A stretch of 64,000 nucleotides of DNA from Gillisia sp. Hel1_33_143 (GTDB lineage Bacteria; Bacteroidota; Bacteroidia; Flavobacteriales; Flavobacteriaceae). Positions 1-64,000 of this stretch are shown piece by piece. Below the pieces are notes generated by a model. It saw only the letters and a list, made by a program, of their open reading frames with translations, had not been told where the DNA came from and did no database searches. The translations under genes were made by a program, and so were the position numbers. Positions within the stretch are counted from its first letter, which is position 1. Each line of letters opens with the position of its first letter. The stretch is taken from assembly GCF_900104765.1 (NCBI RefSeq), contig NZ_LT629737.1:930001-994000 (forward strand), in the 5' to 3' direction.

Positions 1-616
1 TTCTTATTCTATAGGATGCTAATACCTCATCCATACCTTTAGTTTCACCTATTTGCTTCAATATGCTCAACCAAAGTGCCCAATCTTGTCTCTTTCTAAG
101 CAAAGGAGCATAAACCTTTCCTAATTTATGTGCATTGTAAATTCCGGTTAGATTCCCAATGTAATTAGATTTCAGTAATTTCTGATAAGTCAATACAGCG
201 AGTGCCTGTACCTTTTCACCGGTTTCTTCACCATTCTCGGATATTAGTTTATAGCTTGAAAAAGTCACCACAAGATCATGTGTTTGCATAAAATCTAACT
301 GCAGTTGTAACTTATTAGCATGCCAAAGATCATCTGCATCTAAAAACGCTATATAAGTTCCATTAGCAGCTTCTATTCCTTTATTTCTAGCGGCTCCGGT
401 ACCTAAATTGGAAGTATTATTTAGTAAATTAATACGCTTATCTAAGATCATTAGATTCTCTACGCGTTCTTTGGTATGATCTTTAGAAAAATCATCTATT
501 ACCCATAATTCCCAATTCTTATAGGTTTGTTGCTGAACAGATTTAATAGCCTCTTCTATAAATGCCGAAGAATTATAACAAGGCATAATTATGGAAACTA
601 GAGCTTCACTGTTCAT
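1..616 (-). CDS. GT2 family glycosyltransferase (3' end cut by window)
   Basis: Transfers a sugar from a nucleotide-sugar donor, probably in surface polysaccharide assembly. The reading frame is open from an ATG at 616 to the window edge, giving about 205 residues without the C-terminus. The N-terminus has the GT-A fold pattern: VSIIMPCYNS at about 7-16, a DD pair at 41-42 and the metal-binding DADD at 93-96. A later RQDWALWL stretch matches the conserved acidic region of family 2 enzymes. It starts 11 bases after the UDP-glucuronate decarboxylase stop, as the last visible gene of a long minus-strand unit with rfbC and rfbD. Donor and acceptor cannot be told from sequence. The family call is firm. 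Confidence 0.85.
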   Translation of the reverse strand, partial: MNSEALVSIIMPCYNSSAFIEEAIKSVQQQTYKNWELWVIDDFSKDHTKERVENLMILDKRINLLNNTSNLGTGAARNKGIEAANGTYIAFLDADDLWHANKLQLQLDFMQTHDLVVTFSSYKLISENGEETGEKVQALAVLTYQKLLKSNYIGNLTGIYNAHKLGKVYAPLLRKRQDWALWLSILKQIGETKGMDEVLASYRIR

Positions 617-627
617 TTAAGGGTGTT

Positions 628-1617
628 TTAGCGCTTTATATGTTTGGAGAAGTCTTTGTGTTCACTCTTAAATAATTCCTCCTGTGTAAGGTTCTTAAAA
701 TAATCATAGGTGATCTTCATTCCCTTACTTCTAGAAACCTTTGGCTCCCACCCCAAGATCTCTTTAGCTCTGGTAATATCTGGCTGGCGTTGTAAAGGAT
801 CATCTTCCGGAAGTTCCTTATAAACTATCTTTTGATCTGTATTGGTCAATTTTATGATCTCTTCAGCAAAATCTTTAATAGTAATTTCTTCAGGATTACC
901 AATATTTACCGGTTCGCTGTAATCGCTTAATAACAATCTATAGATACCTTCTACCTGATCATCTACATAACAAAAAGAACGAGTTTGCTGCCCATCCCCA
1001 AAAACAGTCAAATTCTCACCTCTAAGTGCCTGACCAATAAATGCAGGTATAACGCGCCCATCATTTAATCTCATTCTTGGCCCATAAGTATTGAAAATTC
1101 TGGCAATTCTGGTCTCCAAACCATGAAAACGATGATAAGCCATGGTCATAGATTCTTGAAATCGCTTGGCTTCATCATAAACTCCACGAGGGCCTATAGA
1201 ATTTACATTTCCATAATAATCCTCGGTTTGTGGATGTACTAAAGGATCTCCATAAACTTCTGAGGTAGATGCTATTAACAATCGCGCATTCTTTTCTTTA
1301 GCTAATCCTAAAAGATGAAATATACCAATAGACCCCACCTTTAAAGTTTGAATTGGGATCTTTAAATAATCTATTGGGCTGGCAGGAGATGCAAAATGCA
1401 GGATATAGTCTAATTTTCCGGGTACGTGTACATATTTTGTAACATCGTAATGAACGAACTCAAAATTTGGCTCATTTATAAGGTGTTCTATATTTTTCAT
1501 ATCTCCGGTGATCAAATTATCCATCCCGATAACCTGATAACCCTCCTTGATAAACCTATCTGATAAATGAGAACCTAAAAATCCGGCTGCTCCGGTAATC
1601 AATATCTTCTTTGCCAT
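628..1617 (-). CDS. UDP-glucuronic acid decarboxylase (UDP-xylose synthase type)
   Basis: Extended short-chain dehydrogenase that most likely oxidises and decarboxylates UDP-glucuronate to UDP-xylose in the cytoplasm. The NAD-binding GAAGFLG motif is at residues 9-15, STSE at 117-120 and the catalytic YxxxK (Y147, K151) in YDEAKR. The 329-residue length and the stretch [19 protein letters not shown] are typical of bacterial UXS1-like enzymes. It lies 34 bases after rfbD and 11 before a glycosyltransferase, so xylose or a xylose-derived sugar probably enters the same glycan as rhamnose. A related NAD-dependent epimerase cannot be fully excluded. Confidence 0.85.
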
Positions 1618-1651
1618 GTAGCTTTAATTAGATGCTAAAATTAGAGAAAAA

Positions 1652-2509
1652 TTATGCTTTGAAACTTTTATAAAGTTCTAAAAGCGATACTTGCCAAGAC
1701 TTTGGAGTGTAATGGAGATTCTCAATAAGTTTCTGCTTGCTCATTACACTATATTCTGGCCTTGCTGCAATTGTTTTATAAGAACTATCGCTATTAAGCT
1801 GCACTCTATCTAAATTTCCAGAAATTTTTAAAATCTCTTCTGCAAATCCGTACCAGGAAGTCTCTCCAGCATTACTAAAATGATATAAACCTGAATTTCC
1901 GTTCTTTTTTAAAATTACCTGCAAAATTAATTCAGCCAAATCATTAGCATTGGCTGGAGTTCCTATTTGTTCTGGAGTGATATTTATTGTTGATCTTTCT
2001 TCAACTTTATTAAGGATGGTCTTAAAAAAGTTATGACCAAATTCCGAATATAACCAGGAGGTTCTAAAAATAAAATATTCATGTAACAACTCTTGAATGT
2101 AAGCTTCTCCTTTTAATTTTGAAGCACCGTAAACATTTATAGGATTGGTGGAATCTGTTTCCTTATAAGGTTGATCTGCTTTTCCATCAAACACATAATC
2201 TGTAGAAATATGTATTAGCACCGTTCTATTCTCGCGGCATTTAATAGCTAGATTCTTTACAGCTTCTGCATTTATAGAAAATGCTTTCTCTTTTTCGATT
2301 TCTGCTTTTTCCACATTGGTGTATGCGGCACAGTTAATACAGTAATCAATTCTTTTACTCGTAAAACAGGCCTGTAGATCTAAATTGGAAGTAATATCAA
2401 TTTCAGAAGAATCAAAAAAAAGCCAATCTATGGTATTCTCTTGCTCTGCTAATTTCTGAATACATTGGCCTAACTGCCCAGAAGCTCCGGTTACTAATAC
2501 TGTCTTCAT
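1652..2509 (-). CDS. rfbD: dTDP-4-dehydrorhamnose reductase
   Basis: Performs the last step of dTDP-L-rhamnose synthesis, the NAD(P)H-dependent reduction of dTDP-4-keto-L-rhamnose. The 285-residue protein has the nucleotide-binding GASGQLG at 8-14, STDYVFDG at 102-109 and the YxxxK pair Y127/K131, all characteristic of RmlD. Its ATG overlaps the rfbC stop by four bases, so the two genes are translationally coupled. rfbA and rfbB are not in the window and may lie further left or elsewhere. Confidence 0.93.
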   Translation of the reverse strand: MKTVLVTGASGQLGQCIQKLAEQENTIDWLFFDSSEIDITSNLDLQACFTSKRIDYCINCAAYTNVEKAEIEKEKAFSINAEAVKNLAIKCRENRTVLIHISTDYVFDGKADQPYKETDSTNPINVYGASKLKGEAYIQELLHEYFIFRTSWLYSEFGHNFFKTILNKVEERSTINITPEQIGTPANANDLAELILQVILKKNGNSGLYHFSNAGETSWYGFAEEILKISGNLDRVQLNSDSSYKTIAARPEYSVMSKQKLIENLHYTPKSWQVSLLELYKSFKA

Positions 2510-3051
2510 TTGTATAGATCTTGAAGTGTAGGTAATTTAGTGTCTTTTTCAGAAAGGATCATTTCGCTTTCCGGTAAGATCCAGTCTATAGCCAGATCTT
2601 TATCATTATAAATTATTCCAGATTCAGAACCTGGTGAGTAAAATCTATCACACTTATATAAAAAAACAGAAGTTTCAGACAAGGTTATAAACCCATGTGC
2701 AAATCCTTGTGGAATAAATAACTGATGTTGATTCTTATCATTTAAAATAACAGAAAAATGAGATCTAAATTTGGAGGAATCTGGCCTAAGATCTACCACA
2801 ACATCTAACACTTCCCCATAAATAACTCGCACTAATTTTGCCTGAGCATGATCTCCTTCTTGAAAATGCAGACCTCTCAACACTCCTTTTTTTGAAACAG
2901 ATTGATTATCCTGAACAAAATCTATTTCCAGACCTGTAGCTTCTTTAAACTTCTTTTTGTGGAAGCTTTCAGAAAAGACGCCTCTATGATCTGGAAACAT
3001 ATCTGGAGTAAAAAGAAAACAATCCTTTAGCGGAGTTTTTTCAAATTTCAT
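2506..3051 (-). CDS. rfbC: dTDP-4-dehydrorhamnose 3,5-epimerase
   Basis: Epimerises C3 and C5 of dTDP-4-keto-6-deoxyglucose, the step before RfbD. The protein has the usual length of 181 residues and the RmlC cupin signature: RGVFSESF near 23-30, LRGLHFQ with catalytic His62, VLDVVVDLR at 81-89, PQGFAHGF at 114-121 and Tyr138. It overlaps rfbD by four bases and starts nine bases after the DUF6909-like gene, placing rhamnose synthesis inside the operon that begins with the M23 peptidase. Confidence 0.94.
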   Translation of the reverse strand: MKFEKTPLKDCFLFTPDMFPDHRGVFSESFHKKKFKEATGLEIDFVQDNQSVSKKGVLRGLHFQEGDHAQAKLVRVIYGEVLDVVVDLRPDSSKFRSHFSVILNDKNQHQLFIPQGFAHGFITLSETSVFLYKCDRFYSPGSESGIIYNDKDLAIDWILPESEMILSEKDTKLPTLQDLYK

Positions 3052-3060
3052 GGAGTTCTA

Positions 3061-4746
3061 TTAAGAATTGAAAATTTGTTCTAAGATCTTCTCTGTAATT
3101 AAATACGTAGGCTTAACACCGGTGGTTCCCAACCCTCCTGAAGCCAAAGTACTACCTGTTTCTAGTGGATTATCTGATGCATAATAAGCATATCTCACCT
3201 TTACATCTTCGCTAATGCTACCTCTTAACTTAGAAGCGGCCTGAATTGCTTTTTGGTAATGAACACCTTCCATTTCCAGACCCACCACATTCCAGGTAGA
3301 TTCTTGAAAGAATTTTAAGATATCTTTATTCTGAAGGGAAGTTCCTAGAACGGTGATCATGGAACCATCTACCACTTTAATACCGTTACCCTCAAGATCA
3401 GATTTTTTAAGCTCATTCACAAATGGATAGTTATCTGCAGTTCCTTCAAATAGGTGAGCAGATGGTATCATGATATCTCCTTTACCTCCATATAAAATAC
3501 CGGCCTTACCCATAATAGAAATTGAGGCAACATTCATATGTATCTCGTTCTCTTCAATATTATAAGGCTTTAAAAGCTCATCCATAGTCTCATAAGCCTG
3601 CTCTCCAAAAGCATAATCCATTACTACCAATACCGGTTTCTCATCTTCTATCTTCCCTACAAAATCTGGATTTCTAAAACCTTGCTTCAGTTTTGCAGTA
3701 TCAAATACCTGAACGTCTATATTAGTACCACTGGTATCTTCAAGAAATTTCATTCCGTTTTCCAGAGCTACCTTCATAACTTTACTACGTAATTGCCCGT
3801 TACCACTGTCGCTTAAATTTTCATAAAGCTCCATCGCTCCTTTTTGTTTTAGTTCTTCTTCTAAAGCTTCAGGAGTAAAAATGGTATTCATCACACTGTG
3901 CATATTGGCACTAATAATATGAATTGGCCTATGCATCAAGTTATTTTCTAATAAATGCTTCTTTATACCATCTGCCCAGATCTCTCCATGAATGTGATGC
4001 CCTAAACGCTCTCTTAGTACCGGACTAAATGTTACTATACGCTTATTGTTATTGATAGTTTCATCCATTGCCAATTTACCTAACCAATAAATAATATGAA
4101 GAAAACGCTCTTCGTTCTCCGGCAACATGAATTTTGGATATAATGTAGTTACTTCTTTGAAAGTTCTTCCCAGAATATTAGAGGTATGTGTAAGTGCAAT
4201 TTCTCTCTCTATCTGATCTAATTGTGGTTTTTGAACAGCGGCTTCCAGTTTTTTCCAATCTCTGGTAACATTGCCCTCTTCATCTATAATAACTCTTCTC
4301 ATAATTTTATGAGATTCAACAAAAAGAAAGGTAAGGTGCGTTAGTATATCATAGATCTCAGATCTTCCACGAGTGATCTCAATATTCATTTGCTCCTCAT
4401 CAATTCTATAGCAATTTCTTCTTCTTTTTGGAGGAACTATAGGCTTAAAGTGGGAGTTTGCATACCCTTCATCACTGGTAAGATTAATAAATCTACATTC
4501 TTCAATTCCTTTTGGAAGTCTGTCTATAACATATAGAAGTCCGTCTAATTCAACTTTTTCATCTGCAATAGTACCGTAGATCTCTGGGCGAAGTGTTAGT
4601 AAAGATTCGCGTAATGTTTCTCCGGAAACACCCATAGGTTTGTAAAAACCCCTGTTAAACAAGTGTCTCATGGTAATATACATTCTCTCAATAGCATGAG
4701 TGCTTTCTTGTGCGCGGGTGCGGCCTAATTGTTTTAAGTTGATCAT
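3061..4746 (-). CDS. DUF6909-like protein with a nucleoside-phosphorylase-like C-terminus
   Basis: A 561-residue soluble protein of a family conserved in Bacteroidota with no assigned role. The N-terminal half is charged and helical and I recognise no domain in it. The last 190 residues carry GDIMIPSAH, then VVGLEMEGVHYQKAI (LEMEG at 490-494), then VRYAYYASDNP (S524, D525). That order resembles the MEMEG substrate loop and the catalytic Ser-Asp of purine nucleoside phosphorylases and AMP nucleosidases, so I infer a related fold, perhaps a nucleosidase. Its start overlaps the GH3-like gene stop by four bases, suggesting the two proteins work together. The family name is from memory and the function is inferred. 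Confidence 0.6.
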   Translation of the reverse strand: MINLKQLGRTRAQESTHAIERMYITMRHLFNRGFYKPMGVSGETLRESLLTLRPEIYGTIADEKVELDGLLYVIDRLPKGIEECRFINLTSDEGYANSHFKPIVPPKRRRNCYRIDEEQMNIEITRGRSEIYDILTHLTFLFVESHKIMRRVIIDEEGNVTRDWKKLEAAVQKPQLDQIEREIALTHTSNILGRTFKEVTTLYPKFMLPENEERFLHIIYWLGKLAMDETINNNKRIVTFSPVLRERLGHHIHGEIWADGIKKHLLENNLMHRPIHIISANMHSVMNTIFTPEALEEELKQKGAMELYENLSDSGNGQLRSKVMKVALENGMKFLEDTSGTNIDVQVFDTAKLKQGFRNPDFVGKIEDEKPVLVVMDYAFGEQAYETMDELLKPYNIEENEIHMNVASISIMGKAGILYGGKGDIMIPSAHLFEGTADNYPFVNELKKSDLEGNGIKVVDGSMITVLGTSLQNKDILKFFQESTWNVVGLEMEGVHYQKAIQAASKLRGSISEDVKVRYAYYASDNPLETGSTLASGGLGTTGVKPTYLITEKILEQIFNS

Positions 4747-6254
4747 ATGCTTGTACTTGATTTTAATATTAGTTCCAGTTTATCTGCAATATTTCTATCA
4801 TTAGATAATCTTGGTAATTTGTTTTGTCCGCCTAATTTCCCAATAGATTTCATATAATCCTGAAATCCATTTTCGGGCATTTTTCTAATTTTTAAGGTCT
4901 GAAGAATATTTCCTTCCTTTAGATCTAGATAATAAGAATTTTGTTCTTGGAGCGTCTTATCTAGTATTTCTACAAATTCCTTCATATTAGACGGCTCTTT
5001 CTCAAACTCTACAAACCATTCATGATATGGTAATTGTTCTCCTTCAGGAGTAATTTGAGGTGCTACGGTAAACTCTGTGATTCTTGCGCCAGTAGCTTCT
5101 GTAGCCGTCTGCATGGCATATTCTACCTCTTTAGCAATAACATGTTCTCCAAAAGCAGAAATAAAATGCTTTATCCGTCCTGAGACAATAACTTTGAAAG
5201 GTTTAAGAGATGTAAACTGAATAGTATCTCCCAAATTATAAGCCCATAGTCCTGCTGTGGTAGATACAATCATTACATAATTAATACCAACCTCAACCTC
5301 CGCAATGGTTAACCTTTTAGGTTTTTCTTCAAAAAACTCATCAGCTTTGATAAATTCATAGAATATACCGGAGTTTAGCTGAAGGAGCATTCCTTTATCT
5401 TTTTGCAGATCTTGAAAAGCAAAGAAACCTTCAGATGCCGGGTAAAGCTCAATACTATCTACTTTTCTACCTATAAGATTTTCAAATTTTGCACGATACG
5501 GTTCATAATTAACTCCCCCGTAGATAAATAAGTTAAAATTCTTAAATAGATCTCCAACCTTCTGTCCTGTTTTTTGCTGAAGCCTTTCAAAATACATCTG
5601 TACCCAAGAAGGTATCCCGCTAATAACGGTCATATCTTCTCCTTTGGTCTCTTCTACTATAGCATCTACTTTTTTCTCCCAATCTTCTATGCAATTGGTT
5701 TTTAAAGTTGGCATTCTGTTCTTCTGAAGATATGCCGGAACGTAATGAGCCACAATCCCTGAAAGCCTCCCGAGTTTAACTCCATTTTTCTCGTGTAATT
5801 CTGGACTTCCCTGTAGAAATATCATTTTACCATCTACAAACTTTGTATTTCCTGTCTCTGCAATATAACATAGAATCGCATTTCTTGCAGCGTTAATATG
5901 GGTTGGCATAGATTCTTTGGTAAGAGGGATGTATTTTGCCCCACTGGTAGTTCCAGATGTTTTAGCATAATAAAGCGGCTTTCCGGGCCAAAGAATATCT
6001 TCTTCTCCCGCCACCATCTTATCTACATAAAACCGTAATTCTTCATAATCTCTAACAGGAACCTTTTTAGCAAAATCCTGATAGCTCTTAATGCTACTAA
6101 AGTCATGATCTTTACCAAACTTTGTAGAAGCTGCTTTGTGAATAAGATCTTTAAAAACCTCTTCCTGAACTTCTATTGGATTTGAAGCCCATTTGTTGAT
6201 TTTCTTTCTAATATAGTACGCAAAAATCTTTGCGGAGAATGATTTTATAGACAT
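4743..6254 (-). CDS. GH3-family acyl-adenylate-forming protein
   Basis: Belongs to the GH3 branch of adenylate-forming enzymes, named for plant enzymes that join amino acids to jasmonate or auxin. The 503-residue protein shows the phosphate-binding loop YYAKTSGTTSGAKYIPLT near residues 92-109, an ELYPASEGFFAFQ motif in the middle, and the hinge region YNLGDTIQFTSLKPFKVIVSGR. The bacterial substrate is unknown. It has no signal peptide and is probably cytosolic. It is coupled on one side to the DUF6909-like gene (four-base overlap) and follows the M23 peptidase by six bases. The family call is strong; the reaction is open. Confidence 0.85.
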   Translation of the reverse strand: MSIKSFSAKIFAYYIRKKINKWASNPIEVQEEVFKDLIHKAASTKFGKDHDFSSIKSYQDFAKKVPVRDYEELRFYVDKMVAGEEDILWPGKPLYYAKTSGTTSGAKYIPLTKESMPTHINAARNAILCYIAETGNTKFVDGKMIFLQGSPELHEKNGVKLGRLSGIVAHYVPAYLQKNRMPTLKTNCIEDWEKKVDAIVEETKGEDMTVISGIPSWVQMYFERLQQKTGQKVGDLFKNFNLFIYGGVNYEPYRAKFENLIGRKVDSIELYPASEGFFAFQDLQKDKGMLLQLNSGIFYEFIKADEFFEEKPKRLTIAEVEVGINYVMIVSTTAGLWAYNLGDTIQFTSLKPFKVIVSGRIKHFISAFGEHVIAKEVEYAMQTATEATGARITEFTVAPQITPEGEQLPYHEWFVEFEKEPSNMKEFVEILDKTLQEQNSYYLDLKEGNILQTLKIRKMPENGFQDYMKSIGKLGGQNKLPRLSNDRNIADKLELILKSSTSI

Positions 6255-6260
6255 AGGTTA

Positions 6261-7130
6261 TTAATCAAAATCGATATAATCTGTAGGATTTACAGGGTTT
6301 CCTTCTTTCCAAAGTTCAAAATGTAAATGTGGTCCGGTTGTTAATTCTCCGGTAGATCCGGCTGTAGCTATAACTTCTCCTGCACGCACAAAATCTCCTT
6401 GCTCTTTAGTAAGTGAAGAGTTGTGCTTGTATACAGAAATAAGTCCAAAATCATGCTCAACGATCATTACGTATCCGGTTCCTGCACTCCATTCAGCAAA
6501 AATCACTCGTCCGTCTGCCACTGCCTTTACGGGTGCGTTCTTAGCAACCACTACATCTACCGCAAAATGTTTGCTTTTTAATTTATAATTTGCTGAAATA
6601 GGACCCTTTACCGGAGGAAATAGGGCGAAATTCATTGCAGAACCTGCAGATTCTAATACATTGTATTTATCTTCCTGAGCAACCTCATCTCGTAGAAGTG
6701 AATCTGCCTTAGAGGGGCTTAGATCAAGCATTAATGGATCACTAGTAATCGTTTTGGGCAAAGAATCTTTATTAAGATTACCCGGTTCTAGATCTCCATT
6801 TAAAACTTTTCTAATAGACGCATAGTATTGATTGTTCAACACTAATGCTGTTTGAAGCGAATCTGTCTTAAATGCCAATTCTGTCGCTTGCTTTTTTAGA
6901 GCTGCAGAAGAATAGCCCGGAATATACTCTCTAAGTCCTGTAAAGGCTATAAGAAACGTGGTTCCGGCAATAAGGATGATAGCACTAAGCGTTACCGCTA
7001 CAAACACATTCAATTTGGTAAGCTTAAAAGATAGCCTCTCTTCAAAGGTATCTTCGTTAAGCACCACCAATCGATATTTGTGCAGCAATTTCTTAGCGAA
7101 TTTCTTTTTATTCTTATTTGATTGTTTCAT
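6261..7130 (-). CDS. M23 family metallopeptidase (LytM-type), membrane-anchored
   Basis: Probable peptidoglycan endopeptidase in the periplasm. The first 40 residues are basic, one membrane segment spans about 41-64, and the LytM domain fills 175-285. Zinc ligands are visible: H188 and D192 in KHFAVDVV, and H268/H270 in PHLHFELW. The whole set needed for activity is therefore present, unlike degenerate EnvC/NlpD-type activators. It is the first gene of a minus-strand run that continues with six bases into the GH3 gene. A TAnnTTTG element lies upstream at 7148-7155. Confidence 0.9.
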   Translation of the reverse strand: MKQSNKNKKKFAKKLLHKYRLVVLNEDTFEERLSFKLTKLNVFVAVTLSAIILIAGTTFLIAFTGLREYIPGYSSAALKKQATELAFKTDSLQTALVLNNQYYASIRKVLNGDLEPGNLNKDSLPKTITSDPLMLDLSPSKADSLLRDEVAQEDKYNVLESAGSAMNFALFPPVKGPISANYKLKSKHFAVDVVVAKNAPVKAVADGRVIFAEWSAGTGYVMIVEHDFGLISVYKHNSSLTKEQGDFVRAGEVIATAGSTGELTTGPHLHFELWKEGNPVNPTDYIDFD

Positions 7131-7147
7131 AGTAGATACTGCATTTA

Positions 7148-7155
7148 CAAAGATA
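7148..7155 (-). promoter_or_regulatory. Candidate -7 element for the M23/GH3/rfb operon
   Basis: On the minus strand this reads TATCTTTG, an exact match to the Bacteroidota -7 consensus TAnnTTTG, 18 bases before the M23 start. I see no clear -33 TTTG, so the call rests on the -7 box and its position in front of the first gene of the unit. Confidence 0.4.
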
Positions 7156-7216
7156 GCATAAAGTTAAATTTATACTATTTTATAAGTTGTAAACGTTTAT
7201 ATTAATGTTTTCTTAC

Positions 7217-7224
7217 TAAGTTTG
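7217..7224 (+). promoter_or_regulatory. Candidate -7 element for tatA
   Basis: TAAGTTTG matches TAnnTTTG and ends 20 bases before the tatA ATG. A TTTA at 7196-7199, 17 bases upstream, could serve as a degenerate -33 box. Confidence 0.35.
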
Positions 7225-7244
7225 TAACAACTAAATTTTTAATT

Positions 7245-7463
7245 ATGAACGCACTATTTTTACCTTTAGTTATAGGAGCACCTCAAATCATCTTAATTGT
7301 GATAGTAGTATTGCTTTTATTTGGAGGTCGCAAAATACCTGAACTGATGAGAGGTCTTGGAAGTGGTATAAAAGAATTTAAAGACGCATCTAAAGATGAT
7401 GATAATACAACTTCTCAAACTACTACAGATGAAAGCAAAAAGGTATCTGGCGATAACAACTAA
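7245..7463 (+). CDS. tatA: Sec-independent protein translocase TatA/TatE
   Basis: Small subunit of the twin-arginine translocase, which moves folded proteins across the inner membrane. The 72-residue protein has the standard architecture: one membrane helix at about 8-26, the [20 protein letters not shown] hinge and amphipathic helix at 26-45, then an acidic, serine/threonine-rich tail. TatB or TatC are not adjacent. It is a single plus-strand gene between minus-strand neighbours, ended by a shared terminator at 7491-7518. Confidence 0.93.
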
Positions 7464-7490
7464 TTCGACATTTATATCTTTAAAATATTA

Positions 7491-7518
7491 AAAAAGCCCA
7501 ATTAAAATTGGGCTTTTT
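7491..7518. terminator. Bidirectional rho-independent terminator
   Basis: A perfect 12-bp stem (AAAAAGCCCAAT with ATTGGGCTTTTT) around a four-base loop, with an A-run on one side and a T-run on the other. It lies between the convergent tatA and the DUF4837 gene and can end transcripts from both. Confidence 0.9.
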
Positions 7519-7536
7519 TATTACTCTTTATTTTGA

Positions 7537-8514
7537 TTATTGAAATTTAACCGATTTCAATATCGCTTCAAGTTCAAACATGTTATCTCTTTTTGCTGAT
7601 GCCGGAGAAAAAGCAAATCCTTCCAGAATAATATATCTATTGTTGGCCGTATCTCTCACTGCATAATTGATAAATGGCCCAGCCATAAAATCGTTTTTAA
7701 CCTCCCAAGTACCTTTAGTTTCATAAGCAAACTTCCCATCGATCTCAGAATTGAATAGATAAGGAGCGTACGCTTCTTCTGTGATCATGTAACTGCCATC
7801 CAAACGACCTGGAACTCGAGATTTTCCAATAGAATCTCTCATTTTAATGATTTGCCCAACTACATTAGTATCTTTATCTATTGCACTTAAAGGCACTTCA
7901 TAAACCATAATCTCAATATTACCTTTTGGAATATCCTTTCTTATCCAAAAGAACTTTTTATCTTCTATCGCATACCTATAGGCGGTTGGAAATTTCATAG
8001 AAATTCCAAACTGGTCCTCCAATTTATCATCGTCTTTCAGAGATTTTCTAATTCTGCGTTGCTTTTCAGTAATTTCAGTATTCTTTAAAACCTTTATTAA
8101 CGACTCAGAATTTTCTGAGATCTGGTCTACGATTTCTTGCGAATTTTGACCGGATATAACAACTCCTATTTGAGGGTGTGCATATGGATCTTTAAATATT
8201 TTAAATCCCGCCTCTTTTCCTTTTTCTATCTTTACAAATAATCTATTCTGTCTCACAAAGCCTTCAAAAGACTGTTGTGGCATTTGGTTCAATGAAAAAA
8301 GAGGCTCTTCTTGTGGAAGCCCATCTACAGGTGCTGCCAGGGTATTTCGAAGTGATTCTCCAATAGATCCTTCCCATAATTCATTGTCTACAATAACAGA
8401 AACACTATTAATGTTCCCAGAAGAGCTTGTAAGGATAATCTTGTCTTTCTTTTCAGAATTACATCCTGATAATACGGCGGTGAGAAATACAGCTAAGAAT
8501 AAAATATTCTTCAT
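7537..8514 (-). CDS. DUF4837 family lipoprotein
   Basis: A 325-residue envelope lipoprotein of unknown function found across Bacteroidota. The signal peptide ends in the lipobox LSGC (Cys18). The mature part has no repeats or membrane segments. Conserved-looking stretches include ELWEGSIGESLR near 44-55 and FPTAYRYAIEDKKFFWIRKDIPKGN near 200-225. It follows the MltD-like transglycosylase by 24 bases on the same strand, so the two may be co-transcribed and the protein may act near the cell wall. That role is an inference from position only. Confidence 0.75.
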   Translation of the reverse strand: MKNILFLAVFLTAVLSGCNSEKKDKIILTSSSGNINSVSVIVDNELWEGSIGESLRNTLAAPVDGLPQEEPLFSLNQMPQQSFEGFVRQNRLFVKIEKGKEAGFKIFKDPYAHPQIGVVISGQNSQEIVDQISENSESLIKVLKNTEITEKQRRIRKSLKDDDKLEDQFGISMKFPTAYRYAIEDKKFFWIRKDIPKGNIEIMVYEVPLSAIDKDTNVVGQIIKMRDSIGKSRVPGRLDGSYMITEEAYAPYLFNSEIDGKFAYETKGTWEVKNDFMAGPFINYAVRDTANNRYIILEGFAFSPASAKRDNMFELEAILKSVKFQ

Positions 8515-8538
8515 AGAGAGTTTGTTATGAAAACAGAC

Positions 8539-10134
8539 CTAGCTTTTAGAAAGCTTTAGGACTGTTCCTGGTTTTAGATTTGTACTGGTTATACTATTCC
8601 AAGCCCTCAAATTCTGTACCGAAACTCCAGGAAACTTATTTGAAATGCTCCAAAGAGAATCGCCATTCTTTACCGTATAAGATTTTGGAGTAGAAGATTG
8701 CTGGGCAACCTGTTGCTTTTTACTAGTATTTGAAACAGATTTTCTAGGATATATTGTAAGGTATTGACCAACTTTCAAATTATTACCTCTAATATTATTC
8801 CAGCTTCTAATGCTAGTTATAGCAACTCCATATTTTTGAGCGATCTTTCCTAGATAATCGCCACTCTTAACTCTATATCTAACTTTATCTTCTGCTTCTA
8901 CAAATCTAGGCAGCTCCTTTTTAGCTTCGGTGATCTCTGTCTTCGCAAAATTATAGATAGCATCTTCATTATTCACAAACACTCCAACACTGGCTCTTGG
9001 CAAGCGTAGCGCATATTTTTCATCTTCCACAAATGGAATGATATTCAACTTGTAACTAGGGTTTAAAAATTCTAACATGTCTTTCTCAACTCCGGTAACA
9101 TTTGAGATCTGATCAAACGTAAGCAGTTGCTTTACATGAAGCGTATCTGTTTCAAAAAAGGCTACATCAGGATTACTAGGTTGAAAATCATGTTCTTTAG
9201 CATATTCAAAAAGATACATTGTAGCCAAGAATGCTGGAACATAACCAGCTGTTTCACGTGGAAGATATGGTCTTAATTTCCAATAGTTGGTAGACCCACC
9301 ACTCCTTCTAATAGCTTTTGAAACATTTCCAGGTCCGGAATTATAAGACGCAAGAACCAAATCCCAATCTCCAAAGGTCTTATAAAGACTAGAAAGGTAT
9401 TTAACAGCCGCTTCTGTAGCCATTATCGGGTCCATACGCTCATCTACATAAGAACTTACATCTAAGCCATGCATCTTTCCTGTAGTAAACATAAATTGCC
9501 ATAAACCAGTTGCTCCCATATGGGATTTTGCTCTTGGGTTTAAAGCAGATTCTACTATGGCTAGGTATTTAATCTCCAAAGGAACATCAAATCTATCCAA
9601 TTGCTGTTCGAACATTGGAAAGTAGTACGTACTTAACGCCATAAGACGTTCCATAGACTTCTTATTTCTTTTTAGATAAGACTTAATAACGCTCTCCAAC
9701 ATTGGATTGTATTCAACGTTAAAAGGTGTTCTGGCATTCAACTTAGCAAGTCTAGCCTTTAAAGTATCTGTTGGAAGATCTTTATAAACAACATCCGAGT
9801 AATCCTGCTTTTGGATCTCACGTTGCATATTTTCAAACAGATCAGAATTTAATAATTCTGATTTCCAAACAGAATCTATTACCGCTGCTTTAGGTAGATC
9901 TTTAAGATTAACAAGATCTGCCTTATTTATCTTAGCACCAATTGGAAGCCTGTTCTTAAATTCTGGATCTGGATTTAATATTTTTATATCACTTGTGTCT
10001 GTTTTCTTAAATACCTGTACTCTAAAATTAGCTTTTTTAGCCTGTGTTTTAGATTGCGGAGTATTCTTTGGTCCTTGCTGTGCCCAGCCACCAAAAAAAG
10101 CAAACATCATTAGGAGTGAGAGTGTTTTTTTCAT
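8539..10134 (-). CDS. Membrane-bound lytic murein transglycosylase, MltD-like, with LysM repeats
   Basis: Cleaves the MurNAc-GlcNAc bond of peptidoglycan with formation of an anhydro product. I take the ATG at 10134 because it begins a clean signal peptide; an upstream ATG at 10155 would add seven residues. The SLT domain holds the catalytic Glu in LAIVESALNPRAKS (about residue 195), followed by GLWQFM and the SYNSGPGN motif. Two LysM modules at the C-terminus (YRVKSGDYLGKIA and YTVKNGDSLWSIS) bind glycan. About 531 residues, as expected for Bacteroidota MltD-like proteins. Confidence 0.92.
   Translation of the reverse strand: MKKTLSLLMMFAFFGGWAQQGPKNTPQSKTQAKKANFRVQVFKKTDTSDIKILNPDPEFKNRLPIGAKINKADLVNLKDLPKAAVIDSVWKSELLNSDLFENMQREIQKQDYSDVVYKDLPTDTLKARLAKLNARTPFNVEYNPMLESVIKSYLKRNKKSMERLMALSTYYFPMFEQQLDRFDVPLEIKYLAIVESALNPRAKSHMGATGLWQFMFTTGKMHGLDVSSYVDERMDPIMATEAAVKYLSSLYKTFGDWDLVLASYNSGPGNVSKAIRRSGGSTNYWKLRPYLPRETAGYVPAFLATMYLFEYAKEHDFQPSNPDVAFFETDTLHVKQLLTFDQISNVTGVEKDMLEFLNPSYKLNIIPFVEDEKYALRLPRASVGVFVNNEDAIYNFAKTEITEAKKELPRFVEAEDKVRYRVKSGDYLGKIAQKYGVAITSIRSWNNIRGNNLKVGQYLTIYPRKSVSNTSKKQQVAQQSSTPKSYTVKNGDSLWSISNKFPGVSVQNLRAWNSITSTNLKPGTVLKLSKS
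9250..9265. other. Degenerate parS-like site inside the transglycosylase gene
   Basis: TGTTTCACGTGGAAGA keeps the CACGTG core and the left half of the classical parS consensus but differs at two positions of the right half. It is coding sequence, so it may be chance. It is recorded because two perfect copies lie 5-7 kb away. Confidence 0.2.
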
Positions 10135-10181
10135 AATCATCACATTATTAAACAAAAACGAACTTTCATCATTTTTCGTGC

Positions 10182-11369
10182 CTACTTATTTAAAATAGCA
10201 TCGATTCCGGGTAATGATTTTCCCTCTAGCATCTCCAACATGGCGCCACCACCCGTAGAAACGTAGCTCATATCATTTTCAAGATTGAATTTTTTAACAG
10301 CAGAAACAGAATCCCCTCCTCCCACTAATGAGAAAGCACCATTTTTTGTAGCCTCTCCAATTGCTTTTCCAATTTGAATGGTTCCATTAGAAAAAGCGTC
10401 CATTTCAAAAACACCAACTGGCCCATTCCAAAGAATGGTTTTGGATTTTAATATTACCTCAGAGAAATTCTTAATGGTTTCTGGTCCAGCATCAAGACCC
10501 ATCCAACCTTCTGGAATATCTTTAGTAGGTCTTACATCTGTCTTAGCGGTTTCAGAAAAACTATCTGCAATTACAGAGTCTACCGGTAAATGAATTTCTA
10601 CACCTTTCTCCTTTGCAGATTTTAATATCTCTAAAGCCAATTCTAATTTATCATCTTCTACTAAAGAATCACCTACATTTCCACCTTGTGCTTTCACAAA
10701 TGTAAAAGCCATTCCACCTCCAACTATAAGATGATCTACTTTTTCAAGAATATTCTCAATAACGGTAATTTTAGACGAAACCTTTGCTCCTCCAAGAATG
10801 GCAGTCACAGGTTTTTCTGCAGATTTTAATACTTTATTTAAACTCTCTATTTCCTTTTGTAATAGGTATCCAAAACATTTATCATCAAAATACTTTGAAA
10901 CAATGGTAGTAGAGGCATGCGCTCTATGAGCGGTTCCGAAAGCATCATTTACATAGATATCTCCTAATTTTGAAAGTTGTTTAGCAAATTCATCATCTCC
11001 ATTGGTTTCCTCTTCATGAAACCTGAGATTTTCTAATAACAATACTTCTCCAGATTGAAGATTTTGAGCTGCAGTCTCTGCTACCTCTCCAACACAATCT
11101 GAAACAAATTTTACTTCTACTCCAATAACTTCAGAAACTTTATCTTTAATGCGCTCTAAAGAAAATTCTGCTTCCTGAGCTTTTGGTCTACCCATATGAG
11201 ACATAAGGATAACGCTTCCGCCATCTTCCAGAATCTTTATGATTGTAGGTTTTGCAGCTTCAATTCTTGTAGCATCATCTACCTCTCCTTCTTTATTGAT
11301 AGGTACATTAAAATCTACTCTAATTAATGCTTTCTTATGTTTAAAATTATAGTCGTCTAGTGTTTTCAT
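10182..11369 (-). CDS. pgk: Phosphoglycerate kinase
   Basis: Glycolytic enzyme making ATP from 1,3-bisphosphoglycerate. The N-terminus has the family signature KALIRVDFNVPI, then ILMSHMGRP; LLLENLRFHEEE and NDAFGTAHRAHAST follow. The C-terminal domain has GGAKVSSKI and the nucleotide loop GGGDSVSAVKKF. I place the start at the ATG at 11369 (MKTLDDYNF); an ATG at 11375 would add two residues. The length of 395 is standard. It is divergent from holB, with a TAnnTTTG promoter element in the short spacer. Confidence 0.97.
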   Translation of the reverse strand: MKTLDDYNFKHKKALIRVDFNVPINKEGEVDDATRIEAAKPTIIKILEDGGSVILMSHMGRPKAQEAEFSLERIKDKVSEVIGVEVKFVSDCVGEVAETAAQNLQSGEVLLLENLRFHEEETNGDDEFAKQLSKLGDIYVNDAFGTAHRAHASTTIVSKYFDDKCFGYLLQKEIESLNKVLKSAEKPVTAILGGAKVSSKITVIENILEKVDHLIVGGGMAFTFVKAQGGNVGDSLVEDDKLELALEILKSAKEKGVEIHLPVDSVIADSFSETAKTDVRPTKDIPEGWMGLDAGPETIKNFSEVILKSKTILWNGPVGVFEMDAFSNGTIQIGKAIGEATKNGAFSLVGGGDSVSAVKKFNLENDMSYVSTGGGAMLEMLEGKSLPGIDAILNK

Positions 11370-11386
11370 GGTCAATGTTTATATCA

Positions 11387-11394
11387 CAAATATA
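11387..11394 (-). promoter_or_regulatory. Candidate -7 element for pgk
   Basis: Reads TATATTTG on the minus strand, matching TAnnTTTG, 17 bases before the pgk start. A second exact match on the plus strand, TATCTTTG at 11430-11437, ends only three bases before the holB ATG, so it is less plausible as a normal promoter. Confidence 0.4.
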
Positions 11395-11440
11395 AATTTT
11401 TCTTAAGATATAAAAGTGCAGATTAATTTTATCTTTGCTC

Positions 11441-12592
11441 ATGCTTTTTTCTGAAGTCCTAGGTTTACCACATATAAAAAATCATCTAACAACCACAGCA
11501 GACAGGGGTAGAATACCTCATGCTCAGCTTTTTGTTGGTAATCATGGTAGTGGTATTCTACCTATGGCTATAGCCTACGCACAGTATATTCTGTGCAATA
11601 ATGTTGGATCAGAAAATTCTGATAATCCTTCTTGTAATTCCAGATTTAAAAATCTTTCTCATCCAGATCTTCACTTTGTTTTTCCTGTAGCTACTAATGA
11701 TAAGATAAAATCTCATCCTGTCTCTAATCATTTTATGGAAGAATGGAGAGCATTCGTAAAAGAATCTCCATATGGTAGTCTATTCGATTGGTATCAGAAA
11801 TTAGGGATAGAAAATAAGCAGGGACAAATAGGGGTAGATGAAGCTTTGGAAATAGTGAAATCTTTATCGCTAAAGTCTTATGAAGGTGGGTTCAAGATCA
11901 TGATCATCTGGATGGCAGACAAGATGAATACGTCTAGCTCTAATAAATTGTTGAAGTTAATTGAAGAGCCACCAGAGAAAACGGTTTTTCTTTTAATAGC
12001 TGAAGATGAAGAGCAGATCATTCAAACCATTAGATCTAGGTGTCAAATATTGCGGTTTCCTCCTATTGCTGAAGCAGTAATTACAGAAAAACTTATTGCT
12101 TCGGAAGGTATGGATGCTCTGGCTGCTAAGAAAATAGCGGTCCAAGCTAACGGAAATTATGCAAACGCCCTGCATCTCATACAGCAAGACTCTTCTGAAG
12201 ATGTTTTTGAAAAGTGGTTCATCACCTGGATCAGAAGTGCATTTAGAGCAAAAGGAAATAAAGCTGCAATACACGATCTTATAGATTGGAGTAATGAATT
12301 GGCTGGTTCTGGAAGAGAAACTCAAAAAAGCTTTTTATTATATTGTCTGGACTTTTTCAGACAAGCGCTTTTAATGAATTATAAAGCAGACGCGCTGGTA
12401 TATATGCAGCCTAAAACTGCAGGATTTAAATTAGAAAAATTTGCTCCTTTTATTCATGGTGCCAACATTATTTCCATTACTCAGGAATTAGATGATGCCT
12501 TATATCATATTGAAAGAAATGGGAATGCAAAAATTGTACTTACAGATCTTTCTATTAAACTAACCAGATTACTTCATACTAAAATTGATTAA
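11441..12592 (+). CDS. holB: DNA polymerase III, delta-prime-like clamp-loader subunit
   Basis: Subunit of the complex that loads the sliding clamp during replication. The AAA+ N-terminal domain starts LFSEVLGLPHIKNHL, has GRIPHAQLFVGNHGSG in the P-loop position, and later SSNKLLKLIEEPPEKTVFLLIAEDEEQIIQTIRSRCQ, which is the delta-prime sensor region. The ATG at 11441 is preferred over an upstream TTG at 11435 because the family begins with MLF. The protein has 383 residues. Its stop overlaps the start region of the DoxX gene, so the two are probably co-transcribed. Confidence 0.9.
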   Translation: MLFSEVLGLPHIKNHLTTTADRGRIPHAQLFVGNHGSGILPMAIAYAQYILCNNVGSENSDNPSCNSRFKNLSHPDLHFVFPVATNDKIKSHPVSNHFMEEWRAFVKESPYGSLFDWYQKLGIENKQGQIGVDEALEIVKSLSLKSYEGGFKIMIIWMADKMNTSSSNKLLKLIEEPPEKTVFLLIAEDEEQIIQTIRSRCQILRFPPIAEAVITEKLIASEGMDALAAKKIAVQANGNYANALHLIQQDSSEDVFEKWFITWIRSAFRAKGNKAAIHDLIDWSNELAGSGRETQKSFLLYCLDFFRQALLMNYKADALVYMQPKTAGFKLEKFAPFIHGANIISITQELDDALYHIERNGNAKIVLTDLSIKLTRLLHTKID

Positions 12593-12602
12593 CTATAAAC
12601 TC

Positions 12603-12998
12603 ATGGAAAACTTTCACGCATACGTAACAGAAATTCTAATTCTAATCTTTGTTTTAATAACGTTCCTTCAATCTGGGATAGATAAGATGGTAGACTGGCA
12701 AGGTAATATAGCTTGGTTAAAAGAACATTTTTCAAAAACGTTCTTGTCTGGTCAGGTACCTGTAATGGTAGGTATCATACTAGTAATAGAAGTTATTACC
12801 GGAATATTATCTATTATAGGGATCGCTCAGATCTTATTATATGGCAATGTAATTATGGGATTATACGCCTGCGTATTGGCTGCCCTAACGCTATTAATGT
12901 TGCTTTTTGGACAACGTGTTGCCAAAGATTATGCAGGGGCATTCACCTTAACAGGATATTTTATAGTTGTGATATTAGGAGTTTATATCATGTCTTAA
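12603..12998 (+). CDS. DoxX family membrane protein
   Basis: A 131-residue inner-membrane protein with four predicted helices (about 8-26, 50-70, 75-98 and 108-130). The first helix is followed by FLQSGIDKMVDWQGN, the usual DoxX/DoxD signature. Roles of DoxX proteins in Bacteroidota are poorly known; some act in redox or thiol metabolism. The start at 12603 is chosen because the frame upstream of it lies within holB. It ends at a strong convergent terminator. Confidence 0.8.
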   Translation: MENFHAYVTEILILIFVLITFLQSGIDKMVDWQGNIAWLKEHFSKTFLSGQVPVMVGIILVIEVITGILSIIGIAQILLYGNVIMGLYACVLAALTLLMLLFGQRVAKDYAGAFTLTGYFIVVILGVYIMS

Positions 12999-13016
12999 TT
13001 CTCAAATTTAAATAAT

Positions 13017-13050
13017 AAAAAAGGCTGCAATTAAAATTGCAGCCTTTTTT
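13017..13050. terminator. Bidirectional rho-independent terminator
   Basis: A perfect 15-bp stem (AAAAAAGGCTGCAAT with its complement) and a four-base loop lie between the convergent DoxX and OmpH-like genes. A- and T-runs flank it on both strands. Confidence 0.92.
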
Positions 13051-13067
13051 ATTTGAGAGCGTAAATA

Positions 13068-13577
13068 CTATTTCTTGTACTCAGCATTAAGTTTTTCTAA
13101 GATCTCTTCTGTGATATCCAACCCATCTTTAGCATACATAATGTTAGCAGATTCATTAGAACCAAAGATATAAGTGTATCCATTATCTTTTCCATAGTCT
13201 TTCACATATCCTTTAACTTTAGAAACGATAGAGTCTATAACAGTATCACTTTCTTCACGTAATTGATTCCCTCTCATTTGCTGTTGTTGCTGAATCATTT
13301 GTTGCTTACGCATTAAAGTTTGTTCAACTTCTTTTCTTTTATCTACAGACATACTATTCATGTTTGACTGGTAATCTTCAACTTCTCTTTGGAAATCTTG
13401 TGCCATAGTATCTAACTCACCTTTAATACTATCAGACTTAGCTGTGAATTCTGCTTCCACCTCTTTCATCTCTTTATACTCCTGAATTAATTTTGAAGTA
13501 TCTACATAAGCTGTTTTCTGTTCATTACAACTTGTAAGTCCGGCTGCCAATAAAACAACCAATAGTAATTTTTTCAT
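13068..13577 (-). CDS. OmpH/Skp-family outer membrane chaperone (lipoprotein form)
   Basis: Periplasmic chaperone of the Skp fold, which holds unfolded outer-membrane proteins. The 169-residue protein has a lipobox LTSC at Cys17, unlike soluble E. coli Skp. It then begins AYVDTSKLIQEYKEMKEVEAEF, the usual OmpH start. The centre (about 40-115) is a glutamine- and glutamate-rich coiled coil forming the tentacle arms, and the C-terminus YTYIFGSNESANIMYAKDGLDIT returns to the body domain. It is a single gene with its own promoter-like box. Confidence 0.9.
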   Translation of the reverse strand: MKKLLLVVLLAAGLTSCNEQKTAYVDTSKLIQEYKEMKEVEAEFTAKSDSIKGELDTMAQDFQREVEDYQSNMNSMSVDKRKEVEQTLMRKQQMIQQQQQMRGNQLREESDTVIDSIVSKVKGYVKDYGKDNGYTYIFGSNESANIMYAKDGLDITEEILEKLNAEYKK

Positions 13578-13600
13578 TCTAGTTTAAATTTAGATTCACG

Positions 13601-13608
13601 CAAAAGTA
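13601..13608 (-). promoter_or_regulatory. Candidate -7 element for the OmpH-like gene
   Basis: Reads TACTTTTG on the minus strand, an exact TAnnTTTG match, 23 bases before the ATG. No clear -33 box is visible. Confidence 0.4.
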
Positions 13609-13805
13609 ATAAAGTAACTCAGTAATAATTGAAAAAAAAATTCGGATTCATGATTATAAGAAAAACTTATAAAAATTATAGAAACCATAAGATTTTACAA
13701 TAAAAATTCGACTCATTAGCTGAGATTTAAGAGATAACAAAATATATTCCTTAATCTTTACCACTGATGGTACGGAAACTCGCTTAAAACGCCTTATTTA
13801 AGATT

Positions 13806-14669
13806 CTAACTCCTTTTTCTGAAGAAATAAGCAATTGAAGAATACTCTGAAGATGATTTTGCTTTTGAATTGGAAATATATCCAATATAGAGTGCTTTTA
13901 AAAAATTGTAATTTCCAGTTTTATATTTCTCTGAAAGTAAGCTTACATAATATGAATCGAAAATTAGTGGTTTGGAATCTGATTGTTTAAATGAAGTTCC
14001 ACTAAATACAGATTTAAAACTATTTCTAGAGAAATGCCATAAATGCCTTGGAACATCATAAGCTGCCCAAAATTCTTTATAATATGATGCATCGTAGCTT
14101 TTATAATTTGGAACTGCAATTATTAAAAGGCCATCTTTTTTTTGGAGCGTCTCTAATTCTATAACCTGCGCTTTAAGATCCGGAACATGTTCAAGTACAT
14201 GCCACATAGTTATAACGTCAAATTTTTCAGATTTAAAATGAGAAGAATCTGCAAAAAGCTTCACTCCTTTTTCCTCAGCTTTTTTTCTTGCTGAAATTTC
14301 TGGTTCAATTCCTTTTACCTTCCATCCATCTAATTTAGCAAGTGCCAAAAAATCTCCGGTGCCTGCTCCAATATCTAAGAGTTTTCCCTTTTGTGGAAAT
14401 TTCTTATTTATCCATTTCAGTTTCTTTTGAAGCATAAATTTCTTTACGCTTTGATAGATCTTATCTTTTAAGCTTGAGGAAGAATCTGTATGAGAGATGT
14501 AAGCTTCACTTCTATAATAATTAGAAAGAACTCGTTTATCTGGCCTTGGGTAGGTAACCAACATTTCAGAATCTTCATCTAAAAGAAGATCAAAATTTTC
14601 CCCACTTACCGTATGATCTTTGCAGGTAAGAATTTTCCTTTGTGATGATAGTAAATATTGCTCCTCCAA
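13806..14669 (-). CDS. Class I SAM-dependent methyltransferase
   Basis: A 287-residue protein with motif I LLDIGAGTGDFLALA at about residues 96-110, then VKGIEPE and ITMWHVLEHVPD, the pattern of Methyltransf_23-type small-molecule or glycan methyltransferases. The N-terminal 60 residues resemble the leader of methyltransferases that act on bactoprenol- or polysaccharide-linked substrates, but no substrate can be assigned. It is the last gene of the DUF4175-ybeY-mnmG run, separated from mnmG by 78 bases that hold a parS-like palindrome. Confidence 0.8.
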   Translation of the reverse strand: MEEQYLLSSQRKILTCKDHTVSGENFDLLLDEDSEMLVTYPRPDKRVLSNYYRSEAYISHTDSSSSLKDKIYQSVKKFMLQKKLKWINKKFPQKGKLLDIGAGTGDFLALAKLDGWKVKGIEPEISARKKAEEKGVKLFADSSHFKSEKFDVITMWHVLEHVPDLKAQVIELETLQKKDGLLIIAVPNYKSYDASYYKEFWAAYDVPRHLWHFSRNSFKSVFSGTSFKQSDSKPLIFDSYYVSLLSEKYKTGNYNFLKALYIGYISNSKAKSSSEYSSIAYFFRKRS

Positions 14670-14723
14670 GATTTTTAAAATATAAGCGTATTTATGTCGT
14701 TAAATATTATCGTTTTTCAAATA

Positions 14724-14737
14724 GTTCCACGTGGAAC
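14724..14737. other. parS-like ParB-binding site 1
   Basis: GTTCCACGTGGAAC is a perfect 14-bp palindrome, identical to the core of known parS variants such as those of Pseudomonas. It sits ten bases past the mnmG stop. A second copy lies 1.9 kb away on the other side of mnmG. Binding by ParB is inferred. Confidence 0.8.
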
Positions 14738-14747
14738 AACGCAAATT

Positions 14748-16616
14748 TTATCTACCCATATAAACCAAAAGAACCGAAATATCGCTAGGACTAACCCCGC
14801 TTATTCGTGAGGCTTGAGATACTGTTATGGGCTGTATCTTATTCAATTTTTCGCGTGCTTCAAAAGACATCGACTTTATATTAGAATAATCGTAATTCAT
14901 AGGAATCTTAATATCTTCTAATCTATGAAGCTTATCTGCATTGTTCTTTTCCTTATCTATATAACCAGAATACTTTACCTGGATTTCTGTTTGTTCCAAC
15001 ATTTCTTCGTTCAATTCATTATTATCAATAAATTCCTGAACTCCCGGAAAAGTTTGCACATCCCGCATGGTAATATTAGGTCGAGAAAAGATCTTAAAGA
15101 TCTTATCATTTTGCTTCATTAATGCAGAATCTTTATCTTCTAAAACTACGTTCGCAATCTCATGATCTACACTGGTATCTTTTAAGAATTCTACAAATTT
15201 TAGAGACTTGTCTTTCTTCTCTTCCATTTTACGCATTCTCTTTTCACTTGCTAATCCAATATTAAAAGACTTTTCAGTCAATCTAAAATCGGCATTATCT
15301 TGCCTTAGCAATGTGCGATATTCTGCTCTTGATGTAAACATTCTATATGGCTCTTCTGTACCCTTTGTAATAAGATCATCTACTAAAACTCCAATATACG
15401 CTTCATCCCTCTTTAAGATAAAAGGATCCTTTTCTTGAACTTTTAGCGCGGCATTCATTCCTGCCATCATTCCTTGGGAAGCAGCTTCTTCATATCCTGT
15501 AGTACCATTAATCTGCCCAGCAAAGTATAAACCGTTTACCAATTTAGTTTCCAGGGTATGCATTAATTGCGTAGGTGGAAAATAATCATATTCTATTGCG
15601 TATCCAGGTCTAAAGAATTTTACATTCTCAAATCCGGCTACAGATTTTAAGGCTTTAAATTGTACGTCTTCTGGTAAAGATGTAGAAAATCCATTCACAT
15701 AAACCTCGCACGTTTTCCAACCTTCCGGTTCAATAAATAGTTGATGTCTATCTCTATCGGCGAATCTATTTATTTTATCTTCTATAGAAGGACAGTAACG
15801 CGGACCTAAGCTTTTAATTCTACCATTAAACATTGGAGAACGATCAAAACCTTCTTTCAAAATCTCATGCACCTCATTTGAGGTATACGTCATATAACAA
15901 GAACGTTGTTTTTGTAATGGCCTTGTGTCATCTAAGTATGAAAATTTAGAAGGAATTTCATCACCTGGTTGTTCCACCATTTTAGAATAATCTAAAGATC
16001 TTCCATCTACTCTAGGAGGAGTTCCAGTTTTCATTCTTCCTGCTTCAAAGCCAAGATTAACTAATTCTTCTGTAATTCCAGTCGCCGCTCTTTCTCCAGA
16101 TCTACCACCACCAAAGTTCTTATCTCCAATATGAATTAATCCATTCAAAAAAGTTCCATTGGTAAGAACTACAGATTTGGCTCTTATTTCTAGCCCTAAA
16201 GAAGTTCTTATCCCTACAACAGTATCTCCTTCCACAATTAAACCCGATACCATTTCTTGATAAAAATCGAGATTTTTTGTTTGTTCTAAACGCAATCTCC
16301 AGTGCTCTGCAAACATCATTCTATCACTCTGCACTCTTGGGCTCCACATTGCCGGACCCTTAGATTTATTAAGCATCTTAAATTGAATTGCACTGGTATC
16401 ACTAACCAATCCACTATATCCTCCAAGAGCATCAATCTCCCGCACAATTTGCCCTTTTGCAATCCCACCCATGGCAGGATTACAGCTCATCTGTGCAATA
16501 TTTTGAAGATTCATTGTAACCAATAAGGTTTTAGAACCTAAGTTAGCGGCAGCAGCGGCAGCTTCACTTCCAGCATGTCCTGCACCAACAACTATAACAT
16601 CATATTCTTCAAACAT
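14748..16616 (-). CDS. mnmG: tRNA uridine-5-carboxymethylaminomethyl modification enzyme MnmG
   Basis: FAD-dependent partner of MnmE that modifies the wobble uridine of several tRNAs. The 622-residue protein has the dinucleotide-binding GAGHAGSEAA at 11-20, the MSCNPAMGGIAKG motif at about 43-55, GTFLNG, and the family signature GPRYCPSIEDK. The C-terminal helical domain ends ITVSQASRISGVSPSDISVLLVYMGR, as usual. It sits 13 bases after ybeY. In many bacteria mnmG (gidA) is close to the replication origin, which fits the parS-like sites on either side. Confidence 0.97.
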   Translation of the reverse strand: MFEEYDVIVVGAGHAGSEAAAAAANLGSKTLLVTMNLQNIAQMSCNPAMGGIAKGQIVREIDALGGYSGLVSDTSAIQFKMLNKSKGPAMWSPRVQSDRMMFAEHWRLRLEQTKNLDFYQEMVSGLIVEGDTVVGIRTSLGLEIRAKSVVLTNGTFLNGLIHIGDKNFGGGRSGERAATGITEELVNLGFEAGRMKTGTPPRVDGRSLDYSKMVEQPGDEIPSKFSYLDDTRPLQKQRSCYMTYTSNEVHEILKEGFDRSPMFNGRIKSLGPRYCPSIEDKINRFADRDRHQLFIEPEGWKTCEVYVNGFSTSLPEDVQFKALKSVAGFENVKFFRPGYAIEYDYFPPTQLMHTLETKLVNGLYFAGQINGTTGYEEAASQGMMAGMNAALKVQEKDPFILKRDEAYIGVLVDDLITKGTEEPYRMFTSRAEYRTLLRQDNADFRLTEKSFNIGLASEKRMRKMEEKKDKSLKFVEFLKDTSVDHEIANVVLEDKDSALMKQNDKIFKIFSRPNITMRDVQTFPGVQEFIDNNELNEEMLEQTEIQVKYSGYIDKEKNNADKLHRLEDIKIPMNYDYSNIKSMSFEAREKLNKIQPITVSQASRISGVSPSDISVLLVYMGR

Positions 16617-16629
16617 AATATCTCTTTCT

Positions 16630-17064
16630 TTATGATTGTTCCACGTGGAACAATTTCATTTTTTCCTCTTCTTTACCACGCATGATCTCTGCCTGAGAAA
16701 CTGTTTTATCCTTATAACCACATAAATGTAGAATACCATGAGACAACACGCGTCTTAATTCTTCGTCGAAATCTACTTGAAAACTTTCAGCATTTTCCTT
16801 AACACGTTCCGTACTAATATAGATATCTGCTTGCAGAATATTTCCCACGCAATAATCAAAAGTTATAATGTCTGTATACGTATCGTGGTCCAAGTATTCC
16901 TGATTGATATTAAGAAGATATTCATCATCACAAAATATATAACTTATTTCTTCTAGCTTCTTATCTTCAGATAAAATTATCCTTTCCAACCAGCTTGAAT
17001 AACGATTATGATCTTCTAAATCAAAATCATTTTCTGAATAAAAATTAATCTTCTCTTGCATCAA
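16630..17064 (-). CDS. ybeY: Endoribonuclease YbeY (rRNA maturation)
   Basis: Metal-dependent RNase for 16S rRNA 3' processing and ribosome quality control. The 144-residue protein has the zinc-site region LSHGILHLCGYKD; the third His of the E. coli HGxLHLxGYDH motif is Lys here, which I believe is usual in Bacteroidota. TYTDIITFDY is the conserved substrate-cleft stretch. The gene overlaps the DUF4175 stop by 20 bases. Its last codons, for L-F-H-V-E-Q, are themselves a parS palindrome, so protein tail and DNA site share the sequence. Confidence 0.93.
   Translation of the reverse strand: MMQEKINFYSENDFDLEDHNRYSSWLERIILSEDKKLEEISYIFCDDEYLLNINQEYLDHDTYTDIITFDYCVGNILQADIYISTERVKENAESFQVDFDEELRRVLSHGILHLCGYKDKTVSQAEIMRGKEEEKMKLFHVEQS
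16635..16654. other. parS-like ParB-binding site 2, inside ybeY
   Basis: ATTGTTCCACGTGGAACAAT is a perfect 20-bp palindrome containing the same 14-bp core as the site at 14724. It encodes the C-terminus of YbeY (F-H-V-E-Q). ParB binding is inferred from the match to known parS sequences. Confidence 0.85.
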
Positions 17065-20000
17065 AATACTCCTTTACTTTCGTCTTATAAATTTGGCGCA
17101 AAGGTAAGCTTTGTCTATTTAAAATATCAATTGAATTAAAATATTCTTTAGCCCTATCAATTTGATCTTTAGGGTTGTTATTGTACTCTATGCTATTTGA
17201 AGATGAACTCCTTTTTGAATCTTCCTGCTGACTCAATTCAGAATTTTGTAGCTCCATTAATTGATGAGTTATGTTATCCATACGTTTTCTTGTCTCTTCG
17301 TTGTAACCCTTATCTAAAATATCATTTTCAATTTGCTCCAGCTCTAGTAATAGATCTGATTCACGCTTATCGAACCCATTCTCTCTAAACTTTTCCAAAA
17401 GCTGTTTTTTTAATTTCTGCTGATCTTTGAATATATCAAAAAGCTCACCACTCAGTTTCTCTTGTATTAAGCCAGATTTACTATCCGTATCGTCATTCTT
17501 ATCTTTACCAGTTTCTTCACCCTTCTCCATACCTAGTTGCATTTTCTGTTGTAACTGTTGTTGGGATTGAATAACATCTGGCAATTGTATTCCTTCTCCG
17601 TCATTACCATCTCCAGAACTAGGATTTAACTGTTGCTCCATATTAGAAAGTATATCTCCAAGCATATTGGCTAACTCATTGGTATCTGCCATTACATATT
17701 GTTGACTAGCGGTTCCTTGTGGAACTTGATTCTCAGACAATCGTTCTAAAGATTTATTGATATTAAAATCAATGTCAGTCAACTTTCCATTAATCTGTTC
17801 TGTCATCATTGGATTTTGCAAAGACAAGGCAAATAAGCTATCATTAATATGTTCAAAATGTTGCTTTAAAACCTGCTGCCTTCTTAGCTGTTTCGCATAA
17901 AGAGGATCATTATTGCTATAACTTTTAAATAAAAGCATAAGGTCTTCCTGCTCAAAAGAGAATTTTATCAAATTATCTAATACCTGCCTCAAACTCTCTA
18001 CATTAGCTTTTAAGGTTTGTGCTTGTTGAGAGTTATGAGATGATCTCATTTTAGAACTTAGCTCCTTCATTTTCTCTGCGGCAGCTTTCTGTTTTTTCTT
18101 GGCAAGACCAATTTCCTTTTGCTCTAAATTATCTACTGCTTCTTTTTGATCTATTGTGATCTCATCTTCTCCCCCATCCTGATTAGATATATCAAATGGT
18201 TTTTTTAGACTTTTATTTTCTACTTCTAAAGAATCCATCTCCTTCTTAAACTGATCAAATTGCTCTGACAATTTCTCTTGATTTTCTTTTAAATTATTCA
18301 GATCATTCTCAGAAATCTTTTGTTGCTCTCTTGCTAAAATTTCTAGATCGTTTGCCAGTTTTATATTTTTTTCCTGAACATAATATCGCTTGGTTAATTC
18401 TAGTAGTTGTTCAATATTTCTTTTCTGAGCCTTGTTCTGTTTAGCGAGATCTTCTAATTTTTTAGCCAATTCTTCAGTACTGATCTTTTCGGTATATTTT
18501 TCAAGCTCTTTCATTAAAGCTTCATTTTCTTTTAACCGCTCTTCATTTCTTTCTAATCTTTCTTGAAGATCCTGCTTAAATTTTTCATTTTCCGGCGATG
18601 TACTACTACTATTCTCTAAAGATGATTTCAATTTATCTGTACAATTTTCTATCATTTCAGATTGTTGCATTTGCCTCTTTAAAAAATCATCAAGCTTTTT
18701 TTGATCGTTATAATTTAAATCTCTTTGTTGTCTTTGATCATTAGATAATTCCTTTAGTTCTTCTTCAGAAGATTTCAGATTATTAAGACTACTAGAAATA
18801 TTATCTATAGATTTTTGTTGCGCCTTTAGGTTTTCTTCAATCTTATCATTTTCAGAAATACTCTTATAAGATATTATTTGACTCCTTGTTTTCTTACCAC
18901 CATGGATTGCATCGTTATCTATAACTTCGAAATAAATATTATAAGTTACATCCTCTTCTATTTCTAAATTTCCTGGAAAAGCATACGGGAATTGCATAAT
19001 ATTCCCAATATTATTTTGAATAGTCACTTTTTTCTGCTTTAACTTCTGATTTTCAATAAAATAAACCATAGATATATTAGAAATCCCGTTATCATCTGTA
19101 GCTTTTCCTAAGAAATATAATTGCTCCCTATTCAGACTGTCCCTTTTTGTCTTAATTTCAATTTTAGGATATTGGTCCTTAATTACAGATATATTATAAT
19201 CTAAAGTTTCATGATCTAGAAAGTCGGCATTAGAGGTGGTAATCTTGTAAGGAAGATCTGCAACTACAATTTTAGATAATTTAAAATTATCTACTTCTTT
19301 AGCAAATAGATTTGAAGTATCTAAACTCACAAACCTAACTTCATCAGTTTTCTTAGCTCTCAAAACCCACGTAACTTTTGTACCCTCCGGTAGTGTTGCA
19401 TTTCCAGTACCTTTTAAGATCTCATCAGTAATATTTAAATACCCTGGATATTCCAACTTCATTTCAAAATCTGTGAGAGTAGGAACCGCTATTACCTCTA
19501 TTTCATACGGTAGACTTTTTACCTGATTAGCACTTATATAAAAATCTATATTCTCATCAACTCCTTCAAATTTAAATGTGAAATTTCCAGTCCCATCAGT
19601 TTTTAAAAGATATTCCTGTCCATTGTAATGTATGCTCGCCAATTCTGGATGTACATTACCTTCCACTTTCACAAGAATTTCCAAATCACTTCCTTGCGCT
19701 ACTTTAAGATCTGCTTGATTAATATGAAAAGAAAAAGGTGCAGGTGGTAGATAGGCAGTTCTATAATCTATAACTCTGGAATAGCTCTCTGTAATTGATG
19801 AAATATTCCCGGAAATATAAATTCCTAAGATCAGTATAACAGGAAAGGCTGCGTATTTTATGTACTTTAAATTTGTTCTAAAATCTACTGCCAACTTAAA
19901 GGGGACAGGTTTTAATTCTTTAGATCTTTGAGCAATATTTGCTAATAATAGTTCAGACTGTTCTGAAGATCTGTGAAGTTGCAGCACGTTCAACAACTTA

Positions 20001-20317
20001 TCATTCACCTCTGGAAAATATTTCCCTATAATCTTTGAGGCATCCATTAGATCTATACCTTTAGATAAATTGAAAAGTTTCAAAATAGGTACGGCAACAA
20101 ATTTATAAAGCAATATAATTGTTACCCCAATAGATATGAAAAAAAGCCATTTTCTATAGTCCGGTGTTAACCAAAGAAAATATTCAAGAAGTAACACCGC
20201 TATGAAATAAAATAACCAGATAGAAATGAACAATATTGCCCCTTTCAGCAATTCATTTAAATAATATCTTTTAATGAATGCTACTAGTTTATTCTGAAGA
20301 ATATTAAAATCGTTCAT
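17045..20317 (-). CDS. DUF4175 family membrane protein with long coiled coils
   Basis: A 1090-residue protein of a Bacteroidota family without known function. The N-terminus has two membrane helices (about 22-45 and 53-75) and a third at about 152-172. Residues 180-490 look like beta-sandwich, Ig-like periplasmic modules. From about 495 to 860 it is almost all charged coiled coil rich in Gln, Glu and Lys, and the tail is rich in Gln, Asn and Asp. It could be a scaffold between the inner membrane and the envelope. It heads the unit DUF4175-ybeY-mnmG, overlapping ybeY by 20 bases. The family call is good; the role is unknown. Confidence 0.8.
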   Translation of the reverse strand: MNDFNILQNKLVAFIKRYYLNELLKGAILFISIWLFYFIAVLLLEYFLWLTPDYRKWLFFISIGVTIILLYKFVAVPILKLFNLSKGIDLMDASKIIGKYFPEVNDKLLNVLQLHRSSEQSELLLANIAQRSKELKPVPFKLAVDFRTNLKYIKYAAFPVILILGIYISGNISSITESYSRVIDYRTAYLPPAPFSFHINQADLKVAQGSDLEILVKVEGNVHPELASIHYNGQEYLLKTDGTGNFTFKFEGVDENIDFYISANQVKSLPYEIEVIAVPTLTDFEMKLEYPGYLNITDEILKGTGNATLPEGTKVTWVLRAKKTDEVRFVSLDTSNLFAKEVDNFKLSKIVVADLPYKITTSNADFLDHETLDYNISVIKDQYPKIEIKTKRDSLNREQLYFLGKATDDNGISNISMVYFIENQKLKQKKVTIQNNIGNIMQFPYAFPGNLEIEEDVTYNIYFEVIDNDAIHGGKKTRSQIISYKSISENDKIEENLKAQQKSIDNISSSLNNLKSSEEELKELSNDQRQQRDLNYNDQKKLDDFLKRQMQQSEMIENCTDKLKSSLENSSSTSPENEKFKQDLQERLERNEERLKENEALMKELEKYTEKISTEELAKKLEDLAKQNKAQKRNIEQLLELTKRYYVQEKNIKLANDLEILAREQQKISENDLNNLKENQEKLSEQFDQFKKEMDSLEVENKSLKKPFDISNQDGGEDEITIDQKEAVDNLEQKEIGLAKKKQKAAAEKMKELSSKMRSSHNSQQAQTLKANVESLRQVLDNLIKFSFEQEDLMLLFKSYSNNDPLYAKQLRRQQVLKQHFEHINDSLFALSLQNPMMTEQINGKLTDIDFNINKSLERLSENQVPQGTASQQYVMADTNELANMLGDILSNMEQQLNPSSGDGNDGEGIQLPDVIQSQQQLQQKMQLGMEKGEETGKDKNDDTDSKSGLIQEKLSGELFDIFKDQQKLKKQLLEKFRENGFDKRESDLLLELEQIENDILDKGYNEETRKRMDNITHQLMELQNSELSQQEDSKRSSSSNSIEYNNNPKDQIDRAKEYFNSIDILNRQSLPLRQIYKTKVKEYFDARED

Positions 20318-20447
20318 TTCTGCTTGACTTACATGCTAATAAAACTACAATATTCTTTCCATAAAGTCTGAAAGACACAATAACAGAAAATAATACCAAA
20401 TTAGGCTGAAGAAGTGCTTTAGAAATGGCAAAACCCATAGAATCTCT

Positions 20448-20455
20448 TACCTTTG
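20448..20455 (+). promoter_or_regulatory. Candidate -7 element for gltX
   Basis: TACCTTTG matches TAnnTTTG, 18 bases before the ATG at 20474. This supports that ATG over the ATG at 20453, which would overlap the promoter box. Confidence 0.45.
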
Positions 20456-20473
20456 CCAATAAAATCAGTATTT

Positions 20474-21988
20474 ATGTCTACTAAAGTTCGAGTTCGTTTT
20501 GCTCCTAGTCCAACCGGTCCATTGCATATAGGTGGAATTAGGACTGCTCTATATAATTATCTATTTGCCAAAAAACATAATGGCGATTTCATTCTAAGAA
20601 TAGAAGATACAGACCAGAACAGGTTTGTAGAAGGTGCAGAACAATATATTATAGATTCTTTAAACTGGTGCGGAATTCCTTACGATGAAGGTCCAGGAAA
20701 AGAAGGGAGTTTTGGTCCTTACAGACAAAGTGAAAGAGCAGATCTATATAAAGATTATGCAAAAAAATTAATTGAAAGTGGAAATGCTTATTACGCATTT
20801 GACACTCCCGAGGCTCTGGATGCGCAACGTAAAGAGCATGAAGAACAAGGAAAGACTTTTATATACAATTGGCATAACAGATTAAAGCTAGATAATTCTT
20901 TAGCTCTAGATAAAGAAGAAGTGCAAAAGAAGCTAGATGCTAATTTGCCTTATGTGGTAAGATTTAAATCTCCTGAAGCAGAAACGCTAGCGTTAACAGA
21001 TGAGATTCGTGGAAATATGGAAATAGATACGAGTATCTTAGATGATAAAGTCTTATTTAAAAGTGATGGTTTACCTACCTATCACCTTGCAAATATTGTA
21101 GATGATCATTTAATGGAGATCACCCACGTAATTAGAGGAGAAGAATGGCTGCCATCTCTTGCCTTGCACGTTCTATTGTATAGAGCCTTAGGGTGGAATG
21201 CTCCAAAATTTGCTCATTTACCTTTAATATTGAAACCTCAAGGTAAGGGAAAGTTGAGCAAGCGCGATGGAGATAAGATGGGCTTTCCTGTGTTTCCACT
21301 AGAATGGAAAGATCCAAAAACAGGAGAGATATCTTCGGGATACAGAGAAGAAAATTATTTACCGGAAGCCATGGTAAATATGTTAAGCTTTTTAGGTTGG
21401 AATCCTGGAACAGAACAAGAATTTTTTAATTTACCTGAATTGGTTTCAGCTTTTGAGCTTTCAAGAGTTCATAAGTCTGGTGCAAAATTCGATCCTGAAA
21501 AAACTAAATGGTTCCAACAACATTATCTTCAATTGCAAGATGATGCTACACTTGCTGCTCAATTTCAGAAAATACTGGAGGCAAAAGGAGTAAAATCTGA
21601 AGAAGATTTTACAATTAAAATAGTTTCTTTGCTTAAAGAAAGAGCAGTTTTTGTAGACGATCTTTGGGATCTTTCCAGCTATTTCTTCATAGCTCCTACC
21701 CTATTAGATCCAAAAGCTTCAAAAAAAGCATGGAAAGAAGATACCAATGATATTTTAGATAATTTGATAACGATAATTTCTTCAGTTCAACCTTACACTA
21801 CAGAGAACCTTCGAACTGAAATTAAAGAATGGATTACTTCTAATGAAATTGGGTTTGGTAAAGTAATGCAACCTTTACGCCTTGCTCTGGTAGGATCTTT
21901 ACAAGGACCAGATGTATTTGAAATAGCCTTTTTATTAGGAAGAGAAGAAACCATTAAAAGAATAAGATTTGCGCAACAAGCGAACTAA
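20474..21988 (+). CDS. gltX: Glutamyl-tRNA synthetase
   Basis: Class I synthetase charging tRNA-Glu. The ATP-binding HIGH-type motif is in APSPTGPLHIGGIRTALYN, and the KMSKS-type loop is KLSKRDGDKMG, a normal GltX variant. The start at 20474 (MSTKVRVRFAPSPTG) is preferred to one at 20453 because of the promoter box and family alignment. About 504 residues, as expected. It is a plus-strand gene in a mostly minus region, convergent with the PorT-like gene six bases beyond its stop, with no hairpin between them. Confidence 0.96.
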   Translation: MSTKVRVRFAPSPTGPLHIGGIRTALYNYLFAKKHNGDFILRIEDTDQNRFVEGAEQYIIDSLNWCGIPYDEGPGKEGSFGPYRQSERADLYKDYAKKLIESGNAYYAFDTPEALDAQRKEHEEQGKTFIYNWHNRLKLDNSLALDKEEVQKKLDANLPYVVRFKSPEAETLALTDEIRGNMEIDTSILDDKVLFKSDGLPTYHLANIVDDHLMEITHVIRGEEWLPSLALHVLLYRALGWNAPKFAHLPLILKPQGKGKLSKRDGDKMGFPVFPLEWKDPKTGEISSGYREENYLPEAMVNMLSFLGWNPGTEQEFFNLPELVSAFELSRVHKSGAKFDPEKTKWFQQHYLQLQDDATLAAQFQKILEAKGVKSEEDFTIKIVSLLKERAVFVDDLWDLSSYFFIAPTLLDPKASKKAWKEDTNDILDNLITIISSVQPYTTENLRTEIKEWITSNEIGFGKVMQPLRLALVGSLQGPDVFEIAFLLGREETIKRIRFAQQAN

Positions 21989-21994
21989 ATCTTA

Positions 21995-22663
21995 TTAAAA
22001 ATAGAATACTACTCCTGCAGCAGCCAATCCTAAATGAGCATTGAGATCGGTTATGCGGGAGTCTTTATTTTTAATAATTTCTTCATCTAGATTACCAAAA
22101 CTATTTGTGATTCCATATTGATATTGTAGCCAAAATTTTACATCTCTAAACCCAGCTGAGATCATAGCAGCAAAATTCAAATTCACTTTAGTAATATCTT
22201 CGAGATCTGAAGCTTGTATATTATAACCTTGCATTAGATGATCTTGATATTGATCTTCTGTTTTTAATTTACTATTTATTTGCAATATAGGCCCGCCCTC
22301 AATGCTTAAATGCTCTCCAAGCAACTTCTGCCCTAGAAATAAATTTAATTGCACTCCAGAGGCTTTAAAATCGATTTCTTCCAGCTTAGAACTAGCAGGT
22401 TCTATAACAGACATTCCGGTATTGAATTCAAAAAAGTTTACACCGTAGATAATGATCAAATTGTTGTAAAAATTAGCACGAGTGGTTAAACCAGCCATAT
22501 AACTAACTTTATCTGTGGTAGCGAAATTTTTAGTATTTAAACTTCCATAAGTAACACCGGCTTGTATCCCTAACCTATTATAGCTGTCTCTTTTATATTG
22601 AGCATTTATATTAATACTCGTTAATAGCAGAAATAATAAAAATAGATAGCTGTAGATTTTCAT
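21995..22663 (-). CDS. PorT-family outer membrane beta-barrel protein
   Basis: A 222-residue outer-membrane protein. It has a signal peptide (about residues 1-21, ending NINAQ), then alternating hydrophobic strands such as RLGIQAGVTYGSL and ANFYNNLIIIYGVNFFEF, and a final strand ending in Phe (AAGVVFYF), the usual barrel-assembly signal. It resembles small PorT-like barrels that are common in Flavobacteriia, but sequence alone does not show whether it takes part in type IX secretion. No operon partner is visible. Confidence 0.7.
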   Translation of the reverse strand: MKIYSYLFLLFLLLTSININAQYKRDSYNRLGIQAGVTYGSLNTKNFATTDKVSYMAGLTTRANFYNNLIIIYGVNFFEFNTGMSVIEPASSKLEEIDFKASGVQLNLFLGQKLLGEHLSIEGGPILQINSKLKTEDQYQDHLMQGYNIQASDLEDITKVNLNFAAMISAGFRDVKFWLQYQYGITNSFGNLDEEIIKNKDSRITDLNAHLGLAAAGVVFYF

Positions 22664-22736
22664 AAGGGCCTGATTTTAAAATCTCAAATGTAGCTCAATT
22701 ATTAGTATCTTAATCCTCTAAAATATTTAAGCAATT

Positions 22737-23726
22737 ATGATTGAAGCTGTTATTATCCCCATTGTTGTTGTCTTGGCAATAATTATTCTTTTTACAGGAA
22801 TTTTTACTGTAAAGCAACAAACTTCTGTAGTATTAGAGCGTTTTGGAAAATTCCAAGCTATTAGGAGCTCTGGTTTACAATTTAAGATACCTGTTATTGA
22901 TCAGATAGCCGGAAGGATCAATTTAAAAGTACAACAATTAGATGTTTTGGTAGAGACTAAAACTAAAGATGATGTATTTGTAAAATTAAAGATCTCTGTG
23001 CAATTTCAGGTTATCAAAACCAATGTTTATGATGCTTTTTATAAATTGGAAAGTCCGCATGATCAAATAACTTCCTATGTTTTTGATGTTGTTAGAGCTG
23101 AAGTTCCTAAAATGAAGCTAGATGATGTTTTTGAACGTAAAGATGATATAGCTATTGCGGTTAAGCGTGAGCTTAATCAGGCCATGCAAGATTATGGTTA
23201 TGATATCATAAAAACGCTTGTAACAGATATAGATCCAGATGCTCAGGTAAAATCTGCTATGAACAGAATTAACGCAGCAGAAAGAGAGAAAGTAGCTGCA
23301 GAATATGTAGCAGAGGCAGAACGTATAAAAATTGTAGCCAAAGCCCGTGCAGAAGCAGAAAGTAAAAGATTACAAGGTCAGGGTATTGCAGATCAAAGGA
23401 GGGAGATAGCTAGAGGATTAGAAGAAAGTGTAGATGTGCTTAACAACGTAGGTATAAATTCTCAAGAAGCTTCAGCACTAATAGTGGTTACTCAGCATTA
23501 TGATACCCTACAATCTATAGGTGAACATACTAATAGCAATCTTATTTTGTTACCTAATTCTCCTCAAGCTGGTAGCGATATGTTAAATAATATGATAGCA
23601 TCTTTTACAGCATCTAATCAGATTGGAGAAGCGATGAAAGAAAAGAATGCACAATTAGGCATAGAGATCAAAAAGAAGAAAAGAGATAGACCAGAGTCTG
23701 GATATAGCACAGATTCTGAAATATAA
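22737..23726 (+). CDS. SPFH/Band 7 domain protein (stomatin-like)
   Basis: A 329-residue protein with one N-terminal membrane segment (about 4-24) followed by an SPFH domain. Typical stretches are TVKQQTSVVLERFGKFQAIRSSGLQFKIP and NLKVQQLDVLVETKTKDDVFVKL. A helical region (about 190-260) rich in Ala, Glu and Arg precedes a polar tail. Such proteins form large membrane-bound rings that organise microdomains or regulate proteases. No NfeD partner is next to it. It ends in a long imperfect hairpin. Confidence 0.88.
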   Translation: MIEAVIIPIVVVLAIIILFTGIFTVKQQTSVVLERFGKFQAIRSSGLQFKIPVIDQIAGRINLKVQQLDVLVETKTKDDVFVKLKISVQFQVIKTNVYDAFYKLESPHDQITSYVFDVVRAEVPKMKLDDVFERKDDIAIAVKRELNQAMQDYGYDIIKTLVTDIDPDAQVKSAMNRINAAEREKVAAEYVAEAERIKIVAKARAEAESKRLQGQGIADQRREIARGLEESVDVLNNVGINSQEASALIVVTQHYDTLQSIGEHTNSNLILLPNSPQAGSDMLNNMIASFTASNQIGEAMKEKNAQLGIEIKKKKRDRPESGYSTDSEI

Positions 23727-23735
23727 CTAATAAAA

Positions 23736-23789
23736 AAATCGGATAATCCTAAAGAAGAGCAATGCTGATCTTTATGGAATATCCGATTT
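23736..23789. terminator. Probable convergent terminator hairpin
   Basis: The arms AATCGGATA (23737-23745) and TATCCGATT (23780-23788) pair, and an inner CCTAAAGA pairs with TCTTTATGG with one bulge, giving one long imperfect stem flanked by A and T runs. It lies between the SPFH gene and the convergent small gene at 23806. Confidence 0.55.
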
Positions 23790-23805
23790 ATAATTTTATT
23801 AAAGT

Positions 23806-24033
23806 CTAGTTAGAAGTAACTACTCTTTTAACGCCAAATATCTTTGATACCGCTTTTAATACAATGGCTTTCTGAAATACAGAACTTACCATTCCACCAA
23901 TCATAGAAACGGGAGACAAAGCTTCCTTGGTATGATGAATATTAATCTTCACCTCCTCCTTATCAATTTCATTTTGAAGCTTTAAAATCTTCAAATCTCT
24001 ATCTATTTCTTCAAATGAGGTATATTGTTTCAT
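23806..24033 (-). CDS. Small conserved protein, DUF6327-like
   Basis: A 75-residue protein beginning YTSFEEIDRDLKILKLQNEID, a charged helix, followed by a hydrophobic glycine-containing stretch SPVSMIGGMVSSVFQKAIVL. I recall the same type of protein next to YtxH and holin-like genes in other Flavobacteriia and associate it with DUF6327, but this is from memory. It begins eight bases after the holin-like gene and is the last gene of a three-gene minus-strand set. Confidence 0.6.
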   Translation of the reverse strand: MKQYTSFEEIDRDLKILKLQNEIDKEEVKINIHHTKEALSPVSMIGGMVSSVFQKAIVLKAVSKIFGVKRVVTSN

Positions 24034-24041
24034 ACTAAAGG

Positions 24042-24392
24042 TTAATCGTTAAAGAAAGTTTTCGAAGATTTTAAAAGAACGATCTTCTCTATCTTTTTCT
24101 TTCCAAAAATTCGGAATAGAATAAATATTAAGGCATAAAAACCACCCATAATATAATATCCATAGCTCAGATGTCCTAAAGCCTCTCCTATACTAATCGC
24201 AACGGCTATTGATAAAAATGAAACTACCAATAAGCATACAAAACAAATGATCATAAGATTGATAAGGAAAATAGCCCCTTTCATAACCTTTTTATAAAGG
24301 TCTAACTTATAATAATCGGCACTGCTCTTGGCTAGTTCCCGAACATTATCATTTAAATTATTAATACTATTGGTTAGTTTTTCAAATGCCAT
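24042..24392 (-). CDS. Holin-X/YqjE-like membrane protein
   Basis: A 116-residue protein with a polar N-terminal helix (NSINNLNDNVRELAKSSADYYKLDLYKKV) and two membrane helices at about 35-65 and 75-97, ending in a basic tail. This is the layout of the phage-holin/DUF1469-like family, which in non-phage contexts is a small inner-membrane stress protein. It sits four bases after the YtxH-domain gene and eight before the DUF6327-like gene, and there is no phage gene nearby, so lysis is not implied. Confidence 0.65.
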   Translation of the reverse strand: MAFEKLTNSINNLNDNVRELAKSSADYYKLDLYKKVMKGAIFLINLMIICFVCLLVVSFLSIAVAISIGEALGHLSYGYYIMGGFYALIFILFRIFGKKKIEKIVLLKSSKTFFND

Positions 24393-24396
24393 ACGC

Positions 24397-24771
24397 TTAA
24401 ACTACTGCTTGATTTGGAGTATTAGAGTTAGTCTCAGATTTTACATCTTTCTGTAATTTAGCATTTTGCTTTCTAAGATCCTCTAATTTAGATTCCATTG
24501 CAGATAATATCTCGTCTGCTTTGTAACTAGCAGAAGATAGAGTTTCTTCTAAACGTGTTTCAAAATCGTATCTCGCTTTTTTAGCTTTACTAGATAAGTT
24601 TGAAGAAGTCTCTTTATACTTTTGGTTGAATTGATCTTGAGCTTTTTTAGACTCCTTTGTAATTTTTTTACGTGTTTTATCACCACTTTCTGGTGCATAT
24701 AACAATCCAACAGCTGCTCCAATAGCGGCTCCGGTTACCAATGCAAGTAAAGTACTTCCTGTATTTGCCAT
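24397..24771 (-). CDS. YtxH domain-containing protein
   Basis: A 124-residue protein with the YtxH pattern: a short glycine/alanine-rich hydrophobic segment (TLLALVTGAAIGAAVGLLYAPESG) then a basic, lysine- and serine-rich amphipathic helix to about residue 110. YtxH proteins are general-stress-associated in Firmicutes; here the family link is structural only. It is the first gene of the three-gene unit, with an exact TAnnTTTG box at 24804-24811. Confidence 0.85.
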   Translation of the reverse strand: MANTGSTLLALVTGAAIGAAVGLLYAPESGDKTRKKITKESKKAQDQFNQKYKETSSNLSSKAKKARYDFETRLEETLSSASYKADEILSAMESKLEDLRKQNAKLQKDVKSETNSNTPNQAVV

Positions 24772-24803
24772 AATATTTGATCTTTTTTTAGTTAATTATC
24801 TTA

Positions 24804-24811
24804 CAAAATTA
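24804..24811 (-). promoter_or_regulatory. Candidate -7 element for the YtxH/holin/DUF6327 unit
   Basis: Reads TAATTTTG on the minus strand, matching TAnnTTTG, 32 bases before the YtxH ATG. A 10-bp palindrome TAACCGGTTA lies about 30 bases further upstream and could be an operator; this is unsupported otherwise. Confidence 0.35.
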
Positions 24812-24901
24812 ACTTAAACCTAAAGAAATCGTTGTTAATAACCGGTTAATATCTAAACTTTCTTTCCTAAAGTATTCTTAAATAGTTCTGCATTATTTAG
24901 A

Positions 24902-26578
24902 TTAATCTTTCTTAGTCCAAGAATCTTTAAGTGTAACTGTTCTATTAAATACCAATTTTTCTACTGCTGAATCTTTATCTACGCAGAAATAACCTATTCT
25001 TTGAAATTGGAACTTATCTGAAACTGATGCATTTCTTAAACTCGGTTCAACATAACCAGTAATGGTTGTTAACGAATCTGGGTTAATGAAGTCTAGATAA
25101 TCCTTTTCTTTATCTGCATCTGGAGCCTCTACTGTAAATAGTCTGTCATACAACCTTATTTCTGCTTTTAAAGCGTGCTTAGCAGAAACCCAGTGTAGCG
25201 TTCCTTTAACCTTTCTTAGAGATTCTTCACTCCCACTTCCACTTTTGCTTTTAGGATCATAGGTACAGTGAATTTCAGAAATATTTCCTTCCGCATCCTT
25301 AACAACACTTTCCCCTTTAATAATATAAGCACTCTTAAGTCTTACTTCTTTTCCGAGGGTTAGCCTGAAGAATTTGCGATTTGCTTCTTCTTTAAAATCT
25401 TCCCGTTCTATATAAAGTTCTTTTGAAAAAGGAATTTCTCTTGTTCCTGCACTTTCATCCTCAGGATTATTTTCAGTTTCTAGTAATTCTTCTTTTCCAT
25501 CTTCATAATTGGTAATAACCAATTTTACCGGATCTAAAACACCCATAACTCTAGGTGCATGCTTATTAAGGTCTTCTCTTATGCAGAATTCTAATAAAGA
25601 CACATCTATTATATTCTCACGCTTAGCAATTCCAATTGTATCCGCAAATTTTCTAATTGAAGAAGGCGTATAACCTCTTCTTCTTAGACCAGAAATTGTA
25701 GGCATTCTAGGATCATTCCAAGAGTTTACGATACCTTTCTCAACCAGTTGTAATAATTTACGCTTACTCACCACGGTATGACTAAGGTTTCTACGCGCAA
25801 ATTCGCGTTGTTTTGGCTTAAGCTTAGCTTGAGTATCTATTTTCTCTAAAAACCAGTTATAAAGCTCTCTATGCATTACGAACTCTAGTGTACAAAAAGA
25901 ATGAGATATACTTTCTATAAAATCACTTTCTCCATGTGCCCAATCATACATTGGATAGATCTTCCAATTTTCTCCTGTTCTGTGGTGCTTCTTGTGTAAA
26001 CTACGGTACATAATAGGATCTCTCATAAGCATATTAGTAGAAGCCATATCTATTTTGGCTCTCAAAACATGCGCTCCTTCTACGGTTTCCCCGTTTTTCA
26101 TTTTTTCGAATAGATCCAGATTTTCTTCTACAGAACGATCTCTATAAGGACTATTCTTACCAACAGTAGTTGGAGTTCCCTTTTGTTCTGCAATTTCAAC
26201 AGAAGTCTGACTGTCTACATAAGCCTGACCATTTTTGATCATCACTACAGACCAATCATACAGTTGTTGAAAATAGTCTGATGCATAGCATTCATTTTCC
26301 CATTTATATCCTAACCAAAGAACATCTTCTTTAATAGCATCTACGTATTCTTGCTCTTCTTTGGTAGGGTTGGTATCATCAAATCTTAAATTTACAGGTG
26401 CGTTATAACGTTCCCCTAATCCAAAATTTAAACAAATAGAGGAAGCATGACCAATATGCAGGTATCCATTAGGTTCTGGTGGAAATCTAAATTTCAATTC
26501 CTCTCGGGAGTAATCATTCTTAAGATCTTCTTCTATAATTTGCTCAATAAAATTGAGTGATTTTTTTACTTCTGCCAT
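24902..26578 (-). CDS. glnS: Glutaminyl-tRNA synthetase
   Basis: Class I synthetase charging tRNA-Gln directly. The HIGH motif is in PPEPNGYLHIGHASSICLNFG, the KMSKS-type motif is VVSKRKL, and the C-terminal anticodon-binding beta-barrels are complete (ending VFNRTVTLKDSW). The length of 558 matches the E. coli enzyme. It is bounded by intergenic regions on both sides and appears monocistronic. The presence of glnS beside a separate gltX indicates that Gln-tRNA can be made without transamidation. Confidence 0.96.
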   Translation of the reverse strand: MAEVKKSLNFIEQIIEEDLKNDYSREELKFRFPPEPNGYLHIGHASSICLNFGLGERYNAPVNLRFDDTNPTKEEQEYVDAIKEDVLWLGYKWENECYASDYFQQLYDWSVVMIKNGQAYVDSQTSVEIAEQKGTPTTVGKNSPYRDRSVEENLDLFEKMKNGETVEGAHVLRAKIDMASTNMLMRDPIMYRSLHKKHHRTGENWKIYPMYDWAHGESDFIESISHSFCTLEFVMHRELYNWFLEKIDTQAKLKPKQREFARRNLSHTVVSKRKLLQLVEKGIVNSWNDPRMPTISGLRRRGYTPSSIRKFADTIGIAKRENIIDVSLLEFCIREDLNKHAPRVMGVLDPVKLVITNYEDGKEELLETENNPEDESAGTREIPFSKELYIEREDFKEEANRKFFRLTLGKEVRLKSAYIIKGESVVKDAEGNISEIHCTYDPKSKSGSGSEESLRKVKGTLHWVSAKHALKAEIRLYDRLFTVEAPDADKEKDYLDFINPDSLTTITGYVEPSLRNASVSDKFQFQRIGYFCVDKDSAVEKLVFNRTVTLKDSWTKKD

Positions 26579-26796
26579 AATATCTTTAAAAAAATAATAG
26601 ACAAAGTTATCAAAATTAGAGGTGGTAATAGTATTTTATAAAAGATAAGAAGCCTTAATTTCGAGTTATAAGCACAGAAATGACTTTTGAATACGGAAGA
26701 TTGAACTTTTACAAGCTTAATTTTGGTAAAAGGAAGGTTAAAAATGAATATATAGTCTAATATTTGTGGTTTAAAATAACATTTATAAAAATTATT

Positions 26797-27153
26797 TTGG
26801 GAAGTATTAAATTAAAAAATATCAAGGTTTTTTCCTACCACGGATGCCTTGAAGAAGAGAGCAAAATAGGAAGTGATTATAGAGTAAATCTTTCTATAAA
26901 AGGAGATCTTTCAAGATCTGCGGAAACAGATTTATTAGCAGATACTATTGATTATGTGCATCTTAATAAGATAGTAAAAGAAGAAATGGCTATAAGATCT
27001 AAATTGTTAGAAACTGTTGCAGAACGTATTTTAGCAAGAGTATTAAATGAGTTGGAGCTTGTAAAAAAGGCCAAGGTACATGTATCTAAAATTAACCCTC
27101 CTATAGGTGGAAATGTAGGTATGGTAACAGTAACTAGAAGCAAATCGAGATAG
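26797..27153 (+). CDS. folB: Dihydroneopterin aldolase
   Basis: Folate-pathway enzyme splitting dihydroneopterin to hydroxymethyl-dihydropterin and glycolaldehyde. The family motifs KNIKVFSYHGCLEEESKIG, DTIDYVHLN and KLLETVAERI are all present, including the catalytic Tyr and Lys of the pterin pocket. No ATG exists between the upstream stop at 26758 and the conserved start, so translation most likely begins at the TTG at 26797 (read M-G-S-I-K-L-K-N-I), giving 118 residues. tRNA-Cys follows 48 bases later. Confidence 0.88.
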   Translation: MGSIKLKNIKVFSYHGCLEEESKIGSDYRVNLSIKGDLSRSAETDLLADTIDYVHLNKIVKEEMAIRSKLLETVAERILARVLNELELVKKAKVHVSKINPPIGGNVGMVTVTRSKSR

Positions 27154-27179
27154 ATTGTTAGGAAACACAAAAATTTTAT

Positions 27180-27187
27180 TACATTTG
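27180..27187 (+). promoter_or_regulatory. Candidate -7 element for tRNA-Cys
   Basis: TACATTTG matches TAnnTTTG and ends 14 bases before the tRNA. TTG at 27155-27157, 22 bases upstream, fits the -33 position. Confidence 0.5.
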
Positions 27188-27201
27188 CCATCCAAAATTA
27201 T

Positions 27202-27275
27202 GGCATCGTGGCCGAGTGGCTAGGCAGAGGTCTGCAAAACCTTGTACAGCGGTTCGAATCCGCTCGATGCCTCCA
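27202..27275 (+). tRNA. tRNA-Cys (GCA)
   Basis: A complete cloverleaf: acceptor GGCATCG pairs with CGATGCC, the D-arm has GCCGAGTGGCTAGGC, the anticodon stem-loop shows GCA at 27234-27236, and the T-arm is AGCGG-TTCGAAT-CCGCT. The 3' CCA is encoded. It stands alone between folB and the LysE-type gene. Confidence 0.97.
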
Positions 27276-27306
27276 AAAAGCTTCCTTTAAATAGGGAGCT
27301 TTTTTT
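27275..27306 (+). terminator. Terminator after tRNA-Cys
   Basis: AAAAAGCTTCC pairs with GGGAGCTTTTTT across an eight-base loop with one mismatch and ends in a T-run. It begins directly at the encoded CCA and may also end the convergent LysE-type transcript. Confidence 0.8.
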
Positions 27307-27335
27307 ATTTCAACCCTTTTGCAAATAGAGATATC

Positions 27336-28052
27336 CTATTTGGAATCTTTATCTAGGTCAAAAACAATTTCTCCTGGCTGTATAAGATCAATTCTATCTT
27401 GAAGATTTTCAATCCTTTTAGGAAAAACTCCCCTACTTATAAGAATAGCTCCAAAAATTATCATTATAATACTTATCCCTCTCTTCATTCTAAAGATTCT
27501 GGAAGGTGTAAGTTTTCTATTTAATTTCTTCGCTAATAATATTTTAAGAATATCAAAGAATAAATAAGTTAATAGAACAGTACTAAAGAATACTATAATT
27601 CTATTCGTTTCCATATTAAGAGTTGGACCAAATACAATTATTAAACCTAGCCAAAAACCAAGAACTCCAATATTTATGAAGTTCAATAAAAATCCTTTGG
27701 CTGCTAAGCCAAAATAATCGCCTCTCCCGAGCTTTCTTACCTCTGGCGACTCTTCATCATGAGGAATAGATTTCTTTGTCTGTATAAAGGTCATAACCCC
27801 ATAGGTGGCCAAGATCATACCTCCAAAAATAAAAAGTGCCGGATCGTCTTTTAAACTAGCCAGCAACTTAGAAGTACTTAGATAAGCTATGAACAAGAAT
27901 ATTATATCTGCCAATATAACTCCCAGATCTAAAGATATTGCCGCTCTAAAGCCTTTGATGGCAGCGGTTTCAAGCAATACAAAAAATACCGGACCTAAAA
28001 GGAACGCTAGAAAAAATCCTAGGGGTATGGCAGCCAAAACATCTTGAAACAT
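27336..28052 (-). CDS. LysE/RhtB family exporter
   Basis: A 238-residue inner-membrane protein with about six helices. The N-terminus AIPLGFFLAFLLGPVFFVLLETAAIKGFRAAISLDLGVILAD is the LysE-type signature with its Gly-Pro bend. Members export amino acids or related metabolites; the substrate here is unknown. A charged segment at about 95-112 and an acidic C-terminus are cytoplasmic loops. It lies 31 bases after the DUF2807 gene on the same strand and may be co-transcribed with it. Confidence 0.82.
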   Translation of the reverse strand: MFQDVLAAIPLGFFLAFLLGPVFFVLLETAAIKGFRAAISLDLGVILADIIFLFIAYLSTSKLLASLKDDPALFIFGGMILATYGVMTFIQTKKSIPHDEESPEVRKLGRGDYFGLAAKGFLLNFINIGVLGFWLGLIIVFGPTLNMETNRIIVFFSTVLLTYLFFDILKILLAKKLNRKLTPSRIFRMKRGISIIMIIFGAILISRGVFPKRIENLQDRIDLIQPGEIVFDLDKDSK

Positions 28053-28083
28053 ACAAAAATGTTATTTTCACAAAGGTAAGATT

Positions 28084-28755
28084 TTACTTTATCTTTTTAA
28101 TTGTACCTCCAAATGTGGTTTTTTTATCTAATTTTTCAGGTTTTCCATATACATATATAGTTCCTCCTGCTATTACAGTAGCTTTTACATATTTCTTTGC
28201 ATACACATTGGCTTTTCCACCTGCACTAAGACTTATATCTACCGTTTCACCAATAAGGTTTTCACCTTTGAAATCTCCAGAAGCTTTTAGATCTATTATT
28301 TGATCTATAGCAGTTCCTATAATTACTAAATTACCACCAGTTATAGATCTTGCTATGAAATTCTCTACTTCAATATTTGCATAGATATCAGAACCTTCAG
28401 CAGATTTAAATTCTATTATTGGTTGAAATATCTTTCCACAAAGTTCTACATCTGCATTTTGTCTGGCCTCTACACGTAGTAATTGTTTGTAATATATATT
28501 AACGATGGTATTATCTTCATTCCAGATATGATTCAAAGATGTTTGAACCTTTATAGCTCCATCTTTTTGGTTAATTTCAACCTTATCTCTACTATTCCCA
28601 GAGATAATAGCTTTATTTTCTTCACTTTTTATAAGATTCACTTTAAGTCCATTAGATACTTCAATTTCTGTAAAATTATCTAGATCTATACTTATTTCTT
28701 GTGCGTAACCAGTAATCCCCGCAAGGATAAATAGGGTAAAAATTATGTTTTTCAT
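28084..28755 (-). CDS. DUF2807 (head GIN domain) secreted protein
   Basis: A 223-residue exported protein. After a signal peptide ending GYAQ (about residue 18), the rest has the alternating short beta pattern of the DUF2807/GIN domain: IDLDNFTEIEVSNGLKVNLIKSEENKAIISG at the start and repeated lines such as GNLVIIGTAIDQIIDLKASGDFKGENL. Such right-handed beta-structures are thought to be adhesive or surface-associated, but no function is established for this one. It follows rnr by 19 bases. Confidence 0.8.
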   Translation of the reverse strand: MKNIIFTLFILAGITGYAQEISIDLDNFTEIEVSNGLKVNLIKSEENKAIISGNSRDKVEINQKDGAIKVQTSLNHIWNEDNTIVNIYYKQLLRVEARQNADVELCGKIFQPIIEFKSAEGSDIYANIEVENFIARSITGGNLVIIGTAIDQIIDLKASGDFKGENLIGETVDISLSAGGKANVYAKKYVKATVIAGGTIYVYGKPEKLDKKTTFGGTIKKIK

Positions 28756-28774
28756 TTTAACTTAGCAATGCTCT

Positions 28775-30976
28775 TTATTTTTCTACTTCTTCTTTACTTC
28801 CAACCAAATTAAAATCTAAATGTCTTTTAACCAGATCAGCATTTTTTACATTCACATACACTTCATCACCCAACTGATATTTCTTACCTGTTTTACGGCC
28901 AATGATAGCATATTGTTCTTCATCAAATTCGTAGTGATCATCGCTAATGTCCCGTAATCTCACCATTCCTTCACATTTATTTTCTTCAATCTCTACATAG
29001 ATTCCCCACTCTGTAACTCCGGAGATCACTCCTAAGAAATTTTCATCCTGGTGATCTATCATGAATTTTACCTGCATGAATTTAATAGAATCTCTTTCTG
29101 CACTAGTTGCAAGACTTTCCATTTCACTACTATGGTGACATTTTTCTTCATACTCTTCTTCTGGAGCAGAAGCTTTTTCATCTAAATAACGCTGCAATAA
29201 TCTATGCGTCATCACATCCGGATATCTTCTAATTGGAGAAGTAAAATGTGAGTAATAATCAAATGCCAGACCATAATGACCAATATTCTCTGTACTGTAA
29301 TATGCCTTACTCATGGTTCTAATGGTAAGTGTATCTACCATATTCTGCTCTTTAGATCCTTGAACAGAAGAAAGAAGATTATTTAGCGAATTATTGATAG
29401 ATTTCTTGTCTTTAAGATCTAATTTATATCCAAATTTTGCAATTACGGTTTGCAATGAGTTCAATTTAGATTCATCTGGCTCATCATGACATCTGTATAC
29501 AAATGTCTTTTTGGGCTTCTGTTTTCCTATAAATTCTGCAACTTTTCTATTGGCAAGTAACATGAATTCTTCAATAAGCTTATTAGCTTCTTTAGACGTT
29601 TTAAAGAAAACTCCAATTGGTTCACTTTTTTCGTTCAATTCAAATTTAACTTCAACCTTATCAAAAGATATAGCGCCTTCTCTCATTCTTCTGCCTCTCA
29701 TTACCACAGCAAGATCATTAAGTGTGGTTACAGCATGTACGATCTCATCGTTAACACTGTAAGCTTTATCTTGAATAGAGATCTCTTCAGGAATATTTCC
29801 TTCTTTAGTTTCTATGATATGCTGCGCTTCCTCATAAGCAAAACGAGCATCAGACAAGGTAACCGTTCTACCAAACCACTGGTTTACTACATGTGCTTTT
29901 TTATCGATCTCAAAAATGGCCGAAAAAGTATATTTTTCTTCATTTGGACGTAAAGAACAAGCATTGTTAGAAAGTATCTCTGGCAACATAGGTACTACTC
30001 TATCTACCAAATATACAGAAGTAGCGCGTTGATATGCTTCATCATCTAAGACAGTACCTGGTTGTAAATAATGAGATACATCTGCAATATGAATTCCAAT
30101 TTCATAATTACCATTCTCTAAAATTCTAAAACTCAAAGCATCATCAAAATCTTTAGCATCTTTTGGATCTATAGTAAACGTTAATACGTCTCTTAGATCC
30201 TTACGCTTTTTAATTTCTTCTGATTGAATAGATGTATCAATATTATTTGCAAAATCTTCTACCTCTTTCTCAAATTCATGAGGCAATCCATATTGCGCTA
30301 AAATGGAATGAATTTCTGTATTATGTTCTCCCGGTTTTCCTAAAACTTCTTTGATGGTTCCAAAAGGAGAATCTGCTTTTTCCGGCCATTCTTCTAAAGT
30401 TACTACAACCTTATCTCCATCCTGAGCATCTTTCATTTTATTCTTCTGAACAAAAATATCTGTATACATTTTTGGATCCTGAATAGCTACAAAACCAAAC
30501 GTTTTCTGCATCTGAAGTACTCCAACAAAATCTGTACGCTTTCTCTTTAAGATCTTAACGATCTCTCCTTCAGATTTTTTATTCCTTCTTTTATTATAAA
30601 TGTAAATTTCCACTTCATCACCATTCAATGCTTTATTCAATGAATTAGCAGGGATAAAAACATCATCTTCCAGCTCTTCTACTACCACATAACCAAAACC
30701 TTTAGTGGTCATATCCAGCACACCTTTATAATAATCTAAATTGGCAACAATCTTAAATTTTCCTCTGTCTTCTTCTTGAATTTGCTTTTTAGCAGCAAGC
30801 TGTGCTAAACTTCTAATAATCTTATTTCTAGAACTTGGATCGTCAACACCAAGTTTTGCAGCAATCTGTTTATAATTAAAGGTAGCATCCGGAGATTTTC
30901 TAAGAATATCTATAATGCTCTTAGACATACTTCCTTGATTCTTGGATCCTTCCTTCTTTCTATTATTTTTCTTCAT
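28775..30976 (-). CDS. rnr: Ribonuclease R
   Basis: Processive 3'-5' exoribonuclease that degrades structured RNA. Domains in order: an N-terminal winged-helix-like region (about 15-70), two cold-shock domains (about 80-225), the RNB catalytic domain (about 265-590, with metal ligands in FTIDPKDAKDFDDALSF) and a C-terminal S1 domain starting near 645 (ENFLGVISGVTEWGIYVEIEE). The length of 733 is normal. It is transcribed away from the gene-poor region at 31-32 kb and leads into the DUF2807 and LysE-type genes. Confidence 0.95.
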   Translation of the reverse strand: MKKNNRKKEGSKNQGSMSKSIIDILRKSPDATFNYKQIAAKLGVDDPSSRNKIIRSLAQLAAKKQIQEEDRGKFKIVANLDYYKGVLDMTTKGFGYVVVEELEDDVFIPANSLNKALNGDEVEIYIYNKRRNKKSEGEIVKILKRKRTDFVGVLQMQKTFGFVAIQDPKMYTDIFVQKNKMKDAQDGDKVVVTLEEWPEKADSPFGTIKEVLGKPGEHNTEIHSILAQYGLPHEFEKEVEDFANNIDTSIQSEEIKKRKDLRDVLTFTIDPKDAKDFDDALSFRILENGNYEIGIHIADVSHYLQPGTVLDDEAYQRATSVYLVDRVVPMLPEILSNNACSLRPNEEKYTFSAIFEIDKKAHVVNQWFGRTVTLSDARFAYEEAQHIIETKEGNIPEEISIQDKAYSVNDEIVHAVTTLNDLAVVMRGRRMREGAISFDKVEVKFELNEKSEPIGVFFKTSKEANKLIEEFMLLANRKVAEFIGKQKPKKTFVYRCHDEPDESKLNSLQTVIAKFGYKLDLKDKKSINNSLNNLLSSVQGSKEQNMVDTLTIRTMSKAYYSTENIGHYGLAFDYYSHFTSPIRRYPDVMTHRLLQRYLDEKASAPEEEYEEKCHHSSEMESLATSAERDSIKFMQVKFMIDHQDENFLGVISGVTEWGIYVEIEENKCEGMVRLRDISDDHYEFDEEQYAIIGRKTGKKYQLGDEVYVNVKNADLVKRHLDFNLVGSKEEVEK

Positions 30977-31217
30977 AAATTTTAATAAAGCATAAAATTA
31001 CAGTTAATATGTGACTTGAGATTATATAGGGAATAAAGTTTTGTTAAGCTAAAGCTCACTTTTTATTCAAAAAATTGTTCTTTGATAAATTGATTAACAA
31101 TCACTTAGCTAAAAATAAAAACTAGAAAAGTGTAATTTTTCTTAATATTTTCTTAATTTTAAAGTAACACGTTATAAATTAGATCCCCTCATCTTTATTA
31201 TAATTAAACTATTGAGG

Positions 31218-31355
31218 ATGAGTCAATCTACAAGAATATCGCTTCTCTTTCTCTTAATATTCCTACTAGGTATTATAGGAACTATCACTCTTGTTCAAAA
31301 GAGTTTAAATAAGAAACATTTGGTTAATAATACCATGGTAGATTCTAATTTTTAA
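31218..31355 (+). CDS. Possible 45-residue single-pass membrane protein
   Basis: A short frame from ATG to TAA within the gene-poor region. It begins MSQSTRISLL, continues with a clear hydrophobic helix at about 9-26 (LLFLLIFLLGIIGTITLV) and ends in a polar tail with basic residues. A GGAT directly before the ATG is only a weak ribosome-site candidate. The helix is well formed for such a small frame, but AT-rich DNA can produce one by chance. No function is suggested. Confidence 0.4.
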   Translation: MSQSTRISLLFLLIFLLGIIGTITLVQKSLNKKHLVNNTMVDSNF

Positions 31356-31502
31356 AAGTTCCATAGCTAAGAATATTAAAGATCTATTTCTATGAGGTCT
31401 TTATTTATAAGCGTTTCAAAGTTATCTTTAAGACAATTTCAGTTTTAATAATAAAATTCTATTTTTTTTAAATCTTCAGTTTGGATGAACTGTAAGTCTA
31501 AG

Positions 31503-31524
31503 ATTCTAAGCAGAGTTGTTAACA
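31503..31524 (+). repeat. 22-bp direct repeat, copy 1
   Basis: Begins ATTCTAAGCAGAGTTG and ends in TTAACA. Copy 2 at 31641 matches 20 of 22 bases. The centre contains GTTGTTAACA. Confidence 0.75.
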
Positions 31525-31640
31525 CCTATTATTATATTTCCTTTTTTTCTTTTTATTAAAAATTAAAACTGATGTCTATTACTGTCTGTTAATTTGTAGC
31601 ATAAGTTTATTGAAAAATAGTTGCATTTATCGTTACCAAC

Positions 31641-31662
31641 ATTCTAAATAGAGTTGTTAACA
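31641..31662 (+). repeat. 22-bp direct repeat, copy 2
   Basis: Begins ATTCTAAATAGAGTTG and ends in TTAACA, starting 138 bases after copy 1. With the next base it forms the perfect 10-bp palindrome TTGTTAACAA (31654-31663). Confidence 0.75.
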
Positions 31663-31906
31663 AAACTATAAAGCTTTAACTACCTGATACTGTTCTAGAT
31701 TTAATATTTACTTAACAAAAGTTAATAATTGAAAAGGATTTTAGATTCTTAAAAAATATTCAGTTTTGACATGTTCACAATCCAATTTTTAATGGTGATA
31801 ACTTCTCTACAAATTCTATAGTTATAATTAGGGATAACGATAAATATTTCTCTATTCCAAAAATTAATCAATAATCCAAATTTCGTTGTTAGATTCTCAC
31901 CAAAGG

Positions 31907-31915
31907 TTATCCACA
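31907..31915 (+). promoter_or_regulatory. Perfect DnaA box
   Basis: TTATCCACA equals the strongest E. coli DnaA box (R1 type). It is the only perfect copy I see in this region; TGGTGATAA and TAGGGATAA nearby differ from the reverse box by two bases each. Confidence 0.6.
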
Positions 31916-32003
31916 ATTTGGGTGATTTATTAAGTGCTTAAAAACTAAGTATCTGCAAATAGTAATTAACAATGGAAATAACTTTAGTTAACAAGCCATT
32001 TTT

Positions 32004-32011
32004 TACCTTTG
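32004..32011 (+). promoter_or_regulatory. Candidate -7 element for rpiB
   Basis: TACCTTTG matches TAnnTTTG, 22 bases before the rpiB ATG. TTTA at 31983-31986, 17 bases upstream, may be a degenerate -33 box. Confidence 0.45.
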
Positions 32012-32033
32012 CTTAACCTTAAAAACAAAAATT

Positions 32034-32462
32034 ATGAAAATTTCTATTGGTAATGATCATGCCGGAACCGAATATAAACAGGCAGTTGTGGCTTTTTTAG
32101 AAGCTAAAGGTATTGAAGTTATTAACTATGGTACTAATTCTGAAGAAAGCGTGGACTATCCAGATTTTGTACATCCTGTAGCTACAGATGTAGAAAATGA
32201 AAAAGTAGATCTAGGAATCATTATCTGTGGAAGTGGAAATGGCGCTTCTATGACTGCTAATAAACACCAAGGTGTAAGAGCAGCTTTATGTTGGACTAAT
32301 GAAATTGCAAAATTAGCCCGTCAACATAACGATGCTAATATTTTAGGAATTCCTGCCAGATATGTTTCTCAAACCCAGGCTATAGATATGGTAGATACTT
32401 TTTTAAACACAACTTTTGAAGGCGGACGTCATCAAAACAGAGTAGCTAAAATACCAGTTTAA
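32034..32462 (+). CDS. rpiB: Ribose-5-phosphate isomerase B
   Basis: Interconverts ribulose-5-phosphate and ribose-5-phosphate in the pentose phosphate pathway. The 142-residue protein starts MKISIGNDHAGTEYK, contains CGSGNGASMTANKHQGVRAALCW (the active-site cysteine and phosphate loop) and ends with a basic tail. All are RpiB/LacAB hallmarks. Its stop codon is directly followed by the ATG of the CDF transporter gene, and the GNAT gene follows, forming a three-gene plus-strand unit. Confidence 0.94.
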   Translation: MKISIGNDHAGTEYKQAVVAFLEAKGIEVINYGTNSEESVDYPDFVHPVATDVENEKVDLGIIICGSGNGASMTANKHQGVRAALCWTNEIAKLARQHNDANILGIPARYVSQTQAIDMVDTFLNTTFEGGRHQNRVAKIPV

Positions 32463-33374
32463 ATGGGGCATTCTCACGATCACTCGCATGCTCATCCTGA
32501 GGTTAAAGGTAAGAATCTGTTAATATCTATAGGGCTAAATATTCTTATTACCGTAGCTCAAATTATTGGTGGTTTCTTAAGCGGTAGTTTATCTTTATTA
32601 TCTGATGCACTACATAATTTAAGTGATGTGATCTCCCTTATAATTAGCTATGTTGCCAATAGATTATCCAAAAAAGACGCTTCACTAAATAAGACCTTTG
32701 GCTTTAAAAGAGCAGAAATAATTGCTGCCTTTGTGAATGCAGCAACCCTTATCATTGTTGCTGTTCTTTTAATGGTTGAAGCCGTAAAACGCTTTCAGGA
32801 ACCTCAAGAGATCGCATCCGGATTGGTTATATGGCTGGCATTATTAGCTATTGCCGGAAATGGGTTTAGTGTTTTGCTAATTAAAAAAGATAGCAAAGCC
32901 AACATGAATATGCGTTCTGCTTATCTGCATCTAATTACAGATATGATGGCTTCTGTAGCAGTACTGGTGGGTGGACTATTAATGAAATATTATGAGCTCT
33001 ATTGGGTAGATAGTGTACTTACTTTTGCAATTGGTGTCTATCTAATTGTGGTAGGTTATGATCTTCTTAAATCTGCAACTCATGTACTAATGCTCTTTAC
33101 ACCTTCTGATATTGCCTTAGAAGATATTGCCATGGGCATCTGCAAATTAGAAGAAGTAGACAATGTACACCATATTCATATTTGGCAATTAAATGATAAA
33201 GAGATTCATTTAGAAGCGCATGTAGACTTTAATAAAGATATATCAATTTCAGAATTTGATAAGATATTATCTAAAATTGAAGAAGTTACTTTTCATGATT
33301 TTGGAATTACCCATATAAATATACAGCCAGAATTTGGGAAATGCGATACTAAAGACCTGGTAGTACAGGATTAA
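32463..33374 (+). CDS. Cation diffusion facilitator (zinc-type) transporter
   Basis: Exports divalent metal, most likely zinc, across the inner membrane by proton exchange. The 303-residue protein starts with a histidine-rich segment (GHSHDHSHAH), then has six helices; the metal-binding residues appear in LLSDALHNLSDV (helix 2) and LHLITDMMASV (helix 5), an HD-HD type arrangement typical of zinc CDFs. The cytoplasmic C-terminal domain has VHHIHIWQLNDKEIHLEAHV. It is translationally linked to rpiB with no gap. Confidence 0.93.
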   Translation: MGHSHDHSHAHPEVKGKNLLISIGLNILITVAQIIGGFLSGSLSLLSDALHNLSDVISLIISYVANRLSKKDASLNKTFGFKRAEIIAAFVNAATLIIVAVLLMVEAVKRFQEPQEIASGLVIWLALLAIAGNGFSVLLIKKDSKANMNMRSAYLHLITDMMASVAVLVGGLLMKYYELYWVDSVLTFAIGVYLIVVGYDLLKSATHVLMLFTPSDIALEDIAMGICKLEEVDNVHHIHIWQLNDKEIHLEAHVDFNKDISISEFDKILSKIEEVTFHDFGITHINIQPEFGKCDTKDLVVQD

Positions 33375-33386
33375 TAAAATAGAAAA

Positions 33387-33827
33387 ATGGAAATTAGAAT
33401 AAAGGCCTTTAAAGAGCTTAGTATAGATGAATTATATGATCTATTGCAGTTAAGATCTGAAATTTTTGTGGTAGAACAAGATTGCGTATACCAAGATATT
33501 GATGGGAAAGACCAAAAAGCTTTGCATATTATAGGCTCTAAAGATGGTAGAATTGTAGCCTATACCCGTTGCTTTAACAGTGGAATCTATTTTGAAGAAG
33601 CATCAATTGGAAGAGTGGTTGTTGCTAAAGATCAACGTAAATATGGACTAGGTCATGAAATTATGAAAGCTTCTTTAAAAGCAATTCAAGACCATTTTAA
33701 AACAGATTCTATTAAGCTTTCTGCACAACAATACCTCGTCAAATTCTATGAATCTCATGGTTTTAAAACTATAGGAGAAGGATATTTAGAAGACGGTATC
33801 CCACATATAGCAATGATAAGATCTTAA
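33387..33827 (+). CDS. GNAT family N-acetyltransferase (ElaA-like)
   Basis: A 146-residue acetyltransferase. It begins IKAFKELSIDELYDLLQLRSEIFVVEQDCVYQDIDG, the ElaA-type N-terminus, and has the acetyl-CoA loop in VVVAKDQRKYGLGHEIM and the YLVKFYESHGF motif. The substrate is unknown. It follows the CDF gene by 12 bases. Its stop lies in the left arm of a perfect inverted repeat shared with the convergent S41 gene, and the two coding regions overlap by four bases. Confidence 0.87.
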   Translation: MEIRIKAFKELSIDELYDLLQLRSEIFVVEQDCVYQDIDGKDQKALHIIGSKDGRIVAYTRCFNSGIYFEEASIGRVVVAKDQRKYGLGHEIMKASLKAIQDHFKTDSIKLSAQQYLVKFYESHGFKTIGEGYLEDGIPHIAMIRS

Positions 33828-33846
33828 TATTTTAAGATCTTATCAT
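33813..33846. terminator. Perfect 15-bp hairpin spanning two convergent stop codons
   Basis: ATGATAAGATCTTAA pairs with TTAAGATCTTATCAT around a four-base loop. The left arm encodes the end of the GNAT protein including its stop; the right arm encodes the end of the S41 protease on the other strand. There is no long T-run, so it may act as a weak terminator or a 3' stabilising structure. Confidence 0.6.
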
Positions 33847-35461
33847 ATTGCTGTTTATCGTTCAATACTTTTTTGGCTTCTAAAATTTCAGGATTGTAGA
33901 GTACATAATGATTATATAAACCTTCTTGATAGAAATATCTCTTGATAATTTCATCTGTTAATAAACTCGCTATTTCAGGTTTTTTATCCTCTAGTTCTAC
34001 TTTTTTCTGAGCCGCAATTTCAGCTAGTAAAGAATTATATCCTTTTAATATATCCTGGTTAAAATCTTCTGCTTTAGCCGTCTTCATTGCCTTTGTTAGA
34101 TCACGTTCTGTAGCGGTTTCATAATTAAAATCTGTTTTTTCTAAAAATGCCTTAAAGCTATTATAATCCTCATCTGTAAGTTGAAAACTTTCAGGATTCT
34201 CTAATTTATGAGCATAATAATATTGTGTGGCAAAGTCAAAAATTGCATCGCTGGCCAACAGAGCTTTGGTGATAGTGTTATATTCTGAAGATTTTAAAGT
34301 AACATCCGGTAAGATCCCTCCACCATCAAAAACGCTTCTCCCATTTCTGGTTTTAAATTCATTGTAATCCTCGGTTCTTGTTCTAATAGGATTTCCTTCT
34401 GCATCTCTGTCTCTATAATTCAAAGCCTGTATACACCTACCACTTGGAGTATAATATCTGGAAATGGTAAGTTTTAACTGTGTTCCATATGCCAGTTCTT
34501 TAGGTCTTTGCACCAAGCCTTTTCCAAAACTTCGGGCACCAATAATTACTGCTCTATCAAGATCTTGTAAAGATCCTGCCACGATCTCACTAGCAGAAGC
34601 ACTTCTACCATTAACAATTATTGCTAGGGGGATCTTTGTATTTATAGGTTCTTTAGGCGTATAATATTTGTTATTATATTTATCTATCACAGATCTTGTG
34701 GAGGTAATTAATTCTCCTTTATCCAGAAAAATATTGCTAACCAGAATAGCCTCTGCCAGCAATCCTCCCGGATTTCCTCTAAGGTCTAAGATTATTTTAT
34801 CTGCACCCTGACTCTCGAGATCCTTCAATGCCTTTATCGTTTCTGCAGAAGCACGCTCATTAAATCTTGATAAAACTATGTATCCAGTATTATCTTCGAG
34901 AAGTTGATAATATGGAACAGCATTCAGTTCTACTAAGCCTCTGGTAATTTGAGTAGTTTCATTCTTACCTTGTCTATTATATTCTATGACGACTTTAGAA
35001 TTTGGAGCTCCATTTAAAAGTTCTCCTGCATCATCTTTATAATCTGATACCGAAAATCCTCCGATCTTAATTATTTCGTCTCCGGGCTTTAAACCGGCTT
35101 TATCTGCAGGATAATCCTTATAAGTTTCAATAATTGTAAATTTTCCATCTTTTATCTTTACAGTAGCTCCAATTCCTTGATATTCTCCGGCAGTATTCAT
35201 TCTGGCTGCTTCTACATCCTGTTCATTCCAATAGTTAGTATAGGGATCTAGATCTGCAAGCATCGCTTTTATAGCCGTATCCATAAGTTCTGCAGGATTG
35301 GTTTCATCTACATAATTCATGTTCAGTTCCTTGAAAAGCGTAGTGAAAATCTCCAACTGCTTGGCTATTTCAAAAAAGTCAGATTTAAAGGAGGAGGTAA
35401 CAAAAAGTAAGCTTAGCCCAAGAAAGGCAACTGCTGCTTTTTTAAGTATTGGTATTTTCAT
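33824..35461 (-). CDS. S41 family C-terminal processing peptidase
   Basis: Periplasmic serine protease of the CtpA/Prc family. The signal sequence covers about residues 1-25; a PDZ domain spans about 95-175 (AGLKPGDEIIKIGG); the catalytic core holds ILDLRGNPGGLL, the Ser-containing NGRSASASEIVAGS (284-297) and the Lys in SFGKG (K314), making the Ser/Lys dyad. A helical C-terminal extension follows to 545. The gene overlaps the rnpA stop by 20 bases, an arrangement I recall from other Bacteroidota. Confidence 0.94.
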   Translation of the reverse strand: MKIPILKKAAVAFLGLSLLFVTSSFKSDFFEIAKQLEIFTTLFKELNMNYVDETNPAELMDTAIKAMLADLDPYTNYWNEQDVEAARMNTAGEYQGIGATVKIKDGKFTIIETYKDYPADKAGLKPGDEIIKIGGFSVSDYKDDAGELLNGAPNSKVVIEYNRQGKNETTQITRGLVELNAVPYYQLLEDNTGYIVLSRFNERASAETIKALKDLESQGADKIILDLRGNPGGLLAEAILVSNIFLDKGELITSTRSVIDKYNNKYYTPKEPINTKIPLAIIVNGRSASASEIVAGSLQDLDRAVIIGARSFGKGLVQRPKELAYGTQLKLTISRYYTPSGRCIQALNYRDRDAEGNPIRTRTEDYNEFKTRNGRSVFDGGGILPDVTLKSSEYNTITKALLASDAIFDFATQYYYAHKLENPESFQLTDEDYNSFKAFLEKTDFNYETATERDLTKAMKTAKAEDFNQDILKGYNSLLAEIAAQKKVELEDKKPEIASLLTDEIIKRYFYQEGLYNHYVLYNPEILEAKKVLNDKQQYDKILKY

Positions 35462-35843
35462 GTAAAGATTCCCTTTGTATAAGCTTATTCATAATTTGAA
35501 CAAAACATGCTGCCATCTGTTCACTATTTATCTTCTTAGGTGAAGTATAGATAAACATCAACGCATATTTACCCTGCAAGTTGCTCTCAACAAGGTACTT
35601 ATTTTTTCTGAATGCCTCACGCATAGATCTTTTTATACTATTTCGATCTACAGCCAGCTTATAAATTCTTTTGGGAACAGAAACGCCTGATTTAAAATGA
35701 AGATCCTGAGGATTTTTAAGCGGAAGATAAATGAGCTTTAACGGAAAATTTTTCAAAGATTTTCCTTCTGAAAATAAGCGATCTATCAATATTTTGCTTT
35801 TCAGTTTTTCTGAAGAAGGAAACTTTTCGTTCATTGAGTTCAA
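35442..35843 (-). CDS. rnpA: Ribonuclease P protein component
   Basis: Protein subunit that helps the RNase P RNA cut the 5' leader of pre-tRNAs. The 133-residue protein has the family pattern SEKLKSKILIDRLFSEGKSLKNFPLKLIYL at the start and the RNR-type motif AVDRNSIKRSMREAFRKNKY at about 68-87. An alternative ATG lies at 35834. rpmH is not upstream, unlike in many bacteria where rpmH-rnpA sits at the origin, but the gene is still only about 4 kb from the candidate oriC. Confidence 0.94.
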   Translation of the reverse strand: MNSMNEKFPSSEKLKSKILIDRLFSEGKSLKNFPLKLIYLPLKNPQDLHFKSGVSVPKRIYKLAVDRNSIKRSMREAFRKNKYLVESNLQGKYALMFIYTSPKKINSEQMAACFVQIMNKLIQRESLHENTNT

Positions 35844-35858
35844 TTGAAGGGGCTAAAT

Positions 35859-35893
35859 TAAAAAAATCCGCTTTGGGAATTCCCAAAACGGAT
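35859..35893 (-). terminator. Rho-independent terminator of the M1 peptidase operon
   Basis: On the minus strand the stem ATCCGTTTTGGGAAT folds with its near-complement (one G-T type mismatch near the base) and is followed by a T-run. It lies between the M1 peptidase stop and rnpA. Confidence 0.85.
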
Positions 35894-35943
35894 CTTTCTT
35901 TTTATTCTGAAGCTTTTAACTACTAAAACCTCTTTTATAATTC

Positions 35944-37821
35944 TTATTCTGCAGCTGCTGCTGGAAAGATATTATTAGATCTATCTACATCTGCCATAAA
36001 TCCTGCAGCATCAATCTCTATCTTGCTGATCTCGCTTTTTGGCTTATTCAGTTTAAGGTCATAATTTCTTTGTGCCCAAGACCAGTCTTTTTCTACAGTT
36101 CTTTCCATTCCTTCTGCAGCTGGTTTTTCCCATTGCATCATACTTAGCGGAATGTAAATGTTTTCTGAAGTTCCATCGGTATAAGAAACCGTAACATCTA
36201 AAGGCATTGGCATAATTCCAACTCTTTCTAAGGTTGCTGTGGTAGCATTGTTCTCTTCAGAAATATTTTTAACAGCATAATCTATGGTATTGGTAGTATT
36301 TACCCAATCATTTAAATACCAGTTTAGCTCTGCACCAGAAACTTTTTCTGCAACTCTAATAAAGTCATTTGGAGATGGATGTTTAAATTTCCATTCATCA
36401 TAATAACTATGCAATGTTTGTTGAAGATTTTCTTTCCCGATAATATATCCTAACTGAGATAAGAAAACACTTCCTTTTACATAAGATGCTATAGAATAAG
36501 CCATATTGTACTCATAACGATCTCCATGAGTAGATAATGCTTGTTCCTTTCCAGATTGTGCTAAATAATTATAAGTTCTATAAGATCCTTTGTAAGGATT
36601 TTCAGAATTTTTACCTTCTAAACTTTGCTCTGCCTGTGTAGAGATATAGCTGGTAAAACCTTCGTCCATCCAAGGATGTTGAGATTCATTAGTTCCTAAT
36701 AATTGCTGAAACCAAGAATGCGCAAATTCATGAGCAGTAGTTCCTAGAAGTCCGTCATAGTTTTCACCACCGGTTATTAGGGTACAATTTGCATACTCCA
36801 TTCCACCATCTCCACCTTGAATTACAGAATATTGTTTCCAAGGGTATTCTCCTATATGCTCATTATAAAAAGCTAATAATTTAGCAGTTTCCGGTTGAAT
36901 TTTCTTCCAATTCTCCTTCACCTTTGGATCATTCTTGTATAAAAAGTGAAGGGTTACTCCGCTTTCAGTTTTCATAGAATCGTGTATATATTCTGGATCT
37001 GCAGCCCAAGCAAAGTCATGAACTTTTTCTGCTTTAAAGTTCCAAGTAAGCTTATCTCCTTTGGCTCTTTTTACTTTAGTTCCTTTTTTTTCATACCCAT
37101 ATCCAATTTCATCTGCATTTTGAAGTACTCCTGTACCACCAAGAATATATTTTTTATCTATGCTGATGTTCACATCAAAATCTCCCCAAACTCCAAAGAA
37201 TTCTCTGGCGATATAAGGATCTGCATGCCATCCTTCAAAATCATATTCTGCTAATTTAGGATACCATTGCGTCATAGAAAGCGCAACACCATCTGCATTG
37301 TTTCTTCCAGAACGACGAATTTGAACAGGTACTTGCCCCTTAAATTTCATCTTGAAGGTTGTAGATTTTCCAGGAGCAATTGGCTCTGCAAGAGAAACTT
37401 TAAGTATGGTTCCCTCCTCTTTATATTCTACCTTTTTACCGTCCTGATCTAAAGATTCTACTCTTAGATATCCAATTTCATTAGGCTTTAAAATACTAAT
37501 TCTACTTTGATATTTAGGTTCTTCCTTAGTTCCTAAGTTATTCACCATTCTTCCATCTGGATCTGCAATGTCTTGCAATCTCATATCCATATCGCTTCCC
37601 GGTTGAAAAGCGTTAAAGAATAGGTGATAAAATACCTTTTTTAAAGTATCTGGAGAATTGTTAGTGTACTTAAGTTCTTGCGAACCTGTATATTGAAAAT
37701 TATTAACGTTCATATCAATATCCATCTTATAATCAACATGTTGTTGCCAATAATTTGGATTTTCCTGAGCAGACATTGCCCCGCCCGTTAAAATTAAAAT
37801 ACTTAATATTAATTTCTTCAT
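35944..37821 (-). CDS. M1 family metallopeptidase, secreted
   Basis: Zinc aminopeptidase. A signal peptide ends near residue 18 (MSAQ), the exopeptidase GGMEYAN motif is at 339-345 and the zinc site HEFAH at 364-368 with the third ligand E387 in MDEGFT. At 625 residues it has the N-terminal saddle and catalytic domains plus a short C-terminal part. It follows the S8 peptidase by ten bases, and both follow the MBL hydrolase gene, so the three probably form one operon of envelope or secreted hydrolases. Confidence 0.94.
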   Translation of the reverse strand: MKKLILSILILTGGAMSAQENPNYWQQHVDYKMDIDMNVNNFQYTGSQELKYTNNSPDTLKKVFYHLFFNAFQPGSDMDMRLQDIADPDGRMVNNLGTKEEPKYQSRISILKPNEIGYLRVESLDQDGKKVEYKEEGTILKVSLAEPIAPGKSTTFKMKFKGQVPVQIRRSGRNNADGVALSMTQWYPKLAEYDFEGWHADPYIAREFFGVWGDFDVNISIDKKYILGGTGVLQNADEIGYGYEKKGTKVKRAKGDKLTWNFKAEKVHDFAWAADPEYIHDSMKTESGVTLHFLYKNDPKVKENWKKIQPETAKLLAFYNEHIGEYPWKQYSVIQGGDGGMEYANCTLITGGENYDGLLGTTAHEFAHSWFQQLLGTNESQHPWMDEGFTSYISTQAEQSLEGKNSENPYKGSYRTYNYLAQSGKEQALSTHGDRYEYNMAYSIASYVKGSVFLSQLGYIIGKENLQQTLHSYYDEWKFKHPSPNDFIRVAEKVSGAELNWYLNDWVNTTNTIDYAVKNISEENNATTATLERVGIMPMPLDVTVSYTDGTSENIYIPLSMMQWEKPAAEGMERTVEKDWSWAQRNYDLKLNKPKSEISKIEIDAAGFMADVDRSNNIFPAAAAE

Positions 37822-37831
37822 AGTTTATTTT

Positions 37832-39514
37832 TTAGTTGCTTTTGTTCACTTTATCTGCAAGAATAAGAGCATTGTAAAGATTTGCCATCTTCCCTGAAGT
37901 AGAAATTTCAGTGAATTTCTTAGATTTTTGCTCCTCTCCTACCAAAACTGTAGCAGTAGTAGAAACTCCGCTATCCATAATAATATGTTTTACCTGAGAT
38001 GCAGATAATTTTGGGTAGAAAGATCTAATAATTGCAGCAACCCCTGCAACTTCCGGAGAAGCCATAGAAGTACCTTGTAAATACTCATACGTGTTCTTTG
38101 GAGTTGTAGACCAGATCTTCACACCAGGTGCAAATACATCTACATTAGATTTTCCATAGTTTGAGAAACCAGCAATAAGATCTGAACCATATTTATAATT
38201 TAAAGCTCCAACGGTTAAGAAATTATCTGCAACCTCTGTTGGCGCCTCTGGATATTGATCGTTTGGATATACTCTGTTGGTATCTAGGTCTAAACTTTCA
38301 TTTCCTGCTGCGTTAACAATAAGCACATCTTTAGCTGCAGCATATTTAATAGCATCTGTAACCCATTCTGGATGTGTAGAGAAATATTTTCCAAAACTTG
38401 TATTTATAACTTTAGCACCATTATCTACTGCATATCTAATAGCCAAAGCAATATCTTTATCATACTCATCTCCATCTGGCACAGCTCTTAACACCATGAT
38501 CTGAGCATTATTAGCAACACCTTTTAAACCTTTATTATTGGTTCTGTTGGCTGCAATAATACCTGCTACGTGGGTACCGTGTTTAATATCATCTTTGTCT
38601 GAAGTTGGTCCGTCTACTTCATTATTACCATATTTTGTATCGGTAATATCACCTGAATTATCTCCTACTATAGCTCTACCATCTAGATTCAAATTAAAAT
38701 GAGTGTCTAAACGCCCTGCATAATAATCTACCGCTTCAGTCAATTGCTTTATAGCTGCAGGAATATTTTCATCTACATTATTCTGAATTTGAGTTAACAT
38801 TGCTTTATACTGCTGCATTTCTGGAGTTGTTGCAGGCATTGAAGATAATTCTGCTTTCGTATAATCTTCTTTTCCAAGTTTAGAAGAAACTGCTGCATGT
38901 GCAGTTACTAATTGCTGCTTAATATTAGTGTATTGATCTTTAGTTTGAAGAGCTTTGCTATATTCTTTATCATATTCTGCTTTTGCAGCCTGATACATTG
39001 CAAATTCTTCTCTATCTGCAGTGCTAATAGCACTTGCAGATTTACCGTCATACTTTGGTTTTAATTCCTTATAAATTCTGGTAAATTCTGTATTTTCTTT
39101 TACAGCATCTCCTAAAAAGTTCCAACCGTGAACATCATCAATATATCCATTATTATCATCATCTTTTCCATTATTAGGAATTTCACCTTTATTGGTCCAG
39201 ATTACGCTTTTTAGATCTTCTTGATTAATATCTACCCCGCTATCTATAACACCAACAATCACTGTTTTTCCAGTGTTATTTTTTATGATCTCGTTATAAG
39301 CTTTTGTAATGCTCATCCCGGGAATGGTATCTGTAGTTAGATCTGCTTCAGGCCAGGTTTTAAGTTGAGCATCAGTTAGTGGTGTAACCTTTAAAGGGGT
39401 TTGATCTATATTATCTATAGGGGTAGCAATAATTGAAGGGGATGAACTGCTACATCCGGTAATTGCCATTGCAATTCCGGCGATCATCAAGGGCTTAAAA
39501 ACAGGTATTTTCAT
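37832..39514 (-). CDS. S8 family serine peptidase (lipoprotein) with a long insertion
   Basis: Subtilisin-type protease anchored by a lipobox ITGC. I start at the ATG at 39514, which gives a clean signal peptide; an upstream ATG at 39541 would overlap the MBL gene. The catalytic residues are Asp in VIGVIDSGVD, His in HGTHVAGIIAA and Ser in GTSMASPEVAG. Between Asp and His lie about 220 residues, far more than in subtilisin: first an Asp/Asn-rich probable calcium loop (NNGKDDDNNGYIDD), then a charged helical insert. It is co-directional and ten bases from both neighbours. Confidence 0.93.
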   Translation of the reverse strand: MKIPVFKPLMIAGIAMAITGCSSSSPSIIATPIDNIDQTPLKVTPLTDAQLKTWPEADLTTDTIPGMSITKAYNEIIKNNTGKTVIVGVIDSGVDINQEDLKSVIWTNKGEIPNNGKDDDNNGYIDDVHGWNFLGDAVKENTEFTRIYKELKPKYDGKSASAISTADREEFAMYQAAKAEYDKEYSKALQTKDQYTNIKQQLVTAHAAVSSKLGKEDYTKAELSSMPATTPEMQQYKAMLTQIQNNVDENIPAAIKQLTEAVDYYAGRLDTHFNLNLDGRAIVGDNSGDITDTKYGNNEVDGPTSDKDDIKHGTHVAGIIAANRTNNKGLKGVANNAQIMVLRAVPDGDEYDKDIALAIRYAVDNGAKVINTSFGKYFSTHPEWVTDAIKYAAAKDVLIVNAAGNESLDLDTNRVYPNDQYPEAPTEVADNFLTVGALNYKYGSDLIAGFSNYGKSNVDVFAPGVKIWSTTPKNTYEYLQGTSMASPEVAGVAAIIRSFYPKLSASQVKHIIMDSGVSTTATVLVGEEQKSKKFTEISTSGKMANLYNALILADKVNKSN

Positions 39515-39524
39515 TGAGTTTGGT

Positions 39525-40388
39525 TTAATTAAAAAGTTCATTAAATGTATATGTGTTGTCTAGTCTTACTCCTTTTTCGGTATGTTTTAAGGTAATAATC
39601 TCATTATGGGCATCATGTTCTAAGAAAAGATAATATTCATTATCTGCTGCGGTATTCAAAAATGTCTCCTTTTCATCTAAAGTTAACAAAGGTCTGGTAT
39701 CAAATCCCATTACATAAGGCAATGGAATATGACCTGCTGTTGCTAAAAGATCGGCCATAAAAACCAAGGTTTTCCCTTTGTATTGAATATGAGGAATCAT
39801 TTGTTTATCTGTATGTCCATCTACAAATAGTACACCAAAGCCCATTTCATTGTAATTTTGAAATTTGTTTGAAGGGTCTCTATCCAGAAAATTTAGTTGC
39901 CCGCTTTGCTCCATAGGAAGGATATTTTCTTCTAAAAATGAAGCTTTTTCCCTCGCGTTTGGCTGTGTAGCCCAATGCCAATGATCTTTATTGCTCCAAA
40001 ATTTAGCATTTTTAAAAGCAGGTTCATAACCGGTTCTATCTTTATTCCACTTTATACTACCCCCACAATGATCAAAATGTAGATGTGTCATAAAAACATC
40101 GGTTATATCATCTCTATGAAATCCGTGTTGTTTTAAAGACTTGTCTAAAGAATGCTCTCCCCATGGATAATAATAGCCAAAGAATTTTTCGCTTTGCTTA
40201 TCACCCATACCGGTATCAATAAGCATTAACTTGTCGCCATCTTCAATTAACAAACACCTGGCGGCAATGTCTATCATATTATTTGCATCTGCTGGATTGG
40301 TTCTGGTCCAAAGACTTTTTGGAACTACTCCAAACATAGCACCTCCATCTAACTTAAAATTTCCGGCTTCTATAGGATAAAGTTTCAT
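39525..40388 (-). CDS. MBL-fold metallo-hydrolase
   Basis: A metallo-beta-lactamase-fold hydrolase with the metal-binding motif THLHFDHCGG, then VDGHTDKQMI and LEHDAHNE for the other ligands. The layout resembles the quorum-quenching lactonase-like subgroup, but the substrate cannot be inferred. I use the ATG at 40388 (MKLYPIEAGNF); the longer frame to 40442 adds residues without family similarity. About 287 residues with no signal peptide. It is the first gene of the MBL-S8-M1 unit. Confidence 0.88.
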   Translation of the reverse strand: MKLYPIEAGNFKLDGGAMFGVVPKSLWTRTNPADANNMIDIAARCLLIEDGDKLMLIDTGMGDKQSEKFFGYYYPWGEHSLDKSLKQHGFHRDDITDVFMTHLHFDHCGGSIKWNKDRTGYEPAFKNAKFWSNKDHWHWATQPNAREKASFLEENILPMEQSGQLNFLDRDPSNKFQNYNEMGFGVLFVDGHTDKQMIPHIQYKGKTLVFMADLLATAGHIPLPYVMGFDTRPLLTLDEKETFLNTAADNEYYLFLEHDAHNEIITLKHTEKGVRLDNTYTFNELFN

Positions 40389-40692
40389 TTTTTTGAATTT
40401 GAACTGCAAAGTACTAAAACCCCAATACATGCCTGAATTCAATCGTTTTTATTTTGTTATTTTTAACAAACTTTTGGAGATTGATATGGTATTTGCTGAC
40501 AAAACTATTAGTACTATCGCATGATATTGAAGCTAACTTTTAATAATAGTTAGTTGTCTGATTATTAGTACTCCTAAGATTTATATTGGTTATTTTAACT
40601 AGTATAAACTTCAAAAAACTTTGAACTTCAGTAAATAGCACTATTTTTATGCGACTGAGGTTTTTTATTATAGAATAGACAATAGAACTTAG
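40389..40692. other. Intergenic region without a recognisable gene
   Basis: About 300 bases between divergent MBL-hydrolase and antiporter genes. It holds two TTAGTACT words and a small stem CTAACT/AGTTAG near 40532-40552. I see no clear TAnnTTTG promoter and no coding frame. Confidence 0.4.
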
Positions 40693-42561
40693 ATGTTAGA
40701 ACTTGCAGGATTAATTATTTTAGGAATTCTGGCGCAATGGGTAGCCTGGAAAATTAAAGTTCCGGCTATTTTGCCGTTGATACTTATAGGCCTTTTAGTA
40801 GGTCCAATATCCACACTTATTTCTGAAGATGGTGCCAAATGGTTAGAGCCTATCTGGAATGGAGAAAAAGGTCTATTCCCCGGAGAAAGCTTATTTTACT
40901 TTGTGTCTTTGGCTATTTCTATCATTCTTTTTGAAGGTGGATTAACACTTAGAAAAAGTGAAATTGGTACTGTAGGTCCTGTAATACTCAAATTAATAAG
41001 TGTAGGTGTAATTGTTACCTTTTTTGGAGGTGGTCTTGCTGCCCATTATATCTATGGGTTTACCTGGCAAATATCCTTTCTTTTTTCTTCCTTAATAATT
41101 GTAACAGGTCCCACAGTAATATCCCCTATTTTAAGAAATATCCCTCTTAAAAAACACGTGTCTTCCATCCTTAAATGGGAAGGTATTCTTATAGATCCTA
41201 TCGGCGCTTTAATAGCGGTATTGGTGTATGAATTTATACGAGTTGAAGGTGGACAAGATTTCACGAAAACAGCGCTTGTAGAATTTGGTAAAATTATCTT
41301 ATTCGGTTTCACCTTTGGGTTTGCCTTTGCAAATGTGCTTACATTTTTAATCAAAAAGAATGTAATTCCACATTACCTATTAAACGTATTTACACTTGCC
41401 ACAGTGCTAGGAGTTTTTGTTCTTGCAGATCAATTTGCACATGAAAGCGGGCTTTTAGCCGTAGTGATCATGGGGATGGTAATGGGTAATAAAGATCTGC
41501 CTAATCTTAAAGAGTTACTTTATTTTAAAGAATCTCTAAGTGTACTTCTTATCTCAATACTCTTTATTTTACTTTCTGCAAATATAAAAATGGAAGAATT
41601 GTACCTGCTTTTAAATTGGAAAGCTTTGGTATTGTTTGCTATAATCATGTTTATAGTTAGGCCCTTGGGTGTTATATTAAGTTCTATTGGTTCTGGATTA
41701 AAGATCAACGAAATTGCTTTTATTAGCTGGGTTGGCCCTAGAGGAATTGTAGCTGCAGGTATCGCCTCCCTATTCGGTTTAAAATTAGCGCGTGAAGGCG
41801 TAGAAGGTGCAGAATATATCACTCCGCTGGTTTTTATGATTGTATTATGTTCTGTACTATTAAACGCTACCACCGCTAGATTATTTGCTAAACTTGTGGG
41901 TGTGTTTATCAAGAATTCTCAGGGAATTCTTATTATTGGAGCCTCTTCAATTTCAAGAATTATAGGTAAATATCTTCAGGATAATAAAAGACATGTAGTT
42001 TTTGTAGATAGCAATGGTGAAAATATACGTAAAGCTAGAGCTTTAGGAATGGAAGCTATAGAGGGAAGTGTTTATTCTGATGATCTTATCAATAATATTG
42101 AATTGAATGATATTGGTTATTTAATGGCCATTACCGCCAATAGTGATATTAATAAAACCGCAATTTCCCGATTCCAAAAACAATTTGGAGAAAAAGGTTC
42201 GTTTAGAGTGATTTCTTCAGATGAAATGAATGATCCGGAGAGAAATCCTGCTGAAGGTCTTTTCTCTCATACAGACGATTATATAAAGCTTGCTGAGGTA
42301 TCTAGAAGGTATCCAAAGATCCATGAGATCATTGTGAACAGTAAAGAGCATTACGAAGGCTTGATTGAAATTTCTAAAACAGATCCAGACATAATTCCAC
42401 TTTTTGTTAAGACAGATGATGGTGATCTTCAAATAATTCCATCTCACAGCTCAGAGGTAGAAATACAAGAAGGCTTTCACTTGGTTTATCTGGGTAAAAA
42501 GATCCAAAAAGAAGAAATTTTTGAAGAAAATTATAAGGAAGTCGCAGATGATGATAACTAA
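40693..42561 (+). CDS. Cation/proton antiporter, CPA1/NhaP type with RCK (TrkA-N) domain
   Basis: Exchanges Na+ or K+ for protons across the inner membrane. The 622-residue protein has about 12 helices to residue 400, with IILFEGGLTLRKSE and SWVGPRGIVAAGIASLFGLKLA as family markers. A cytoplasmic Rossmann-type TrkA-N domain follows at about 413-530 (ILIIGASSISRIIGKYLQDNKRHVVFVD), with a TrkA-C-like tail. The RCK part suggests gating by nucleotide or NAD(H), as in K+ efflux systems. The cation cannot be fixed from sequence. Confidence 0.9.
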   Translation: MLELAGLIILGILAQWVAWKIKVPAILPLILIGLLVGPISTLISEDGAKWLEPIWNGEKGLFPGESLFYFVSLAISIILFEGGLTLRKSEIGTVGPVILKLISVGVIVTFFGGGLAAHYIYGFTWQISFLFSSLIIVTGPTVISPILRNIPLKKHVSSILKWEGILIDPIGALIAVLVYEFIRVEGGQDFTKTALVEFGKIILFGFTFGFAFANVLTFLIKKNVIPHYLLNVFTLATVLGVFVLADQFAHESGLLAVVIMGMVMGNKDLPNLKELLYFKESLSVLLISILFILLSANIKMEELYLLLNWKALVLFAIIMFIVRPLGVILSSIGSGLKINEIAFISWVGPRGIVAAGIASLFGLKLAREGVEGAEYITPLVFMIVLCSVLLNATTARLFAKLVGVFIKNSQGILIIGASSISRIIGKYLQDNKRHVVFVDSNGENIRKARALGMEAIEGSVYSDDLINNIELNDIGYLMAITANSDINKTAISRFQKQFGEKGSFRVISSDEMNDPERNPAEGLFSHTDDYIKLAEVSRRYPKIHEIIVNSKEHYEGLIEISKTDPDIIPLFVKTDDGDLQIIPSHSSEVEIQEGFHLVYLGKKIQKEEIFEENYKEVADDDN

Positions 42562-42626
42562 TTCTACCTCCTTAATTATTATTGCTGCAAGTATCATTTA
42601 GTTTACAAAGCATTCAATTGTTTTTA

Positions 42627-42634
42627 TAAATTTG
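42627..42634 (+). promoter_or_regulatory. Candidate -7 element for the CPA2 antiporter gene
   Basis: TAAATTTG matches TAnnTTTG; TTTA at 42602-42605 is 21 bases upstream. If used, it gives a leader of roughly 80 bases. Confidence 0.35.
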
Positions 42635-42718
42635 GCGACTGCTAACAAGATAAAATAACCATCATTTTATCTACAAGTCAGAATTTTATCAGCAACAATA
42701 ATTGATACAAGGTGTGGT

Positions 42719-44749
42719 ATGAATGATTTTCTAGAAACTCTGCGCCATGAGTTCACCCTACCAATAGGTGATCCTGTCCTAATATTTTCTATTATACTAA
42801 TTATAATATTAGTATCTCCAATTCTTTTAAAGCGAATAAATATTCCAGGGATAATTGTTTTGATTATTTCCGGAATTATAATAGGCCCTTTTGGAGTTGG
42901 GCTTTTAGAAAAAAATACAGCAATAGATCTATTTTCTAAGATCGGGATACTATATATCATGTTCATTGCCGGACTAGAATTGGACATGAATCAATTCAAG
43001 GCAAATCAAAATAAGAGCTTTACTTTTGGTTTTTTCACCTTTATAATACCGCTCACTTTAGGTTTTCCAATTTGCTATTATTTGCTTGGATATAACTTTA
43101 ATGCTAGTTTTTTAACCGCAAGTATGTTCGCTACTCATACGCTAATAGCATATCCAATAGTTAGCAAATTGGGTGTTTCCAAAAATGAAGCTGTTGCCGT
43201 AGCTGTAGGTGGAACAATTTTAACAGATACTGCAGTACTTATTATTCTTGCCGTTATCTTGGGAAATGCAGAAGACGGTGGACTTACCGCATCGTTTTGG
43301 CTAAGACTTATAGTATCACTACTTATATTTTGTGCTATTATGTTCTTTTTAGTTCCAAAGATCGCCCGATGGTTCTTTACAAGAATGGATAAAGAAAAAC
43401 ACTCTCATTACATTTTTGTGTTAACCGTGGTATTTCTATCTGCTTTCTTAGCAAAGTTAGCAGGTGTAGAAGATATTATAGGGGCTTTTCTGGCCGGTTT
43501 GGCTTTAAATAGATTAATACCCCATTCTTCTCCACTTATGAATCGTATCGAGTTTATAGGGAGTTCTCTATTTATACCTTTCTTTTTGATTAGTGTGGGA
43601 ATGATGGTTGACCTTAAGGTAATTTTTAGTGGGTATATGGCTATCGTGGTGGCATTAACGCTATCTGTAGTAGCAATTCTTGGAAAATGGCTGGCAGCCT
43701 TTGCCACACAGTTAACCTTTAAATATTCTGCTACACAAAGAAAACTTATTTTTGGATTGAGCACGGGGCATGCTGCAGCAACACTGGCAGTTATTATTGT
43801 AGGTTATAAAGCAGGTATCATTGATATTAATATTCTTAATGGTACCATTATTCTTATTCTTATTACCTCTATTGTTGCAACTTTGGCAACAGAAAATGCT
43901 ACCAAAAAGATTGTAGAAGAATCTAAAGAAATAGACTTGAATGAAGTAAAGAAGTCTAATAATTATAAGATGGAAAGTATTCTGCTCCCGTTAGCAAATA
44001 TTGTGAATCTAGAAAGACTGCTGGAGTTTAGTATTTTAATAAAAGATAAAAATTCAGAAAATCCAATTTCTATACTATCTGTAGTTCCAAATGATGAGCA
44101 AGCAGAATTAAACATAGCTCAGGCTAAGACCAAATTAGAAATTTTTGTAAATCAGGCTTCTGCCACAGAAACCAAAGTAGACGTAACTGCTACTATTGAT
44201 GAGGATGTAGCTAAAGGGATTGCCAGAAAATCTAAAGAGATCATTGCAGATGTTATTGTTATGGGGTGGCCAACAAGTGGTAATGAAGATGAAATTATAA
44301 ATGCAAAGATGAACGGTATTATCCAACAGACCTCAAAAACCTTATTTCTATGCCAAACAAATAAGCCTTGGGCTACCCATAAAAAGTTACTTGTTTTAGC
44401 TCCTATTGATGTTCAAAATATGCAGGGCTTTGAAATATGGATCAAAAAATGCGTAAGAATAGCTGAAGAATTAAGTGTTCCAATACTTGTTTATTGCTCT
44501 TCAGAAACTCAGGTGGCTATAGAAAGACTTGTGGATAAACTAAGATTAAAGGCTCCGTTCTTATTCAGAAAAACTGCAAACTTGGAACAAAGTGCTATAA
44601 TATTGAAGGAAGTAGATACAAATGATATTTTGATGCTTATTACTGCCAGAGAAGATGCCATTGCATACCAACCAATGTTGAAACAGCTACCTTATATTCT
44701 GGAAAATAATTTTAGAAGAAACACTAAGATCTTGGTATATTTACAATAA
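42719..44749 (+). CDS. Cation/proton antiporter, CPA2 type with C-terminal universal-stress domain
   Basis: Second antiporter in a row, of the CPA2 (KefB/NapA-like) family. Helices fill about residues 20-395, with GIIIGPFGVGLLEKN, LYIMFIAGLELDM and ATHTLIAYPIVSKLGVSKNEAVAVAVGGTILTD as markers. From about 415 to the end is a soluble part with two regions resembling universal-stress-protein domains (ADVIVMGWPTSG; KLLVLAPIDVQN). No RCK domain is present, unlike the neighbour. It follows the NhaP-type gene by 157 bases with its own promoter-like box and ends at a strong terminator. Confidence 0.9.
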   Translation: MNDFLETLRHEFTLPIGDPVLIFSIILIIILVSPILLKRINIPGIIVLIISGIIIGPFGVGLLEKNTAIDLFSKIGILYIMFIAGLELDMNQFKANQNKSFTFGFFTFIIPLTLGFPICYYLLGYNFNASFLTASMFATHTLIAYPIVSKLGVSKNEAVAVAVGGTILTDTAVLIILAVILGNAEDGGLTASFWLRLIVSLLIFCAIMFFLVPKIARWFFTRMDKEKHSHYIFVLTVVFLSAFLAKLAGVEDIIGAFLAGLALNRLIPHSSPLMNRIEFIGSSLFIPFFLISVGMMVDLKVIFSGYMAIVVALTLSVVAILGKWLAAFATQLTFKYSATQRKLIFGLSTGHAAATLAVIIVGYKAGIIDINILNGTIILILITSIVATLATENATKKIVEESKEIDLNEVKKSNNYKMESILLPLANIVNLERLLEFSILIKDKNSENPISILSVVPNDEQAELNIAQAKTKLEIFVNQASATETKVDVTATIDEDVAKGIARKSKEIIADVIVMGWPTSGNEDEIINAKMNGIIQQTSKTLFLCQTNKPWATHKKLLVLAPIDVQNMQGFEIWIKKCVRIAEELSVPILVYCSSETQVAIERLVDKLRLKAPFLFRKTANLEQSAIILKEVDTNDILMLITAREDAIAYQPMLKQLPYILENNFRRNTKILVYLQ

Positions 44750-44781
44750 AAGAAAAGGCATTAGAAATAATGCCTTTTCTT
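44750..44781. terminator. Bidirectional rho-independent terminator
   Basis: AAGAAAAGGCATT pairs perfectly with AATGCCTTTTCTT across a six-base loop, between the convergent CPA2 antiporter and lepA genes. Confidence 0.9.
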
Positions 44782-44804
44782 ATTTGATATGTAGAATGTT
44801 CTAA

Positions 44805-46601
44805 TTAATCGTTCAATTTAAGAACAGCCATAAATGCCTCTTGAGGAATTTCAACATTCCCTACCTGTCTCATACGTTTTTTACCTTTTTTCTGCTTTTC
44901 TAGAAGCTTTCTTTTACGAGATATATCTCCTCCATAACATTTTGCTGTAACGTCTTTTCTCAAAGCTTTCACCGTTTCACGAGAAATGATCTTTGCTCCT
45001 ATGGCAGCTTGTATTGGAATATCAAATTGTTGTCTTGGGATAAGCTCTTTCAACTTTTCACACATTTTCTTACCAATATCAAAAGCATTATCTACGTGCA
45101 GTAATGCAGATAGTGCATCTACCACACTTCCATTAAGAAGTACATCTACTTTAACCAGTTTAGAAGCACGCATTCCTATTGGAGAATAATCAAAAGAAGC
45201 ATAGCCTTTAGAAACTGTTTTCAATCTATCATAAAAGTCAAAAACGATCTCTGCCAAAGGCATATCAAAATTAAGCTCTACTCGCTCTGGAGTAAGATAA
45301 GTTTGATTGGTGATCTGGCCACGTTTTTCTATACAAAGAGACATTACAGGACCAACAAAATCGGCTTTGGTAATGATACTCGCTTTAATATAAGGTTCTT
45401 CTACTCTATTTAAACTTGATGGTTCCGGAAGATCTGAAGGGTTATTAACCAGAATCATTTCATCTGGATGTTTATGCGTAAATGCATGGTATGAAACGTT
45501 AGGAACCGTAGTGATAACGGTCATATCAAACTCTCTTTCCAATCTTTCCTGAATGATCTCTAAGTGTAACATTCCTAAGAATCCACATCTAAAACCAAAC
45601 CCTAAAGCAGCAGAGCTTTCTGGAGTAAATACCAAAGAAGCATCATTAAGCTGTAATTTTTCCATAGAAGATCTTAGATCTTCATATTCTTCTGTATCTA
45701 CAGGATAGATTCCGGCAAAAACCATTGGTTTTACGTCCTCAAAACCTGCCACAGCTTCTGTAGTTGGATTTTTAGCATCTGTAATAGTATCACCAACTTT
45801 TACTTCTCTTGCATCTTTTATCCCAGTAATTAGATATCCAACATCTCCTGTTTTTATCTCTTGTCTTGGAAATTGTTTTAACCTTAGTGTACCAACTTCA
45901 TCTGCGAAGTATGTTTTATCTGTAGCAACAAATTTAATGTTTTGCCCTTTTTTGATAGAACCATTAATAACTCTAAAATAGGTTTCTACTCCTCTAAAAG
46001 GATTGTAAACAGAATCAAAAACCAATGCTCTAAGAGGCGCATCCACTTTTCCGGTTGGTGGAGGAATGCGTTCTATAATAGCGGTAAGAATCTCCTCTAT
46101 TCCTATACCTGTTTTAGCACTTGCAGGAATCACATCTGAAGGATCACATCCTAATAATTCAACAATATCATCTGTAACCACTTCTGGATTTGCACTTGGT
46201 AAATCTACTTTATTAAGCACAGGAATGATCTCTAGATCATTTTCTAATGCTAAATAGAGGTTAGAGATAGTTTGTGCCTGAATGCTCTGTGCTGCATCTA
46301 CAATTAAAAGTGCACCTTCACAAGCTGCGATAGACCTGGAAACTTCGTAAGAGAAATCTACGTGTCCAGGAGTATCAATTAAGTTTAAAATATATTGTTC
46401 ACCCTTAAAGGTGTATTCCATTTGAATAGCATGACTTTTTATTGTGATCCCACGCTCACGCTCAAGATCCATACTATCCAGTAATTGCTCTTGCTTTTCA
46501 CGATCTGTTACCGTTCCGGTAAAATCGAGTAATCTATCTGCTAACGTACTTTTCCCGTGATCAATATGGGCAATAATACAAAAGTTACGTATGTTCTTCA
46601 T
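44805..46601 (-). CDS. lepA: Elongation factor 4 (LepA)
   Basis: Ribosome-bound GTPase affecting translation fidelity and ribosome assembly. GTP-binding motifs are [23 protein letters not shown] and NKVDLPSA; the C-terminal LepA-specific domain with the basic stretch [21 protein letters not shown] is complete. The length of 598 is standard. It is a single gene with a promoter-like TATATTTG box upstream on the minus strand. Confidence 0.97.
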
Positions 46602-47108
46602 GTGTCAATTTCAGAGTTGATCGAGCCTATTGTGACCCAACATATTAAAGTTTACAAATATAGGTTTTTTAATATGGTTTGTATAACTATTCTGCTTGGC
46701 TGTTGCGTAATTATAAATCCTGTATTAAATGTACTTAATAATCGCAATTTTGAGATTGCTATGATCCTAATCTGAAATAATTCGTAAAATTTCAGAAACA
46801 CCTGACATAAAGAATATTATAAAAAATTGAATAATCTTTTAATAGGTTATAAAAAAAATTATAAAAGTATTTGGTTTTTTTAAAAAAAGACGTCTTCTTT
46901 GTAAGTGTAAAAGCTAAATATTAGCCATTTAACTAATTTTAGTTTTTTTATAAGATTTTTTTTCAGGTGAAATTCAAACGTTTTCGTGAGTTGAGCTTAT
47001 CGATCTAACTATTTTTTAAATATTTGTGGAGTATCATTATCTATAATTTTTTTGGAAGTTAAGGTTTTGATCGAGTAACGTTTTAATCTTATACATTAGA
47101 AAACTTCT
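46602..47108. other. Intergenic region between divergent lepA and the muropeptide locus
   Basis: About 500 AT-rich bases with no convincing gene. Toward the permease gene, the word AACGTTTT occurs at 46977-46984 and again at 47077-47084, exactly 100 bases apart; the first lies within the palindrome AAACGTTT. A TTTG at 47023 and a TTTG at 47051 could be promoter parts but the TA of the -7 box is missing. The left end holds the lepA promoter box. Confidence 0.4.
46655..46662 (-). promoter_or_regulatory. Candidate -7 element for lepA
   Basis: Reads TATATTTG on the minus strand, matching TAnnTTTG, 53 bases before the lepA ATG. No clear -33 box. Confidence 0.35.
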
Positions 47109-48395
47109 ATGAAAAACCAATCAACTTTAGGCACACCACAAGTCAGTGCGAAATCTGAAACTAATCGTTCCATTCTTATCATTGGAGCACTCTTCTTTAT
47201 CTTCGGATTTGTTACATGGCTAAATTCTGTACTAGTACCGTATTTGAAGATCGCCTGTGAACTTAATAACTTTCAATCCTACTTTGTTGTAAGTGCCTTC
47301 TATATCTCATATTTAGTAATGGCTCTGCCGTCTGCTAAGATCCTTAAACTTACAGGTTTTAAAAAAGGTATGTCTGTAGGATTACTAGTAATGGCAGTTG
47401 GGGCTTTAATTTTTGTTCCTGCAGCTTATACTAGAACCTATGGCTTATTTCTTTTGGGTCTTTTTGTGCTAGGAACCGGCTTAGCAATATTACAGACTGC
47501 TGCAAACCCTTACATTACTATTTTAGGCCCAATAGAAAGTGCTGCTAAGAGAATTAGTATTATGGGTATTTGCAATAAGATAGCAGGAACTCTAGCGCCT
47601 TTGGTGCTGGGAGCCATTGTTTTTAAAAATACCGAAACTTTAGTGGAAGAGTTAACTCTCATGAGCGTAGCAGAAAAGGCGCTTGTTTTGGATGAGCTTT
47701 CGGAAAGGGTAGTAGTACCATATCTTATTATGATGGGGGTTCTTATTTTACTGGCAGTTATGATCTATTTTTCTTCCTTACCAGAAGTAGATACAGATTC
47801 TGAAGATGAAGAATTGGCAAAAACCAATGTAAATAAAACCAGCATCTTTCAGTTTCCACATTTATTGCTAGGTACCCTTGCCATGTTCTTTTATGTAGGT
47901 GTGGAAGTGATAGCAGGAGATACCGTTATTAGTTATGCAGCTTCTCAGGGTATTCCGCTAATAGATGCTAAAGTCTTTACCTCGTATACTTTAGGAGCCA
48001 TGATCATTGGATATATTATAGGTATATCTACAATCCCAAAATATATTTCTCAAGAAAAAGCCTTAAGAATTTCTGCTATTGTAGGGATTATCTTCGGGTT
48101 AGGGGCCATCTTTTCAGGTGGGTTTATATCAGTACTATTTATCTCATTATTAGGATTAGGAAATGCTATGGTGTGGCCGGCTATTTGGCCAATGTCTATT
48201 GCAGGCTTAGGTAGATTCACCAAAATTGGATCTTCATTTCTAATTATGGCTATTGCAGGTGGTGCTATTTTACCTCCTTTATATGGATACCTGGCAGATA
48301 TTGTGAATCCTCAGAATGCCTATTGGATCGTAATTCCTTGTTATGCATTTATACTATTCTTTGCCAGTAAAGGATATAAGATAAGAAGTAACTGA
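47109..48395 (+). CDS. Sugar MFS transporter (FucP/NagP-like)
   Basis: A 428-residue inner-membrane permease with 12 helices of the FucP/GluP/NagP sugar:proton symporter group. Markers are FIFGFVTWLNSVLVPYLK in helix 1, QTAANPYITILGP in helix 4-5 and YVGVEVIAGDTVISYA in helix 7. In Bacteroidota and Shewanella such proteins carry GlcNAc or other hexoses. Its place directly before murQ suggests MurNAc and/or GlcNAc as substrate. It opens the plus-strand set of nine genes to 60489, 62 bases before murQ. Confidence 0.88.
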   Translation: MKNQSTLGTPQVSAKSETNRSILIIGALFFIFGFVTWLNSVLVPYLKIACELNNFQSYFVVSAFYISYLVMALPSAKILKLTGFKKGMSVGLLVMAVGALIFVPAAYTRTYGLFLLGLFVLGTGLAILQTAANPYITILGPIESAAKRISIMGICNKIAGTLAPLVLGAIVFKNTETLVEELTLMSVAEKALVLDELSERVVVPYLIMMGVLILLAVMIYFSSLPEVDTDSEDEELAKTNVNKTSIFQFPHLLLGTLAMFFYVGVEVIAGDTVISYAASQGIPLIDAKVFTSYTLGAMIIGYIIGISTIPKYISQEKALRISAIVGIIFGLGAIFSGGFISVLFISLLGLGNAMVWPAIWPMSIAGLGRFTKIGSSFLIMAIAGGAILPPLYGYLADIVNPQNAYWIVIPCYAFILFFASKGYKIRSN

Positions 48396-48457
48396 TCTAA
48401 TTATTAAATATTGAATTAGAGTAGCAAAGTGCATGCTATACTTAGACAAAAATTAAG

Positions 48458-49270
48458 ATGAATAAAAGAACCACAGAGCAAAGCTCACTATATAATGATC
48501 TGGAAAAGATGAATACGCGTCAGTTATTGACAAATATCAACAATGAAGATAAGAAGGTATCAGAAGCTATAGAAAAGGAGATTCCAAGTATAGAAAGATT
48601 GGTAGATGTTATAGTGGAAAAAATATCTAAACATAATGGGAGACTTTTTTATATAGGAGCAGGAACCAGTGGAAGGCTGGGGGTTTTAGATGCTTCAGAA
48701 TGTCCTCCAACTTTTGGAGTTTCAGATAATGTAATTATAGGATTGATAGCCGGTGGAGATGTTGCCTTGCGAAAGGCGGTTGAAAATGCCGAAGACAATA
48801 ATAATAAGGCTTGGGAAGACCTAAACGAATATAATATCAATAAAAACGATGTACTAATAGGTATAGCGGCCTCTGGTACTACACCCTATGTTATTGGAGG
48901 AATAGAAAGAGCCAGAGAAAACGGACTTATCACGGGATGTATAACCAATAATGCAGATTCTCCACTTGCCAATGCTTCAGAATTTCCAATAGAAGTAGTA
49001 GTAGGGCCGGAGTTTGTAACGGGTAGCACCAGAATGAAATCTGGTACAGCACAAAAATTGGTGCTGAATATGATCTCTACTTCAGTAATGATAAAATTAG
49101 GAAGGGTAAAAGGAAATAAAATGGTAGACATGCAACTATCTAATGCCAAATTAGTAGACCGCGGTATTAAGATGATCATGGAAGAGTTGGATGTAGATAA
49201 AGAGAAAGCTTCAGAATTATTAAAAGAATATAAAAATGTACGCTCGGCTATACACAATCATAGGGGGTAG
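48458..49270 (+). CDS. murQ: N-acetylmuramic acid 6-phosphate etherase
   Basis: Cleaves the lactyl ether of MurNAc-6-phosphate to give GlcNAc-6-phosphate and D-lactate, the committed step in MurNAc catabolism. The SIS domain holds YIGAGTSGRLGVLDASECPPTFG with catalytic Glu81, a second Glu near 112 (KAVENAED), and the MurQ/GckR signature GPEFVTGSTRMKSGTAQK. At 270 residues it is slightly shorter than the E. coli protein (298), at the C-terminus. It lies between a sugar permease and a SusC gene. A MurNAc kinase or phosphotransferase to supply the substrate is not identified in the window. Confidence 0.95.
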   Translation: MNKRTTEQSSLYNDLEKMNTRQLLTNINNEDKKVSEAIEKEIPSIERLVDVIVEKISKHNGRLFYIGAGTSGRLGVLDASECPPTFGVSDNVIIGLIAGGDVALRKAVENAEDNNNKAWEDLNEYNINKNDVLIGIAASGTTPYVIGGIERARENGLITGCITNNADSPLANASEFPIEVVVGPEFVTGSTRMKSGTAQKLVLNMISTSVMIKLGRVKGNKMVDMQLSNAKLVDRGIKMIMEELDVDKEKASELLKEYKNVRSAIHNHRG

Positions 49271-49338
49271 TTTGCTAAATATAAGATAGTTAAGAAGTTA
49301 AATAGAAACCAACAACGTTTATTAAATACATTCAAATT

Positions 49339-52300
49339 ATGGAAAAACGATTACTCTTAATTTTACTCTGCTTCATTGGCATGCAATCTTTTGCCCAGGA
49401 GCGTAGGGTTACAGGAACAGTAAAAGATGGTAACGGTTTACCTGTTGCAGGAGCATCTGTTTACATAAAGGATACAAATAATGGAGCCGTTACAGACATG
49501 GATGGAAATTTTGCTTTGAACGCTCCAGATAATATGGAAGCTATTCTGGTAATTTCGTCTTTAGGTTTTGATACTCAGGAAATCAAGCTACAAAATAAGT
49601 CCACATTTAATATTCAATTAAGCGAAAATTTAGAAGGATTAGATGAAGTTGTAGTAACCGCTTTAGGAATAAAGAGGGAGAAAAAAGCGCTTGGTTATGC
49701 CGTTACAGAAGTTAAAGGGGATGTAATTGCAGAAACACAGCGTGAAAATTTTGTAAATGGTCTGGCAGGAAGAGTTGCTGGGGTAGAAGTAAATAGTACT
49801 TCAGGACTTCCTGGCTCTTCATCTTCTATAGTAATTAGGGGAATAAGTTCCTTAAGTGGTAGTAACCAACCATTATTTGTAGTAGATGGACTTCCAATTA
49901 GTAACAATACTACTTCCACTGCAGTATTTGCATCTTCTGTTACTGGTAATGCTTTTGATAACAGAGGGGTAGATTTTACAAATAGAGCGGCAGATATCAA
50001 TCCTGAAGATATAGAATCTGTTACGATATTAAAAGGTCCTGAAGCTGCAGCATTATACGGTATAGAGGCTGCATCTGGAGCTATTGTAATTACTACTAAA
50101 CGAGGTAAAGCCGGAAAAACTCGTATAGACTATAGCAACAGTTTTAGAATAGATAGAATTATAGAGTATCCAGAAATTCAGCAAACTTATGATAGAGGTT
50201 CTAATGGATATACTAATGAAGGGAATGAAGAATTATATTATTTTGGAGAACCTTATCCTGAAGGCACTAAATTCTATGATAATGTTAAGGACTTCTTCCA
50301 AGAAGCTTTCACTCAAAGACACAACATCTCATTTTCTGGTGGAAGTGAAAAGACTCAATATAGAATTTCTGCTTCTCACACAGATGCAGAAGGTTTTGTT
50401 CCAACCACCGGCTTAGAAAAATTAAATATTTCTTCTGCAATTACAGCAGAGTTCAATGACTATCTTTCTGCAGATGTAACGTTTGATTATACCAGATCAG
50501 ATAATGATCAAACCTTTAGAGGTTCTGGTGGCCCATTATTAGATTTGCTGCTTTGGCCTTCTACAGATGATGCTAGTAACTATCTTACTCCAGGTGGTGA
50601 TAGAAGAGACTATGCAGACTATTCTAACGCGGTAGAGAATCCATATTTCAATGTTAACAAAAATATCTTCAACTCATTAACAGATAGATATAAGTTAAAT
50701 ACTCAACTTACAGCTACTCCTCTAAGCTGGCTAAAATTTGTAGGTCAGATAGGGGTAGATTATTTTACTACGAATAATACAATTGTAAGACATCCAGAAT
50801 CTAATACGGGTAAAGATTTTAATGGAATATTTGATCAGGCTTTAGTAACAACTAGAAATTTAACTTTTCAATATTATACACAGATCACTCCTCCAAAACT
50901 TTTTGATGATAAGATTACAACAGATATAAAAATTGGTAGTGCGGTTTATGATTATAACACATTTAGTGCTGCAGCAGGCGGGCAGGATTTTCAAGCTCCA
51001 GATTTATGGTCTATAAATAATACAGACCTATCTACTCATAGAGCTTTTAACAATTTAACAGAACGTAGATTGGTTGGCGCATTTGCAAGTTTAAATGCTA
51101 GTTATGATAATATGCTCTTTCTAACATTAACTGGAAGAAATGACTGGAGCTCAACGCTGCCTAAAAAGAATAACTCCTTCTTTTATCCATCTGCAGGATT
51201 GAGTTTTATATTTACAGAACTTGATGCTTTTAAAGGATTTAAAAATGTACTTACCTATGGTAAATTAAGAGCTTCTGTAGCCGAAGTTGGAAAAGATGCG
51301 AGACCTTATAGCATACGTCCTTTTTATACTAATGCTTTAACTACAGGTGGAGGTTTTCGATATGGGTTTACCGGACCAAGTTTAGATCTAAAGCCAGAGA
51401 TTACAACTTCTTACGAATATGGTCTTGAACTTAAATTCTTTAAAAACAGATTGGGTATAGATGCTACCTATTTTAATAAGACCTCTAAAGATCAAATCGT
51501 TCAAAATCTAAGACTTAGTTATGCTACAGGATTTGTACTTATGACGTTTAATGCCGGTGAGATTCAAAATGAAGGTATTGAACTTCAATTAAATGCTACC
51601 CCAGTTCAAACCGAAAACTTCTCTTGGGATATCTTAGCTAACTATACTAAGAACTGGAGTGAATTGGTGAGTTTACCTGGTGATGTATCAGAATTCTATA
51701 ATTCAGATACCTGGTTGTATGGAAATGTGCGTCTAGGATCTAGAGTAGGTGGTTCACTTACTACATTTACAGGGTATGATTTCGAAAGAAATGACGATGG
51801 GGAAGTATTAATTAATCCTTCTAACGGGTTACCAATTCTAGATACAAGCGAATGGATTGTTGTTGGAGATAGAAATCCAGACTTTTCAGTTGGACTTACC
51901 AATACCCTAAGATATAAGAACTTCTCTCTTAATTTCTTATTAGATTTTAGAGTAGGTGGAGATGTCTACAACGCTACAGAGCATTACCTAACAACAAGAG
52001 GATTAAGTAAGAGAACTTTAGATAGAGAAACCCCAAGAATTGTTTCTGGTGTGCTTAAGGATGGAAATGAGAACGTTAACCCAACAGAAAATAATATTCC
52101 TATAGATCTATATCGTAACTCTAGTTACTGGAGTAGTATATATCCACATCAAAGCTTTATAGAAAAGGATATAAACTGGGTGCGCTTAAGAGATGTAACT
52201 TTTAGTTATAATTTCTCTTCAGACATTTTAAGTAGCACTAAATTTTTAAGAACTGCTAGTGTTTTTGTTACAGGTACAGATCTGTTCTTGTTAACTAATT

Positions 52301-52428
52301 ATTCAGGATTAGATCCAGTTGCAAGTGGAAACTCTGCTGCAGTAGGAGGCGCAGGTGGAGCAGGAATAGACTATGGTAATTTCCCATTACCAAGAGGATT
52401 GAATATAGGAATGAGAGTTGGATTTTAA
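49339..52428 (+). CDS. SusC/RagA-family TonB-linked outer membrane transporter
   Basis: A 1029-residue outer-membrane transporter that takes up large ligands with its SusD partner. In order: a signal peptide ending SFAQ (about 19), a carboxypeptidase-regulatory-like domain (about 23-98), the TonB-box region LDEVVVTALGIKR at about 100-112, a plug domain to about 250, and a 22-strand barrel ending in Phe (NIGMRVGF). There is no STN domain, so an anti-sigma system is not indicated. It starts 69 bases after murQ and ten before SusD. Context suggests a peptidoglycan-derived ligand. Confidence 0.95.
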   Translation: MEKRLLLILLCFIGMQSFAQERRVTGTVKDGNGLPVAGASVYIKDTNNGAVTDMDGNFALNAPDNMEAILVISSLGFDTQEIKLQNKSTFNIQLSENLEGLDEVVVTALGIKREKKALGYAVTEVKGDVIAETQRENFVNGLAGRVAGVEVNSTSGLPGSSSSIVIRGISSLSGSNQPLFVVDGLPISNNTTSTAVFASSVTGNAFDNRGVDFTNRAADINPEDIESVTILKGPEAAALYGIEAASGAIVITTKRGKAGKTRIDYSNSFRIDRIIEYPEIQQTYDRGSNGYTNEGNEELYYFGEPYPEGTKFYDNVKDFFQEAFTQRHNISFSGGSEKTQYRISASHTDAEGFVPTTGLEKLNISSAITAEFNDYLSADVTFDYTRSDNDQTFRGSGGPLLDLLLWPSTDDASNYLTPGGDRRDYADYSNAVENPYFNVNKNIFNSLTDRYKLNTQLTATPLSWLKFVGQIGVDYFTTNNTIVRHPESNTGKDFNGIFDQALVTTRNLTFQYYTQITPPKLFDDKITTDIKIGSAVYDYNTFSAAAGGQDFQAPDLWSINNTDLSTHRAFNNLTERRLVGAFASLNASYDNMLFLTLTGRNDWSSTLPKKNNSFFYPSAGLSFIFTELDAFKGFKNVLTYGKLRASVAEVGKDARPYSIRPFYTNALTTGGGFRYGFTGPSLDLKPEITTSYEYGLELKFFKNRLGIDATYFNKTSKDQIVQNLRLSYATGFVLMTFNAGEIQNEGIELQLNATPVQTENFSWDILANYTKNWSELVSLPGDVSEFYNSDTWLYGNVRLGSRVGGSLTTFTGYDFERNDDGEVLINPSNGLPILDTSEWIVVGDRNPDFSVGLTNTLRYKNFSLNFLLDFRVGGDVYNATEHYLTTRGLSKRTLDRETPRIVSGVLKDGNENVNPTENNIPIDLYRNSSYWSSIYPHQSFIEKDINWVRLRDVTFSYNFSSDILSSTKFLRTASVFVTGTDLFLLTNYSGLDPVASGNSAAVGGAGGAGIDYGNFPLPRGLNIGMRVGF

Positions 52429-52438
52429 ATAAAGAGCG

Positions 52439-54055
52439 ATGAAAAAAATTATATACACATGTTTAATGATTGCCGGAACACTTACTTTTTCCGGCTGTGA
52501 GGATTATATAGATGTAAATACCAACCCTAACGGTCCGGATGCACTTTTACAGCCAGAATTATTCTTGCCGCAAATTCAGTCTGAACTAGCAGTTGCAGTT
52601 CAATGGGATGGTAGATTTACAGGTTTTTATACCCAAAATTGGGCATATTCTTCTGGAGAATCTTATTCTTTGAATTTGCACAACAACCCATTGTCAGATT
52701 CTTATGCCCAATTATGGAGAGCTGTTTATTGGAGTATGGGTTACAATCTATCTGATATGATAGAAAGTGGGATGAATAGTGAGAAATATGATTTCGTTGG
52801 AGTAGGCTATATTTTAAGAGCTTACGGTTGGCAAATGTTAACAGATTATCATGGACCTGTAATAGTAACTGAAGCATTCAATTCAAGTCAACGTGTTTTC
52901 AATTATGATGAGCAGGAAGTGGTTTATGAGGAAATACAAAGATTGTTAGCCTTAGGAATAGAAAATCTAGAAAGAACAGATGGTTTAAGTCCGCAAGATT
53001 CTGGTCTAAGCGAAGCAGATCTAATCTATAACGGAGATAGAGATAAATGGAAAAGATTTGCTTATGGTTTACTTGCAATAAATGCTCACAGATTAACTAA
53101 TAAAAGTTCTTATAATGCAGATGAGGTTATTGGATATGTAGATCAGGCATTGGCAGGGAATCAAGATGATGCTACAATTCGTTTTGAGGGAACTGTAAGC
53201 TCTAATACTAATTTCTTTGGACCACTTAGAGGAAATATTGGTAGATACCGTCAAACCAAATTTATGGTAGGACTTTTAGACGGAACGAATCCAGAATTAA
53301 CAGATCCAGACCTTATAGGTGCAGATCCATTATTGGAAGATTCAGAAGAACATTTAAAAGATCCAAGAATTACAGCAATGATGGCGCCATCTCCAGATGG
53401 TAAATATAGAGGGATATCTCCAGTGGTAGGTATTAATGAATGGTCTCCAGAAGAATCTGATTTAGTTCCAAAGAACTTTTGGAATGAGGAAGGTTATACG
53501 GGCACATCTCCATCTCCTCAAATATATTTCTTTAATAACGATGCTAGATTTCCTTTGATGACTTATGCAGAACTTCAGTTTATTAAGTCTGAGGCTGCTT
53601 TTATCTCTGGGAATAAAGATGTAGCATTAAATGCGTATAAAAAGGGGGTAAGTTCTCATATGGATTTTGCAAGACAATATGCTCCAGACCCCTCAATTTT
53701 TGATACTAGGCGTGAAATTTACCTTAGTAGTGAAGAACTATATCCATCTTCTGCGGGAGAGCTAACATTATCTAAGATCATGTTACAAAAATACATAGCT
53801 ACTTGGGGATGGGGATTCTTCGAAACCTGGTCTGATATGAGAAGGTACCATTATGATATGGATACAGCAGAACCTGTTTACAAAGGTTTTGAACTTCCAG
53901 ACCCATTATACATAACCAATAATGAGAACCCTGCCTACCGTGCAAGACCTAGATTCAATTCAGAATATATGTGGAACAAAGAGGCTTTAGAAGTACTTGG
54001 TGCTTTTGAAGAAGACTATCACACCTACGAAACTTGGTTTAGTAAACCAGAATAA
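52439..54055 (+). CDS. SusD/RagB-family surface lipoprotein
   Basis: Ligand-binding lid for the adjacent SusC-type transporter, on the cell surface. The 538-residue protein has a lipobox FSGC (about Cys19), then DYIDVNTNPNGPD, typical of the SusD-like-2 subgroup, and the TPR-type helices expected of the family (for example PLMTYAELQFIKSEAAFISGNKDVALNAYKKG, the conserved C-terminal region). It is ten bases after SusC and 11 bases before the next lipoprotein gene. Confidence 0.93.
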   Translation: MKKIIYTCLMIAGTLTFSGCEDYIDVNTNPNGPDALLQPELFLPQIQSELAVAVQWDGRFTGFYTQNWAYSSGESYSLNLHNNPLSDSYAQLWRAVYWSMGYNLSDMIESGMNSEKYDFVGVGYILRAYGWQMLTDYHGPVIVTEAFNSSQRVFNYDEQEVVYEEIQRLLALGIENLERTDGLSPQDSGLSEADLIYNGDRDKWKRFAYGLLAINAHRLTNKSSYNADEVIGYVDQALAGNQDDATIRFEGTVSSNTNFFGPLRGNIGRYRQTKFMVGLLDGTNPELTDPDLIGADPLLEDSEEHLKDPRITAMMAPSPDGKYRGISPVVGINEWSPEESDLVPKNFWNEEGYTGTSPSPQIYFFNNDARFPLMTYAELQFIKSEAAFISGNKDVALNAYKKGVSSHMDFARQYAPDPSIFDTRREIYLSSEELYPSSAGELTLSKIMLQKYIATWGWGFFETWSDMRRYHYDMDTAEPVYKGFELPDPLYITNNENPAYRARPRFNSEYMWNKEALEVLGAFEEDYHTYETWFSKPE

Positions 54056-54065
54056 TTCAAAAATT

Positions 54066-54857
54066 ATGATAAAGACATTCAATAAATTATTGTTATTTTT
54101 CACAGTAAGTTTATTTTTTACTTCTTGTGATGAAAATGCTATTCCTGAGCTTACAGAGCCAGTATCTAATAATGCTACGTATTTAAAATTCTTTTTTCAT
54201 GTAGAGGATGCACCCAGCCTAAATATATATTTTGATGATCAAAAAGTAAGTGCGGTGAGTTCTTCAAATACAGATGAAGAGAAGGGTAATTCCTACGGAT
54301 CTGTATTTCCTTCTAATGCTTATGCTTTAATTCCTTCAGGTAATTTTAGTGTGAATGCAAAAGATTTAGATGGAAATATCGTAGCCTCTACAAATGCTTC
54401 CTTTGCAGATGATAAAAACTATTCTGCATACCTTGTTGGAACTACAGATAGCTATGAGATCTTTGTAATGGAGGATAACCTTCCTCCTTTAGATAGAGTA
54501 AAAATATACTGGAGATTTGTAAATACAATGGCAAATATGCCATTTGCTGTAGATGTTTTTGCAATTAAAGATGCTATTGTGGCCACAGAAGATTCTCCTG
54601 CGCAAGATACTCAGATAATAAGTTTAGGAAGCGGGTTAGGCTTTAAGCAAGCCGGAGATTATAAAGAACTAGAATCAGGTAACTATACATTTAAAGTATT
54701 TGAAGCTGGAACAGAATACGATGTGGAAACATCAGAACCTTATATTCAAAATACAGTGAATGTGGGTAGTAAGGGAAGAGTTTATTCTACTCAAATTAGA
54801 GGAACGTATACTGAAAATCCAAGCTCAAAAAATATAGATTACTGGAGAGAGCGCTAA
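54066..54857 (+). CDS. DUF4397-like surface lipoprotein linked to SusCD
   Basis: A 263-residue lipoprotein with signal peptide and lipobox FTSC (about Cys19). The mature part has beta-rich segments ATYLKFFFHVEDAPSLNIYFDDQKV and ALIPSGNFSVNAKDLDGNIVAST, resembling DUF4397 Ig-like domains, then a second similar half starting VKIYWRFVNTMANMPFAVDVF. I take the ATG at 54066, which gives the signal peptide; earlier in-frame starts lie within SusD. By position it is the SusE/SusF-like auxiliary binding protein of the system, but the sequence does not match those families. Ligand unknown. Confidence 0.7.
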   Translation: MIKTFNKLLLFFTVSLFFTSCDENAIPELTEPVSNNATYLKFFFHVEDAPSLNIYFDDQKVSAVSSSNTDEEKGNSYGSVFPSNAYALIPSGNFSVNAKDLDGNIVASTNASFADDKNYSAYLVGTTDSYEIFVMEDNLPPLDRVKIYWRFVNTMANMPFAVDVFAIKDAIVATEDSPAQDTQIISLGSGLGFKQAGDYKELESGNYTFKVFEAGTEYDVETSEPYIQNTVNVGSKGRVYSTQIRGTYTENPSSKNIDYWRER

Positions 54858-54876
54858 TTGATATTTGATAATTAAT

Positions 54877-54913
54877 AAAAGAAAGAGACACGAATTGTGG
54901 CTCTTTCTTTTTT
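54877..54913 (+). terminator. Terminator after the SusCD-lipoprotein genes
   Basis: AAAAGAAAGAG pairs with CTCTTTCTTTT and is followed by more T. It separates the SusC/SusD/lipoprotein part from the glycan-hydrolase part of the locus, so the second part may have its own promoter or depend on read-through. Confidence 0.75.
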
Positions 54914-54977
54914 AAAAGTAATTCACGATTTGTTGAATTTAAATTTTAAAATTTGTTTCATACTTATCAATTAATTT

Positions 54978-56609
54978 ATGTCGTTAAAAATTAGATCCAT
55001 TTTGTTGATATTGCTGTGTGCAGTAACACTTAACTCCTGTAAAACACCTAAACCTGTTGTTTCAAAACCTAGGCCTCCAAAAAAGGAGTTACCTCAAAGA
55101 GTTGAGAAGCCAACACTACCTTCTACAAAGATTCCTAAACCGGTTGAAATTGAAGAGAAGGTTCCACCAGTTCAAATATTTAAAAGTAGTCCCTATGTGA
55201 TGCGCGAATTTCGTGCAGCCTGGATTGCTACAGTGGCAAATATTAACTGGCCTAGTAGATCTGGTTTGTCTACAAAGCAACAGCAAGAAGAGGCTATAAA
55301 ATTATTAGACTTTCTTAAAGATCATAATTATAACGCAGTGATCTTTCAAGCCAGACCGCAGGCAGATGCTTTATACCAAAGTGATTTAGAGCCATGGTCT
55401 TATTTTCTATCTGGAGAAGTTGGAAAAGCTCCAGACCCATATTATGATCCTTTAGATTTTTGGATCAAGTCTGCACATGAGAGAGGAATGGAATTACATG
55501 TTTGGTTAAATCCATATCGTGCACATCATTCTACAGGAGGACCGATAGCACCAAAATCTATGGTGAAAATGCATCCAGAATTTATGGTGAGCTTAAAAAA
55601 TGGAATGTGGTGGATGGATCCATCTAAACAAGCAACGCAAGATCATTCTGCAGCCGTGGTTATGGATATAGTTAAGAGATATGATGTAGACGGAATTCAT
55701 TTTGATGATTATTTCTATCCGTATGCTTCCTACAATAAAGGTGCAGATTTTCCAGATTCAGAAGTATATCAAGCATATATAAAATCTGGAGGAAAGCTAT
55801 CTAAGCCAGACTGGCGTAGAGAAGGTGTAAATAATTTTGTGGAACGTATCTATAAAGAAATTAAGGCAGAAAAACCTCAGGTTAAATTTGGGATTAGTCC
55901 GTTTGGGATCTGGAGACCGGGCTACCCAAAATCAATTTCTGGGATGGACCAGTACAACGAGTTGTATGCAGATGCTAAATTGTGGCTAAATAAAGGGTGG
56001 TTAGATTATTTTACACCTCAGCTATATTGGAAGATCAATCAGACCGCTCAAAGTTTCCCTGTTTTATTAGGATGGTGGGAAGGTGAGAATTCTCAAGATC
56101 GCCATTTATGGCCTGGAATTAATTTAGATTTTGGGGGAGATGCCGCTAATGTTGATGAAACTATCAATCAGATTATGTTAACTAGAGGAATGATAGCAGA
56201 AAGTAAAGGTACCGTGCATTGGAGTATCGCTCCGTTGTTGAAATATCCCAATCTCTCAAAAGCCTTGGTAGACGGACCGTATAAAAAACAAGCCCTTGTA
56301 CCTGCAAGTCCGTGGTTGGATGAAGTATTACCAGAAGCCCCTACAGTTTCAGCAAAAATTGAAGGAAATAGCGTGAAGATCTCCTGGTCTCATTCTGCAA
56401 TTACAGATGTATCAAACTGGGTGGTCTTCTATAAATATGGAAATAATTGGGATTATAAGATCTTGGACAGAACTGAAAATGCTACAGATTTCACTCATTA
56501 TTTAAAGGAAAAGGAGAAAAAAGATCCGTTGACTTTTATAGGGGTTACTGCCGTAGATAGAACCGGAAATCAGAGCACTTTCAATGAAATTAAAATTGAA
56601 GCTAAATAG
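54978..56609 (+). CDS. GHL10-family glycoside hydrolase lipoprotein (DigH/YngK-like)
   Basis: A 543-residue lipoprotein (lipobox LNSC, about Cys21). A proline/lysine-rich linker to about 65 precedes a TIM-barrel GHL10 (DUF187) domain with EFRAAWIATVANINWPS, VIFQARPQADALYQS, LHVWLNPYRAHH and DVDGIHFDDYFYPY. A fibronectin-III-like domain closes the C-terminus (about 450-540). The E. coli homologue DigH (formerly YddW) cleaves peptide-free peptidoglycan glycan, so I infer the same substrate here; this fits the murQ, amidase and epimerase neighbours. The gene follows a terminator by 64 bases. Confidence 0.88.
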   Translation: MSLKIRSILLILLCAVTLNSCKTPKPVVSKPRPPKKELPQRVEKPTLPSTKIPKPVEIEEKVPPVQIFKSSPYVMREFRAAWIATVANINWPSRSGLSTKQQQEEAIKLLDFLKDHNYNAVIFQARPQADALYQSDLEPWSYFLSGEVGKAPDPYYDPLDFWIKSAHERGMELHVWLNPYRAHHSTGGPIAPKSMVKMHPEFMVSLKNGMWWMDPSKQATQDHSAAVVMDIVKRYDVDGIHFDDYFYPYASYNKGADFPDSEVYQAYIKSGGKLSKPDWRREGVNNFVERIYKEIKAEKPQVKFGISPFGIWRPGYPKSISGMDQYNELYADAKLWLNKGWLDYFTPQLYWKINQTAQSFPVLLGWWEGENSQDRHLWPGINLDFGGDAANVDETINQIMLTRGMIAESKGTVHWSIAPLLKYPNLSKALVDGPYKKQALVPASPWLDEVLPEAPTVSAKIEGNSVKISWSHSAITDVSNWVVFYKYGNNWDYKILDRTENATDFTHYLKEKEKKDPLTFIGVTAVDRTGNQSTFNEIKIEAK

Positions 56610-56628
56610 TTAAGAAAATTTAATAAGT

Positions 56629-58077
56629 ATGACTCCATTACTGGTTTTTAGTGTGATCGCCGCCTATTTTGTCCTATTGTTAGTAATAAGTCACTTTACC
56701 TCGCAAAAGGCAGATAATACTACGTTTTTTACAGCCAACAGAAGATCTCCTTGGTTTTTAGTAGCCTACGGAATGGTTGGTGCTTCTCTTTCTGGAGTCA
56801 CCTTTATCTCGGTTCCTGGAGAAGTTGGAAATTCTAATTGGACGTATCTACAATTTGTAATGGGAAATATGGTGGGTTATGCCGTAATTGCATTTGTATT
56901 GATCCCGCTTTTTTATCGACTTCAACTAGTTTCTATTTATGAATACCTAAGAGATAGGTTTGGGAAGAATTCCTATCTAGCAGGCGCTTCCTTCTTTTTG
57001 ATCTCTCAAACCATTGGAGCTTCCTTTAGACTATTCTTGGCAGCAGTAGTACTACAGATTGCGTTTTTTGATGCCTTCGGAATTCCTTTTTTCGTGACGG
57101 TGCTTACTACCATTTTACTTATTTGGATCTATACATTTAGAGGAGGAATTAAAACCATTGTTTGGACAGATACACTTCAAACCACGTTTTTACTAGCGGC
57201 GGTAGTGATTAGTATCATTATGATCATTAATCATATGAATTTGAATTTTGGAGAAGTGACTAGCCTGGTGTCAAAAAGTAAGATGTCTACCATATTTGAT
57301 TGGGATTGGAGATCTAATCGCAATTTCTTTAAAACCTTCTTAGCCGGAATCTTTATTACCATCGCTATGAATGGATTGGATCAAAATGTAATGCAGAAAA
57401 ACCTGACATGTAAGAGTAAGGGAGATGCTCAAAAGAACATTTTTTGGTTCTCCATCGTTTTCTTTTTTTCCACTATGTTGTTCTTAGCGTTAGGAGTATT
57501 GTTGTATCAATACGCCATAGATCAGAATATCTCGATTCCAGAAAGAACAGATGATCTATACCCATTATTGGCATTAAATTATTTTGGAACTTTTGCCGGT
57601 ATTGTATTTTTATTAGGAATTATTGCAGCAGCATTTTCAAGTGCAGATTCAGCATTAACAGCGCTTACAACTTCTTTTTGTGTAGATATTTTAGATCTTT
57701 CCAAACGAAAGAGCAATCAAAAGAAAACACGATTTTTAGTACACATAGGCTTCTCTTTACTGATGTTCTTTGTGATCATCATTTTTAATGCATTAAATGA
57801 TACCAGCGTGGTAAGTGCCGTTTTTAAAGTGGCAGGATTCACCTATGGACCTTTATTGGGTTTATTTGCATTCGGATTATTAACAAAGCGTGGAGTAAAA
57901 GATAAATGGGTGCCCTTAGTGTGCATTCTCTCTCCAATGCTATCTTTTATTCTAGATCAAAATTCTGCAAGCTGGTTTTATGGTTATAAATTCGGATTTG
58001 AAATATTATTGGTAAATGCTGCCATAACATGTTTAGGCCTAGCATTTTTATATAAAAGACAACCTGGATTTCTATAA
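56629..58077 (+). CDS. Sodium:solute symporter (SSS family)
   Basis: A 482-residue transporter with about 13 helices. Markers are the sodium-site region YGMVGASLSGVTFISVPGEVGNSNWTYLQF and GIIAAAFSSADSALTALTTSF. The substrate is not readable from sequence. It sits 19 bases after the GHL10 gene and 21 before the dipeptide epimerase, so a wall-derived compound such as an amino sugar or a murein dipeptide breakdown product is likely. The locus thus encodes two inner-membrane importers of different families. Confidence 0.88.
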   Translation: MTPLLVFSVIAAYFVLLLVISHFTSQKADNTTFFTANRRSPWFLVAYGMVGASLSGVTFISVPGEVGNSNWTYLQFVMGNMVGYAVIAFVLIPLFYRLQLVSIYEYLRDRFGKNSYLAGASFFLISQTIGASFRLFLAAVVLQIAFFDAFGIPFFVTVLTTILLIWIYTFRGGIKTIVWTDTLQTTFLLAAVVISIIMIINHMNLNFGEVTSLVSKSKMSTIFDWDWRSNRNFFKTFLAGIFITIAMNGLDQNVMQKNLTCKSKGDAQKNIFWFSIVFFFSTMLFLALGVLLYQYAIDQNISIPERTDDLYPLLALNYFGTFAGIVFLLGIIAAAFSSADSALTALTTSFCVDILDLSKRKSNQKKTRFLVHIGFSLLMFFVIIIFNALNDTSVVSAVFKVAGFTYGPLLGLFAFGLLTKRGVKDKWVPLVCILSPMLSFILDQNSASWFYGYKFGFEILLVNAAITCLGLAFLYKRQPGFL

Positions 58078-58098
58078 TAGAATAATGAAAATGAACTC

Positions 58099-59118
58099 AT
58101 GAAAATTGAATTTTACACTTTTAATTTAGCGCTTAAAAATACTTTTACCATTACTCACGGATCCAGAGATTTTCAGGAAACACTGATTGTGGCTTTAACC
58201 GATGGAGACTTTACCGGGTATGGGGAAGCAGCTGCAACCGTTTATTATGGGGTTTCTACCAAAGCGATGATAGCTTCTATAAAATCTGTAGAAAATATCA
58301 TTTCAGAAAACATCCATTTAAAACCAGAAGAACTTTGGGAACTCACATTTCCGCATTTAAAAGAAAACCCTTTTGCACAATGCGCGCTAGATATTGCAAT
58401 GCACGATCTTCATGGAAAACGAAATAAACTTCCATTATATAAAATGTGGGGTTTAAGTCTTGACAATATTCCGCTTACCAATTATACCATCGGAATAGAT
58501 TCTGTTGAAAAAATGACAGAGAAGATCAAAGAATTTCCGTGGCCATTATATAAAATCAAATTAGGAACTGAGGATGATGTGCAAATCATTAAAGAACTTA
58601 GAAAACATACAGATTCTGTATTTAGGGTAGATGCAAACGGCGCTTGGACGGCAGAGCAAACCATCAAAAACTCTAAGCTACTAAAAGATCTAAATGTGGA
58701 ATTTTTGGAGCAACCCTTGAATCCGAAAGACCTGGATGGAATGGGGGAAGTTCACAAGAATTCTGTATTGCCTATTATAGCAGATGAAAGTTGTATTGTT
58801 GAAGCCGATGTGGCAAAATGTAAAGATTACTTTCATGGCGTTAATATTAAACTTACCAAATGTGCAGGGCTTACACCGGCAAGAAGAATGATCGCGGAAG
58901 CCAAGCGTTTAAATATGAAAGTGATGGTGGGTTGTATGACCGAATCTACTGTGGGAATTTCAGCAATTGCTCAATTATTACCTTTGTTAGATTATGTAGA
59001 TATGGATGGCGCACTTTTATTAAAATCTGATATTGCAGACGGAGTAAAAGTATATGATAAAAAAGTGCATTTTCCGAAGCGAAATGGAACGGGAGCTAAA
59101 TTATTGATTTCAGGATAA
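58099..59118 (+). CDS. L-Ala-D/L-Glu (dipeptide) epimerase
   Basis: Enolase-superfamily enzyme that converts L-Ala-D-Glu from murein to L-Ala-L-Glu, which ordinary peptidases can then cut. The 339-residue protein has the complete active site: K152 and K154 (YKIKLG), metal ligands D178 (VDANGAW), E204 (FLEQPL) and D229 (IADES), K251 (NIKLTK), and the DMDG motif at 301-304 that binds the substrate amino group in Ala-Glu epimerases. It is cytoplasmic and lies before a YkfC-like endopeptidase gene, repeating the ykfB-ykfC pairing of Bacillus. Confidence 0.92.
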   Translation: MKIEFYTFNLALKNTFTITHGSRDFQETLIVALTDGDFTGYGEAAATVYYGVSTKAMIASIKSVENIISENIHLKPEELWELTFPHLKENPFAQCALDIAMHDLHGKRNKLPLYKMWGLSLDNIPLTNYTIGIDSVEKMTEKIKEFPWPLYKIKLGTEDDVQIIKELRKHTDSVFRVDANGAWTAEQTIKNSKLLKDLNVEFLEQPLNPKDLDGMGEVHKNSVLPIIADESCIVEADVAKCKDYFHGVNIKLTKCAGLTPARRMIAEAKRLNMKVMVGCMTESTVGISAIAQLLPLLDYVDMDGALLLKSDIADGVKVYDKKVHFPKRNGTGAKLLISG

Positions 59119-59173
59119 AGTACGAGATCTCAAGGATTTAGTTTCATATTCTTAAATTAAATTTGCATCTAAA

Positions 59174-59199
59174 TGTCAGGTTGAGCGGAGTCGAAACCT
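59174..59199. repeat. Single copy of a probable dispersed intergenic repeat
   Basis: A 26-bp element beginning TGTCAGGTTGAGCGGAGTCG with weakly palindromic ends (AGGTT and AACCT). Its GC content stands out from the AT-rich surroundings. I recall near-identical elements in intergenic DNA of many Flavobacteriaceae. Only one copy is in this window. Confidence 0.5.
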
Positions 59200-59259
59200 A
59201 ATTTCTAAATAAGTATTTTTATAAAATCAATAACTAATTGATTAATATTTTAAAATTAT

Positions 59260-60489
59260 ATGAACGTGTTTAAAAAGATCAATTTATTAGCCTTAGTTGG
59301 GCTTTTAACATTTGCTTCTTGTAATAAGAAAGCAGAAGAAAAAGAAGACAATAAAGCGCAAGCTTATATTAAAGATGTAAAACAGGAATACGCTCCAGAT
59401 AAAAGGGTGGCATTATTTGATGTAGAAGCAACGCAAGCTAACGATGCTTATATTCTTAAAGGGGAATCTAATTTGCCGGATGCTGTAAGTGTATTAAAAG
59501 AAAAATTAAATGCTGAAGGAATTTCTTTTACAGATAGCATTCAATTGCTTCCTACCACCGATTTAGAAGGAAAGACCAACGGACTTATAAAAATTTCTGT
59601 AGCCAACCTTAGAGGTGAAGGAAAACATTCCGCAGAACTTGTTACCCAAGCAACTATGGGAACTCCTGTGAAAATATTGAAAAATAATGAGGGTTGGTCG
59701 TTAATTCAAACTCCAGACGGTTATATTTCTTGGGTAGACTACGGGGGAGTAATTGGATTAACAGATGCTGAATTTGAAGATTGGAAAGCAGCAGATAAGA
59801 TCATCTATCTAAATCCTTATGGAAAATCTTTTGAAAAGGCAGACTTAAAAAGTCAGCCGGTTTCAGATTTGGTTGCTGGAGACATTTTAGAGGTTCTAAG
59901 CGACCAAAACGGATTTTATGAGGTGAAGTATCCTGATGGCCAAAAAGCCTTTGTAGATAAGGTAGAAGCTATGGGATATTCAGACTGGGTAGCTTCAGTA
60001 GATCAATCTGGAGAAGATCTGGTAGCTACGGCTAAAAAGTTGATGGGATTGCCTTATTTATGGGGTGGAACTTCGCCTAAAGGAGTTGACTGTAGCGGAT
60101 TCACTAAAACTGTTTATTTCTTGAATGGTATGGTGATACCAAGAGACGCTTCACAACAAGTGCACACCGGAAAACTAATAGATTCTACTAAGAATTTTGA
60201 AAATCTTGTTCCCGGAGATCTTTTATTCTTCGGAAGAAAGGCAACAGATTCTACCGGTGAAAGAATTATACATGTTGGAATGTGGATTGGAGATCAAAAA
60301 TTCATTCATTCTATGGGGAATGTACACATTAGTACTATGGATACCACCAGTGCAGATTTTGATGAATACAATTACAACCGATATTTAAGAACAAAACGTA
60401 TCAATAATCAGGAAGGAAAAGGATTGCTATACCTAGCTAAAAAAGATATTTTCATGGCTAAGAAAGATTCTACATCGGTAAAAGAATAA
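59260..60489 (+). CDS. NlpC/P60 endopeptidase lipoprotein with SH3b domains (YkfC-like)
   Basis: Cell-wall peptidase that likely cuts the gamma-D-Glu to diamino acid bond of muropeptides. It has a lipobox FASC (Cys21), two SH3b domains (about 115-165 and 195-240) and an NlpC/P60 domain with Cys278 (VDCSGF), His338 (HVGMWIG) and His350 (HSMGN), the catalytic triad. This domain order matches Bacillus YkfC, which acts on released stem peptides. As a lipoprotein it would work in the periplasm or at the outer membrane, upstream of the cytoplasmic epimerase. Confidence 0.9.
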   Translation: MNVFKKINLLALVGLLTFASCNKKAEEKEDNKAQAYIKDVKQEYAPDKRVALFDVEATQANDAYILKGESNLPDAVSVLKEKLNAEGISFTDSIQLLPTTDLEGKTNGLIKISVANLRGEGKHSAELVTQATMGTPVKILKNNEGWSLIQTPDGYISWVDYGGVIGLTDAEFEDWKAADKIIYLNPYGKSFEKADLKSQPVSDLVAGDILEVLSDQNGFYEVKYPDGQKAFVDKVEAMGYSDWVASVDQSGEDLVATAKKLMGLPYLWGGTSPKGVDCSGFTKTVYFLNGMVIPRDASQQVHTGKLIDSTKNFENLVPGDLLFFGRKATDSTGERIIHVGMWIGDQKFIHSMGNVHISTMDTTSADFDEYNYNRYLRTKRINNQEGKGLLYLAKKDIFMAKKDSTSVKE

Positions 60490-60508
60490 CCTTTAAAATG
60501 TTATAAAT

Positions 60509-60542
60509 AAAAAGCTCCTCTACATCTAGAGGAGCTTTTTTT
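60509..60542. terminator. Bidirectional rho-independent terminator
   Basis: A perfect 14-bp stem (AAAAAGCTCCTCTA with its complement) with a four-base loop, between the convergent NlpC/P60 and amidase genes. Confidence 0.93.
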
Positions 60543-60559
60543 ATGCTGAAAAAGATACT

Positions 60560-61501
60560 TTATAGATACTTCTTATATAGATTATTAAGCACCTTCAAAT
60601 CATGATTTGTTAAAGTAGAATTTACTTCAGTCTGAATAAAATGAAGTTTAAAGGCCTTGATTGCTGCCGGCATATCGCTTACATCATATCCAATAATCTT
60701 TATAGCGATCTTAGGAGTAACATCTAATAATGGAGCAGCTTTTGGCGCTTTTGCATTTGCAACAATTACAGAATCATTTACTTCGGTCTTGATCTCCTGA
60801 GGGATTTCTGTGGTTAGCGTATTGCCTTTATCTAAAGTCTTAATTTCCTCTTCCGGGATTTCATCATACCATAATCCGTATCCTTCTTTTGCTAATTCTT
60901 TCCACGGAAAAGTTTTATTCGGATCTTGTTTTCTGGTTGGAGCGATATCAGAATGGCCAATAAAATTAGCTGTCGGGATCTTATATTTCGCTTTAAGATC
61001 TTTCAATAATTCCAGTAGGCTTTGAATTTGTAATGGTGAAAATTCGTCACTTCCATTATTGTCTAATTCAATTCCTATAGAAGATGAATTTAGATCGGTA
61101 TTAGAACCCCACTTTCCGGCACCACCATGCCATGCACGATAAAGATCATTCAGCATATGATAGATCTCTCCATCCTCTCCAATTACATAATGCGCACTAA
61201 CTTGAGTTCTCTCTAACGTGAAGGTTTTTAAAGTTTGCCCTACCGAATCTTGCGCGGTATGATGAATAACCACAATATTTGGTTTTCTAAGGTTGAAATT
61301 GGTAGTACCTACCCAATCTTCCGCATACTTTAAACTACTTGCAGTTCCAGGATTTGGCGGAGGTAAAACTTCTAACTCTTTTGTGAGTTCTTTGGTGTGT
61401 TTTTTATGATCTCGGTTAGTTGAAGCATACGGATTGCTGGCACATGAAACCATCATGTAAGCTGCAGCAACTATCGTGAATGCTGAATTTATTCTTTTCA
61501 T
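60560..61501 (-). CDS. N-acetylmuramoyl-L-alanine amidase (amidase_2), lipoprotein
   Basis: Cuts the bond between MurNAc and L-Ala, freeing the stem peptide. The 313-residue protein has a lipobox VSC (Cys20) and a full amidase_2 domain: zinc His80 (VVIHHTAQD), SIGIELDNNG with Glu145, His183 (FIGHSDIAP) and Asp193 (RKQDP). The C-terminal 100 residues are unassigned. As a lipoprotein it resembles E. coli AmiD in placement. It lies 13 bases after the NagB-LmbE gene on the same strand and is convergent with the other half of the locus. Confidence 0.92.
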   Translation of the reverse strand: MKRINSAFTIVAAAYMMVSCASNPYASTNRDHKKHTKELTKELEVLPPPNPGTASSLKYAEDWVGTTNFNLRKPNIVVIHHTAQDSVGQTLKTFTLERTQVSAHYVIGEDGEIYHMLNDLYRAWHGGAGKWGSNTDLNSSSIGIELDNNGSDEFSPLQIQSLLELLKDLKAKYKIPTANFIGHSDIAPTRKQDPNKTFPWKELAKEGYGLWYDEIPEEEIKTLDKGNTLTTEIPQEIKTEVNDSVIVANAKAPKAAPLLDVTPKIAIKIIGYDVSDMPAAIKAFKLHFIQTEVNSTLTNHDLKVLNNLYKKYL

Positions 61502-61514
61502 TTACAGTTTAATA

Positions 61515-63434
61515 TTAAAATTTCCAGCGGACAAAAGCTTCCATTGCTTCATAATCTGCCATTCCTAATTTGTGATAATTAATTGCGGTTTCTCCGTTTC
61601 TTTCCTGAGCACGAACCCAAAATTCTCGTTCATCGTCACCCGGAAAAACAGGATGATCTTTTTGAGACTGGTGCTGAAAAATGGCTTTTCTTTTACGATC
61701 GACTTCTTGAGGAGAAAGTGGTACTGCCATTTCTATTTCATGCGTTTCAAATTCTAACCATGCACCTCTGTACATCCAAAGCCAACAATCTTTTGTCCAA
61801 GCTTCGGTTTTTCTAAGTCGGTTCATGGCCTCGATGATAATTCTGAAGCAAACAATATGAGTTCCATGCGGATCTGCAAAATCGCCTGCCGCAAAGATCT
61901 GATGAGGTTTTATCTTCTGTAAAAGCTCCATGGTCAACAAAACATCTTTTTCTGTAACCGGATTTTTCACCGTTTTTCCCGTTTCGTAAAACGGTAAGGC
62001 CATAAAATGAATGTTCTTATCTGCTAACCCGGCAAATCGGGCTCCGGCAAAAGCTTCAGATTTTCTTATAAAACCTTTTACTTCTCTAATCTCTGGCAAG
62101 TCGATCTCATTAGGTTGTTTCGATTTTAAGAAACTTCGCATCTCTTCATAAATAGCTTCCAGTCTTTTGGTATCATCGCCCATACTTTTATTAAAGTCGA
62201 TAGCAAATTCAACATATCTTAAGACATCGGTATCCCATACAGCGGTATTTCCAGAAGTTTGATAAGCTACATGTACATCATGACCTTGATCTACCAATCT
62301 TATAAAGGTTCCGCCCATAGAGATCACATCGTCATCTGGATGAGGAGAGAAAATGATTGATCTTTTATGTGCCGGTTCCGATCTTTCCGGGCGTTGAGTT
62401 TCATCTGCATTGGGTTTTCCACCCGGCCAGCCTGTAATGCTGTGTTGAAGATTATTAAATACTTCAATATTGATGTTGTAGGCAGGACCTTTTTCGGTGG
62501 CTAATTGTGCCATCCCGTTATTGTTGTAATCTTCGTCGGTAAGTTTTAAGATAGGTTTTCCAATTTCTGAAGATAACCAGATCACCGCTTTTTTAATTTG
62601 CTGATCGTCCCATAAACAATCTTTCACCAACCATGGCGTGTTGAATCTTGTTAATTCTGAAGCCGCTTCAGTATCTAAAATAAACTCCACTTTATCTGAA
62701 TGTTGCAGGTAGGTTGCAGGTACATTTCCTGAAATTTCTCCTTCTACAGCCTTTTTAATAATACTGGCTTTTTTCTTGCTCCAAGCCATTAAAATGATCT
62801 CTCTGGCTTTGAAAATAGTACCAATTCCCATGGTAATGGCTTTTGTAGGTACATTTTCTTTACCGCCAAAATCTCTTGAGGCATCTCTTCTGGTAAGATC
62901 GTCTAAAGTAACCAGTCTCGTTCCGGAATTGGGAGCAGATCCAGGTTCATTAAAACCAATATGTCCTGTTCTACCAATTCCTAAAATTTGAAGATCAAGG
63001 CCTCCTAATTCTTCGATTTTATTTTCATAATCCAGACAAAAAGCAGCAATATCTTCTTTCTTTAAAGTACCATCAGGAATATGAATATTCTCTTTTAAAA
63101 TATCGATATGATCAAAAAGATTTTCGTTCATGAACGTTACATAGCTTTGTGGCGCTGTAGGTTGCATGGGAAAATATTCATCTAGATTGAAAGTGATCAC
63201 ATTCTTAAAACTTAAACCTTCTTCCTTGTGCATTCTAACCAATTCCTGATAAACCTCCACTGGAGTAGCTCCGGTAGCAAGACCTAACACTGTAGGAATA
63301 CCCTCCTTTTGCTTTTTAATGATAAGGTTGGAAATTCTTTTAGCAACACTTTTAGATGCTAAATGTTCATCTGGAAAAACACTTACCGGTAATTTTTCAT
63401 ACCGTGTTTCTTCAAGGAGATTTAGTCTGGCCAT
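61515..63434 (-). CDS. nagB: Glucosamine-6-phosphate deaminase fused to a LmbE/PIG-L domain
   Basis: The N-terminal NagB domain (about 15-280) converts glucosamine-6-phosphate to fructose-6-phosphate and ammonia; the C-terminal LmbE domain (about 358-639) has the zinc motif SPHPDDD (363-369) and DPHGTH typical of N-deacetylases. Such a fusion could deacetylate GlcNAc-6-phosphate or a relative and deaminate the product in one protein, but this is inference. D85 matches E. coli Asp72; H158 and E163 match His143 and Glu148; the position of catalytic Asp141 is Thr156. It is flanked by an amidase and a ROK gene. Confidence 0.92.
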   Translation of the reverse strand: MARLNLLEETRYEKLPVSVFPDEHLASKSVAKRISNLIIKKQKEGIPTVLGLATGATPVEVYQELVRMHKEEGLSFKNVITFNLDEYFPMQPTAPQSYVTFMNENLFDHIDILKENIHIPDGTLKKEDIAAFCLDYENKIEELGGLDLQILGIGRTGHIGFNEPGSAPNSGTRLVTLDDLTRRDASRDFGGKENVPTKAITMGIGTIFKAREIILMAWSKKKASIIKKAVEGEISGNVPATYLQHSDKVEFILDTEAASELTRFNTPWLVKDCLWDDQQIKKAVIWLSSEIGKPILKLTDEDYNNNGMAQLATEKGPAYNINIEVFNNLQHSITGWPGGKPNADETQRPERSEPAHKRSIIFSPHPDDDVISMGGTFIRLVDQGHDVHVAYQTSGNTAVWDTDVLRYVEFAIDFNKSMGDDTKRLEAIYEEMRSFLKSKQPNEIDLPEIREVKGFIRKSEAFAGARFAGLADKNIHFMALPFYETGKTVKNPVTEKDVLLTMELLQKIKPHQIFAAGDFADPHGTHIVCFRIIIEAMNRLRKTEAWTKDCWLWMYRGAWLEFETHEIEMAVPLSPQEVDRKRKAIFQHQSQKDHPVFPGDDEREFWVRAQERNGETAINYHKLGMADYEAMEAFVRWKF

Positions 63435-63476
63435 AATAAAGTTTTACAATAAGGTTGTTGATTATATGTAACTTAT

Positions 63477-64000
63477 TTAGTTAAGTTGCGCTTTGGCTAC
63501 AGCTATCTGTTGTTTAAAGATATGATCCATAATGGCTACGGTGGCACCTAACAAACTTGAGTTCTTTCCTAGTTTGGAAAGCTCAATTTCGGTGCGTTCT
63601 TTTAGCTGGATCATACAATAAGTATTTATAGATTGCTGTATTGGAGTTGTTATAAACTGTTTAGCTTCGGCTATTTTACCTTCCAGGATAATAAGTTCCG
63701 GGTTAAAGATCTGTATTAGAATAGCTATTCCTTTTCCTAGACTTATACCAATATCAGAAAGCACATTAATTGCAAATTGATCTCCGCGATTGGCAGCTTC
63801 AATAATAATAGAGGGTTCTAAATTTTCGAGTTCATTGCTAACCAAATCTTTTAAAATAGAATGTTGTCCAGCCTCAATTCCATCTTTAGCTTTTTTCACC
63901 AATGCAATTCCGGAGGCCACGGTTTCTAAGCACCCTCTTTTCCCGCAATGGCATAACGCTCCGTCTTCTACTAAAGGAATATGACCGAATTCTCCTGCAA
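63477..64000 (-). CDS. ROK family protein (5' end cut by window)
   Basis: The frame is open to the window edge; the visible part has the ROK signature GEFGHIPLVEDGALCHCGKRGCLE with the zinc-binding cysteines, then SLGKGIAILIQIFNPELIILEGKI. The missing N-terminus would show whether it is a sugar kinase (NagK/MurNAc kinase-like, DxGxT motif) or a repressor of the NagC/Mlc type with a helix-turn-helix. Either fits beside nagB. The true start is outside; an internal ATG at 63920 is not the start, because the conserved residues lie before it. Confidence 0.85.
   Translation of the reverse strand, partial: AGEFGHIPLVEDGALCHCGKRGCLETVASGIALVKKAKDGIEAGQHSILKDLVSNELENLEPSIIIEAANRGDQFAINVLSDIGISLGKGIAILIQIFNPELIILEGKIAEAKQFITTPIQQSINTYCMIQLKERTEIELSKLGKNSSLLGATVAIMDHIFKQQIAVAKAQLN

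Follow-up and report, generated by a model that had tools for sequence, protein, structure and literature searches.

SusC/SusD importers are customarily tied to plant or algal sugars, and we know of no characterized outer-membrane importer of peptidoglycan fragments in any Gram-negative bacterium; no characterized one was found in the portions of the literature consulted either. The locus analyzed here raises the question of whether such a pair can serve the use of bacterial cell walls. It belongs to Gillisia sp. Hel1_33_143 (Bacteroidota; Flavobacteriaceae; GCF_900104765.1) and is a contiguous piece, positions 47,109 to 64,000, of the window, i.e., the whole 64,000-nucleotide stretch that was analyzed (NZ_LT629737.1, 930,001–994,000, forward strand).

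Organization of the gene cluster

The features of the locus are listed in Table 1. Nine plus-strand genes are 10 to 141 bp apart, and this spacing is consistent with an operon. The cluster extends ~5 kb beyond the window, with the remainder of the ROK regulator, a NagX-like protein, and a GH3/β-lactamase-family fusion. The genes that the initial annotation had assigned to muropeptide use were all located by open reading frames and profile matches where it had placed them.

Table 1 Features of the Gillisia sp. Hel1_33_143 locus (window positions)
Feature	Position	Strand	Evidence
FucP/GluP-class MFS permease, NagP-like	47109..48395	+	TIGR01272 319.8 bits (cut-off 202.6)
MurQ etherase	48458..49270	+	TIGR00274 320.6 bits (cut-off 302)
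SusC-type TonB-dependent outer-membrane transporter, type I	49339..52428	+	TIGR04056 673 bits (cut-off 368); TIGR04057 above cut-off; tree
SusD-like lipoprotein (SusD-like_2), type I	52439..54055	+	PF12771 136.7 (cut-off 27)
DUF4397 lipoprotein	54069..54857	+	PF14344 above cut-off
Terminator-like hairpin and U-run, 3' of DUF4397	about 54872..54915	+	fold -15.7 kcal/mol, z -4.66
GHL10 lipoprotein	54978..56609	+	PF02638 213 bits (cut-off 27.9)
SSS, sodium:solute symporter	56629..58077	+	PF00474 above cut-off
Putative enolase-superfamily dipeptide epimerase (L-Ala-D/L-Glu)	58099..59118	+	3iji (E 7e-60), 3jva (1e-38)
SH3-NlpC/P60 lipoprotein, dipeptidyl-peptidase VI-like	59260..60489	+	3npf (E 6e-82), 3pvq (2e-78)
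Amidase_2 lipoprotein, AmiD-like	60560..61501	-	PF01510 116 bits; top solved relative AmiD 2bh7, E 4e-27
NagB-LmbE fusion (glucosamine-6-P deaminase + LmbE deacetylase domain)	61515..63434	-	NF002557 1047 bits
ROK regulator, NagC-like	63477..64000 (window edge; full gene to 64748)	-	PF00480 above cut-off

Among solved structures, GHL10, the amidase, and the NlpC/P60 protein are each closest to peptidoglycan enzymes. For GHL10, Cwp19 (5oq2, E 8e-71) was the lone solved relative at E ≤ 0.001, and the protein is predicted from its family to cleave peptidoglycan glycan strands in the manner of Cwp19 and of DigH, which we take to be a GHL10 protein. The epimerase scored under the equivalog cut-offs of PRK15129 (143.6 bits versus 343) and DgcA (217.9 versus 400). 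Its best match, 3iji, is deposited as muconate cycloisomerase, although we take it to be a dipeptide epimerase, and the next, 3jva, is deposited as Dipeptide Epimerase. A C-terminal DxD motif marks the dipeptide epimerases of the enolase superfamily, and in the alignment DMDG is paired with DLDG. The GH3 protein just beyond the window has a signal peptide as judged by eye, and its score with the NagZ model was under the equivalog cut-off.

Several genes of the cluster suggest GlcNAc functions, namely those for the NagP-like permease, the NagX-like protein, NagB-LmbE, and the NagC-like ROK protein. The permease, which would carry GlcNAc across the inner membrane, scored 405 bits with the NagP equivalog (cut-off 625), the full 423-residue ROK protein scored 203.9 bits with the NagC model (cut-off 650), and the NagX-like protein did not reach its equivalog cut-off. 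No NagA scored above the cut-off in the Gillisia genome, and a search for a common operator in the upstream regions of nagP and the ROK gene gave AT-rich words only. It is conceivable from these genes that SusCD imports GlcNAc or chitin oligosaccharides, with MurQ and the amidase as co-located housekeeping recycling genes. GH20 genes point in the same direction: they occur in the clusters of Gillisia lutea, G. mitskevichiae, Salegentibacter, and Zunongwangia atlantica, and 5' of SusC in five Gelidibacter loci. A chitin PUL, however, would combine SusCD with GH18 or GH19, and neither family was present among the annotated cluster genes scanned from 47109 to 69174. In the ten Pontibacter loci with an orthologous SusD (see below), moreover, NagP, NagB-LmbE, and GH20 were unmatched within 10 kb, whereas the amidase and GHL10 were matched in 10/10 and MurQ and the exo-muramidase NamZ in 9/10. 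We know of no role of these four families in chitin use, and we consider import of GlcNAc or chitin oligosaccharides unlikely.

The SusC and SusD genes are adjacent with 10 bp between them, the neighboring pair by which a PUL is recognized. Glycan-active enzymes in the same operon, a further mark of PULs, are represented by GHL10 here and by GH20 and NamZ in sister clusters. Cys20 of SusD is invariant among 23 sequences. The DUF4397 gene accompanies the pair, since it lies 3' of SusD in 21 of the 22 orthologous loci (ORF call). Because of the hairpin behind it, SusC-SusD-DUF4397 may be transcribed as a separate unit. A generic promoter/terminator scan gave no signal above shuffles, and this hairpin was absent from its list. 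Among 21 relatives, a hairpin of ≤ −12 kcal/mol follows DUF4397 in seven and none whatsoever in eight, as counted by a crude script that considered even stem lengths only and failed to detect the best hairpin of the window; in view of this weakness and the patchy occurrence in relatives, the hairpin is claimed for the window only. In the AlphaFold model of the DUF4397 protein (pLDDT 80.4), β strands predominate, and the structural matches describe Ig-like sandwiches. The top matches were PepT1/PepT2 structures and extracellular domains, with query TM scores of mostly ~0.5, and a function derived from them was set aside. The SusD model (pLDDT 51.7) was too poor for a reading of the binding site.

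Linkage to peptidoglycan genes

Orthologs of the window SusD are rare, with 22 loci in seven genera and two orders retrieved by two exact peptide patterns, which more divergent members escape. Peptidoglycan genes, taken from a list of seven families that was set after the first maps had been inspected, lie within 10 kb in 22/22 of these loci, ten of which are from Pontibacter and thus non-independent, versus 3/38 other SusD loci from six genomes. The clustering therefore exceeds chance, and this conserved linkage and the enzyme homologies support the earlier proposal of peptidoglycan scavenging, with peptidoglycan as the presumed substrate. The controls were drawn from 40 SusD-like_2 places above the cut-off in the six genomes, from which four orthologs and three further places were removed (two sharing a neighborhood with a listed one and one inside the Gillisia lutea cluster), and five SusD_RagB places of the own genome were added, a sixth being already among the 40. 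Eleven SusD-like_2 rows below the cut-off, one of them coinciding with a SusD_RagB control, were left out, and controls L143 and L146 overlap.

By family, GHL10 was found within 10 kb of the orthologous SusD in 20/22 loci, Amidase_2 in 16/22, MurQ in 15/22 (two matches, L075 and L085, being clipped at the locus edge), NamZ in 11/22 (the L083 match being partial), and the epimerase in 4/22. The initial annotation would have been refuted had murQ and the epimerase never been linked to this pair in related genomes. Both are linked to it, but not everywhere: the five Gelidibacter loci have only GH20, GHL10, and, in two of them, the amidase, and murQ and the epimerase are not adjacent. Nine of the ten Pontibacter loci have the order NamZ-SusC-SusD-(DUF4397)-GHL10-...-Amidase_2-...-MurQ, and Salegentibacter has the same cluster plus an Amidase_2-NamZ fusion. 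The Pontibacter GHL10 proteins are 34–38% identical to that of the window and far more divergent than SusC (72–73%), which indicates that the association was not inherited as a single block. Viewed from the other side, SusC lies within 10 kb of MurQ in at least 11 of 97 MurQ places, a biased sample of 147 that includes the window, consists mostly of the best-scoring places, and has many members clipped by contig ends.

The same loci bear on the idea that SusCD, comparable to RagAB in peptide-only import, takes up the peptide part only (e.g., stem peptides) and that the sugar genes serve internal recycling. The dipeptidyl-peptidase VI-like enzyme and the epimerase are encoded in the operon, and an epimerase gene adjoins SusCD pairs of sister lineages in two other genomes (G013 and G119). 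Against this, nine of the ten Pontibacter loci have NamZ, GHL10, and MurQ with the pair, but neither the epimerase nor NlpC/P60 was matched within 10 kb. Import restricted to peptides is thus quite unlikely.

A SusCD slot with variable contents

The same operon occurs with an empty SusCD slot in three other Gillisia genomes, and an operon without SusCD is found in another genus (G007). The locus was initially described as built on the SusC/SusD pair; since the operon persists without it, SusCD is better regarded as a plug-in. In a fourth Gillisia genome, the slot holds SusC genes of two other lineages. The empty slots show that the pair is dispensable to the operon, and it could be a passenger for an unrelated glycan, inserted by chance. 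GH9, mostly a cellulase family, accompanies the pair in Salegentibacter, Gillisia lutea, and nine of the ten Pontibacter loci. However, the SusC lineages of the slot (type I, G100-type, and type II) each adjoin peptidoglycan genes in other genomes or arrangements, and a chance insertion appears very unlikely. A glucosaminidase role of GH9 was also considered; the closest solved structures of the Salegentibacter protein are endoglucanases, and it was kept as a lead only.

In the SusC tree, type I, G119, and G100-type pairs form a clade (support 0.92), 27 of whose 28 members come from loci showing peptidoglycan genes; the exception is a G100-type pair (L151) with none nearby. None of the seven core genes lies near L144, which is closest in the tree to the type II pairs. 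We tentatively suggest, as a reading that may well prove too broad, a TonB-dependent importer family dedicated to peptidoglycan fragments and exchanged as cassettes: the slot after MurQ would be empty or hold one of at least three SusCD lineages, each perhaps tuned to another fragment type, and Bacteroidota would, by an importer swap, switch between internal recycling and feeding on the cell walls of other bacteria. Sister species with empty or swapped slots make this directly testable through gain or loss of a single cassette. If the SusCD pairs of the clade import such fragments, bacterial cell walls would join the named substrates of PULs, and many Bacteroidota could be scored from sequence as feeders on cell-wall debris, with the SusC clade as the marker.

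Proposed route of peptidoglycan fragments

The locus is probably, to judge from its sequence, a peptidoglycan recycling operon with SusCD as a plug-in outer-membrane importer of soluble peptidoglycan fragments; substrate, direction of transport, and regulation by the ROK protein are presumptive, as are the enzyme activities, which are predicted from the families. SusD and the DUF4397 lipoprotein would capture soluble fragments on the cell surface, and SusC, energized by TonB, would bring them in. No lipoprotein enzyme of the window has an acidic export signal directly after the Cys (judged by eye). As no hydrolase of the cluster is clearly surface-exposed, only fragments that are already soluble would be usable. 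In the periplasm, the AmiD-like amidase would remove the peptides, GHL10 and the GH3 protein outside the window would cleave the glycan, and the dipeptidyl-peptidase VI-like enzyme would release L-Ala-D-Glu.

The AmpG model (TIGR00901), which matches five of 14 control genomes, including E. coli and Caulobacter, had no match at E ≤ 0.001 in the Gillisia genome, and MurNAc, GlcNAc, and L-Ala-D-Glu would therefore traverse the inner membrane separately. NagP and the SSS permease, a candidate importer of MurNAc or dipeptide whose genes adjoin or neighbor murQ in several other loci, would take up GlcNAc, MurNAc, or the dipeptide. MurNAc-6-P can be supplied by AnmK or a MurNAc kinase; AnmK is encoded at 1427334 of the same genome, and a MurNAc kinase-related gene lies at 3357000. 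The top match of the latter was PG1100 (1.6e-49), followed by chains named ATPase and putative novel MurNAc kinase (2.8e-48, 8.4e-48), and GlcNAc kinases were weaker (1.9e-38). This kinase may convert MurNAc to MurNAc-6-P, from which MurQ would form GlcNAc-6-P, and NagB-LmbE would lead to glycolysis. MurQ is the sole match in the genome at E ≤ 1e-40 and is therefore not a second, dedicated copy. The epimerase would yield L-Ala-L-Glu.

Comparison with known systems

AmpG-type peptidoglycan recycling in Proteobacteria uses an AmiD-like amidase, GH3, AnmK, and MurQ, all of which Gillisia shares; it differs in the lack of an AmpG match, the signal peptide of GH3 (by eye), and the addition of SusCD. 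As in Bacteroidota PULs, SusC, SusD, an additional lipoprotein, and glycan-cleaving enzymes are in one operon. Such PULs are usually regulated by HTCS or ECF-sigma factors, whereas the Gillisia-type loci have ROK or DeoR regulators, peptidoglycan enzymes as neighbors, and no obvious surface endo-glycanase. A SusC/SusD pair that appears to be plugged into a cell-wall recycling operon suggests that such importers can collect cell-wall debris, too.

The murTKQ genes of Tannerella forsythia, as far as the excerpt of that study goes, likewise combine MurQ with a MurNAc importer of the sodium-symporter superfamily (PMC5790795). The MurK-like kinase of Gillisia, in contrast, is encoded outside the cluster, and SusCD, present in the Gillisia cluster, is not mentioned with murTKQ in that excerpt (PMC5790795). 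A closer parallel is a PUL with SusCD pairs in the Urechidicola symbiont of Idas mussels, which, in the excerpt of the report, is described as consisting mostly of murein-metabolism genes, with the substrate left open and the function termed glycan degradation (PMC10199937). Unlike the Gillisia locus, it is given there with AmpG, DacA, GH18, and DeoR and without NagP and ROK, and its SusCD genes are arranged otherwise (PMC10199937). SusCD, murQ, nagB, a sodium co-transporter, and an L-Ala-D/L-Glu epimerase are common to both, and ampD and GH3/10/171 of the Urechidicola PUL add to the likeness; by this partial account, the Gillisia locus is a variant related to a murein-type PUL already in print (PMC10199937).

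Organization of the cluster

A peptidoglycan-fragment scavenging locus around a SusC/SusD pair had been proposed from the sequence in the initial annotation, and all the genes it named were found in the window by ORF calls and profile searches. The source genome, G000, is one contig of 3.48 Mb, and the window is G000:C1:930001-994000. Nine genes on the plus strand encode, in order, a NagP-like permease, MurQ, SusC, SusD, a DUF4397 lipoprotein, GHL10, an SSS symporter, a dipeptide-epimerase-like protein, and SH3-NlpC/P60; they are followed on the minus strand by Amidase_2, NagB-LmbE, and ROK. A hairpin with a U-run located 3' of the DUF4397 gene suggests that SusC-SusD-DUF4397 is one unit. As read in the extracted locus L014, the cluster extends past 64000 up to 69174 in window numbering and contains the whole ROK gene (423 aa, NagC-like) and, beyond it on the plus strand, genes for a NagX-like protein and a 993-aa GH3 fusion. 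Upstream of LepA are two cation/proton antiporters in tandem, and related genes likewise precede LepA in G007, a genome outside the genus.

The top solved match of the epimerase, 3iji (E 7e-60), was deposited as a muconate cycloisomerase and is presumably a Bacteroides dipeptide epimerase; the second, 3jva (E 1e-38), is named Dipeptide Epimerase. In the profile search, the protein was below every equivalog cut-off. The nearest solved relatives of the NlpC/P60 protein and Amidase_2 are dipeptidyl-peptidase VI (3npf, E 6e-82) and AmiD (2bh7, E 4e-27), respectively. DigH belongs to the GHL10 family. Hydrolysis of denuded glycans is described for E. coli DigH (PMC12288456), and Cwp19, the sole solved match of GHL10 (E 8e-71), is a lytic transglycosylase (PMC6016235).

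Coordinates of features in the window and the compared loci
Feature	Position	Strand
GH3 fused to PBP4B-like beta-lactamase-family domain (cluster member outside the window)	L014:6193-9174 (66193-69174 in window numbering)	+
Tandem cation/proton antiporters	window 40693-44749	
G100-type SusCD pair with DeoR regulator	L151:9248-13882	
Epimerase adjoining BioF-like aminotransferase	L149:3470-5513; L055:78-2119	
GH9 adjoining NamZ, MurQ, or amidase genes	L143:1049-3559	-
Same	L072:15551-17362; L046:11653-12999	
Same	L074, L076-L079, L081-L084	
Phosphoesterase-propeller fusion	L046:7449-9287; L078:17702-19588	

Linkage of the importer to peptidoglycan genes

Orthologues of the SusD are scarce (at least 78% identity in 4 of 149 sampled family genomes, G000 counted); 22 loci were found in an 84,980-species collection (Gillisia 2, Gelidibacter 5, Salegentibacter 1, Zunongwangia 2, Leeuwenhoekiella MAG 1, Pontibacter 10, and Cesiribacter 1). 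All 22 have at least one of seven core peptidoglycan families (MurQ, NamZ, Amidase_2, GHL10, epimerase, NlpC/P60, and AnmK) within 10 kb and 18 have at least two, whereas among 38 other SusD loci from six genomes the numbers are 3 and 2. Counted from ORFs, they are 22 and 16 for the orthologues and again 3 and 2 for the controls. The control matches are L150, where the MurQ-GHL10 cluster of G100, a genome outside the genus, has a different SusCD pair; L143, where Gelidibacter salicanalis has a separate MurQ-NamZ locus; and L149, where a SusCD pair lies next to an epimerase.

Within 10 kb, GHL10 occurs in 20 of the 22 loci, Amidase_2 in 16, NamZ in 11 (one partial), and NlpC/P60 in 4. The proposed linkage to MurQ and the epimerase was borne out by gene order in relatives, with MurQ in 15 loci (two matches cut by the locus edge) and the epimerase in 4. 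Counting against linkage, both are absent nearby in the five Gelidibacter loci, and GHL10 is absent from the Leeuwenhoekiella and Cesiribacter loci. Nine of the 10 Pontibacter loci have the order NamZ-SusC-SusD-(DUF4397)-GHL10-...-Amidase_2-MetPQQ-MurQ; in P. mangrovi (L074), neither NamZ nor MurQ was matched in the 10-kb range. GHL10 proteins of Pontibacter share 34-38% identity with that of the window (40-42% in P. mangrovi), compared with 72-74% for SusC, and different GHL10 genes were therefore recruited. The Salegentibacter locus has an additional fused Amidase_2-NamZ. Because MurQ is present in almost every genome (142 of 149) and usually has no profiled gene beside it, linkage with SusC, found within 10 kb in 11 of 97 MurQ loci including the window, is a special arrangement rather than the rule.

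The slot after MurQ and the SusC lineages

Of 16 genomes in the genus, 4 have this SusD and 14 have MurQ; among the 11 good-quality genomes, the numbers are 4 and 11. The 10 kb around MurQ were compared in six genus-mates without this SusD. The slot directly after MurQ is empty in G157, G151, and G152, which have NagP-MurQ-GHL10-(SSS, G157 only)-epimerase-NlpC/P60; SSS, epimerase, and NlpC/P60 of G157 are 92, 91, and 86% identical to those of the window. In G155, MurQ is followed by a pair with 69/71% identity to the type II pair, another SusCD lineage, and then by a SusC whose visible part, at the end of the stretch, shares 71% identity with the G100 type. G159 and G150 are rearranged, and SusC is absent from the 10 kb around MurQ. 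Outside the genus, the G007 operon lacks SusCD, and the slot of G100 holds a different pair (39/29% identity) with an intervening DeoR gene. In Gillisia lutea and Zunongwangia pacifica, pairs of both the window type (type I) and the G100 type are present.

The 23 type I sequences form a clade in the SusC tree (support 1.0), joined by the pair of G119 beside NamZ (1.0) and then by the G100 type (0.92). The single exception in this clade is L151, with no peptidoglycan gene within 10 kb. Type II is set apart, its nearest relative being L144 with 0 of 7 core genes; its pairs were found in five genomes, each from a different genus, at loci with SSS, MurQ, GH3, and NamZ, and NagX in three. In G013 and G119, an epimerase adjoins an aminotransferase, named BioF-like by eye, close to SusCD pairs; a published Urechidicola PUL likewise lists bioF and an epimerase.

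Proposed pathway

The best reading is that SusCD would import soluble peptidoglycan fragments, which would be dismantled in the periplasm before sugars and dipeptide are imported separately. The fragments could be products lost during the cell's own turnover or debris of foreign origin. Solid sacculi are unlikely as substrate because the cluster has no clear surface hydrolase. AnmK, NamZ, and a BadF-family kinase are encoded in G000 outside the cluster, and no further cluster gene lies in the 20-kb regions surrounding NamZ and AnmK. The best solved match of the kinase is PG1100 (E 1.6e-49, no function stated), followed by chains deposited under the names ATPase (2.8e-48) and putative novel MurNAc kinase (8.4e-48); N-acetylglucosamine kinases give 1.9e-38. 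AmpG had no match in G000 in the profile search. NagA did not exceed its cut-off in G000 (30.8 versus 225.65 bits), and for this reason the LmbE half of NagB-LmbE may deacetylate GlcNAc-6-P, so that the fusion may stand in for NagA. NagA is also under the cut-off in G111 (Gillisia lutea), G007, G100, G013, and G113 (best 29-38 bits across these and G000), and near it in G031 and G119.

A tested SusCD for peptidoglycan was not found in the literature searched, which covered mainly open-access papers and included passages of PMC7670621, PMC11658791, PMC6987092, PMC10877868, PMC12131861, PMC11573768, and PMC11382707. As far as this literature shows, three features are new: a slot whose importers are interchangeable, a distribution across two orders in which NamZ and GHL10 were recruited, and a form of the system in a genome where AmpG has no match.

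Other recurrent neighbors

GH9 enzymes are usually cellulases. Here, GH9 genes adjoin genes for NamZ, MurQ, or an amidase. In 9 of 10 Pontibacter loci, a PdaA-like polysaccharide deacetylase is encoded as a separate protein, and in Gelidibacter a deacetylase domain is fused to GH9. Possibly, peptidoglycan is first deacetylated and then attacked by GH9 as an exo-glucosaminidase; Vibrionaceae have known GH9 glucosaminidases (PMC6096475). A calcineurin-like phosphoesterase fused to a PQQ/BamB-like propeller occurs in 10 of the 22 loci, all Pontibacter, and also in Gillisia lutea.
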